Below, in pieces: positions 1-64,000 of a stretch of DNA of 64,000 nucleotides. The notes under the pieces were generated by a model that had not been told where the DNA came from, made no database searches, and saw nothing but the letters and a program-made list of their open reading frames with translations. Every line of letters begins with the position of its first letter. Position 1 is the stretch's first letter. The position numbers and the translations under genes are program-made. Source of the DNA: Closterium sp. NIES-65 (lineage: Eukaryota > Streptophyta > Zygnematophyceae > Desmidiales > Closteriaceae); NCBI GenBank assembly GCA_948144175.1, contig CANXME010002068.1, positions 1 through 64,000 on the forward strand, read 5' to 3'.

Positions 1-900
1 CCCTCGCGCCGCCCTTACGGCCCCTTAAGGCCCCTCGCATCGCCCTTACGGCCCCCGCGCGGCCCCTTTCGGCCCCTCGCGGCGCCCTTTCCGGCCCCTT
101 ACGGCCCCGTCTAGGCCTCTTGCGACCCCGTCTAGGCCCCGTCTAGGCCCCTTACGGCCCCTCCGCGGCCCCGTCTAGGCCCCTTGCGGCCTCGCTACAG
201 CCCCGTCTAGGCCCCTTACGGCCCGTCCGCGGCCCCGTCTAGACCCTTGCGGCCCCGCTACGGCCCCGTCTAGGCCCCTTACGGCCCCTCCGCGGCCCCG
301 TCTAGGCCCCTTGCGGCCCCGCTACGGCCCCGTCTAGGCCCCTTACGGCCCATCCGCGGCCCCGTCTAGGCCCCTTGCGGCCCCGCTACGGCCCAGTCTA
401 GGCCCCTTATGGCCCCTCCGCGGCCCCGTCTAGGCCCCTTACGGCCCCGTCGCCGCCACGTGCGGCCCCGTCGCCGCCACCAGCGGCCCCGTCGCCACCA
501 CCTGCGGCCCCGTCGCCGCCACCTGCGGCCACGCAACCGCCACGTGCGGCCTCGCCGCCACCTACGGCCCCGTCACCGTCACCTGCGGCCCCGTCGCTCT
601 CCCCTAGCGGCCTTGTCACCGCTCAGCCGCCCAGCGACCGAGCCGCCGAGCAGCCCAGCAACCCTGCCACCGAGCCGCTCAGCAGCCGAGTCGCCCTACC
701 GCCGAGCCGCCCTGCCGCCGAGCCGCCCAGCAGCCGAGCCGCCCAGCAGCCGAGCCGCCTTGCCGCCGAGCCGCCCAGCAGCCGAGCCGCCCAGTAGCCG
801 AGCCACCCTGCCGCCGAGCCGCTCAGCAGCCGAGCCACCCTGCCGCCGAGCTGCCGAGCTGCCGAGCCGCCCTACTTTCGAGCCGCTGCTGTTCCTACCG
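1..900 (+). repeat. GC-rich minisatellite leader of copia 1
   Basis: The first 450 bases are tandem variants of a unit built on CCGTCTAGGCCCCTTACGG, mixed with CCGCTACGGCC and CCTCCGCGGCC. This passes into CGTCGCCGCCACCTGCGGCC units (to about 600), then GCCGAGCCGCCCAGCAG units (to about 870). It lies in the untranslated leader before the Gag start at 962. The open frames across it are low-complexity Pro/Arg/Ala translations, not genes. Confidence 0.85.
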
Positions 901-3900
901 GTGCTCCCCGGCCCTCCTTCCTCGGACTGGTGAGCTCACTTCCTGCTAGGCCACTGCAGTCATGGCTACCCCCAGTGTCCTTACTTTTGATGCTGAGGGC
1001 CGTGCCGATGACTTTGAGGTCTGGGTCGATGACCTCCAGCTATTTCTCCAGTACGATAGGGCAGACGGACTCTCTCTGTTCGATCTCACCTCTGGTGTCT
1101 CTCCTGCCCCGCCTGCCACTGCTGACAACACTGTTCGCTCACAGTGGGCCACACATGATGCTGTTGCTCGCCTTGCTGTGCGTCGCCACTTACTGACCAC
1201 TGAGCGGGCACACTTTAGCCAGTACAAGAGTGCTCAGACCTTGTACGACGCTGTAGTTGCACGCTACTCTTCCCCTGCCACTGCTGCACGCAGCCGCCTC
1301 ATGCTACCGTACCTCTTCCTTCACCTTGCTGCCTTTCCCACAGTCGCTGACCTCATTACGCACCTCCGCACTAGTGACACTCGCTACCGCGCTGTGCTTC
1401 CTGCTGACCCTCTTCGCGTAGTCAGGGACCACTTCCTCTCAGTTTTCCCCACCACTCTCACCGTTGACCTCCACGAGAAGGGCCTCCTAGCAGCAGAGAA
1501 GAGCATAGTCGCTGTAGGAGCCTCTCGTGGTGACCCTCGCACCCCCGTCTTTGAGGGGTGTTCCCCCTGCCCCCTCTTGCCCTCTGTTGCTTCAGCTGCT
1601 GCGGCCGACCTCGTTGGTTTCGAGTCGGTCGGCGCTGCGTCTGCCCCTAGCAGAAGACGCTGCACCGGCAAGGGCAAGGGGGGCAAGGGCGCTGGAGAGG
1701 CTGGCGAGGGCGGTGGAGGTGGTGGTGGAGGCAGTGGAGGGGGTGGTGGTGGGAGTGGTGGCGGGGGTGGCGACGGCAGCGGCAGCAGTGGAGGCGGAGG
1801 AGGCGGCGGTGGTGGCGGAGGGAGCGGAGGCGGCGGAGGTGGCGGAGGAGGCGGAGGTGGAGGAGGCGGCGGAGTCGGCGGCGGCGGTAGTGGACCTGCT
1901 CGCGGCTCTGCGCAGAGGAGTGGCTCTAGTGGTGGTACGCGCCAACAGCAGCAGAGCAGTTGTGAGACCCTGTCACCTCAGCAGCTTCGTGAGTGGTACG
2001 CTGCGCGTCAGCGCGGTGGGGGTACGGGTCCCTGCACCTACGTTCTCCGCACCGGCGACCGCGCTGGTGAGCAGTGCGGGGGCCCGCACTCCACCCAGCT
2101 TTGCTTCGGCCGCCTGACGGATGCGTGGCGTCACCAGTTCCCTGGGGCCTCTAAGATCCCTCGCTGGGGAGAACTGTCTAGGGCGGGGGTTGCTATCTTT
2201 GATCTTGATTTTGATGCCATTCTTGCTGCCATGTATGCTGTTGATGATAGTGTTGCGGGTGACTGTTACCTGTGTGTACCGCCTGACCCGGGCATTGAGG
2301 CTGCTGCTCTAGGTGCTCGTGCGTCTGCTGCCCCAAGTGCCAGTGCGTCTGCTGCCCTAGGTGCTGGTGAGTCTGCGCTCTAAGGTACTACATCGGCTCA
2401 GGCCTTACACACCTTCACCCTTGACTCGGGTGCGTCCCGCTCCTTCTTTCGAGACCGCACCACTCTTACACCGCTCAGTCGGCCGGTTGCAGTCTCCCTG
2501 GCGGACCCCTCCGGGGGTCCTTTCCTTGCTAGCTTCTCCACTGTCTTACCGTGCCCGGCAGCCCCCTCTGGCACCCTCTCAGGTCTCTACCTCCCCTCGT
2601 TCTCTACGAACTTGGTGAGTGGAGCGGACCTACAGGATAGGGGGGTTGACCAGTTCACTCCTGCGAGTCAGCGGGTGACCCACTGCACGTGTGCTCGGAC
2701 AGGCCGACACTTGGCCACGTTCACCCGTTGGCCAGGGTCAAGCCTGTACACCCTTACTACTGAGTCTCCTTCGGCTGCTGAGTCTGGCCAAGTAGCTGCG
2801 TGAGTCAGGTGTTTGCTGCAGCGTCCAGGTCTGGTCCTGAGTCTGCTCCGTGCTCGTGTCGTCTCCTGTCCCACATGACTCTCCTTTGGCACCACCGCCT
2901 TGGTCAACCCTCTCTGCCTCGTCTCCGAGGCATGGCCTCCCGTGTCCTTGTCTCTGGTCTCCCTCGGTCTCTGGCCTGGCCCTACCTGCGTCCCCTGCGT
3001 CGAGGGGCGACAGCGCGCCGTCCCTCACTCCTCCGAGTTTCCTCCGACAGAGGATCCACTGCAGACTCTCCACATGGACGTGTGGGGCCCCGCCCGCGTC
3101 AGTGGGCAGGGGCGCGAGCGGTACTTCCTGCTGGTGGTTGACGACTACTCGCGTTACACCACAGTCTTCCCCTTGCGCAGCAAGGGTGACGTCACTGAGG
3201 TGTTGATCGATTGGATCCGCGCAGCTCGTCTCCAGCTCAGGGAGAGTTTCGCCTCGGACTTTCCTGTTCTGCGTCTGCACTCGGACAGAGGCGGGGAGTT
3301 TTCCTCTGCCCGTCTGGGAGCTTTCTGTCGTGCGCAGGGCATCCGCCAGACGTTCACGCTTCCGGCCTCTCCACAGCAAAATGGGATTGTTGAGCGCCGC
3401 ATTGGCATGGTGATGGACGTCGCTCGTACGTCCATGATGCATGCGGCTGCCCCCAATTTTCTGTGGCCGTTTGCGGTTCAGTACGCTGCGCATCAGCTCA
3501 ACTTTCAGCCCCGGGTCTCCTTGCCAGAGACCTCCCCCGCCTTGCGGTGGACCGGGAAGGTTCGCGATGCGTCTGCGTTTCGGGTCTGGGGATCTCGGGC
3601 GTTTGTCCGCGACTTGTCTGCGGACAAGCTGTCCCCCCGTGCTGTTCCTTGCGTCTTCCTTGGCTTCCCCCCTGACGCGCCTGGGTGGCAGTTTTACCAC
3701 CCCACCTCGCGCCGTGTTCTCTCCTGCCAGGACGTTATCTTTGACGAGTCGGTGCCTTACTACCGTCTCTTCCCCTACCACACTGCACCCCTCCCCCCCC
3801 GCCGCTCTTCCTCGCGCCAATCCCCCCCCCGGTAGACCCCCTCCCCCCTCAGGGTCCTGCCCCACCAGGTGTGTCCCAGGTAGACGCAGTCGAGCCTGTC

Positions 3901-6900
3901 AAGGTAGTTGTTGACTCTGGTGCTGCTAGAGGTGCTGAACCTGCGGGTGCCGGGTCTGGGGGTGCTGAGACTGGGGGTGCTGAGACTGGGGGTGCTGAGT
4001 CTGGGGGTGCTGAGTCTGGGGGTGTTGAGTCTGGGGGTGCTGGGTCTGGGGGTGCGGAGCCTGGGGGCGCTGGGTCTACTCGTGTGGCCGCCGGCGGTGC
4101 TTCGTCGAGGCGGGAGCCGCTCTCTCCACAGGAGCTGCGCTAGTGGTTTACCCGCCGCTGGGGACGTGCTGCCGGAGCTGGAGGTGCTCCCGTTGCTGCT
4201 GGTCCCGGAGGTGCTCGTACTGGCGGTCCTGGAGCTACTGGGGCCACTAGAGTTGGTCCTGCTGGAGCTGTTGGCGGTGCTGGTGCTGCAGGAGCTTGAG
4301 CTGCTGGGGGTGTTGGCGCTAGTGTTTCTACTGGCGCTGGTGCGTCTGGGGGTGCTGCTGAGGCTGCTGGAGCTGGAGCTGCTGGAGCTGGAGCTGCTAG
4401 AGGTGTTGGCGCTGGAGGTACTGCTGGTGCTAGTGCTTCTGAGGGTGCTGGAGTTGGCGCTGTTGGAGCTGGAGGTGCTGCTGGCGCTGGTGCTGCCGCT
4501 GAGGGTAGTGGTGCTGTCCTTGCTGGTTCTGGAGGCGCTGCGCGGCTGAGGCCGTACTTCGTTTCACTCCTGGAGCACGTTCTTGGTCTCCCGCCCTCTA
4601 TTGGTCCTGCTCCTCCCTTCGAGTGTCCACAGCCTGTCCAGTCCCAGTCACAGTTACAGCCCACCTTCCCTCTACCTGCTCCTTCTCCCTACACTGGCCC
4701 TACTGGAGGTCTTGCTGAGCGTTGTGAGCCTGCGTCTCGTCCCGCGTCACCTGTTCGTGCTACTCGCACTAGTGGTCGTACTGCGCGTTTGCGTCCTCCT
4801 GTGGTCTCCGGCACACACCAGATGGCGCTACGTCCTTCAACTGCTCCTCTGCGTGTCCTGTACCGTCTCCTCCAGAGTCCTCTCTTCCTACTCTTGCTGA
4901 CCCTGAGTCTGACTCTCTTCGTGCTGCTAGTCCTTCTGTCACGCGTCTTCTGGCTACTGTTGTCACTGACCCTTCCTTTGAGTCCACTGCTGCGTCTGCC
5001 CTAGTTGCTGAGCTTGCCGACTTTGCTACTCGCTGTCGTCTAGACTACGCTGCTAGTCTCGTTGCTGAGTCTGAGTCTGTCTGTCCTCCGTCCGTCGAGG
5101 GTGAGTGTGCTCTTAGCACGGACGTCCTTGAGGACACGCAGGAGGAGTTCCACTGCTTTGCTGCTGCTTTGCCCTATCTCGTGTCCACGCTGATTGCCCC
5201 TGAGGGAGACCCGGATGCACCAGACATCCCGACTCCTGGATCGTACGCTGAGGCGATCGAGGGTCCCTACTCCTCTCAGTGGCAGTCGGCCACGGACGCA
5301 GAGATGGCTTCCTGGAAGTCCACAGGCACCTACGTTGACGAGGTTCCCCCACCTGGGGCGAACATCGTCAGTGGCATGTGGATCTTCAGGGTGAAGCGGC
5401 CGCCGGGTTCTCCGCCTGTCTTCAAGGCGCGTTACGTGGCTCGAGGCTTCAGTCAGCGGCAGGAAGTTGACTACTTTCAGACCTTCTCTCCCACCCCGAA
5501 GATGACCACTCTTCGGGTGCTGCTGCACATAGCTGCTCAGCGCGACTACGAGCTTCACTCTCTTGACTTCAGCACAGCTTTCCTGCAGGGCAGCCTGCAC
5601 GAGGAGATCTGGCTGCGCCGCCCACCTGGCTTCACTGGGTCGTTTCCTCCTGGTACCCAGTGGAGCCTCCGGCGGCCAGTCTACGGTCTCCGCTAGGCGC
5701 CCCGTAAGTGGCACGACACACTGAGGACTACACTTGCGGCTCTTGGGTTTGCTCCTTCTACAGCCGACCCGTCGCTGTTTCTGCGCACCGACACCTCTTT
5801 GCCACCGTTCTACATCCTTGTGTACGTCGAGGACTTGGTCTTTGCCACTGCTGACACTGCTGGACTCGCCCACGTGAAGTCCGAGCTGCACAAGAGACAC
5901 ACGTGCACATACCTGGGTGAACTGCGCAGCTACCTTGGCTTGCAGATCACCCGGGACAGAGCACACCGCACCATTACCCTAACTAAGTCACACATGGTGC
6001 AGCAGGTCCTTCAGCGCTTCGGCTTCACGTACTCCTCGCCTCATGCCACTCCTCTGTCTACTCGCCACTCGCTCTCAGCTCTGCCTTCGGATGAGTCCGT
6101 AGAGCCGAGTGGCCCGTACCCAGAGCTTGTTGGCTGCCTCATGTACCTGATGACCTGCACACGACCTGACCTTGCATACCCTCTTAGCATCTTGGCACGC
6201 TATGTTGCTCCTGGGAGACACCGACCAGAGCACATGGCTGCAGCGAAGAGGGTGTTGCGCTACGTGTGCAGTACGTCGGGCATGGGGCTAGTGCTTGGAG
6301 GGCGGCGTCGAGTGGTTCTCACAGGTCACGCAGACGCTTCTTGGGCTGACGACCAGGCTCTGCAGCGGTCATCACAGGGTTACACCTTCAGCCTTGGCTC
6401 TGGCTCTGTTTCGTGGCGGTCTACCCGCTCGTCTTCTGTTCTCAGCTCCAGCTGTGAGGCTGAGATCTACGCTGGGGCCATGGCTGCACAGGAGCTACGC
6501 TGGCTCACCTACCTGCTGACTAACCTAGGAGAGCCGCCTCGTTCTCCTCCAGTTCTGTACGTAGACAACAAGGCCATACTGGCCTTGTGTCGGGAGCACA
6601 GACTGGAGCACAGAACGAAGCACATTGCTCTCCGCTACTTCCTGGCTCGTGAGCTGCAGCAGCGTGGTCAGCTCCGCCTCATACGTGGCCTCTGAGGCCA
6701 ACACTGGTAATATATTCACCAAGGCCCTTCCGCCTTGTGATCATCAGCGCTTCTGTACTGTGCTAGGGTCTTGTGCCTACTTGGCCTTACTGCTCGCTTC
6801 TTGACCTTGCTTGTACTGTCCTCTTTCTATACCTGCACTTGCTTGTTTTACCTTTAGATATATGATCTTGCATGTGAACTGGCTTTGTGGCCTTGCTCTT

Positions 6901-7004
6901 GTGCTCGGACTGTGTGGTGACGTTGTGATCCACCCTGAGCTTGCTTTGCTTTGCTTGACTGGTCTTGTGACACCTTGTTCTCCCCCACTCTGCCTATGGG
7001 GGTG

Positions 7005-7129
7005 TGTCAAGCATATATGCTATAGTCTGTGTAGGCTGTAGTGGGGCAGTTCATATGGGGTACAACACTTTAGGGTTTGCTACTTGTACTCCCCTTTCTG
7101 CTCAATGCATTCTTTCTCGTTTCTCGTCA
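7005..7129 (+). repeat. 3' LTR of copia 1
   Basis: Starts TGTCAAGC directly after CTATGGGGGTG and ends TCGTCA, 125 bp. It shares the core TGTAGGCTGTAGTGGGGCAG with the other copia LTRs in the window. The expected matching target duplication lies left of the window and cannot be checked. Confidence 0.8.
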
Positions 7130-9109
7130 AAAAGTGCGTAAATACACTCTTCAAATGATTTCCTCAAAATTTGAAACCAAAGTTAAAGGGTTGCTACGCA
7201 ACCCAATAAAAGTATATCAGGAGTGTGCAATAGCTGTTTATGAGGAAGAGCTTTAGGAGGTATAGGTTGAACAATTTTGTAAGCATGCCTATATTCAAGG
7301 AAAGGCGTGTTCTCACCGGCCCTCTACGTATCAGGTCACACGTTTTTGTGTGGCGCCCGCGCATTCACACTAACACGGAAAATGTTGGGAGATTTGCTGG
7401 TTCATGAACCTGGTTGTATTCACTGATGTGCATGTGCCAACAATCTTGGATTCTGTAGCAATTTACATCTTCAGGCCTTGCTATTTCCTGCCAATTTTCC
7501 CCTTTGCTGTTGCAGTATTACAATGCTTTCCAAGGGTCGAATTTCAGAGGCGCGCAAGCCAACTCCCCCCACTGGAGAATGAAAAGGCTTGTTTCTGACT
7601 TGTTGACCAGGTGTCCTTGAGGGAGGGGCATTCAACGGAGACCAACCTGGATGTATTTATTCATAGACTGCCTCAGTCCATCTAAGTAGTAACCAGAGCG
7701 CCACCAACACCAACCTGCCCCCCTCCAACGATTGTGTACCCAGTAGAGCAAAGCGAATCAGAGTCACATTTGTACTTACATAAACAGATCTGCATAAAAG
7801 ATCTGGAAGTGCTTTTTGATGTGTTTATATTACCAACTATCAAGAGATAGGATATTTGTGTCCTGGCTCCCTCCGTTCTTCCCCTGGTGTTCTCCATTTT
7901 CTTTCATGATCACGCGTGGCGGCCGCGACTTTCCAACTTCTCATGGCCCTATTGAACAGCTTTTAGGGTTTCCCATGCTGCATGGACGGACAGAGGCGTG
8001 GTTTGCTTGACCCTTCAAAGTTCGAGAGGCCAAGTAAACCGAACAGACACCTCAAGCAAGGCTAGAAGCTCTGATAGAAGCTTCTCCCTTAGCCTTGCCT
8101 CCATCCTCCACGCACCAGCCATGCTGACTCATTCCTCCTCTGGCTCACTTCCCATCACCTAACCAGACATCGGAGCAGCGCTGTTTCTGTGTTATCACAC
8201 GCAGCATTCCAAGTCGGCTATGGTTTACCCGCAGCCAGTGGAGAGCAAGCATTATCCGAGTCTGGTACAGGCCCGCTGCTAGCTAATACATCCGCGTCTC
8301 CTCTGAAACCGCATTTCGAAATCTTCCTGTACTCTCATAGTAGCGCTGTGTAATGCTCGTATCTCTCCGTTTTCCGCTCACTATTGACAGCACCTGCTTC
8401 CTGCTTTCGGCAGGTGGCATTAGTTAGTTCATTCGCCGCGTTAGGGACTGCGAGTCTGCGTCTGCAACTGTCCGTCACGATCAGCGCTCGACCTTTGGAT
8501 CACAACTTTCGTTGGGCTTTTCGGGTTCGCTCGGCGCGCACGCATGTCGGACCATACCGACCATCGTTTGCACGCTCGGATAACAACACGGCAGTAACAA
8601 CTCGTCGTCACGATTATCATAGCCATTATCTTAGCTAGTACAGTCATCGTTTAACGTTCAACTGGTAACTGAGCACGCACCGCCAACGGCTGCTTCTTCC
8701 ATTCGTCGGAGCGCGCTTCGTTACAGGCATCCGCTCGTCCGTAATCCGTTCCATCTCATCGGCAGTCACACCTCTCATTTCGTAAAAGCCCAAAAATATT
8801 GGTATCGTGCGCTCACGCGGTTGTTGCCCTGCTGCGACCCGCGTCTCGTAGCAGCGCCGCGGCGCTCCGTCCGATTCGGGCCGCGCTTGCCGCCGCTTTT
8901 AGGAACACCTCGCGTTTCGCACTTTAGGAGCCTCCGTAATTGGCCCCATAACCCTGGGGCAAAAGCAATTGGTCTGTCCTGTTGGCCCGGCAGTTTTTCT
9001 ACGGAGATTAGAGACACGAGCGAGCGGCGCGAGGTGGCACCGAGAGTTAATCGGCGCGAGGTGGCCATTGATTCTGGCGTGTAGGGGGAGGGGGGTGAGA
9101 GGGGGTGGG
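7130..9109. other. 5' flank of the kinase gene, no gene recognised
   Basis: No supported gene in about 2 kb. Open frames here are short and resemble nothing I recognise. The right part (about 8100-9100) is of mixed composition and probably holds the kinase promoter and 5' UTR. I could not place a TATA box or an upstream exon with confidence. Confidence 0.5.
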
Positions 9110-12100
9110 ATGACCGGCGGAGTTTACGGGTCGAAAGGTTCGGGGCGGGGAGCCTCCGCGCGGCACCGGGAGCGGTTGCGGGACGACGAGAGCGGGCGGG
9201 GGAGCAGGGGGAGCCACGGCAGCCGCGGGGAGTCGAGCGGGGGAAGCAACAGCGGCGGAAACGAGTCGTCCGTGAATGGAGGGGCCACCGCGTGGGCCAT
9301 AGACTTTACAGAGGTAGGGGGAACAGGGGGGCTTAGGTGGGGGGACGGAGGAGAAGGAGGTGGGAAATGGAGGTAAATATGTGGGGGAAATGGGGGAGCA
9401 AAAGGAAGGTTTAGGTGAGAGGTAGGTTTGACAGGAAGGTGTTGAGAGGTTTGAGGCAGTGTTTCTCTCAGGTTTAGGAGGGTGAGTTAGGTTTGGGGTA
9501 TGGTGTGGACGAGAGGGTGGTCAGGAGGGAGATGCGCGGGAAACAACGGCACGGACATTGAGAGTGTCGCAGGTGTGTGTGAATGGTGGTAGTTGGTTTC
9601 CAAGAAGGCCTTAATGCTGTTTAAATCAAAGTGTGAGATTTCTTTCCTTTTCCCTTAAATTTTGCACATGGCTAAATACAGGGGTTCTGGATAGGGCTTT
9701 TGTGCGAGGGATGACGCGTGCATGCCAGGGGAATAGGGGGTGGGGGGGGAGGCAAGGAAGGGGGAATGAAGGTCGGGGAAGGAAGGCAGAGGAAATGGGG
9801 TATGGGGAATTTATAGGCCTTTTGTTCTTTGTGCTTGAAAACAGTGCTGACGATTTGTGCTGCGGTGTTGCTCCCATTTGTCCCTTGTCCCACCTGCATC
9901 CAACCACACCACCCCCATCGGCCCCCCATTACCCCTATTGACCCTTGGTGGATTTCTGCCGTTCTTCCTCCTCCTCCTTCTCCTCCTCCTCCTCCTCCTT
10001 CTCCTCCTCCTCCTCCTCCTCCTCCTCCTCCTCCTCCTCCTCCTCCTCCTCCTCCTCCTCCTCCTCCTCCTCCTCCTCCTCCTCCTCCTCCTCCTCCTCC
10101 TCCCCCCTTCCCTACCCCCGTCCACTTCCTTGTCCCATTTCATAGTCCTCAAACCCTCAGCGTTCCCCGTCCCCCCCTTTCGTCTCCCTTTCTTCCATCT
10201 CCTCCCTCTTCCAATTCCTCCCTCTTCCAATTCCTCCCTCTTCCATCTCCTCCCTCTTCCATCTCTACCCTCTTCCCTCTTCCCACTTCCCGCTCCCAGG
10301 TGGAGCTGGGCGAGCTAGTCGCCACGGGCTCTCGTTCGGCGTGGTGCACAGAGCCGTGTATCGCTTCTAGCAGCGCCACAAAAACCCTCTCATCCCACCT
10401 CTCTTCCCCCGCTCCTCCCTCCCAGGTGGAGCTGGGTGAGCTAGTCGCCACGGGCTCGTTTGGCGTGGTGCACAGAGGCGTGTATCGCGGGCAGCAAATA
10501 GCGGTCAAGTTCCTGCTCTTCCCGGAAGCTAGTAGCGAGGATGACTTGAATCGGGCCAAGAGGGGGTTCCGGCAGGAGGTGGCGGTGTGGCACAAGCTGC
10601 AGCACCCAAACGTCGTGCAGGTGCGTGCGTGTGTGCGTGTGTGTGTGCGTGGGTGTGTTTGTGCGTGCGTGCGTGGGTGTGTGCGTGTGTGGCTGGTTGG
10701 ATGAGTGGGTGGGTGGGTGGGTGCATGCGTGCGTGCATGAGTGTGTGCATTCTTGACGAGTGGCCTTTCGTCTCACCCTCCCGTCTCACCCCCCCGTCCT
10801 CCTCTTCCCGCACCTCGTCCCCGAAGGCACAGTTGCTCTCGGACCATACTTACAACGTTTTTTTGGCCCTGCTATCTCTCCCGCTCTCCCTCCCGCTCTC
10901 CCTCCCGCTCTCCCTCCCTCTCTCCCTCTTGCCCCCCCTCCCGCTCTCTCTCCCGCTCCCCCTCCCCCTCCCGCTCCCCCTCCCGCTCTCTCTCCCGCTC
11001 CCCCTCCCCCTCCCGCTCCCCCTCCCGCTCTCGCTCCCCCTCCAACTCCCTCCCAACTCTTCCGTCTCACGCCCCTGCACCCATCGCACTTCTCAACCCG
11101 CCCAAGTGAGCTCTGAGTGACAGAACTCCTCAGCAGCACCTCAATCAAAGACCTGCTGCTGCCCTGTTCTTTCTCCTTCACACCCCACCCCCATCTACCC
11201 CCTCTCCCTCCCAGTTCCTAGCGTCGTACATCAACCCGCCCATGCGGGCCATAGTCACGGACGGAGTTCCCTCCCTTCCCCTACTGCCCCACCCTTTTCT
11301 CCAATCTGCGCCATTTCCCCTACCCTGCTGTCGGGATTCCCCCTCTCCCCCCTCCCCCCCCCCCTCCCTGTGATACCAGTTCCTAGGGGCGTACATCAAC
11401 CCGCCCAAGTGGGCCATAGTGACGGAGTTTCTAGAGGGCGGCACAGTCAAGGGCTTCCCCTCCCATGCCTTCTCCTTAACGTCTCGAGCCTTCATCACCT
11501 CACCTCCCCATGCCCATCCGCCATCCCCCCCCTTCTCCCCCCCTCCAGTTCCTAGGAGCGTACATCAACCCGCCCAAGTGGGCCATAGTGACGGAGTTTC
11601 TAGAGGGCGGCACAGTCAAGGGCTTCCTGTCCCGGATAGGCAAGAACCGCCTGCCGCTCAAGCAGATCGTCTCCATGGCCCTCGATGTCGCCAGGTATGC
11701 GTCTTTGTATGCATGCAAGCCTGTGCCGTGCCTTCCCATGCCCCTCTGTGCCGTTCATGCCGCTCAAGCAGATCGTCTCCATGGCCCTCGATGTCGCCAG
11801 GTATGCTTATGGCTGCCCGTGCCTGCCCGTGCCTTCCTGTGCCTTCCCATGCCTGCCAGTGCGCGTGCATCCCATGAGAAGAAAGTTGAAAGGTCACAAA
11901 CTCATTAGATAAGGCCCATTCCTGCCCCTTTCCTGTGCGTTCCTGCCCGTTCCTGCCCCTGTCATGTGTGTTCCTGCCCGTCCCTGCCCGTTCATGCCCG
12001 TGCCTGCCCGTTCATGCCCGTGCCTGCCTGTTCCTGCCTTTGCCTGCCAGTCACTTCTTCCCTCGATTTCTCACACTGTGCCTTTTCTCTGTCTCCTTTT

Positions 12101-13522
12101 ATACCCACGCCTCCGTTCCCCGCCCCCCCTATCCCCCTGTCCATTCCACCATCAGAGGCATGCAGTACCTGCACAGCACAACCACAACGTTATTCACCGC
12201 AATCTCAAGTCGTCGAATCTGCTGCTAGCGGTCTCAAAAATTCACTAGTTCCGCCCTCAGCCCAACCTCCCCTCTTTCCCCACCTTTATTCCCTCTCTAC
12301 TCCCCGTTCTCCCCTCTCCCTCCCGCCCCCAGAGGCATGCAGTACCTGCACAGTCACAACGTGATTCACCGCGACATCAATTCATGCTCCCTTCGTCCTT
12401 ACCTCTCTCACACCGCGTCTTTTCTCTGTCCCCCCTCATAACTCGCTCCCCCAGAGGCATGCAGTACCTGCACAGTCACAACGTGATTCACTGCGACCTC
12501 AAGTCGGCGAATCTGCTGCCGTCAATCTTAAAAGCCCTCCCCCCTCCCCCCTCTTTCCCCTTTCCCCCACCTCTCCCTCCCGCCTCCTCTTCCCCTCTCC
12601 CCCCCTTCCCCTCCGCCAGGGGCATGCAGTACCTGCACAGCCACAACGTGATTCACCGCGACCTCAAGTCGGCGAATCTGCTGCTGGCAGCAGACGCGAG
12701 TGTGAAGGTGGCGGACTTTGGCCTGGCGCGCACAGAGGCACAGGAGCCGGGCAACATGACCGCTGAGACGGGCACAATCAGATGGATGGCGCCGGAGGTG
12801 GGCAGTGGGTGGGGGATCTGGCGGCGCGAGAGGTGGGTTGTGTTGTTGTGAGGTGCCCCAATAGTACCTTCGTTTTGAGTGGGGAAATGGGGAGAGCGTT
12901 TGGCTTGCCTCAGGGGCTTTTGGCTTGGGTACACAGAGGCACAGGCGCCCGTCTTGCCATGGTGATGATCATGGGGAACATGGGGAACATGGGGAACATG
13001 GGGAACATGGGGAACGTGATGATCTGTTTCCAGGAGCCTGGCTCACACATCTGGTCCCCGATTTCCCTTCCCGTTTCACCTTCAGATGAGCGACCACAAG
13101 CCGCACACGCGGAAGGTGGATGTGTACAGCTATGGCATCGTGCTGTGGGGGATGAGTATAAGACCAACACACCTGGTCGCTGATTCCTTCTTCCTGTTTC
13201 CCAACCCCTTGTGCACGTCCTCCCTGCATCAGATGATCGACCACAAGCGTACACCAGAAAGGTGGACGTGTACAGCTATGGCATCGTGCTCTGGGAGATC
13301 TGTGGGAGACTAACACTCCTGATCCCTGCTCTCCCCTTTCTCCTCCCTGCATCAGATGATCGACCACAAGCCTTACACGCGGAAGGTGGACGTGTACAGC
13401 TATGGCATTGTGCTCTGGGAGATCTGCACGGCCCAATGGCCGTTTGAAGGGCTGTCCTTTGTGCAACTCGCACACGCCATTGTCGCTGATGTGAGTAGAC
13501 CTGTTGCTGCTGTTGCTGCTGT

Positions 13523-13563
<41 letters not shown>

Positions 13564-14706
13564 TTGTTGCTCTTGCTGCTGCTTTGATAGTTGTGCTCCC
13601 CACCCCTGATGCAACTCTGGGGACATCGGACACTCTCGGGACATCGGAAAATCACCCCGGTGCGAGACATTTCAAGTAGAACTTACTTTCTATCACGAGT
13701 CACCTTTGCGCACCCACCCAGCCCAGCGCAACCCAACCCAACCCAAGCCCACCCCCCTTCTCCGCCCTCTATTCCGCATCTAACTTCCTCGTTCCCTGCT
13801 CTTCCCCCCCCCTTCCCTTGCGCCAACCACCACCACTTTGCATCGCAGGACCTACGGCCGCCCATAAAGGACTGCCCGAGCCAGCTAACAAAGCTGATAA
13901 CGCGGTGTTGGGACCGGGACCCAGATGTACGGCCAGACTTTGACGAAATTGTTAAAACTCTCCAAGGCATTGCCTCGAGTGCGTCGCTCAGATTCAGGTG
14001 CGGATGGGTGTGGTGGGATGGGGATGGTTGAGTTTAAGTGAGGTGGGGTGCGGATGGGCGGGGTGGGATGGGATGGGGTGAGTGGGACAAACCTGATTGT
14101 CACGACGCTCGAACGCATTGCCTCGAGTGCGTCGCTCAGATTCAGGTGCGGATGGGTGGGGTGGGGTGGGTTTGGGTGGGTGTGAGCGGGTTGAATGTGA
14201 TTGAGAAGGGTTCAAGGGGCTTTTCTTTTGAGGACGCTGCTCAGATTTAAGCACACGTGGTTAGGTGGGATGGTGTCAGGTGTGGTGAGTTTGCTCTCCG
14301 TTGCTCTCTCCTCTCACACACCCTTTTGTTTCTAACACCCTAACACCCTCTTGTTCTAAGCACCCTAACTCTCTCTTGTTTCTAACACCCTTTCCCTACC
14401 AGGTCGGATGGTCCAACAGTACCCATGCGGCCAGCACCCACAGGATCCGGCAGACCTAACGGCAGCTTAACTCCAGCAACAGCAGGAGGAGGAGGAGGAG
14501 GTGGAGGAGGGGGAGGAGGAGGGGGAGGAGGAGCAGGAGGGGGAGCAGGAGGAGGAGGCGGGAGGGGAGGGGATGGCAGCAGCAGTCAGGGTGTGGCGTC
14601 ACGGCACGGGCAACGGGAAGAGCAGCCAGCAGAAGGGCAGTGGACCAAGATCCAGGTGCCTGTAGCTCCTGAGAAATCCACTGGGTGCGGTTGCTCGATA
14701 CTGTGA
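9110..14706 (+). CDS. Raf-like group C (MRK1-type) protein kinase with C-terminal CaaX box, 7 exons, 436 aa
   Basis: Predicted cytosolic or membrane-attached Ser/Thr (possibly dual-specificity) kinase. Exons: 9110-9313, 10426-10620, 11549-11694, 12620-12797, 13356-13490, 13849-13997, 14403-14706. All introns are GT-AG with consistent phases. Residues 1-60 are Gly/Ser/Arg-rich, then AWAIDF leads into the kinase domain (about 69-332). Landmarks: glycine loop ATGSFG (76-81), Lys96 in [13 protein letters not shown] (194-203), DFG (214-216), MAPE (238-241), [12 protein letters not shown] and [19 protein letters not shown] and the MTAETGT activation segment resemble Arabidopsis MRK1-type Raf-like kinases. 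A Gly-rich tail (about 355-395) ends in CSIL, a geranylgeranylation-type CaaX box. The start is the ATG that opens the acidic/Arg-rich N-terminus in frame with exon 1. Family call is secure; exact subgroup and substrate are not. Confidence 0.88.
9957..10105 (+). repeat. (TCC)n microsatellite in kinase intron 1
   Basis: About 150 bp of nearly pure TCC/CCT triplets inside intron 1 (9314-10425). Its translations (poly-Ser, poly-Pro, poly-Leu, and poly-Arg on the reverse strand) are spurious. Confidence 0.97.
10300..10378 (+). pseudogene. Ghost copy of kinase exon 2 start
   Basis: Preceded by a CTCCCAG acceptor, this repeats the first ~75 bases of exon 2 ([10 protein letters not shown] and onward) but drifts out of frame and stops resembling the exon near TATCGCTTC. 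It lies 48 bp upstream of the true exon 2, whose own acceptor is identical. Confidence 0.85.
10621..11050 (+). repeat. Simple repeats in kinase intron 2
   Basis: Intron 2 opens with a degenerate TG-rich tract (GTGCGTGCG variants, to about 10745). It then carries a CTCCCTCCCG/CCCGCTCCCC array (about 10875-11050). Neither has coding potential. Confidence 0.9.
11215..11457 (+). pseudogene. Two ghost copies of kinase exon 3 start
   Basis: Copies at 11215-11270 and 11380-11457, each with an acceptor AG, repeat the exon 3 start encoding [21 protein letters not shown]. The first is diverged ([13 protein letters not shown]) and shifts frame. The second matches up to KGFP and then loses similarity. 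The true exon 3 begins at 11549. Confidence 0.88.
11758..11800 (+). pseudogene. Ghost copy of kinase exon 3 end
   Basis: Repeats the last ~43 bases of exon 3 ([12 protein letters not shown]) with its donor GTATGC, 64 bp downstream of the true donor at 11694. It carries no acceptor and so cannot be an exon by itself. Confidence 0.88.
12156..12520 (+). pseudogene. Three ghost copies of kinase exon 4 start (catalytic loop)
   Basis: Copies at 12156-12240, 12333-12380 and 12455-12520 each follow an acceptor AG and repeat the exon 4 start ([21 protein letters not shown]). They differ by substitutions: the copy beginning 12455 reads HCDLKS, and the copy beginning 12333 breaks off at RDI. The true exon 4 starts at 12620 and alone continues through DFG and APE. 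Confidence 0.9.
12969..13020 (+). repeat. 9-bp tandem repeat in kinase intron 4
   Basis: Five units of CATGGGGAA in intron 4. No gene content. Confidence 0.9.
13086..13310 (+). pseudogene. Two ghost copies of kinase exon 5
   Basis: Copies at 13086-13153 and 13233-13310, each after a CAG acceptor, repeat the exon 5 start ([20 protein letters not shown]). The first stays in frame for about 20 codons and the second shifts frame early. The true exon 5 begins at 13356 and is the only copy that continues to QLAHAIVAD. Confidence 0.88.
13500..13585 (+). repeat. TTGCTG-type repeat in kinase intron 5
   Basis: Tandem GTTGCTGCT/GTTGTT units directly after the exon 5 donor. Simple sequence only. Confidence 0.85.
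14113..14160 (+). pseudogene. Ghost copy of kinase exon 6 end
   Basis: Repeats the last ~33 bases of exon 6 (GCATTGCCTCGAGTGCGTCG) with the donor GTGCGGATGGG, 116 bp after the true donor at 13997. A shorter trace sits near 14231. Confidence 0.87.
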
Positions 14707-16571
14707 GGCGATGCAGATTGTTTGGGGGGGAAGCGGGTGAGGTTGAATGAGGGGGTGGGGTGGGGGCAAAGAGGGGGGACATGATCAGGGCGGGTATTGA
14801 TGGATGGAGGGAAGGAAGGAGGAAGGGAAGGGAGGAAAGGAGGAAGGGAAGGGAGGGAAGGAGGAAGGGAAGGGAGGAAAGGGCAGGAAGAAGCCTTCCA
14901 TTAGGGTAGTGGTGAGGCCATTGCAGCAGCAGCAGCAGCAGCATTAGCAGCAGCATTAGCAGGAGAAGAAGTTGCAGGTGCAGCGATGGCGGAGGGATGG
15001 CTGCTCTCACTCAAGACAGGATATAACCTGCTGTGCAGTGCAGGGCAGCCACATCTGCCAACGGTGCACCATGCAACCACAATAAAACCCCTTCTCAACC
15101 ATAAAACCCTGAACCCCTTTTACATCCTCCTTTCATTGTCCGGTCGCACCTACATCCCCACATCCTCACACCCTCACATGCCCAGATCCTCAGACTCACT
15201 CCCTCACTTCCTCACATCCGCACAACCCTACGTCCTCACATCTTCCCGCTATTTGCCCTACCCTCTCGGCAGACACCTATTCTTTCGTATTACAGTCTCA
15301 GCATCCCACCCTACCCAGCCCACACTGCACCACCACACTCCACCACTCCCGACCACCGTCTTTCTTCCACGGACCCCCTTTTCCAGCTCCACTCCAGCCC
15401 ACATCCTCCTCACCGCTTTCATCCGCTTTCCTTGCAGAATCCATCCCCCTTCTCCTCCTCCATTTTAAAATACCCCCTGCTGCTCTTCCTGGGAAGACGA
15501 AGGGCAATCGCCAATCATACCCTCTTGCTCTGAAGTGGGTTGCAATCGCATGCATGGCCTGGTCACAGGAAGAAGCACTTTGGCGACGTTGGAGGCGCCT
15601 CAAAACCTGCAACACCTTTTGGCGATAGGAAGGAGGAGGAGCACCGTGATTTGGAGAGGACGGAACGGATCATGGATGGGAAAGCGCAGGAAGATAGAAT
15701 GGTGAAAGGAAGAAGGGTTGTAGTTTTGGGTATGTACCAGTATGGTGTTGTGTGGTGTTGAGGCTGTTCTACAGTATATCCTAGCAAAGGACTGTTTTAC
15801 TGGTCTGGTGCACAAGACCTGCTGGAATGCAGAAACTACCGTATATTGCTTTCTGAGCACCCTACCTCTCATGTGCTTGCAGGCATGTGTGCTTCTGACA
15901 GCTATAAGTAAATAAAATGTTACATGTGTTGCGTTTGCAGGTGAAGGCTTGTAGGGTAGTGCAGAGAAGCCTAAGGGAAAGTGCATAGAGGAGTTGGAGT
16001 TTCTAATTTGGTGGTCACCAGTGTAATAATTGCAATTGTGAAAGTCTACTTAGGCTGACTTGCATGTTGGGCTGAAAAGGCTCTAAGGATCTTTACAGAG
16101 GATAACTCTGGGTAGGATACTTTGTAATAGCGGAAGCGTTTAATGAAGCTTTGTGAACCGACCTTGCACTAGTGTGTGAGAGCAAAGTAGATTAAATTAT
16201 ATTGAAAGGATACAAGCTTATATAATAATACAGGGAATATGAAGAGATACGGTTATAACTACTTTTACTGTTGCTGTTGCGGTTCGATACAGTGCGACTC
16301 GGGCAACTGCTCTGTAATGAGTCAGTTGTGTGTCCTTAACTGTCGCGCTGTTCTTGTCAGGTCAAGGGTCAGCGACCTTTGACTTTCGCGTAACTTCCTG
16401 CAGCCGATTCAACCTCCGAGGGTTGACTCGCAGGTGCTTCGGTGTAGGTTGCCTCGCTTCTGGTGCAATGTTTTGACACTGCTGAAGCGTTTAAGTTCCA
16501 TTGTTTCCAACATTGCAAAGGCAGCGTTATCATTTCATATGGGTTGTAGTACATCGTTCTCGTCTTATATA
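14707..16571. other. 3' flank of the kinase gene, no gene recognised
   Basis: Holds GGAAGG-type repeats (about 14800-14890), a GCA tract (14923-14945) and mixed sequence. An open frame at 15540-15761 has no recognisable domain and lies where a long 3' UTR or a second transcript could be. Nothing can be called. Confidence 0.5.
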
Positions 16572-17942
16572 CCGTCATACCCCGGATATACCCCCATGGG
16601 GGGCAATAATAAAACAGGTTTTTTTAGGGGGGTGCGCTTAAAATCGAGTAAATTTATAAGCGCCGGCGTATATAAAATGACATATATATTTTTTGCTGTT
16701 TTTCAACACCAAACTGTAGATCTCGTGCTTGCCTTTTCAATCGAGTCGAAGTGCGCCATCTAATACGCTCTACAGTGCCTTCGATTCCTTTCTCAGCAGC
16801 ATAAATCCAATCCCCCATGGGGTCGTCTGTAAAATTCTCGCGCGCGCTTGGAGATACACTCAATCTGACTCACATCCAGCTCCTGACAGCCCTGCTGACT
16901 GGACCCGCATCGAGTGCAGGGTCCGAATGTGAAGGGAACCAAATCTGCAACACGCCCGCCTGCTAAAGTAAAATTCATTACAGCGTTTTAAGCACATTTC
17001 AAAATTTAAAGTTAACGTGTGCTTATAATAAAACAGGTTTTTTCAGGGGGTGCGCTTATAATCGAATAGCGGATATAAGCGCCACACGCCAGGGCTCTTG
17101 CTAGGATTTAGGCCTGTCTGAAGTCCCCCCCCCCAAAAAATCGTTTTGTCTAACGTTCAGACGGGCAAAAAAAAAAAGCCTGATTTTTCAGACGAAAGTT
17201 GGAGCTTAGTCTGATTCATAAGACAAATGTTTTCCATGGTCTGTTTGCTGTATTACACTAGTCAGCCATGAAAACGGTATGATTCAGTCTTTACAAAGTA
17301 CGAAATGAATGCGCGACGTTGACAACCCGCTAGCAGACAATCATAGCAAGTTGGGCGCCTAGGGGGACTTGGGGGGGGGAGGGGGAATTTGGGCTGCGAG
17401 GGACATGCATGGGTGGGTCCGTGTCTTACGCGACGGACCAGGGGGGTGGAGGGACTTGAGGGGAAGGGGGCTGGGCTGGGAAAGGTGTAGGGGAGCTAGG
17501 CGGGGGAAGGGGGGATGGACTGGGGTTGCGCAGCGAGAGGCTGGGCTGGTGGAGGGGTGACTTGGTGGTGAGGTTGGGTTAGGAGAAGCGCGTGAGGGAC
17601 GGGACTTAGGGCAGGGGGGACTGAGGGGAAGGGGGGGGGTGGGAGGGGGAGGGGGCAGGCCAGTACGGTACTTTCTCGGTATCAGATGAAATTGTACGCG
17701 CTTTCTGATTTTTCAGACGGAATATAACACTTAGTCATTTTTTTCAGACGAAATAAAATCATTCGTCTTGTGGTTCAGATGAAAAAAAAACTATGGTCTG
17801 GAAGATCATATGAAACAAAGAAATCAGGTCTGATTTTCAGACCATCAGACCGATTTGGTCTGATAACCAGAGCCCTGCCACACGCCAATTAAAAGCGCCA
17901 GGCGCTTATCCGAGGGTGGCGCTTATATCCGGGGTATGACGG
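16572..17942. mobile_element. Non-autonomous pogo-type DNA element, carrying a nested insertion
   Basis: Terminal inverted repeats beginning CCGTCATACCCCGGATATA, flanked by TA (16570-16571 and 17943-17944), match the ends of the full pogo-like element at 25658. The interior repeats the subterminal words ATAAGCGCC and GGCGCTTAT and the tract AAAACAGGTTTTTT, and has no transposase. Without the nested hAT-like insertion and its target duplication the core is about 575 bp. It is probably moved in trans by the pogo-like transposase. Confidence 0.85.
17090..17877. mobile_element. Non-autonomous hAT-like element nested in the pogo-type element
   Basis: 788 bp. Ends are CAGGGCTCT and AGAGCCCTG, as is typical of hAT elements. 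It is flanked by an exact 8-bp duplication CCACACGC (17082-17089 and 17878-17885). It has subterminal TTTTCAGACGAAA-like repeats near both ends and a G-rich centre, but no transposase. The hAT call rests on the end sequence and the 8-bp target site duplication. Confidence 0.85.
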
Positions 17943-18020
17943 TATGTCTACATAACAGCAAACACCAATGGGTGGGCGGGTGGGAAATTAGAACTACAAT
18001 TTCAGAAATGAAAACGTGGC

Positions 18021-18086
18021 TGGGGACGAATGTCCCCACGTCCCTCTTTTGTAGGCAAAAGAGGGTGAGTAGCGCTTCGGCGCTAC
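18021..18086. other. Cluster of three perfect hairpins
   Basis: Three stem-loops stand side by side. TGGGGAC/GTCCCCA has loop GAAT (18021-18038). CCCTCTTTTG/CAAAAGAGGG has loop TAGG (18042-18065). GTAGCGC/GCGCTAC has loop TTCG (18069-18086), i.e. a C(UUCG)G-type tetraloop. No gene adjoins them. The style recalls palindromes of algal organelle intergenic DNA, but origin is unproven. Confidence 0.8.
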
Positions 18087-18289
18087 CTTTGCTGTGTTGG
18101 CAACGTACACCTTTTCACAATACAAAATCTTAGAAAGTGTTACATTTCATTATACTTGAAAAAATTATCATTTCAGCTAACCTTGTACGAACCATTCTTA
18201 CCGGTACATCACCAATGTACCAAATAGCTAGAACACAAAGCATAGCTAGAAGGTCTTACGGTATTACCAAATAAATGCTTGCACGTAAG

Positions 18290-18421
18290 TGTCAAAGTAT
18301 ATGTAAATGTTAGAATGATATGTAGGCTGTAGTGGGGTAGCCAATGTAGGGTATAGGTTTTGTTACTTGTACCCAACTCTCTCGATGGTCAACACACCTT
18401 TCCTTCCCTTTACTCTCGACA
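18290..18421 (+). repeat. 5' LTR of copia 2
   Basis: TG...CA ends, 132 bp, preceded by GTAAG and followed by the primer binding site. Confidence 0.93.
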
Positions 18422-21400
18422 TGGTATTAAGAGCAAAATAGGTTCTTAGGACCGTTTTAGGACTGTTTTTTTGGGCCCACCAACCGCTTCCGCCGGTTAC
18501 CGCGTTAACCCGTCCCCTGCCTACACCGCCCTGAGTCGCGCAGCCCTCGCGCTCGCCTCTGCTGGCCCGGGCGCAGCTCGCTAGCAGCCCGCCCGCTGCC
18601 TCGTCAGCCCTGCGCGTCGCTCGTCCGCTGCCTCGTCAGCCCCGCGCGCCGCCCTGCAGCCCTCGCGCTGCCATCTGCTGCCCCGCACGCCGCCCCGCAG
18701 CCCTCGCGCTGCCTTTACTGACCCGCGAGCCGCCCGCGCAGCCAGCCTGCTGCCTCGTCAGCCCCATGCGACGCCCGCGCAGCCCGCCCGCTGCCTCATC
18801 AGCCCCGCGCGCGGCCCGCGCAGCCCGCCTGCTACCTCGTCAGCCCCGCGCGCTGCCCTCCCAGTGCCTTAGCATCCCTCGTGCTGTCTCTACTGCTCCG
18901 CGCGCACCACTCTTCCGCCATTGCTGCTCCTCCCCTGTCTCTGCAGCTTCGCGCACCGCCCCTGCCGCCCACACGCAGCCTTTGTCGTCCGCGTGCTGCC
19001 TCTACTGTCGTGCTGCAGTGACCATGACTTCTATTAGCGTACTGTCGTTCGACCCTGAGGGTCGCCCGGTCGAGTTCGATGCCTGGCTCGAAGATCTTCA
19101 GCTGTATCTTATGACTGATGCCAAGGACAGCGTCTCGCTCTTTGACTTAGCTAAGGTTCCTCAGACGCTCCAGACACAGCTGACAGCGTCGCTCATTCAC
19201 AGTGGCTTACCCGTGACGCTACTGCACGCCTATCTATTCGCAACCACTTGCCTCTAGCCGAGCGCACCCACTTTGGCCAGCACAAAACCGCTAAAGCACT
19301 GTACGTTGCTGTCATCGCTCGCTACTCTTCTCCTGCCACTACTGCCCTCAGCCGCCTTATCCTACCCTACCTTTTTCCTGAGCTCTCCTCCTTTGCCACA
19401 GCTGAGGACCTTATCACTCATCTCCGCGCTAGTGACGCTTGTTACCGCGCTGCCCTCCCGGTCGAGTTCTTAGACAAGAACCCTCCCCCGATGTACATCA
19501 GACTCTACTTCATCGTCACCCGACTCCCTGACTCTCTTCGTGTCGTCAGGGACCACTTTCTAGCCCTTCCCCCCACCGACCTCACCGTCGACGACCTCGA
19601 GAAGCACCTGCTTGCAACTGAGTCCAACATAGTAGCTGTCGGTGCTGCTCGTGGCACTCCCCGCACTCCTTGCCCCCTCCCCCTTTGCCCCTCTCACGCC
19701 TCTGCTGCTACTGTTGACTTCCTTGGTGCTGAGGAGGTCGGTGCCGCTTCTACTTCTACTGGGAAGCGCCGCAGTGGCAAGGGCAAGGGGGGCAAGGGTG
19801 GCTGCGCTGGCAGCGGAGGAGGTGGTGGTGGAGGAGGTGGCGGTGGGGGTGGTGGTGGTGGTGGTGGTGGTGGCGGGGGTGGAGGGGTAGGTGGCAGCAG
19901 TGGTAGCAGCGGTGCGCGTGGTGGTGGTGGAGGAGGCGGGGGTGGGAGCGGTAGCAGTGGCGGCGGCAGCGGCGGCGGTGATGGCGGTAGGAGCGGTGGT
20001 ACCAGCGGTGGTACCAGCGGTGGTAGCCAGCGCCAGCAGCAGCAGCGTCAGCCCGAGCCCCGCACGCCCCAGCAACTTCGTGAGTGGTGCGCTCGGCGTG
20101 GGGAATCTGGGGGTGGTGGTCGCTGCCCTTACCGCATTCGCACTGGTGAATGCGCTGGTCAGACGTGCAACAAGTTTCACACCGAGTACCGCTGCTTCTT
20201 TAGGCTTGACGACGCCTGGCGTGCCCAGTTTCCTTATGCTATTGAGCTTCCCTACTGGGCAGACCTACTTAAGCGTGATGTTCCTATCTTTGATCTTGAC
20301 TATGATACAATTCTTGCTGCCATGTATGCATTGACTGTTAGTGCTGAGGGTGATTGCTACTTGTGTATGCCGCCTGACCCATGTATAGAGACTTCAGCCC
20401 TAGGTGCTAGTGAGTCTGCTCTCTCTGGTACTGCGTCGGCTCAGGCCTTGCACATCTTTACACTTGACTCTGGTGCTTCCCGCTATTTCTTTTGCGACAG
20501 TACCACAGTCACTCCCCTCCCTGCACCTGTCCCTGTCTCACTGGCCGACCCCTCTGGGGGCCCAGTACTTGCACGGTTCACTACTGTGCTTCCGTGTCCG
20601 GCGGTCCCGTCAGGTGAGCTGACAGGTCTCCACCTCCCCTCGTTCTCTACGAACATGGTGAGCACCGCCGTCCTTCAGGATCATTGGGTTGACACCTTTA
20701 CTCATGGAGGACAGCGTGTGGCGATCAGCACATGCTCTCGGACAAGCCGTCACCTGGCCACGTTCACACGTGCGCCTGGATCCAGTCTGTACACCCTCAC
20801 CACTGCGTTGCGCTACGCCCCTTTGTCTCCTCAGCTGTACGCGTCCGCTCAGGTAGCTACCCAGTGTGAGTGTCGCCGCCTGTCGCACCAGACTCTCCTG
20901 TGGCACCACCGCCTTGGTCACCCCTCCCTGCCACGCCTCCGTGGCATGCACTCCCGCCTCCTGGTCTCTGGTCTTCCCAGGTCTCTGCCCTCCCTCCCTC
21001 CCTCGCCTGCGCCGCCCTGCATTACTTGCGTCGAGGGGCAACAGCGCGCCGCTCCTCACTCCTCCTCGTTCCCTCCGACAGAGGCTCCACTGCAGACTCT
21101 CCACCTGGACGTGTGGGGCCCAGCCCGCGTCCGTGGACAGGGCCACGAGCGGTACTTCCTGCTGGTAGTCGACGACTACACGAGTTACACCACGGTCTTC
21201 CCCTTGCAACGCAAGGGGGATGTCCCTTCTATTTTGATCCCTTGGATCCGCACTGTTCGTCTCCAGCTCCGCGAGCGGTTCGAGTCGGACTTTCTTGTCC
21301 TGTGTCTGCACTCTGACAGAGGTGGTGAGTTCACCTCTGACCTCTTGCGAGCCTACTGTGAGGAGCACGGCATCCGCCAGACGTTCACGCTTCCGGCCTC

Positions 21401-24378
21401 TTCGTAGCAGAGTGGGATTGCTGAGCGCCGCATTGGCTTAGTCATGGAGGTCGCTCGTACCTCCATGATCCATGCGGCTGCCCCCCATTTTCAGTGGCCA
21501 TTTGCGCTCCGGTACACCGCGCATCTGCTCAACCTCTGGCCCCGTGTCTCCGTTCCGGAGACTTCGCCCACACTACGCTGGACGGGGGAGGTTGGCGATG
21601 CATCGCGATTCTGGGTCTGGGGTGCTTGTGCCTTTGTCCACGATACCACTGCGGACAAGCTCTCCCCTTGCGCCATTCCCTGCGTCTTCCTTGGTTTTCC
21701 CCCTGACGCGCCTGACTGGCAGTTTTACGACCCCGCCTCGCGCCGTGTCTTAGCGTCTCAGGACGTCACCTTTGACGAGTCGGTCCTCTTTTACCGTCTT
21801 TTTCCCTACCGCACTGCCCCCCTCCCCCCCCCCCCCCCCGTCGCTCTTTCTCGCTCCAGGTCCTCCCCAGGTAGATCCCCTCCCCGCTCCAAGTCCTGCT
21901 CCTTCAGGTGTGTCTCAGGTAGACCCTCCTCCCTTGTCTAAGCCGGTTGAGGTCACTGGTGACTCAAGTACTGCTGGGGGTGGTCCTGCTCGGGGTGCTG
22001 CTTTTGGGGGTGCTGAGTCAGGGGGTGCGGAGCCTGGGGGTGCACAGCCTGAGGGTGCGGAGCGTAGAGGTACTGAGCCTGAGCGTGAGGAGCGTGGGGG
22101 TGCTGAGCCTGAGGGTGCGGAGCCTGGAGGTGCTGAGCCTGGGCGTGAGGAGTCTGGGGGTGCTGAGCCTGGGGGTACTGAGTCTGGGGGTGCTGCGCCA
22201 GGGGGCACTGAGGCGTCTGGTAAGCAGTCTCCTTGGAGTGGCCGTCTCCGTAGTCGCTCCGCTGGTGCCTCGCCGCAACACTCTCGTCGGCGTCTCCCTC
22301 TCTCCCCACAGCAGCTGTGTGAGTGGTACGTTAGCCGTCAGGGTCGCGCTGCTGGAGTTGGGGGCCCTGCTGCGGGAGGCGCTGGCGTTGGAGGCAATGG
22401 AGCTAGTGACTCTGCTAGTGGAGGTGTTTCTACTGGAGTTACTGGACCCGCTGGTCCCGGAGGTGCTCGTACTGGAGGTACTGGAGCTGCTGTGGCTAGA
22501 GGTACTTCTGGACCTGGAGGTGCTGCTGTTGGAGACACTGAGGCTGGAGACCCTGGGGCTGGAGGTGCCGATTCTGGGGGTGCTGCTGCTGGTGGTGCTG
22601 GTACTGGAGGTGCTGGTACTGGAGGTGCTGGCGCTGGAGGTTCTGGAGCTGTTGGAGGTGCTGGCGCTGGTGGCGCTGGAGCTGGAGGTTCTGGAGCTGC
22701 TGGAGGTGCTAGTACTGGAGATGCTGGCGTTGGAGGTTCTAGAGCTGCTTGGGGTGCTGGCGCAGGAGGTTCTGGAGCTGCACGAGGTGTTGGAGCTACT
22801 GGTGCTGGTGGCACTGCACAGCCGCGACTGTTCTTCGCTCCGCCGTTACATTCGTCTCTCCCGTCGCCTGACTCCGTGCTTCGCCAGGTTCTTAGCATCC
22901 CGTCTTCTACTGGTCTTCCGTTACAGCCTGGCTCACCGCTGCCTACTCCTTCTCCTTAAACTGAGCAGACAGGAGGTCTTGTTGAGCGTCGTGCACCTGC
23001 GTCTCGTCCTGTCTCGCCTGTTTGCACTGTACACACTAGTCGTACTGGTCGTCGTGTTCCTCCTGAGCGTCCGCCGGCTGTCCCAGGCACACACCTCATG
23101 GCCCTGCGTCCTTCCTCTGCTCCGCATCGTGTTCCTCTGCTGTCCCCTCCTGCGTCTTCTCTGCCTAACATTCAAGACCCTGAGTCTGACCGCGCTCGTG
23201 CTGCTCACCCTACTGTCACGCGTCTGCTTGCCATTGTTGTCACTGACCCTTCGTTTGAGTCCACTGCTGCGTCTTCTTTAGCTGCTGGGCTTGTTGACAT
23301 TGCTGCTGCCTGTCGTCTAGACTACGATGCTAGTCTTGTTGCTGAGTCTGAGTCTGTCTGTCCTCCGTCCGTCGGGGGTGAGTGTGCTCTTGGCACGGAC
23401 GTCCTTGAGGACGGACAGGAGGACTTTGAGTGTCTTGCAGCCGCTGCGCCTCATCTCGTGGCCATGTTGCTTGCCCCTGAGGGAGACCCGGATGCACCAG
23501 ACATCCCGACCCTGCGCGCTTACGCTGAGGCGATCGCGGATGAGTACTCCTCTAAGTGGCAGACAGCCATGGACGCAGAGATGGCATCCTGGAAGTCCAC
23601 AGGCACTTACGTCGATGAGGTTCCTCCTCCTGGGACGAACATCGTCGATGGCATGTGGATTTTCAGGGTGAAGCGACCGCCGGGTTCTCCTCCTGTCTTC
23701 AAGGCTCGTTACGTTGCTTGAGGCTTCAGTCGGCGAGAGGGAGCTGACTTCTTCTAGACCTTCTCCTCCACCCCGAAGATGACCACTCTTTGGGTACTGC
23801 TGCACATTGCTGCTCAGCGTGACTACGAGCTTCACTCTCTGGACTTCAGCACAGCCTTCTTACAGGGCAGTCTGCACGAGGAGATCTGGCTGCGCCGCCC
23901 ACCTGGCTTCACTGGGTCGTTCCCTCTTGGTACTCAGTGGAGCCTCCGCCGGCCAGTGTACGGTCTCCGTTAGGCGCCTCGAGAGTGGCACGAGACACTG
24001 AGGACGACACTTGCGGCTCTTGGGTTTGCCCCTTCCACTGCTGACCCGTCGTTGTTTGTGCGCACCGACACTTCCTTGCCGCCGTTCTACATCCTCGTGT
24101 ACGTCGACGACTTGGTCTTTGCCACTGCTGATACTGAGGCTCTCGCCGTGGTGAAGTTGGAGCTGCAGAAGAGACACACGTGCACAAAACTGGGTGAACT
24201 GCGCAGTTATCTTGGCTTGCAAATCACCCGGGACAGAGCACGGCGCACCATCACACTAACTCAGTCACACATGGTGCAGCAGGTCCTTCAACGCTTCGCC
24301 TTCACCTGGTCCTCGCCATAGTCCACTCCTCTGGCTACAGGTCACTCGCTCTCAGCTCCACCTTCGGACGAGTCCGTA

Positions 24379-24521
24379 GTGTCTGAATCCCAACCACTAG
24401 ACCATTGGGATAAAAGAGCTTGTTTGTGTAGTGGGTGAGTGCGTCCATAACCCCCCAGACCAACATGCCTGTAACCCTTCCCTAGAATCAATCGGGGATC
24501 ACTAGTGGACCTCTAACATGT
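24379..24521. mobile_element. Short dispersed repeat (possible tRNA-derived SINE) inserted in copia 2
   Basis: About 145 bp interrupts the copia sequence and starts GTGTCTGAATCCCAACCA. The same family occurs at 28876-29030. On the reverse strand its end reads GGTCTTGTGGTTGGGATTC, which loosely resembles the B-box/T-arm region of a tRNA, and AGCTCTTTTATCCCA could be an anticodon arm. The tRNA origin is tentative; the repeat itself is clear. Confidence 0.6.
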
Positions 24522-25436
24522 AGAGCCGAGTGGTCCGTACTCAGAGCTAGTGGGCTGCCTCATGTACCTGATGACCTGCACTCGACCTGACCTTGCGTAC
24601 TCTCTTGGCATTCTCGCTCGCTACGTGGCTCCTAGTAGGCACCGAAAGGTGCACACGGATGCTGCTAAGAGGGTACTACGTTACTTGTGCAGTACATCGG
24701 GCATGGGGCTCGTGCTTGGAGGGCGGAGCCCAGTTGTCCTTACTGGGCACTCAGACGCTTCTTGGTTGACGACCTAGCTACGCAGCAGTCGTCACAGGGT
24801 TACACCTTCAGCCTTGGCTCTGGCTTTGTTTCGTGGCGGTCTACACGCTCGTCTTCTGTTCTCAGCTCCAGTTGTGAGGCTGAGATCTACGCCACTGCCA
24901 TGGTTGCACAGGAGCTACGTTGGCTCACCTACCTGCTGACCGACTTGGGAGAGCGGCCTCGTTCTCCTCCAGTTCTGTATGTAGACAACAAGGCCGCCAT
25001 TTCCTTGTGTCAGGTGCACAGACTGGAGCACAGAACGAAGCACATCGCTCTGCGTTACTTCCTGGCTCAAGAGTTGCAGCAGCGTGGTCAGCTTCGTGTT
25101 GCTCACGGGGCCACTCGGGCCAACACTGCTGATATATTCACCGAGGCACTTTCGTCTGGTGATCATCAGCGCTTTTGTACTATGTTAGGCATTGTGCCTA
25201 CGTTTTCTCGCTGTAGACTTTGCTTGTGATGCGATCTACATATATATACCTACATGCTTTTCGTTGCTAGGTAGCGATCACTGGACTGCTGTTGTTGTAT
25301 ATATACATCAGCATGTGAACTGGCCTTATGTTTGGTGTGTGTGGTGACGTTGTGATCCACCCCGAGCTTGCTTTGCTTTTCTTGACAGGTCTTGTGACCT
25401 GACCCCTTGTTCTCCCCCACTTTGCCTATGGGGGTA

Positions 25437-25568
25437 TGTCAAACTAGATGTATATGTTATAATGATATGTAGGCTGTAGTGGGATAGCCAATGTAGGGTA
25501 TAGGGTTTGTTACTTGTACGCAACTCTCTCGATAGTCAACACACCTTTCCTTCCCTTTACTCTCGACA
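25437..25568 (+). repeat. 3' LTR of copia 2
   Basis: Begins after the purine tract ATGGGGGTA and is followed by the second GTAAG duplication. Confidence 0.93.
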
Positions 25569-25657
25569 GTAAGCCACATTACACAGCTTGATCAGACATT
25601 CTCATCGCATGATACACTGCGCAGCACCGTACAGTTCCACTCAACTGAGATAAGGTA

Positions 25658-28600
25658 CCGTCACCCCCCGGATATAAGCGCCACCCTAGGATAAGCGCCT
25701 GGCGCTTCTAATTGGCATATGGCGCTTATATCCCCTCCTCGATTATAAGCGCATACCCTAGAGTCGTACGGATTATAGCCGCATACCTGTACCTTACACA
25801 TTATAACTGCCACTTTAAAAAAAAAAAAAAATTCTACACGCTTCACTAACCACATTAACATTGTATATTTTCATCTAATTAATTACAAAGTCAATTTGTC
25901 TAAAGTTTTTTCTAATTACAGTTCTAAATCTACCTACGAGTCTCACAGGCTACAACAATTTCTAGATCTACGTAATCTAGTCATCAGCTGCGGTAGGATC
26001 ATCCGGGTCGGCCTCAGAGTCCGACTCTGGTTCTTCTACGTTGTTGCAGAAAAAGCCATCTGCTGCAATGTCGTCGTCGATGTCTATTTCGTCGCCCTCA
26101 AGCTCGTCGCGCCTGTGTTGCAGGCACATCTTGTCCTGGGACCCATCCAGGGCGTTACTAATGCCACAGGTGAGGAAAGCCCGTTGAATCAAGTCCCTGG
26201 GCACGGCCTTCCAAGCCGCTGATATCCACTTGAGCGTTAGCTCGGGTGGTGGCTTCTTGATGTTGCCTGCCATAAAATTTAAACAATCAAAAGTCAGCCA
26301 CCGCTACAAACTGTTAAAGCAGCACACGCATGGCCTGCCTCTCTCACCTTTCTTTGTCAAGGTGTCGACCCCCTCGCTCTCGAACCACTCCTGGTAGAGC
26401 TGGCGAACGGATGCCTTGAAGGAGCGATTCACCGCGACGTCCAGAGGTTGAATCTCCGAGGTGCAGCCAGCTGGGATAACGGCAGGGACGATGTTCAGCT
26501 CCCCGAACTTCTTCTTCACCTCCGCAGTCAGGTGCCCGCGGTACGAATCCAAGACGAGCATCGCTTTGCGGGGCCTCACTCCGAACTTGGGGTGGACGAA
26601 CGGCTTCACTGCCCCGTCGAGCCACTCGATGACTCCGTCCGCGTCCATCCAACCGTTGGGATGGACGGACACCGTAACATCTGCACAGCCATAAACGCAC
26701 GTACAACATCAGTAGACATAGAAAAAAAAAAAAACATGCAGCAGTGGGTGTTAATGCTCACCTGAAGGGAAATCCCCTTTAGGCAGGGTCTTCCGTTTGA
26801 AGAAGACCCACGGCTTCAGCTTCTCACCGCTGGCAGTGCAGGCGAGCATCACCGTAACTCGCTCCTTCTGATAGCCGCCGCTGCGGATAGGCACAGAGCG
26901 CAGACCCACCTCCTCGACTGTGCGTTCGGCAGGCATCTCGAGCCACAGTGGTGTCTGGTCCGCGTTTATTATCCACTGCGGGTCAATCTTGTATTGGCGG
27001 CGGGTGTGACGCACGAACTTCCAGAAATTCCTGACGTCAGTCTCGCAGTCTGGGAGTACGGGTGGGAGGGAAAGAGAGAAGAGAGTATTAATGACGCGTT
27101 AAAATTCAACCGTGAAACATAAAGAGACAAACAACACAAAGCAGTACACATTAAACTGCAACCATTTCCCACAAAACTCACTGGCAGCAAGCTTCTGGCC
27201 GACCCTGGTCTTCGCTCGGGTTGTCAGATTCCAACGGCGGCGAAACCGCTCAGTCCACCGCTGCGAGCCGGACCACTTTACCTGTGGGTGCAATTCTTTC
27301 ATCACCTCATGCGACCACTTCTGTAGGCGAGCAATCGAGACCGCGAGACATTTTTTACGGTGGGCAAGAAACCTCCTGTAGACTTCAGCTTCCATGTCGC
27401 GATACCACGAGCTCCTTCCGCGCCCATGAAGACGCTTGCGAGCAGCATGCGCGCCCTCCAGGTCAGCCTTCCGGGTCTTCCATTCTGCGAGTGACCTTCG
27501 GGAGATGCCGGTTTGGCGAGACATCTGCCGCACGCTCATGTGCCCGGACTCAAGCTTGAGAATCCACTGCAGTTTCTCCTGCGATGTGTAAGAGTGCCGC
27601 TTGTGACTTGAAGGCTTGTGCCTGGGGGAGGGAGGACGGGCATCGCGATTCTCGCGAGAAGGGTGGGGCCGTTTCTTATTGGGGGGGGGGAAGGTGGGAA
27701 TAGGCAGGTGCTCTGGAAGACCGTCGGCAGCCCAAAACTCCACGTCATCCTCCGCACCAGTCGCGGATTCGTCCAACGGGCAATCAGCCGGGGCTCCCCA
27801 GCGTGGCGACGGTGCGGAGGAAGACGATGCGCCACCGGCGCGGTCGGGCTCGGACAGGTACGCGTCAAACGCCGAGTAGCCAGGAGGGAGGAGAAGCTGC
27901 AGGACCCCCTGACGTGGAGCACAAAACACAGGCGGGTCAGGAGGGGACGGAGGAGCTGGAGGAACCGGAGGCGCCGGGGGAGCGGGAGGTGCAGGAGGAG
28001 TTGGGGGAGTGGGAGGAACGGGAGGAGCTACTGGTTGACACGGAGGGACGGGCGCAGGGCGCGACTGCCATTGAGAGTAGTCACAGGTGTCTCGGCGGGT
28101 GTTTTCTCTGGCAGCAGGATGGCGGCGGAACAAGAAATGCGTGCCTGGAAGGCCCGCCATGGCCACGGCAGGCCAAACGAACAAAGAAACTGAAGGCAAA
28201 AGTCGAGAATGAGGGCTGTATGAAGCCCTCGCCCGAGACCCCTTCATTTTCGCGGCCCGGCCTCCTCTGCGGGAAAAGGGTGGCCCCAGTCAAGATTCCC
28301 CGCAGAGGAGCTGAGCTGGGCAGCTCCTTGCCTCGGTGGCGGGGAATTTTGCTGTTGATGGGCACACCGTGGCTGAACCACGACGTGCCCACGATCGCAT
28401 GCAACCCTGATTGGGCCGCTGTGATGCGAGGTACGTGTGCACTGGCATGGGCCAGGTTCACGTTCGATGAACCTGGCCTGGCCAACAAGGCGTGGAAGGC
28501 GTGAAGCCACGCCTTGTTGGCTGTTTCACACGCAATGCATGCACAGTTTCGAACGTTCTCGACCCAGGTGAATCCGCGTTTGAGAATGCTTCGATTTGGT

Positions 28601-28735
28601 ATATTAAAAAACAAATTTCAATTTTGACAAATTATAAACGCCGGCGCTTATAAATTTACTATATTATAAGCCCACCCCCTCAAAAAAACATGTTATATTA
28701 TAGCCCCCCATGGGGGTATATCCGGGGGGTGACGG
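25658..28735 (-). mobile_element. Pogo-like (Tc1/mariner superfamily) DNA transposon, looks intact
   Basis: Terminal inverted repeats CCGTCACCCCCCGGATATA at both ends, flanked by TA (25656-25657 and 28736-28737), 3078 bp. Subterminal regions repeat GATATAAGCGCC and GGCGCTTATA, which are likely transposase-binding words. The single gene inside is a spliced transposase read on the minus strand with no break seen, so this could be an autonomous, recently active copy. Confidence 0.92.
25977..28247 (-). CDS. Pogo-like DDE transposase, 4 exons, 658 aa
   Basis: Exons on the minus strand: 28247-27182, 27049-26762, 26680-26348, 26266-25977. GT-AG introns and phases are consistent and give one open frame of 659 codons. 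Order: a Pro-rich N-terminus (poly-PPAPP, about 65-100), a helix-turn-helix DNA-binding region (SQEKLQWILKLESGHMSVRQ and RQTGISRRSLAEWK), a second CENP-B-like region, then the DDE catalytic core. Catalytic acidic residues are visible in NADQTPLW, VLDSYRGH and EIQPLDVAVNRSFK (a DDD triad). The C-terminus is acidic. It would bind the element's ends and cut and paste it at TA sites. The start is the first ATG of exon 1; a later start cannot be excluded. Confidence 0.88.
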
Positions 28736-28875
28736 TATGAGGTGAAGATTGAGACACAAAGATATGGAATGGAAGTGCCCTAAGTTACCATCCACCACCA
28801 CATGTCGGCCTTTTATCGAGAACAAAGCCCATGCATACAAAAGCCATAGGGTGTGGCTACCGTACATGTTCGTGT

Positions 28876-29030
28876 CAGAATCCCAACCACAAGACCATTG
28901 GGATAAAAGAGCTTGTTTCAGTAGCGGGTCAGTGCGCCCCTAACCCCCCAGGCGAACGCGCCTGTAACCCTCTACAGGATCAATCGGGAATCCACAGTGC
29001 AGATCTAGTGACAGTTCGGGTCCCAGTCCT
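28876..29030. mobile_element. Second copy of the short dispersed repeat
   Basis: Starts GTGTCAGAATCCCAACCA and follows the copy at 24379 through ATTGGGATAAAAGAGCTTG, TAACCCCCCAG and GATCAATCGGG. It lies between the pogo-like transposon and the 3' end of the DDM1 homologue. Possible SINE; ends are approximate. Confidence 0.6.
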
Positions 29031-29210
29031 GCCAATCTAACCCAGCACCACACCAACCCAGCAAAGTTCCCACTACCGGTAAATCTGAAATGATCCTTGA
29101 CCCTCGTCACGTGCAGCTTCACCTGCTCTAATCTAAATCAACCGAAACCAATCCGTCCGTTCCGTACCGCATGAATTCCTCCAAACCGTGCTCCTCCAGG
29201 GGTGAAAGGA

Positions 29211-40220
<11,010 letters not shown>

Positions 40221-40901
40221 TCTCCAAGATACTCTGTCTCTATTATTATCGGTTTCGCCTTAAATACTCTTACAGCAGCAAAGGCCGGCTGATATGGCCC
40301 CTCGCACCGGCCGCAGATGATAAAAAAACGCATATAAATCCGGATCGACTGAACTTGATCTTCTTCGATTCAAACCTTATAGCAGTCAACCCTTGAAACC
40401 TACTAGACGGAGCAAATCTTCGCGCCCCGACTCGATCTCAGATCGAGAACCTAGCCCAGCAAAATGGAAACGAGTAGTCGGATCGAGCTGCAACAGCACT
40501 CGGGAGTCGGGGTTCGGGACAGGAGCGGAACTTGTGTCAGACGAGATGAGACGAGACGGGAGAGATGGCGGTAAATCCCAGGCAATTACACATGGGATGC
40601 AGCCTGGGAGGAGCAAGGCAGCCAGGGACGGAACGCGGAGCGGGCGGGATGCAGCGGGCGGGAAATACGAATTGGGGTTGGGGGAAAATTGGGGTTGTTT
40701 TTTATGGGGGAGCAGCGCAGAGTAGGGGGGGGACGCGCGTGCGCGTGCAACCCGAGAAAAGGGGACGGCGGAGGATGCAGGCGAGCGGATCATCTCGTCA
40801 ACCTGACGAGACCGCGGAATCATATCTATATGTTACGGGTGCAATGAATCGAAGTAGCGAGAATTGCACTAAGGTGTCAAAACGAGTACAATGAGTGAAG
40901 G
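40221..40901 (-). promoter_or_regulatory. DDM1 upstream region
   Basis: 681 bp between the DDM1 start codon and the gypsy LTR. A TATA-like ATTTATATGC (minus strand, about 40332-40341) lies roughly 115 bp before the ATG. No other gene is seen. The TATA call is weak. Confidence 0.35.
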
Positions 40902-41233
40902 TGTAAGGAAATTCCCTTTTCCTTACTTCGCGTCCCTGCTCAACGCGTACATCACTGTAGCACCTCAGTCAGCACCGTTACCACTCGCGACCATCGCATC
41001 ATTCATCATCCCGCCCTTTTCGCACATCGCATCCCGACCTCACGGCTCGGCTGGTAACCCGCGCTCCGGGCCTACGCTTCGACACTTTCCAAACCTCAGT
41101 CCCAGGCTCGTCGCGCGACCATTACCGTTACCACTATAGTTTCGCTATATAATGTTCGCTCATGCCTTCGCTCAATTGTATTCTTGCTTCGATAGTGCAA
41201 TTCTCGTTCGTTCACTCAATTGCACTCGTAACA
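40902..41233 (+). repeat. 5' LTR of gypsy 1
   Basis: 332 bp. The first 25 bases form a hairpin (GTAAGGAAA/TTTCCTTAC). Ends TAACA two bases before the primer site. Confidence 0.9.
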
Positions 41234-44200
41234 CATGGTATTCAGAGCCTACGATCTCATCTCGGACCGCACCCACACCTTCGCTTCCCACTATCTCAAT
41301 TTTTGGGGGGGGTAGACGTCTCTCAGCGACACAGCACCGCCGCTCGTAGTGCTCTCTCGAAAGCACGCACGGCCACGACCGAGGCTCTCGCTGAGCTTGC
41401 CCGACACCCCCGCCATGGCCGATTTCAATCTCGCCACGTTGACGCAGGAGCAACTCGATCGTCTCGTGCGTCAATTGGAGGATTCGGCGCTCGAAATCGC
41501 GACTCTCACGGCGGAACGTGACTCCGCCCGTCAACAGTCAACGTTGAACGTACCGACGACATCACATGCACCAACCAATGCATCTGCACATTCGGAGGAG
41601 CCCATCGTCATCTCATCCGGCACACCAACGCAACACAACAGCACGGGACAGCGCTCAGGCGCAGCCAGTGACGGCGCAGCCCAACCGATGCCCGGCATGG
41701 GAGGGAACAGGAGCGCATTAAGCCCACGGGAGCCCCGAGAAGCCCGTCGGCACGTGGAGTTTGCGGCGACAAGTGGCGAGAACGCCATGATGGCCCCAAT
41801 GCCACTCAAGCCGCAACGCCCGCCCTGCTTCGATCCAAGCCAACGCGGCGGCCCGACAGTTCAATCGTGGGTCTTCACGATGAATGTGTTTTTCGACGCC
41901 AACTACGTCGAGTCGGACGCCGCCAAGATCCGGTATGCGGTTTCACTACTCAGGGGCCCCGCCATGGACTGGTGGCGAGTCATTGTGACGTCGCCGCGCG
42001 CCTACGAGCCACCGTCGCACGAGGAAGGGCCCTCGGGTCCAGCTGTTACCTGGAGTTCGTTCTGCGAAACCGCCCAATACAGCACGTGGGATGCGTGGTG
42101 CGCAGGGCTTCGGGCGCGCTTTGAGCCGATCGCGGCCTCGATTTCGGCGCGTCCGAAACTGCGCACTTGGCGCCAGCTCGGGTCAGTTCAAGACTACACC
42201 AGCGGGTTTCTCGCACTTTGCGAACAGGTCGGCTACATGCACGAGGCAGAGCGGGTGGACCGTTACGTCGGAGGGCTGAAGCCGGACATCTCGCACGAGA
42301 TAATGCTACGCGGGCTCTCGAATTTCAACGAGATCCTCGCGCTCGCCGAGAAAATCGATATCCTACGCCGAGCGAGACCGGGGTCCTATTACGGAAATCG
42401 TCCTCGGGGACCGACCGAGCACGCCACTGTACATGCCGTCGCAGCGAATGCAACTGCCGCGCCGTTTAGAGGGCGCTGCTTTGCTTGCAACCGGCCGGGC
42501 CATCGCAAGAGCGAATGTCCAAAGGAGCTGAGGCGTCGAGGAGCAGAGCAGGGGAGGGAGTCTCGGAGGCAGGGAAACGCCAGCAGTCAGTAGAAGTTGG
42601 GCCAACTACTGACGAGACTGCCTGCTCGCCCAACCACACCGACCCTCACCGAGTCACAGTACCGATTCACGCCATCGATCGAGCTCGGATGAATAAGGAG
42701 GGTACAGCGATGGATTGCCCGGTACTGATCTACGGGAAAATACAGGGAGCAGCAGTGAAGATCTTCATTGACGGAGGAGCAAGCCACAGCTTAGTTAATA
42801 CCGCAACCGCACGAAAATTACAATTAACGCTTAACCGATGTTTACCTGAGATAGATGCACGCTTAGTCGACGGCACGCCCCTGGCCATACGGGAAAAGGT
42901 GGAGCGCGTAAAAGTCCGCTGCGGGGGGAACTTCGGGTTTACACAGGAAATGCTCGCGACGACACTGGATGGGCACGACATTTTATTGGGACGTGATTGG
43001 CTGCGACGGTACAACCCACGGATCGACTGGACGACGGGGAGCTGCACAGTGCGAAGTAGTGGTAACTGGGTCGTTCTACCTCGCTGGCAGCCACCCAAAT
43101 CTTCGACGGTCCAGGTCAACGCTATCACGATGAAACGGGCTGTCGCTGCTGGAGCTGACGTGTACGCAGTGGATATCGCACTCGTAGAAAAAGATGAGCA
43201 GCCGAGTGATTTGGAGAAACTGCTGGCAACTGTACCGACCGAACTACAGGCACTACTGAAACAGTTCCCGGGGATATTTCCGGATGATTTACCACTGGGA
43301 CTGCCACCTCAGCGGGCGCACGACCATAGGATCGAGTTAGAACCGGGGGCACAGCCAACTGTACAGCGGCAATTTTGACTGACACAGCCCGAGCTCGACG
43401 AGTTAAGGAAGCAGTTAGATTACCTGTTAGAGAAGCAGTTTATCCGTCCGAGCTCGTCACCGTTCGCCGCACCGATACTGTTCACACCGAAAAAAGACGG
43501 AGGGTTCCGCATGTGCATCGACTACCGAGCGCTTAACAGGGTAACAGTCAAATCGCGATACCCCATCCCCCGCGCCGACGAACTGATCGACCAACTGCGA
43601 ACAGCACGAGTCTTTTCGAAAATAGATTTACGGGGAGGTTACCATCAGATTCGGGTCGAACCATCGGACTGCGCCAAAACAGCATTTAGGACTAGGTACG
43701 GGTCATTCGAGCATACAGTAATGCCATTCGGGCTGACGAACGCGCCTGCGACATTTCAGATGACCATGAACGAGGCGTTTAGACCACTTTTAGATAAATG
43801 CGTGATAGTTTACCTGGACGATATTCTAGTTTACAGCCGGGATAAGCAGCAACACTTAGTGGATCTTGAAGCAGTTTTTAAGGTTTTGGAGGAACATCGG
43901 CTACTCACCAAGGGCTCCAAGTGCGAGTTTTTTCGGGACAGGCTAGAGTTTTTGGGTCACGTCATTTCGGAGGCTGGGGTTGAGATTGACCCAAAGAAGC
44001 TGGATACGGTAAAAGCGTGGCGCCCCCCGACGAACATCACGGAACTGCATAGTTTTTTAGGTTTTGTTAATTACGTTCGACGGTTCGTGCCCGACATGGC
44101 ACGTTTAACAGCCCCACTCACTGATTTACTGCGTAAGGGGGTCGCTTTTACATGGGGGGAGAAAGAGCATGCTGCCTTCTCTGCCCTAAAAAACGTTCTC

Positions 44201-44718
44201 TGTTCACCACCCGTTCTACGCATCGCTGATCCCCACCGCCCTTTCGAAGTGGTTACCGACGCAAGTGACATCGCCATCGGAGCTGTACTGTTACAGGACT
44301 TCGGCGACGGCCTCCAACCCATCGCCTACGAATCACGCAAACTACATCCGCCTGAGCGAAATTACCCGATACACGACCGCGAAATGCTCGCGATCGTGCA
44401 CGCATTCAAAGTGTGGCGCTGCTACTTGACCGGCGCAGACGTGACAGTACGGACATGTCAGAACATTATAGCTTACTTATTTGTGTTGGCTATAGTGGGG
44501 TATCCCATAGGGGGTACAACCCAATTAGGGTTTCATATTTGTACTCACTTCATTCATAGTTGATTCATTCTCGTTCAGTTTTTTCACATGGTATAGAGCA
44601 GCTTCCCCTGTGGGAACTGTGCCTAGGGCCCACCACTCGAAATCTTTTTTTTTTCCTGCCCGAAGCGCACTCATCCCGAGTCGCGCCTCGGGCCACTCCT
44701 TCCCCGAGCCGCCCTAGC

Positions 44719-46196
44719 TGTCAGAATATTATTTTTTTGTTCTAGCCTGTAGTGGGGTGCTCTATAGCGAGTACAACCCTTCTAGGGTTTGCTATTTGTA
44801 TCCTCATTCTTGCTAGTTCAATCCTCTTTCTTCTTCTAACTTTTGTCATGCTATCAGAGCAGGTCGATCCCCTTGGATCGATCTTGTGGGTGGGTTTCCA
44901 CCTCGCTTCCGCTGCTACCTTTCCTTCCCGCCGTGCGCCCCGAGGCGCGCGGCGGTTTTCCTTCCCGCCGTGCGCCCCGAGGCGCGCGGCGGTTTTCTTC
45001 CCGCCGTGCGCCCCGGGGCGCGCGGCGGTTTTCTGCCCGCTGTGCGCCCCGAGGCGCGCGGCGGTTCATTGCCCGCTGTGCGCCCCGAGGCGCGCGGCGG
45101 GCTTCTCCCCTACGTCGCGGCCCCGCCCCGATCGTCGCGGCCCCGCCCCTCGACGCGGCCCCGCTCTACGTCGCGGCCCCGCCCTGGCCCGTCGCCGCCC
45201 GTGCGCCTGCCCGGCTCGGCCCCGCCCTTCGTCGCGGCCCCGCCCCGGCCCGTCGCCGCCCGTGCGCCTGCCCGGCTCGGCCCCGCCCTACGTCGCGGCC
45301 CCGCCCCGCTCGTCGCGGCCCCGCCCCTTGTCGCGGCCCCGCCCTCCAACCAGGCCCGTTGTGGGCCTCTTTCACCACACCGCCTCCCCCCCCCCCCCCC
45401 TGCCATTTCCCGTCGCCCGTCGTGGCGACCTGAGGGGCGCGCTGTGGGGTGGCGGGTATGGGGGTGGCCGGTGTGCCTTCCTCCCTTGCTCCTCCTCCTC
45501 CTTCGTCTCCCACTGCTGCAGCTGTCGCTGAGGGGGGTGGTTGTGTTGGAGACTGGGGTTTAGGGTTTAAGGGGGGTGCGTGGGAGTAGAGCTAGCGGTG
45601 TAGCAGTGGGTGTGTATCAGGGGGGTGGGACTGTTTGCGGGAGGTTGAGCGGAGGCTGCCGGCTTGTTGTCCGCAGCACCTGTAGTCCGGGGCGCTGTCC
45701 CGGTAGCCCAGTCGTAGCCAGCTGTGCCAGCCGCCCGTGGGTCCGTTGCCCGTCCGCCGCTATTTGAGCCGCGGGGCCTGTTACTCCTGTAGTCCGGGCG
45801 CTGTCCGGTAGCCGCTGTGCCACTCTGCCTCCTGTTGCCCGTGTGTCTGCAGCTTCAGCCGTCGCCTCCTGTCTCCTCTCCCCTCACTCTCCCTCCTCCT
45901 CCTCACTTGCCCGTTGTGACTACCACTAGCTTTGCTTATAATTGTGAACTCTAAACTATTTCTTCTTGAACTTGTGCTCAGAATGTGTGGTGACATTGTG
46001 ATCCACCCTGAGCTTGTATTGCTTTGCCTGCTCTGCTGATTACACCCCACTTTGGCTATGGGGGTGTGTCAGAATATTATCTTATTGTTCTAGCCTGTAG
46101 TGGGGTGCTCTATAGCGAGTACAACCCTTCTAGGGTTTGCTATTTGTATCCTCATTCTTGCTAGTTCAATCCTCTTTCTTCTTCTAACTTTTGTCA
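44719..46196 (+). mobile_element. Non-autonomous LTR element nested in the copia 3 leader
   Basis: 1478 bp with 130-bp LTRs (44719-44848 and 46067-46196, two differences) and target duplication CTAGC (44714-44718 and 46197-46201). Primer site TGCTATCAGAGCAGG. The interior has no gag or pol, only GC-rich tandem repeats (CCGTGCGCCCCGAGGCGCGC about 44930-45100, GCGGCCCCGCC units to 45350) and the copia-type 3' segment GTGATCCACCCTGAGCTTG. Size and content suit a LARD/TRIM-like parasite of copia elements. Confidence 0.93.
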
Positions 46197-46198
46197 CT

Positions 46199-46990
46199 AG
46201 CGGCCGGCCTTACCCTCGCGGCCCCGCCACCCAGTGAACGCAGCCCTGCCGCCTCTTCTCTCGCGGCCCCGCCGCCCAAGCGCTCGCGGCCCCCGCCGTC
46301 CCTGATCTCGCGGCCCCGCCGCCCGAGCGCTCCCGGCCCCGCCGCCCCTGATACGCGGCCCCGCCGCCCACGCACTCGCGCCCCCCGCCGTCCCTGATCT
46401 CGCGGCCCCGCCGCCCCAACGCTCATGGCCCCGCCGCCCCTGATACGCGGCCCCGCCGCCCCAGCGCCCGCGGCCCCGCCGTCCCTTATCTCACGGCCCC
46501 GCCGCCCCAGCGCTCACGGCCCCGCCGCCCCTGATCTCGCGGCCCCGCCGCCCCAGCGCTCCCGGCCCCGCCGCCCCTGTTACGCGGCCCCGCCGCCCCA
46601 GCGCTCCTGGCCCCGCCGCCCCTGATACGCGGCCCCGCCGCCCCAGCGCCCGCGGCCCCGCCGTCCCTGATCTCACGGCCCCGCCGCCCCAGCGCTCACG
46701 GCCCCGCCGCCCCTGATCTCGCGGCCCCGCCGCCCCAGCGCTCCCGGCCCCGCCGCCCCTGGTCTCGCGGCCCCGCCGCCCCAGCACTAACGGCCCCGCC
46801 GCCCCTTGCTCTCGCGCCGCCCGACTGCAGCAGCCGAGCCGCCCACCTGCAGCAGCCGAGCCGCCCGAAGCAGCCGAGCCGCCCAGGAGCCGCCGAGCCG
46901 CCCAGCAGCAGCCGAGCCGCCCAGCAGCAGCCGAGCCGCCCGGAGCAGCCGAGCCGCCCAGCAGCAGCCGAGTCGCCCGGGAGCCGAGCC
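46199..46990 (+). repeat. GC-rich tandem repeats in copia 3 leader
   Basis: About 45-bp units built on CGGCCCCGCCGCCCCAGCGCT (to about 46810), then GCCGAGCCGCCCAGCAGCA units. Non-coding leader before Gag. Confidence 0.9.
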
Positions 46991-48184
46991 GCCCAGCAGC
47001 CTAGCGGCCGTTTCGCCAGGCGACCTTCCTCCCGAGCCGCCCGACCTGCCCTGCCCGGTGAGCACTGCACTGCTATCACTGCGTACCCTTCCCCTACTGC
47101 TTGCACTGCTCCACTGTCGTCGTCATGGCTACACCCAGTGTCCTCGCTTTTGACGCTGAGGGTCGAGCCATTGACTTTGAGGTCTGGCTCGACGACCTGC
47201 AGCTGTTTTTACAGTGCGACAGGGCCGACGGTCTGTCTCTCTTTGACCTCACCTCTGGCGCCGTCCCTGCCCCTGCTGCTGATGCTGACGCCACTGTTCG
47301 CTCTCAGTGGGCCACGCGCGATGCTGCTGCACGTCTTGCTGTGCGTCGCCACCTGCCTACCGCTGAGCGCGCGCACTTTAGCCAGTACAAGAGTGCTCAG
47401 ACCTTGTACGACGCTGTAGTTGCGCGCTACTCCTCCCCTGCCACTGCTGCACTGAGCCGCCTCATGCTCCCCTTCCTCTTCCCTGACCTTGCCGCCTTTC
47501 CCACTGTCGCTGATCTCATCACGCACCTCCGCACTAGTGACACTCGCTACCGCGCTGCGCTTTCTGCTGACTTCTGCGCCAAGAACCCCCCCCCCCATGT
47601 ACATCACTCTCTACTTCTTAGTCACTCGCCTCCCTGACTCCCTTCGTGTAGTCCGGGACCACTTCCTCGCGGTCTGTCCCACCACCCTCACAGTCGACAG
47701 CCTCGAGAAGGCCCTCCTTGCAGCAGAGAAGAGCATAGTTGCTGTAGGAGCCTCTCGAGGTGACCCCCGCGCCCCCATCTTTGAGGGGTGTTCTCCTTCC
47801 CCTCTCCTGCCCTCTGTCGCCTCTGCTGCTGCGGCCGACCTCGTTGGTCTTGAGTCGGTCGGTGCGGCGTCTGCCCCTAGCGGGAGACGCCGCTCTGGCA
47901 AGGGCAAGGGGGGCAAGGGAGCGGGTGGGGCCAGTGGGGGCGGTGGCGGTGGAGGTGGAGGCGGCGGAGGGAGTGGGGGTGGCGGTGGAGGTGGTAGCGG
48001 GGGTGGGGGTGCTAGTGGCAGCAGTGGAGGCAGGAGTGGCGGCGGCGGTGGCGGTGGTAGCGGAGGTGGCGGAGGTGGCGGCGGTGGAGGTGGAGGCGGG
48101 GGCGGTGGAGGCGGAGGCGGGGGTGGCGGAGGTGGAGGTGGTCGGAGTGGAGCTTCGCAGCGGAGCGGTACTGGTGGCGGTCAG

Positions 48185-48222
<38 letters not shown>

Positions 48223-51200
48223 TTCTCGCGACGTCCCCACCCCTCAGCAGCTCCGTGAGTGGTACACGCAGCGTCAGCGCGCTGGGGGTTTTGGTCCCTG
48301 CACCTACGTTCTCCGCACTGGCGACCGCACTGGAGAGCAGTGTGGGGGTGCCCACTCCGCCCAGCGCTGCTTTGGCCGCCTGACGGACGCTTGGCGCCAG
48401 CAGTTCCCGGAGGCCGCGGAGATCCCCCGCTGGGGAGAGCTGTCTAGGGCTGGTGTAGCTATCTTTGATCTTGATTTTGATGCTATCCTTGCTGCCATGT
48501 ATGCTGTGACCATTAGTGAGGAGGGTGACTGTTACCGGTGTTTCCCGCCCGACCCGGGCATTGGTACTGCTGCTCCAGGTGCCGGTGAGACTTCTGCTCT
48601 AGGTGCCAGTGCGTCTGTGCTCTCAGGTGCTCGTGAGACTGCTCTCTCAGGTACTAGTGCGTCTGCGCTCTCAGGTACTGCGTCGGCTTCGGCCTCCCAC
48701 ACCTTCACTCTTGACTCAGGAGCGTCTCGCTCGTTCTTTCGGGACCGCACCACACTTACGCCGCTTAGTCGGCCGGTTGCGGTTTCCCTGGCTGACCCCT
48801 CTGGGGGTCCTGTCGTGGCTCGCTTCTCCACGGTCCTCCCGTGTCCGGCGGCTCCCTCTGGCACCCTGTCTGGTCTCTACCTCCCCTCGTTCTCTACGAA
48901 CTTGGTGAGTGGTGCTGACCTACAGGATGTGGGAGTCCACCAGTTCACCCCTGCTAGTCAGCGAGTGACGCACTGCACGGAGGCTAGCACGGGTCGTCAC
49001 CTGGCTACGTTTACACGTCAGCCAGGGTCGAGCCTGTACACACTGACCACTGCTTCTCCTCCAGGTGCTGAGTCTGGTAGAGTCCCTTCGTCTGGTCAGG
49101 TGTTTGCTGCAGCGTCCAGGTCTGGTCCTGAGTCTGCCCCCTGTTCGTGTCGCCGTCTGTCTCACGAGACCCTCCTCTGGCACCACCGTCTTGGCCACCC
49201 CTCTCTGCTTCGGCTCAGAGGCATGGCCTCCCGTCTTCTTGTGTCTGGTCTCCCCCGGTCTCTACCTCCCCTTCCTCAGGGCCCTGGCCCTGCCTGTGTC
49301 CCCTGTGTCGAGGGGCGCCAGCGTGCTGCCCCTCACTCCTCCCAGTTTCCTCCGACAGAGGCTCCGTTGCAGACGCTTCACATGGACGTGTGGGGCCTTG
49401 CCCGCGTCCGTGGACTCGGTCACGAGCGCTACTTCCTGCTGGTGGTTGATGACTACTCGCGTTACACCACAGTCTTCCCCTTGCGCACCAAGGGTGATGT
49501 CACTGAGGTGCTGATCGACTGGATCCGCGCAGCTCGTCTCCAGCTCAGGCAGAGCTTTGGCTCGGACTTTCCTGTGTTGCGTCTGCACTCGGACAGAGGC
49601 GGAGAGTTCTCCTCTGGCCTTCTGCGTGCCTACTCTCGTGCGCGAGGCATCCGCCAGACCTTCACGCTTCCGGACTCCCCGCAGCAAAATGGGATTGCAG
49701 AGCGCCGCATTGGCATGGTCATGGACGTCGATCGTACGTCCATGATGCATGCGGCTGCCCCCCATTTTCTGTGGTCGTTTGCGGTCAGGTACGCAGCGCA
49801 TCAGATCAACCTCCACCCCAGGGTCTCCAGGCCGGAGACCTCCCCAGCGCTGCTGTGGACGGGGAAGGTTGGCGATGCGTCGGCGTTCCGGGTCTGGGGA
49901 TCTCGGGCGTTTGTCCGCGACTTGTCTGCGGACAAGCTGTCCCCTCGCGCTGCTCCCTGCGTCTTCCTGGGGTTCCCCCCCGACGCCCCTGGGTGGCAGT
50001 TCTACCACCCCACCTCTCGACGTGTTCTATCCTCCCAGGACGTCACGTTCGACGAGTCGGTACCCTACTACCGCCTCTTCCCCTACCGCACTCCGTCCCT
50101 CCCCCCGCCCCCGCTCTTCTTGGTACGAGGTCCCCCCCCGGTAGACCCCCTCCCCCCTCAGGGTCCTGCCCCTTCAGGTGTGTCCCAGGTAGACGCGGTC
50201 GAGCCTGTCGAGGTCACTGGTGACTCTAGTGCTGCTGCGGGAGCTGAGCCTGGGGGTGCTGAGACTGGAGGTGCTAAGCCTGGGGGTACTGAGCCTGGGG
50301 GTGCTGAGCCTGGGGGTACTGAGCCTGGGGGTGCTGAGCCTGGGGGTGCTGAGACTGGGGGTGCTCCGCCTGGAGGTGCTTCGTCTCGCCGACAGCCACT
50401 CTCCCCTCAGGAGCTACGTGAGTGGTTTGCCAGGCGCTGGAGGCGTGCTGCTGGTGCTGGAGGTTCTTCGGCTGCAGAGGGTACTGCTGCCGAGCGTCCC
50501 GGCGGTGCTCGTACTGTGGGTGCTGGAGCTGCTGGGTCTGAGGGTTCTCCTGGAGCTGGTGCTGCTGAGGGTGTTGACGCTGAGACTGCCGCTGGAGGTC
50601 CGACTGGTGGTGCTCCTGGTGGTGCTGCTGGAGGTTCTGGAGCTACTGGAGGTGCTGCTGGAGCGGGTACTCCTGCTGGGGGTACTGGTGCTATCTCTGA
50701 TGTTTCTGGCGTCGCCGCGCGGCCCCGGCCGTACTTCGTTCCGCTCCTGCAGCAGGTTCTTGGTCTTACTCCTTCTCCTGGTCCTCTTCCTCCTCCCTTA
50801 GAGGGTCCAAAGCCTGTCTCGTCACAGTCACAGCTACAGCCTGCCTCACCTTTGCCTGCTCCTTCTCCCTACGCTGGTCCGACTGGAGGTCTTACTGAGC
50901 GTCGTGAGCCTGCGTCTCGTCCTGCGTCGCCTGTTCGTACTGCGCGCACTAGTGGTCGTGGTTCGCGTCAGCGTCCTCCTCCTGTCCCTGGCACGCATCG
51001 GATGTCTCTGCGTCCGTCTACTGCTCCTCTGCGTGCCCCTTTGCCTTCTCCTCCTGCTTCCTCTCTTCCTGCTCTTGCCGACCCGGAGTCGGACTCTCTT
51101 CGTGCTGCCAGTCCTACTGTCACGCGTCTTCTTGCTATTGCTGTCACTGACCCTTCTTTCGAGTCTTCTGCTGCGTCTGCCCTTGTCACTGAGCTCGTCG

Positions 51201-53199
51201 ACTTTGCTGCGCGCTGTCGTCTAGACTACGCTGCTAGTCTTGTCGCTGAGTCTGAGTCTGCCTGTCCTCCGTCCGTCGGGGGTGAGTGTGCCCTTGGCAC
51301 GGACGTCCTTGAGGACAGGCAGAAGGAGTTCCAGTGTCTGGCCGCCGCTTCACCTCATCTCGCGTCTGTACTGCTAGCCCCTAAGGGAGACCCGGATGCA
51401 CTAGACATCCCGACTCCGCGCTCTTACGCGGAGGCGATAGAGGGTCCCTACTCCTCTCAGTGGCAGGCAGCTATGGATGCAGAGATGGCTTCCTGGAAGT
51501 CCACAGGCACCTACGTCGACGCTGTTCCCCCTCCTGGGGCGAACATCGTCAGTGGCATGTGGATTTTCAGGGTGAAGCGGCCGCCGGGTTCTCCACCTGT
51601 CTTCAAAGCGCGTTACGTGGCTCGTCGCTTCAGTCAGCGGCAGGGGGTTGACTACTTTCAGACCTTCTCCCCCACCCCGAAGATGACCACTCTTCGGGTA
51701 CTGCTGCACGTTGCTGCTCACCGTGACTACGAGCTGCACTCTCTCGACTTCAGCACTGCTTTCTTGCAGGGCAGCCTGCACGAGGAGATCTGGCTGCGTC
51801 GCCCTCCTGGCTTCACTGGGTCTTTCCCTCCTGGTACCCAGTGGAGTCTCCGGCGTCCAGTCTACGGTCTCCGCCAGGCGCCACGTGAGTGGCACGACAC
51901 ACTGAGGACTACGCTTGCGGCACTTGGGTTTGCTCCTTCTACTGCCGACCCGTCGCTGTTTCTGCGCAGCGACACCTCTCTACCGCCGTTCTACATCCTC
52001 GTATATGTCGACGACTTGGTCTTTGCCACAGCGGACACTGCTGGACTCGCTTACGTGAAGTCCGAGCTGCAGAAGAGACACACGTGCACTGACCTGGGTG
52101 AACTGCGCAGCTACCTTGGCTTGCAGATCACCCGGGACAGAGCACGCCGCACCATTACCCTGACTCAGTCACACATGGTGCAGCAGGTCCTTCAGCGCTT
52201 CGGCTTCACGTACTCCTCGCCTCAGGCCACTCCTCTGCCTACTCGCCACTCGCTCTCAGCTCTGCCTTCGGATGAGTCCGTAGAGTCGAGTGGCCCTTAT
52301 GCAGAGCTTGTTGGCTGCCTCATGTACCTGATGACCTGCACACGACCTGACCTCGCATACCCTCTCAGCATTCTCGCACGCTATGTTGCTCCTGGGAGAC
52401 ACCGACCAGAGCACATGGCTGCAGCGAAGAGGGTGTTGCGCTACTTGTGCAGTACGTTGGGCATGGGGCTAGTGCTTGGAGGGCGCAGTCCAGTGGTCCT
52501 CACTGGGCACGCGGACGCTTCTTGGGTTGACGACCAGGCTACGCAGCGGTCGTCACAGGGTTACACCTTCGGCCTTGGTTCCGGCTCTGTCTCGTGGCGG
52601 GCTACTCGCTCGTCTTCTGTTCTCGGCTCCAGTTGCGAGGCTGAGATCTACGCCGGGGCTATGGCTGCTCAGGAGCTTCGCTGGGTCACCTACCTGCTGA
52701 CCGACCTTGGAGAGCCGCCTCGTTCTCCTCCAGTCCTGTACGTAGACAACAAGGCCATGCTGGCCTTGTGTCGAGAGCAGCGACTGGAGCACAAGACAAA
52801 GCACATTGCTCTCCGCTACTTTCTTGCTCGTGAGCTGCAGCAGCGTGGACAGTTGCGACTTGCGTACGTGGCCTCTGAGGCCAACACTGCTGATGTCTTC
52901 ACCAAGGCACTTGCGCCTTGTGATCATCAGCGTTGCTGCACGCAGCTGGGTCTTGTGCCTGTCTTGCCTCACTTGCTCACTTCTTGACCTTGCTTGTACC
53001 TTGACCTATATATACTCTTGCTCTTGCTTGCTTGACTCTTGTATATCTCTATATATGATCTTGCATGCGAACTGGCCTTGTGGCCCTTGACCTTGCGCTC
53101 GGAATGTGTGGTGACTTTGTGATCCACCCTGAGCTTTGCTTTGCTTTGCTTGACTGGTCTTGTGACCCCTTTTTCTCCCCCACTTTGCCTATGGGGGTG

Positions 53200-53332
53200 T
53201 GTCAGAACATTATAGCTTACTTATTTGTGTAGGCTATAGTGGGGTATCCCATAGGGGGTACAACCCAATTAGGGTTTCATATTTGTACTCACTTCATTCA
53301 TAGTTGATTCATTCTCGTTCAGTTTTTTCACA
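53200..53332 (+). repeat. 3' LTR of copia 3
   Basis: Follows the purine tract ATGGGGGTG; ends TTTTTTCACA next to the GGACA duplication. Confidence 0.95.
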
Positions 53333-55185
53333 GGACAGACCATCGATCTCTACAGTACCTCCGCGCACAGCCCCACCTCAACCCACGACAGATTCGATGG
53401 CTCGATTTCCTCGAGTCGAATTTTCACTATACGGTCACATACAAAAAAGGAGCCTCGAATATCGCTGACGCACTGACCCGCCCTACTGCCCAGATCCACG
53501 CGATACTACTCGCCCAGACCAGCCCGCTACTGACAGGCCTATTTACCCACGGATATCAAACAGACCCGTTCTTTACAGGAGGCAACTCACAGCAATTCGC
53601 AGCGGCAAAAGGAGTCTATTACGTAAAAGCTGGAACCGACCGCATCTGGGTACCAGGATACACGCTACTGCGGGAACTACTGTTACAGGAAGCACACGAC
53701 GGAGTTACCTCGGGACATTTCGGGGTAGAAAAAACACGGCAGCAGCTGCAGCGGTACTACTACTGGCCAGAAATGTTGACCGATGTGCAACGACACGTGG
53801 CATCGTGCCCCACTTGCCAACTCATGAAGTCAAGCAGGAAGCGGTCGGCGGGACAATTACAACCCATCCCGCCCCCAGAGCGTGCTTGGCAGCAGGTGAC
53901 GATGGATTTCGTCACGGGGTTACCAGCTGGGGCGAGTGGGAATGACGCGATCCTGGTCGTCGTCGATCGACTAACGAAGATGGCTCATTTCGCAGCATGC
54001 AGGAAATCAATCACAGCCGAGGAAACCGCCCGACTCTTCATCACCACCGTCGTTCGACTGCACGGGATACCCGCATCGATCATCAGCGACAGGGACACGA
54101 AATTTACAAGCAACTTCTGGCGGAACCTGTGGCAGCAGTTCGGCACGCGCTTACAGTTCAGTTCATCCTATCACCCCGAAACCGACGGACAGACGGAACG
54201 GACAAATCAGACCATGGAGCAGCTGATTCGAGCCACGTGCGACGATCCGAATACGTGGGAACAGCAGCTGCCACTCATCGAGTTCGCATACAATAACGCA
54301 CCATCAGCCACGACGCAACAGTCGCCGTTTTACTTGAATTACGGACAGGACCCAACAGTACCCATGACACCAAATCCCGACAACCCCGTCCCACGAGCAC
54401 AACTGTTCGCCGAGATTCTGCAAGCAGCACGGACCAGGGCAGCAGAAGCAATCAAAAAATCAAACATCATCGCTAAACGCAACGCCGATCGCCATCGCAG
54501 ACCCGTTACTTATCAGCCCGACGACCTCGTTTTACTCGACACTCAGAACCTCCGCCTGCCCATCACTCCAAAACTCCGCCCTCGATACTGTGGGCCATTT
54601 CGAATCAGTCACATGGTTACGCCAGTCACCGCGCACCTCCTCCTCCCTGCTGACTGGTACGTCAGCCCCTCGTTCCACGTCAGCTTACTTCGCCCTTACG
54701 TGCCATCCACCAGCCAACTCCCACGACATCGACCCACCAGCATGACACGACCACCAACCGAACCAGTCATCACCCCCGACAAGATCCTGAGCCACAGAGT
54801 TCGCGACCCTCGAGGAGCCCGAAAAGTAGAGTTTCTGATCCGCTGGAAAGATCGTACCCCCACCCAGGACAATTGGGTTCCCCTGGAGAAAGTTGGAAAT
54901 CACCCCGTCGTCACCGACTACCTGTGTAGCCGCAATTTCCGAGACATCCACGCGCTTTCATAAGGAGGACCTCCTTAGGAGGGGGGGTAGTGTAAGGAAA
55001 TTCCCTTTTCCTTACTTCGCGTCCCTGCTCAACGCGTACATCACTGTAGCACCTCAGTCAGCACCGTTACCACTCGCGACCATCGCATCATTCATCATCC
55101 CGCCCTTTTCGCACATCGCATCCCGACCTCACGGCTCGGCTGGTAACCCGCGCTCCGGACCTACGCTTCGACACTTTCCAAACCT

Positions 55186-55410
55186 GCAAACGGTATCGCG
55201 GTGCGTGCGAGCTAGCTAGTGCTACGATGGCAGCGAGGCTCGGGCTAGTCCTGAAGCGTAGGCCGACACGGCCGGACCAGCAGTGCGAGGTTTGGCAAAA
55301 CAGTGCGCGCGAAGTTGGCGAAGTCCCGTTAGTAGTAACGGGCGAACAACGGCTGTTGCTGTACGCGATGTAGTCGGGCTCCGTAAGGAATGCCGAGAAA
55401 ATTCCTTACA
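55186..55410 (-). mobile_element. Inverted gypsy-type LTR fragment abutting the gypsy 1 3' LTR
   Basis: Read on the minus strand it starts TGTAAGGAATTTTC and keeps GGCCTACGCTTC, as in the gypsy LTRs, but is otherwise diverged. It replaces the expected second half of the gypsy 1 3' LTR, so the unit 54991-55410 begins TGTAAGGAA and ends TTCCTTACA. A related family inserted or recombined in the opposite direction. Confidence 0.7.
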
Positions 55411-55733
55411 CTAAACATGGTTGGAAAACCATGTATATATGTAGAGCTTTACACTACACAATTCATAATTAGGAGATGTATTATAATTATGCTACACCGT
55501 TTTTACTTCCCATTACTACGGAAGATGTATTAGGATTAGTAACGGTTAAACAATGCAACAAGGAAAACCCAGTCACGCTTGTTGGAACGGTGCTGATCAG
55601 TTATTCAAGCAACAGACAGAAACTCATCTAACAAGCTAAAACAGCAGCACATGGCAGCAAAAAATTGCAATGTTGCCTCACATCTTCGTAGGCACGTCTA
55701 CAAAACACCACTGGTAGTATACAACACTAAGGG
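55411..55733. other. 3' flank of the tRNA-binding-domain gene
   Basis: AT-richer stretch between the inverted LTR piece and the stop codon at 55734. It likely holds the 3' UTR. No gene seen. Confidence 0.5.
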
Positions 55734-57751
55734 CTACCTTGGAACGGCCACAGGCAGGACCTGGGAACCAGGTGGCAACCGACCCAAGCCAGGCAAGATG
55801 ACCTTAAAGCTACGGGGCATGGGCGTGGGATCATAGTTGAAGCCTGTCAGGATAACACCTGCAAATGGTGATTTTAATAGTCGATAAGATGGAAGGCAGT
55901 GAGGCAGTGAGGCAAAGAGGTCAAGTGAACATCTCAAGATGACCGTAGACAGGCCAGATGATTGTGCAAGAAGCTCATGCTGTATACTCTAGATCCTGCC
56001 ATTGCCACTGCCACCCTGTCATTACCACTCCCTCCCATCCTGCCATTACCACTGCCATCCTGCGATTGCCACTGCCATCCTGCCATTACCACTGTCATCC
56101 TGCCATTACCACTGCCATCCTGCCATTACCACTGCCATCCTGCCACTGCCACTCCCATCGCAAAACCTCCTCACAAGAGACCACTGACTCACCGTGGCTT
56201 CGAATGCCACTGATCTCAGTGGGAGGCACGTTGACGACAATGAGCACCTTCTTGCCCACGGCATCCTCCACGTCCATCACATACCGGCACGGCGACACCA
56301 CCACTCGCTCCTCCCCACCCACGTCCACCTGCCAGGGCGCGGGTGAGGCGACAATGAGGGGAGACTCAGCAGGTTAAGTGTTTCAACTGCAACCGCTGCT
56401 GCTTTTTCCAATGATATTGCTCTCGTGCCTGCTTCTATTGCTGTTCTTGTTGTTTCTTGCTGGTGATGGTGGCGATGCTAATGATGCTGGTCAGGCCACG
56501 AGTGAGAGACGCATAATAATGGACGTGAACTTTCCTCTTCGTGTCCCAGATCCCAGACCTCCTCTGCAGCCCTGCAGCCGATTACCTTGACCTGCAGCAG
56601 TGTGCGGCTGTCAGTGGGCTTGCCCCTCTTGGCCGTCATCTCCGCGTCTGGCACCATCTTGGCGTCCACCTGGGCGAGAGAGACACAGTCAAGCAGGGAA
56701 CGGGGTGCGCGCACAGGAGAACGAGAGGAAAGGAGGTGGAAGAATATGGAAGGAAATGTAAGGAGAGATAGAAGCAGCTGGAAAAAAAAATGGGTCGAGG
56801 GAAGAGGAAAGGAGGTGGATGGTGCTCTTATGATGGAATGTGACGCGACACGTGCTACTGATGAGTGAATGAGAGGTCGTGGAAAGTGCGACGCGAGATG
56901 GAATGACCACGCGTGGGCAGTAAATAATGGGCAACTGAGTAAATGACCAGTGCAGGAAGAACGATGGGGAAAGGGGAGCGCGATGGGAGCGCGTGGCGGG
57001 AGAAGAGGAGAAAGGGAGGTGGGTTGAGGTGGAGGAAGGTGGAAAGAAAGGGGGGAAGGGTGGGAACGGAGGGATGGCGCGGCTGACAGAGGAGCATTGC
57101 GGTCGAACGTACAACGACGCCCACACGGAGGTCGAGCGCATCGAGCGCGCTAAGCGGCACCTCCGCCTTCACCGGAGGGCAGGTTGAACGGTCCACTGCT
57201 GCTTGCGCCGGCTCCGTGTGCGCGCGCACGGACAGACCCGCCGCTGTTGCTGCTGTTCTCCGCTGAGTCGTGCGCAGGCGCGTGGCGGGGAAGGAGGCGT
57301 GGCGGGCGGCGGAGGAGAGGGAGCGCGCGGGGGAGGAGGCGGAGAGGGAAGGTGCTCCTGCGACGATGAGATGGGGTGCTGCACAATGGCGAGTGGAACG
57401 AGAGATGAAGGAAGGAGAGCGGATGGGAATTGAGAGGAGGAGAGGGGCGGAGGGAAGTGCAGAGAGAGAGAAAGAGGAGGAAGGAGGGAGAGAGGGAGGC
57501 ACCAAGAGAAAAAGTTGATGTTCATTTTTTTCCTCAAACAGTGGACTTTTTCTCCACGTAGAGAGATGAATCCAATTGAATGACTGGAAATTGATCGGAA
57601 GCAGCAGCATGCCTTGCTGTTCATCATTACGGAAAGTCTTCTTCCGTTCTACTAGTCGAATTTGGTAAAATTATAGCTTCCATGTTTCCAAATGTTTCAG
57701 AATTTGTTCAGCGCCGTTTCGTTGCCACTCACCAGCGGCAAGGCTCGCCAT
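55734..57751 (-). CDS. Plastid-targeted OB-fold tRNA-binding-domain protein, 5 exons, 202 aa
   Basis: Probable RNA/tRNA-binding protein of the EMAP-II/Arc1p/CsaA-type domain family. Minus-strand exons: 57751-57733 (19 bp, MASLAA plus one base), 57357-57113, 56669-56586, 56328-56193, 55858-55734. GT-AG introns and phases close to 203 codons. Residues 1 to about 52 are Ser/Ala/Arg-rich without acidic residues and end SVRA, a typical chloroplast transit peptide. The OB fold spans about 76-185. LDLRVGVVV opens the domain, TLLQVKVDVG takes the place of the family's LYVEKIDVG, and VGKKVLIVVN then EISGIRSHGVIL match the conserved end. An insert (about 94-108) precedes LLQVK. The tail GFNYDPTPMPR is not typical of the family. 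The tiny first exon is inferred from its ATG, donor and phase; the rest is firmer. The partner enzyme is unknown. Confidence 0.78.
55998..56157. repeat. 20-bp minisatellite in intron 4 of the tRNA-binding-domain gene
   Basis: About seven units of CCATCCTGCCATTACCACTG with small variants. Confidence 0.93.
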
Positions 57752-58389
57752 GGCCCGTATTGTGTTGGCGAACAGAGCGACCGGTGATGCTGTCACGCCG
57801 TGGGTCAGCAGTCGCACAAGAACGTCTTATATCGAGGAGCGGATTCTACTGCAAATCGAAATGGATTCCAGAAAAACGGAGGCTGGGAAACTAGCAGCAG
57901 AGGCAAATGAGGAGGTGCGTCCGCACGGGACAGAGAAGCAAAAATGGAATTCGGATGGGTGTGTCGTTTCAATGCGTGCACCTGGTGGATGGATTGTGCG
58001 GTGTGAACAGTAACCAACCCCCTGTCACTGGTCAGTCTGGTGATTGCAAGGGCCAAATCCGCCACGTGGGACAGTATGAGAAGGGGGTTTCGCTAAACAT
58101 CCCAGCCATTCAGCTGACGTGGTTCTGAGTGAAAGGTTCTGACCAAAGGGGATTTCTATGTGTCCTCGATAAGCATAATACTGACGGAGCTAAATGTGCT
58201 CCTATATGTAGCTAGTACAACCCATACAGTATAATGAGAATTATAATTACTGATTCCTACCCCATTATGCTAGAATGCACTCTTCTTCAATCGATGAATC
58301 AAGTTTCTGAATAACAAGTACCCCTCACAAAAGGAAATTAATTGGATAAATCAATTATTCCTTGTGTCCACTATTTTTATATTCAATTA
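57752..58389. other. Upstream region of the tRNA-binding-domain gene
   Basis: 638 bp between the start codon and gypsy 2. No gene or clear TATA box recognised. It becomes AT-rich toward the gypsy LTR. Confidence 0.45.
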
Positions 58390-58731
58390 TGTAAGGAAAA
58401 TTCATTTTCCTTACTTCGCGTCCCCGCTCAGCGCGTACACCACTGTAGCACCACAGTCGACACCGTTACCACTCGCAACCCTCGCATCGACAATCCCCCC
58501 GCCACCTTCGCACGTCGCACCCCGACCTCACGGCTCGGCGGGTAACCCGCGCTCCGGGCCTCCGCTTCGACATTTCCCCAAACCTCAGTCCCAGGCCCGT
58601 CGCGCGACAACCACAGTTCATTACCGTTACCACTGTAGTTCCGCTATATATTCTTCGCTCATGCCTTCGCTCATTGTACTCTTGCTTCGATAGTGCAATT
58701 CTCGCTCGATCACTCTATTGCACTCGTAACA
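58390..58731 (+). repeat. 5' LTR of gypsy 2
   Basis: Starts TGTAAGGAAAATTC with a perfect 10-bp terminal hairpin (GTAAGGAAAA/TTTTCCTTAC); ends CGTAACA. Confidence 0.9.
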
Positions 58732-60859
58732 CTTGGTATTCATAGCCTACGATCTCTTCTCGGACCGCACCCACACCTTCGCTTCCTCACTATCTCAATT
58801 TTTGGGGGGGGTAGACGTCTCTCAGTGACACAGCACCGCCGCTCGTAGTGCTCTCTCGCAAGCACGCACGGCCACGACAGAGGCTCTCGCTGAACTTGCC
58901 CGACACCCCCGCCATGGCCGAATTGACACTCGCGACATTTATGCAGGAGCAACACGACCATGTGGTACGCAAAGTTGAAGAATCGGCGCTCGAAATTGCG
59001 ACGCTCACGGCGGAACGTGACTCCGCGCGTCAGCAATCCACGCACTCCGGCGCCACCACACGCACCTGCAAATGCACCTGCACAATCGGGGGAGCCGATC
59101 GTCATTTCATCAGGCACACCGACACAGAACGACAGCGTGGGGCAACGCTCAGGCGCAGCCAGTGATGGCACCGCCCAACCGATGCCGGGCATGGGGAGAA
59201 ACAGGGTCGCGCCAAGCCCGCGGGAGCCTCGTGAAGCCCATCGGCACGTGGAGTTTGCGGCGACAAGTGGCGACCAGGCCATCATGGCACCAATGCCACT
59301 CAAGCCGCAGCGCCCGCCCCGTTACGACCCAAGCCAGCGTGGAGGTCCGACGGTTCAATCGTGGGTCTTCACGATGAACGCATTTTTCGACAGTCGGACG
59401 CAGCGAAGATCCGATATGCTGTCTCGCTGCTGAGGTGCCCTGCCATGGACTGGTGGCGAGTCATCGTGACGTCGCCATGCGCCTACGAGCCACCGTCGCA
59501 AGAGGAAGGGCCCACGGGTCCAGCTGTTATCTGGAGTTCATTTTGCGAAACTGCCCAGTACAGCACGTGGGATGCGTGGTGCGCAGGGCTTCAGGCGCGC
59601 TTCGAGCCGATCGCAGCTTCTATTTCGGCGCGTCAAAGACTGCGTACTTGGCGGCAGCTCGGGTCGGTTCAAGACTACACGAGTGGTTTTCTCGCATTAT
59701 GCGAGCAAGTCGGCTACATGCACGAGGCGGAGCGGGTGGACCGTTACGTCGGAGGGCTGAAATCGCACGAGATCATGCTACGCGGGCTCTCAAACTTCAA
59801 CGAGATTCTCGCACTCGCCGAGAAAATCGACATTTTGCGCCGTCCGAGACCGGGGTCCTACTACGGACATCGCCCTCGGGGACCGATCGAGCACGCCACC
59901 GTACATGCCGTTGCGACAAATGCAGTTGCCGCGCCGTTTAAGGGGCGCTGCTTTGCTTGCAATAGGCCGGGCCATCGCAAGAGTGAATGCCCAGAGGAGC
60001 TAAGGCGCCGTGGAGCAGAGCAGGGGAGGGAGTCTCCAAGGCAGGGAAACGCCAGCAGTCAGTACGAATCGGGCCAACTACTGACGAGACTGCTTGCTCG
60101 CCCAACCCCACCGACCCTCACCGAGTCACAGTACCGATTCATGCTATCGATCGGACTCGGACGAATAAGGAGGGTACAGCGACGGATCGCCCAGTACTGA
60201 TCCACGGGAAAATACAGGGAGCAGCACTGAAGATTTTTATCGACAGAGGAGCTAGTCACTATTTAGTTAATACCGCAACCGCACAAAAACTGAAACTGAC
60301 ACTTAGCCGTTGTTTACCTGAGATAGATGCACGCTTAGTTGACGGCACGCCACTGGCTAAACGGGAAAGGGTGGAGAGAGTCAAAGTCCGCTGCGGGGGA
60401 AATTTCGGATTTACACAGGAAATGCTCGCGACGACACTAGATGGGCACGACATTTTACTGGGACGTGATTGGCTGCGACGGCATAACTCGCGAATTGATT
60501 GGACGACGGGTAGCTGCACTGCGCGAAGTAGCGGTAACTGGGTTGAGCTACCTCGCTGGCAGTCGCCCGAGTCTTCAACGATACACGTCAACGCCGTCAC
60601 CATGAAACGGGCTTGTCAGAACATTATAGCTCATGCATATTGTGTAGGCTATAGTGGGGTAGCCCATAAGGGGTACAACCCAATAAGGGTTAGTACTTGT
60701 ACCCAATTCATTCATAGTTCATTCATTCTCGTTTCTATTCTAACATGGTATCGAGCACGTTCCCTCGTGGGAACTGTTCCTAGGGCCCACTAATTCGACA
60801 TTTTTTTTTTCTGCCCGGAGCGCGCTTAGTCCTAGCCTGAGTCGCGCTCCCCCCTTTTT

Positions 60860-61306
60860 TCTCGCCCCGTCGCGCCGCCCTAGCGGCCCTGTCGCCTGCC
60901 TTGCGGCCCTCGCGCCGCCCTTCCTGGCCCCGACCCGCCGCCCGGCGGCCTCGTCGCCTACCCCGCGGCCATCGCGCCGCCCTTACCCGGCCCCGATCCG
61001 CCGCCCTGCGGCCTCGTTGCCTACCCAGCGGCCCTCGCGCTGCCCTGCGGCCCTGACGCCGCCCTTTCCGGCCCCGGCGCCTACCTGCGGCCCCGACGCC
61101 TACCTGTGCGGCCCCGGCGCCTACCTGCTGGCCCCGCCACCTACGCGCGGCCCCGCCACCTACCTGTGCGGCCCCGCCACCTACCTGCGGCCCTGCCACC
61201 TACCTGCGGCCCCGCCACCTACCAGCGGCCCCGCCACCTACCCGCGGCCCCGCCATCTACCTGTGCGGCCCCGCCACCTACCTGCGGCCCCGCCACCTAC
61301 CAGCGG
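60860..61306 (+). repeat. GC-rich tandem repeats in copia 5 leader
   Basis: Units of GGCCCCGCCACCTACCTGC with variants. The same array continues right of the 261-bp insertion at 61568-61735. Confidence 0.9.
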
Positions 61307-61567
61307 TGTCAAAATAGTAGGTAATACAGAGTAGAAACATGGGGCCTAGGCTTAGTAGCCTAGGCCCTAACTTAGTATCGAGCGGGTTTTCACCTAGGGT
61401 GAGAGTCGAGTGAGTTGAGAGAGAAATTGTGAAAAGGTGTGTTTCACTATAGGTTCAGGGGTACATATAGCATAGAAACACAATAAGGTGCACCACCAAC
61501 AAAAGTTTACATAACTACACTAACTACAACTACAAGCAATTATAAAACATGACAAAGTATTTCGACA
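61307..61567. mobile_element. 261-bp insertion with TGTC...GACA ends, solo LTR or small LTR-type element
   Basis: AT-rich against a GC-rich array and flanked by an exact AGCGG duplication (61302-61306 and 61568-61572). Ends TGTCAAAATAG and GTATTTCGACA form an imperfect inverted repeat. Inside is a perfect 11-bp hairpin GGGCCTAGGCT/AGCCTAGGCCC (61342-61367). No coding capacity and no internal direct repeat seen, so a solo LTR is the simplest reading. Confidence 0.75.
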
Positions 61568-64000
61568 AGCGGCCCCGCCACCTACCCGCGGCCCCGCCAC
61601 CTACCTGTGCGGCCCCGCCACCTACCTGCTCGCCCCGCCACCTACCTGTTGGCCCCGCCACCTACCTGCGGCCCCGCCACCTACCAGCGGCCCCGCCACC
61701 TAACTAGCGGCCCCGCCGCCTCCTCCCAGCGGCCCTGGACGCCGCCCTCTCAGCGGCCCCGCCGAGCCGCTCAGCAGCCGAGCCGCCCAGCACCCGAGCC
61801 GCCCAACCGCCGAGCCGCCCAGCAGCCGAGCCGCCCAGCAGCCGAGCCGCCCAGCAGCCGAGCCGCCGAGCCGCCCAGCAGCCGAGCCGCCGAGCCGCCC
61901 AGCAGCCGAGCCGCCGAGCCGCCCTGCAGCCGAGCCGCCCGAGCCGCCCTGTCCGGTAAGAGCAGCGCCTCTTTCACAGCACTGCCCTCACCCTACTGTT
62001 TGCGCTGCTAGTCTACTACTGTCATGGCTACCCCTAGTGTCCTCGCTTTTGACGCTGAGGGTCGGGCCATCGACTTTGACGTCTGGATAGATGACCTGCA
62101 GCTTTTCTTACAGTGCGATATGGCAGACGGCCTCTCCCTCTTTGACCTCACTTCTGGTGCCTCTCCTGCCCCCGCTGCTGATGCTGACGCCACTGTTCGC
62201 TCACAGTGGGCCACGCGCGATGCTGCTGCACGTCTTGCTGTGCGTCGCCACCTGCCTACCTCTGAGCGTGCGCACTTTAGCCAGTACAAGAGTGCTCAGA
62301 CCTTGTACGACGCTGTAGTTGCACGCTACTCCTCCCCTGCCACTGCTGCACTGAGCCGCCTCATGCTACCGTACCTCTTCCCAGACCTTGCTGCCTTTCC
62401 CATAGTCGCTGACCTCATTACGCACCTCCGCACTAGTGACACTCGCTACCGCACTGCGCTTCCTGCTGAGTTCTGCGCCAAGAACCCCCCCCCCCCATGT
62501 ACATCACCCTCTACTACATAGTCACCCGTCTCCCTGACTCCCTTCGCGTGGTCAAGGACCACTTCCTCTCAGTTTGCCCCACCACTCTCACCGATGACCT
62601 CCTCGAGAAGGCCCTCCTAGCAGCAGAAAAGAGCATAGTAGCTGTAGGAGCCTCTTGTGGTGACCCTCGCACCCCCATCTTTGAGGCGTGTTCCCTCTTC
62701 CCTCTTTTGCCTCTGTTGCCTCTGCTGCTGCGGCCGACCTCGTTGGTGTGGAGTCGATCGGTGCGGCGTCTACCCCTAGTGGGAAGCGTTGCTCTGGAAA
62801 GGGCAAGGGGGGCAGGGGCGCTGGAGGAGCTAGCGGGGGCGGTGGAGGCGGCGGTGGAGGCAGTGGAGGGGGTGGGGGTGGTGGTGGGAGTGGTGGCGGG
62901 GGTGGAGGTGTCGGCGGCGGCAGTGGAGGCGGAGGCGGCGGCGGCGGTGGCGGTGGTAGCGGAGGTGGTGGAGGTGGCGGAGGTGGAGGAGGCGTTGGCG
63001 GAGGAGGAGGAGGAGGAGGTCGTGGCTCTTCGCAGAGGAGTGGCTCCAGTGGTGGTCAGCGCCAGCAGCAGCAGCGCAGTCGGGAGACCCTGTCCCCTCA
63101 GCAGCTCCGTGAGTGGTACGCTGCACGCCAGCGGGGTGGGGGTACTAGTCCGTGCACCTACGTCCTGCGCACCGGCGACCGTGCAGGCGAGCAGTGTGGG
63201 GGTGTGCACCCCACCCAACGCTGCTTTGGCCGCCTGACGGACGCTTGGCGTCACCAGTTCCCTGAGGCCACTGAGATCCCTCCCTGGGGCGAGCTGTCGA
63301 GGGCAGGGGTAGCTATCTTTGACCTTGACTTTGATGCTATTCTTGCTACTATGTTTACTGTGTCTATTAGTGAGGAGGGTGACTGTTACCGGTGTTTCCC
63401 GCCCGACCCGGGCATTGAGCCTGCTGCTCTAGGTGCTGGTGAGGCTGCTGCTCTTGGTGCTAGCGAGGCTGCTGCTCTAGGTGCTAGTGCGTCTGCTTCC
63501 TCCGGTACTGGTGAGTCTGCACTCTCAGGTACTGCGTCGGCTTCGGCCTCCCACACCTTCACACTTGACTCGGGGGCTTCTCGCTCCTTCTTTCGAGACC
63601 GCACAACACTCACGCCGCTTGGTCGGCCAGTTGCGGTCTCCCTGGCAGACCCCTCTCGGGGTCCTATCCTTGCTCACTTCTCCACTGTCCTCCCTTGTCC
63701 GGCGGCCCCCTCTGGCACCCTGTCTGGTCTTGACCTCCCCTCGTTCTCTACGAACTTGGTGAGTAGTGCTGACCTAAAGGATGCGGGGGTTCACCAGTTC
63801 ACTCCTGCGAGTCAGCGGGTGACCCACTGCACGGACGCTCGGACAGGCCGACACCTGGCCACGTTTACACGTCGGCCGGGTCGAGCCTGTACACACTGAC
63901 CACTGCGTCTCCTCCAGTCCCTGCGTCTGGTCAGGTAGCTGCGTCGGGTCAGGTGTTAGCTGCAGCGTCCAGGTCTGGTCCTGAGTCTGCCCCCTGCTCG

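Follow-up and report, generated by a model that had tools for sequence, protein, structure and literature searches.

Partial copies of exon edges in the introns of Closterium genes and their possible origin in out-of-register exchange between diverged homologues

In the potato RdRp gene, a short tandem duplication over the border of intron 1 and exon 2 has been described (PMC4974935), and the part of that report considered here resembles our case in having an upstream copy of an intron end and exon start that inherited its splicing signals. However, in potato a single duplication gave rise to a new intron, whereas in Closterium copies accompany 36 of the 86 exon hits sampled, are placed within introns already there and show silent-site patterns that point to another lineage. 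Mammalian pseudogenic exons are also disabled exon copies within genes with a comparable decay pattern, though in the part of the account drawn on they concern 0.4–1.0% of genes (PMC2718932), while in Closterium many exons of most sampled genes are involved and the copies are partial edges anchored at splice sites. A survey of 20 eukaryotes reported exon-intron matches within the same gene, but the edge anchoring, fixed spacing and silent excess seen in Closterium are not mentioned in the portion of it used here. The Closterium species complex itself hybridises, and strain NIES-4550 is a lineage mosaic with PCR-confirmed borders of recombination between sequences of different origin (PMC10407611); that mosaic belongs to the same complex as our genome, yet it is described at gene and contig scale, and exon copies in introns are not mentioned in the part of the study considered.

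A ghost density and silent-site signature like those of Closterium were not found in the literature searched, where one border-crossing duplication is known, that of potato. Introners are self-copying elements that make introns, and the Closterium copies resemble them as a mass intron change in one lineage but derive from the adjoining exon.

The DNA analysed here, called the window, is a 64-kb stretch (64,000 nucleotides) of the 874 Mb genome of Closterium sp. NIES-65. Two genes in it were modelled by hand, a protein-kinase gene and a DDM1-like SNF2 gene; in both spliced frames every intron is GT..AG with zero internal stops, and the parent exons form full frames without any new intron. A sequence-only reading had claimed about 25 partial exon copies, here called ghosts, in the introns of these genes, and a blastn search of all 24 exons against the window (E ≤ 1e-3) counted 28. 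The features are listed below by window position.

9110..14706, + strand: protein-kinase gene, 7 exons, intact 436-aa product, Pfam kinase domain
9110-9313, 10426-10620, 11549-11694, 12620-12797, 13356-13490, 13849-13997, 14403-14706, + strand: kinase exons
10300..10364, + strand: ghost of kinase exon 2 start (bases 1-63, +2 nt)
11093..11124, + strand: possible older copy of the start of kinase exon 3, weak (84%, 32 nt)
11215..11261, + strand: ghost of kinase exon 3 start (1-47)
11380..11464, + strand: ghost of kinase exon 3 start (1-85)
11758..11800, + strand: ghost of kinase exon 3 end (104-146), 100%
12156..12229, + strand: ghost of kinase exon 4 start, frameshifted (+5)
12333..12383, + strand: ghost of kinase exon 4 start
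12455..12519, + strand: ghost of kinase exon 4 start, HRD changed to HCD
12919..12949, + strand: weak candidate, inner part of kinase exon 4 without splice site (84%, 32 nt)
13086..13153, + strand: ghost of kinase exon 5 start
13233..13302, + strand: ghost of kinase exon 5 start, frameshifted (-1)
14096..14145, + strand: ghost of kinase exon 6 end
29211..40220, - strand: DDM1-like SNF2 gene, 17 exons (40220-39975 ... 29534-29211), intact 850-aa product, Pfam SNF2/Helicase_C
38994..39033, - strand: ghost of DDM1 exon 2 end, 100%
36790..36821, - strand: ghost of DDM1 exon 5 end, with 100% identity that extends 12 nt into the intron
35636..35662, - strand: ghost 1 of DDM1 exon 7 start
35446..35537, - strand: ghost 2 of DDM1 exon 7 start (1-92)
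35386..35412, - strand: ghost 3 of DDM1 exon 7 start
34974..35053, - strand: ghost of DDM1 exon 7 end (97-176), 97.5%
34393..34433, - strand: ghost of DDM1 exon 9 start, present with its preceding intron in a deposited NIES-65 protein
33460..33526, - strand: ghost of DDM1 exon 11 start
32737..32791, - strand: ghost of DDM1 exon 12 start, AG lost
32025..32083, - strand: ghost of DDM1 exon 13 start
31121..31155, - strand: ghost of DDM1 exon 15 start
30756..30851, - strand: fused ghost, exon 15 end (30851-30798), GTA, then exon 16 start from base 4 (30794-30756)
30446..30511, - strand: ghost of DDM1 exon 16 end, differing at 5 sites, each of them silent
30097..30323, - strand: intron-only local duplications (30097-30157/30201-30261; 30133-30172/30284-30323)
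30047..30100, - strand: ghost 1 of DDM1 exon 17 start, AG lost
29894..29961, - strand: ghost 2 of DDM1 exon 17 start
29757..29824, - strand: ghost 3 of DDM1 exon 17 start, found with its following intron in a Naga37s-1 protein (46/49 residues)
29608..29678, - strand: ghost 4 of DDM1 exon 17 start, with a stop codon, within a tandem array of 144-bp units

The count was made after setting aside low-complexity matches of kinase exons 1 and 7 and DDM1 exons 2 and 17, an 18-nt palindrome within DDM1 exon 13 and one 27-nt cross-hit of exon 16 to intron 11. All 28 ghosts lie on the coding strand and in the adjoining intron, with 21 being exon starts upstream of the parent and seven being exon ends downstream, which is the sidedness that the sequence-only reading had described, and the exons it had named agree exactly with ours (kinase 2-6; DDM1 2, 5, 7, 9, 11, 12, 13, 15, 16 and 17). 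It was also right that most copies keep their splice site, as AG (18/21) or GT (7/7) is present in 25 of 28, read by eye from the alignments with the fused exon 15/16 ghost scored as AG-lost; 25 of 28 are free of indels. The claimed distance of 50–500 bp holds as proximity, but the measured spacing to the next copy is tighter, ranging from 101 to 277 bp (median 143.5 bp; 101–177 bp for 26/28). No ghost was found in the small 202-aa gene at 55.7–57.4 kb, where four exon pieces were placed by tblastn, in line with the earlier claim.

Same-strand local copies were observed for 15 of 22 exon segments, against eight of 70 ghost-free intron tiles and five of 250 intergenic segments, with opposite-strand totals of 0, 0 and 5, respectively. 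The ghost-free tiles replaced random intron segments as control, of which 81/150 had copies, many of these segments containing ghosts themselves. The intergenic and opposite-strand controls rule out low complexity as the entire cause. The mark of a transposon or introner, the same element at unrelated sites, was not seen in the window, where each ghost matches its own neighbour exon.

Between DDM1 exon 5 and its ghost there is a 38-bp repeat array. The self-match at a shift of 240 suggests that the exon 7 ghosts may include a second-order duplication, while the intron-only duplications at 30097..30323 indicate that the duplication process is not limited to exon-intron borders. The fused ghost, which has no intron between its halves and was scored as two of the 28, was considered as an ancestral uninterrupted exon (a gain of DDM1 intron 15), but the intron ends are unlike the exon sequence required by the AGGT model; from its letters, a chance deletion between small CGGGTGC repeats may as likely have produced it.

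The sequence-only reading had placed ghosts in two host genes, where they are indeed present, but they are not confined there. A total of 210 local direct repeats and 0 inverted ones were detected in 18 of 20 SNF2-type loci of the genome, with low complexity masked and near-identical locus pairs kept in. In 12 loci, 81 copies lie near exon hits, all in sense orientation (81/81), with 33 upstream carrying an exon start, 28 downstream carrying an exon end, 16 inner and four contrary. Among the 18 other SNF2-type loci, the 36/86 exon hits with copies take in L024, L027 and L030 (0/3, 0/8 and 0/1), without which the figure is 36/74; these three were first dropped as repeat-free or non-algal-looking, and dropping them favours the ghost reading. 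The exon hits in these loci are HMM matches, which fall short of complete gene models, and the two members of a locus pair do not count as independent. Some chaperonin genes of the same genome also carry exon-edge copies, and ghost numbers vary between gene copies and between strains.

The comparison of silent and amino-acid differences gave two contrasting patterns. In the pooled set, ghost-ghost pairs within 6% (10 pairs) differ at four silent and 16 amino-acid positions, against a random-mutation amino-acid share of 0.72, so close ghosts decay neutrally, as expected of pseudogenic exons, and selection on them is unsupported; pairs above 6% (56 pairs) show 274 silent and 240 amino-acid differences. 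Parents and ghosts, on the other hand, differ by 51 silent and 32 amino-acid changes in 37 pairs and by 387 and 228 in 74 pairs (together 438/260); for the 81 copies of the 12 loci the counts were 368 and 203. In the 37 and 74 pairs the amino-acid shares of 0.39 and 0.37 lie below the value of about 0.58 that we calculated for a ghost evolving neutrally and a constrained parent that share one clock (binomial P 0.0003 and 1e-25, assuming independent sites). In the locus pair L009/L010, seven downstream ghosts differ from their parents by 15/2, 18/1, 18/3, 13/3, 11/1, 10/2 and 9/2 silent/amino-acid changes, whereas other ghosts of the pair lack the silent excess (3/3, 3/3, 4/4, 2/3, 0/3, 2/4 and 1/4 among them). 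Mostly silent ghost-parent differences together with neutral ghost-ghost decay point to partly separate coding histories of ghost and parent, though part of the excess would also appear if silent sites changed faster in working exons. Four near-identical locus pairs with orthologous ghosts showed 0 changes, which left this comparison without power.

Whole-unit self-alignments were obtained for the exon 17 array, kinase exons 3-5 and the DDM1 exon 16 end, and the intron-half likeness of the last exon 17 ghost fits simple tandem copying. The own parent's flank ranks first of 22 for the intron flank of 14/28 ghosts, and this flank is better than shuffled in 10/28. In the ghosts of DDM1 exon 5 and exon 7 ends, intron likeness stops at 12 and 7 nt. 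Intron halves fall below the identity expected from copying and neutral decay in 20/28 when indels are set at 0.3 of substitutions and in 6/28 when indels equal substitutions, intron divergence being hard to gauge within low-complexity tracts. A sharp end at the splice site as proof of mRNA origin was rejected, since ghosts carry intron sequence.

A pair of sister loci provided a possible view of a ghost's birth. L009 has an extra ghost (ghostB) that is absent from its sister copy L010. The two loci differ in register by 1.0–1.2% before, within and between ghostA and ghostB, and ghostB aligns with the L010 exon start with 1/98 differences; after it, 13/77 differences plus five gaps occur in the second spacer of L009 and 14/402 in the exon. 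Thus ghostB ends where 1% divergence jumps to 17%. The diverged tract beside it is short and not exon-limited, with 0/33 differences directly behind the exon and 3/110 in the first half of ghost 1, and this case comprises one locus pair, in which L010 may have lost the ghost rather than L009 gained it. From the second half of ghost 1 onward, L009 and L010 differ by 14–31% in non-coding and ghost pieces. L034 and L035 show 13 changes in 3.6 kb and then 2–21 per 100 over a further 1.1 kb, where two local copies lie; local repeats occur in the little-diverged part of L034 as well. In this genome the DDM1 exon-7 stretch gave one full match, with no second full copy and three partial matches of 58–70 nt, and matches of the L009 exon were limited to two contigs. 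This absence of a donor in the genome counts against an exchange, whose partners would have to be sought in other strains.

The ghosts themselves are real, and we consider, with a probability of roughly 0.5, that they are partial exon copies without function from local border-crossing duplication, in many cases probably by out-of-register exchange between diverged homologues rather than by copying of the own exon. The exchange component is favoured by the silent excess against parents, the over-diverged intron halves and the extra ghost at the divergence jump. Recombination, as unequal crossover or as a conversion whose end joined illegitimately, would be the cause, presumably with other members of the species complex as partners. 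Exons would act as homology islands between lineages with introns too far drifted for pairing. Exchanges would therefore tend to end near exon edges, and joining 100–200 bp out of register would place another copy of the exon edge within the intron. The ghost and its parent would then stem from different lineages, with nearly the same protein but other silent sites and another intron, and later tandem duplication or unequal exchange may have multiplied ghosts, as in the exon 17 array, before neutral decay.

The same tandem geometry and full-unit self-matches, including the 144-bp exon 17 array, would also follow from plain local duplication over the border by replication slippage or sister-chromatid unequal exchange, with neutral decay leaving only the exon half recognisable. 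Local tandem duplication with later decay is what the sequence-only reading had proposed, and its border-crossing, often tandem and repeated duplication is supported by the self-alignments, the first-ranked flanks (14/28) and the second-order exon 7 case; neutral close pairs and intron-only duplications agree with it too. The sequences nevertheless fit it only in part, given the silent excess, the L009 jump and the over-diverged intron halves (20/28 at moderate indel rates, only 6/28 at high), and as a full account we regard it as unlikely. A process in which ghosts and real exons are repeatedly overwritten by homologous coding sequence, through mRNA/cDNA-templated repair or short homology-bound conversion, while introns drift, appears quite improbable. 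It would explain L009 exon 8022-8339, where 7/77 silent sites differ from L010 against 14/488 in the two flanks (Fisher P 0.016), the fused exon 15/16 ghost, which looks spliced, and ghost 1 of L009/L010, which shares the spacer just after the exon (0/33) and its first half (3/110) but differs at 16/111 in its second half, almost all silent. Yet several ghosts include intron, in lengths between 7 nt and an entire unit, the fused ghost reads GTA where the mRNA has TGC, L009 exon 3765-4166 (silent 11/94 against L010) is preceded by a diverged spacer, so its tract is not exon-limited, and no donor copy was found in the genome.

The assembly was built from noisy long reads according to the part of the report considered (PMC10407611), and ghosts have the look of another allele's edges attached out of register, as if the assembler had strung together pieces of other haplotypes. 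The sequence-only reading had named such an artefact as its main alternative; we find it scarcely credible, as the Naga37s-1 protein shares the exon 17 ghost and intron, annotated gene models of NIES-53 and NIES-54 (short reads and nanopore) also contain ghosts, the sequenced cells are in the haploid phase, ghosts bear frameshifts, a stop and lost kinase residues, and close pairs decay neutrally; near-identical duplicate loci agree as well, though these are possibly duplicate contigs. Ghosts serving under selection as alternative exon edges or splicing decoys seem equally far-fetched. Retained AG or GT and the lack of indels (25/28 each), the many silent differences and some annotated models that splice ghosts in speak for such a role, but close pairs are unconstrained (4 silent, 16 amino-acid), ghost numbers vary among gene copies and strains, frameshifts and a stop occur, and L009, as read by eye, lacks internal splice sites able to swap ghost for parent.

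Out-of-register exchange allows a wider and more tentative proposal, against which we would place the odds: homologous recombination in this hybridising complex, where introns are highly diverged, may be largely confined to exons and fail in register at their edges, with each failure leaving a ghost, so that introns would be a fossil archive of partners' silent-site haplotypes and owe part of their length to hybridisation. Arguments on intron growth and on what restricts recombination between diverged genomes usually draw on rare single events, and in Closterium a small part of one genome already yielded 111 copies that have a direction, a spacing and, often, a tag of lineage. Should ghosts mark the borders of exchange, they would provide a record of past hybridisation and a direct test of exon-bound recombination.

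All 24 exons of the two host genes, whose spliced frames are both complete, were searched against the entire 64-kb window, with low-complexity matches set aside. The genes of the window are as follows.

9110-14706, plus strand: kinase gene, 7 exons
40220-29211, minus strand: DDM1-like SNF2 gene, 17 exons, with Closterium proteins nearest to its product
57385-55740, minus strand: small gene beyond a retroelement, resembling the N-terminal part of the deposited Closterium protein P0002 (Pfam PF01588 listed there)

A total of 28 extra exon copies (ghosts) were obtained, all on the coding strand and all in the intron adjoining the exon copied (the parent), with 27-92 nt of exon at 86-100% identity and gaps to the next copy of 101-277 bp (median 143.5). 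The sequence-only reading had named the exons with copies, and its list agrees exactly with the search; acceptor-side copies lie upstream and donor-side copies downstream, as it said, and by inspection 25 of the 28 preserve the splice dinucleotides. It had also seen none in the small gene, and none was found there. Some ghosts are clearly disrupted: indels were observed in the kinase ghosts at 10300, 12156 and 13233, a stop codon in the ghost at 29678, and HRD changed to HCD in that at 12455. Local sense copies were detected for 15 of 22 exon segments, 8 of 70 ghost-free intron tiles and 5 of 250 intergenic segments, with opposite-strand copies numbering 0, 0 and 5, respectively. A fused ghost at 30851-30756 joins the end of DDM1 exon 15 to the start of exon 16 without the intron, the join reading GTA and the mRNA TGC.

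Retroelement domains, which we take to be of Ty1/copia and Ty3 types, occur around and between the genes in seven of the eight frames tested. In a deposited model of strain Yama58-4 the small gene is fused to DDM1, and the two seem to be neighbours there too.

Clear tandem units were observed in the exon 17 array, where 3.7 copies of a 144-bp unit lie in a row, at the exon 16 end and at kinase exons 3, 4 and 5. At DDM1 exon 7, ghosts 1 and 2 pair with ghost 3 and the exon at a 240-bp shift, which we read as a second-order duplication. The exon halves of ghosts are more alike to the parent than the intron halves. The own parent's intron flank ranked first of 22 in 14 of the 28 copies, suggesting that the intron flanks are related as a group. 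Flank scores fell below the expectation from exon-half age in 20/28 copies with indels set at 0.3 of substitutions, and in 6/28 with indels equal to substitutions. The ghost of the DDM1 exon 7 end is 97.5% identical to its parent over 80 nt of exon, whereas the intron match ends after 7 nt. A dispersed palindrome, approximately CTTTTGAGTCGACTCAAAAG, was also seen, with 16 exact GAGTCGACTC cores in ~198 kb; this same ~198 kb of SNF2 loci has 40 occurrences of the 10-bp palindrome GAGAATTCTC.

30184, 30265, 36842, 36880 and 36918: window copies of CTTTTGAGTCGACTCAAAAG, inside DDM1 introns, sometimes directly at a ghost junction; also present in the SNF2-type loci L009, L010, L016, L018, L020 and L029

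The genome searched comprises 874,075,685 bp in 2400 contigs (window, G000:C1770:1-64000), assembled by Canu, Arrow, 10x scaffolding and Pilon, with 110 Gb of PacBio reads as the starting material (PMC10407611). Twenty of its SNF2-type loci, near-identical pairs included, contain local repeats in 18 cases; all 210 of these repeats are direct and none is inverted. A profile of 20 DDM1-type proteins revealed duplicated ranges next to exons of further SNF2 genes, exons outside the window being profile hits rather than complete models. Twelve loci hold 81 exon-piece copies within 700 nt, all sense (33 exon starts upstream, 28 exon ends downstream, 16 inner and 4 contrary), and across 18 loci 36 of 86 exon hits have copies, the nearest at a median of 156.5 nt, some totals counting homologous locus pairs twice. 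In this 18-locus test none was found in L024, L027, L030, L032 and L034. L024, with zero local repeats, is an exception among SNF2 loci; L022, L023 and L024 comprise two copies ~90% alike and a third ~75% alike. L027 (G000:C1673) has little low-complexity sequence and no ghosts; it and L030/L031 look non-algal and may be contaminant contigs. Ranges of the chaperonin family (PF00118), which is unrelated to SNF2, were likewise duplicated next to exons in 6 of the 22 contigs listed (C43/C1794, C1626/C1647, C1052/C1420).

Translated ghosts and introns were also found inside the deposited Closterium models P0001, P0003, P0004, P0124 and P0125, with P0004 (NIES-65) holding a translated intron 8 piece and ghost of the window (64/64 residues identical). 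By inspection, the DDM1 protein of Naga37s-1 contains ghosts of the exon 16 end (one) and of exon 17 (two), a kinase paralogue from that strain two ghosts of the exon 3 start, and NIES-54 one of the exon 2 start, while NIES-53 carries ghosts of the exon 6 end, the exon 14 end (both without counterpart in the window) and the exon 15 start (three).

Random mutation in silico gave an amino-acid share of 0.72, and hand arithmetic for a ghost copied from its neighbouring exon and then decaying neutrally, a mainly silent parent and equal clocks gave ~0.58 between the two. The observed parent-ghost shares were 42/103 in the window and 203/571 in the 12 loci, and, in a pooled set overlapping with both, 32/83 for close and 228/615 for distant pairs. 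Among ghost-ghost pairs, those within 6% gave 16/20, as expected of neutral DNA (10 pairs; P 0.035 against 0.58), and those above 6% gave 240/514; ghosts of one exon share ancestry and their changes are partly non-independent, so binomial figures are a rough guide. Selection thus does not appear to act on present-day ghosts, but much of the parent-ghost difference seems to have arisen while both lines were coding.

The locus pair L009/L010, a member of the SNF2 family and possibly of ISWI type, has seven downstream ghosts with silent/amino-acid differences of 15/2, 18/1, 18/3, 13/3, 11/1, 10/2 and 9/2, third-position states varying between copies; further ghosts lack the silent excess, 3/3, 3/3, 4/4, 2/3, 0/3, 2/4 and 1/4 among them. 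Upstream, L010 carries only ghostA before the exon, and L009 carries ghostA and ghostB. In register, the loci differ at 4/332 sites before ghostA, 1/98 in it and 1/82 in the next spacer, and ghostB differs from the L010 exon start at 1/98. The repeated exon start at L009 differs at just 2/98, but the second spacer, from the inner end of ghostB, differs from the first at 14/77 with 5 gaps and from L010's at 13/77. A spacer so much more diverged than the exon part conflicts with within-chromosome copying after the split from L010, the route that local tandem duplication and decay, proposed by the sequence-only reading, would take here. GhostB may, alternatively, have been lost from L010 rather than gained by L009. 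The exon after ghostB differs at 14/402, 11 of them silent. The diverged tract is short, with 33 nt past the exon identical and 3/110 differences in the first half of downstream ghost 1; the second half gives 16/111, and beyond it non-coding stretches give 17/105, 70/225 and 7/42 and the next exon 9/219. The pair is a fine mosaic, two of its divergence jumps falling at or inside ghosts. L034/L035 has 13 differing sites over 3.6 kb, then 2-21 per 100 over 1.1 kb; this diverged stretch holds two local copies, and more L034 local repeats lie outside it.

Related cases are known: one duplication spanning an intron-exon border in potato (PMC4974935), pseudogenic exons in 0.4-1.0% of mammalian genes (PMC2718932) and, in Exonize, partial and intronic exon matches catalogued in 20 eukaryotes (PMC12343006). 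A search of titles and abstract openings, covering few subscription journals, listed no paper recognisable as an account of exon-edge copies at such density or of the silent-site signature.

We favour out-of-register exchange between diverged gene lineages, followed by tandem amplification. Genomes of differing origin meet and recombine, as others have shown for this complex (PMC10407611), with recombination borders confirmed by PCR in hybrid NIES-4550. Exons would pair and introns would not, and exchange tracts would tend to stop near exon edges, which is weakly backed by L009 exon 8022-8339 (silent differences 7/77, flanks 14/488; P 0.016). Judging from L009/L010, ends would join 100-200 bp out of register, so that an exon from one lineage acquires a neighbouring ghost from the other. 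In whole-genome searches for a donor copy, the DDM1 exon 7 stretch gave a single full match and the L009 exon was found on two contigs alone, which leaves other strains as the place to look for donors. The last step is directly seen: ghosts form tandem arrays, and the differences between close ones are neutral.
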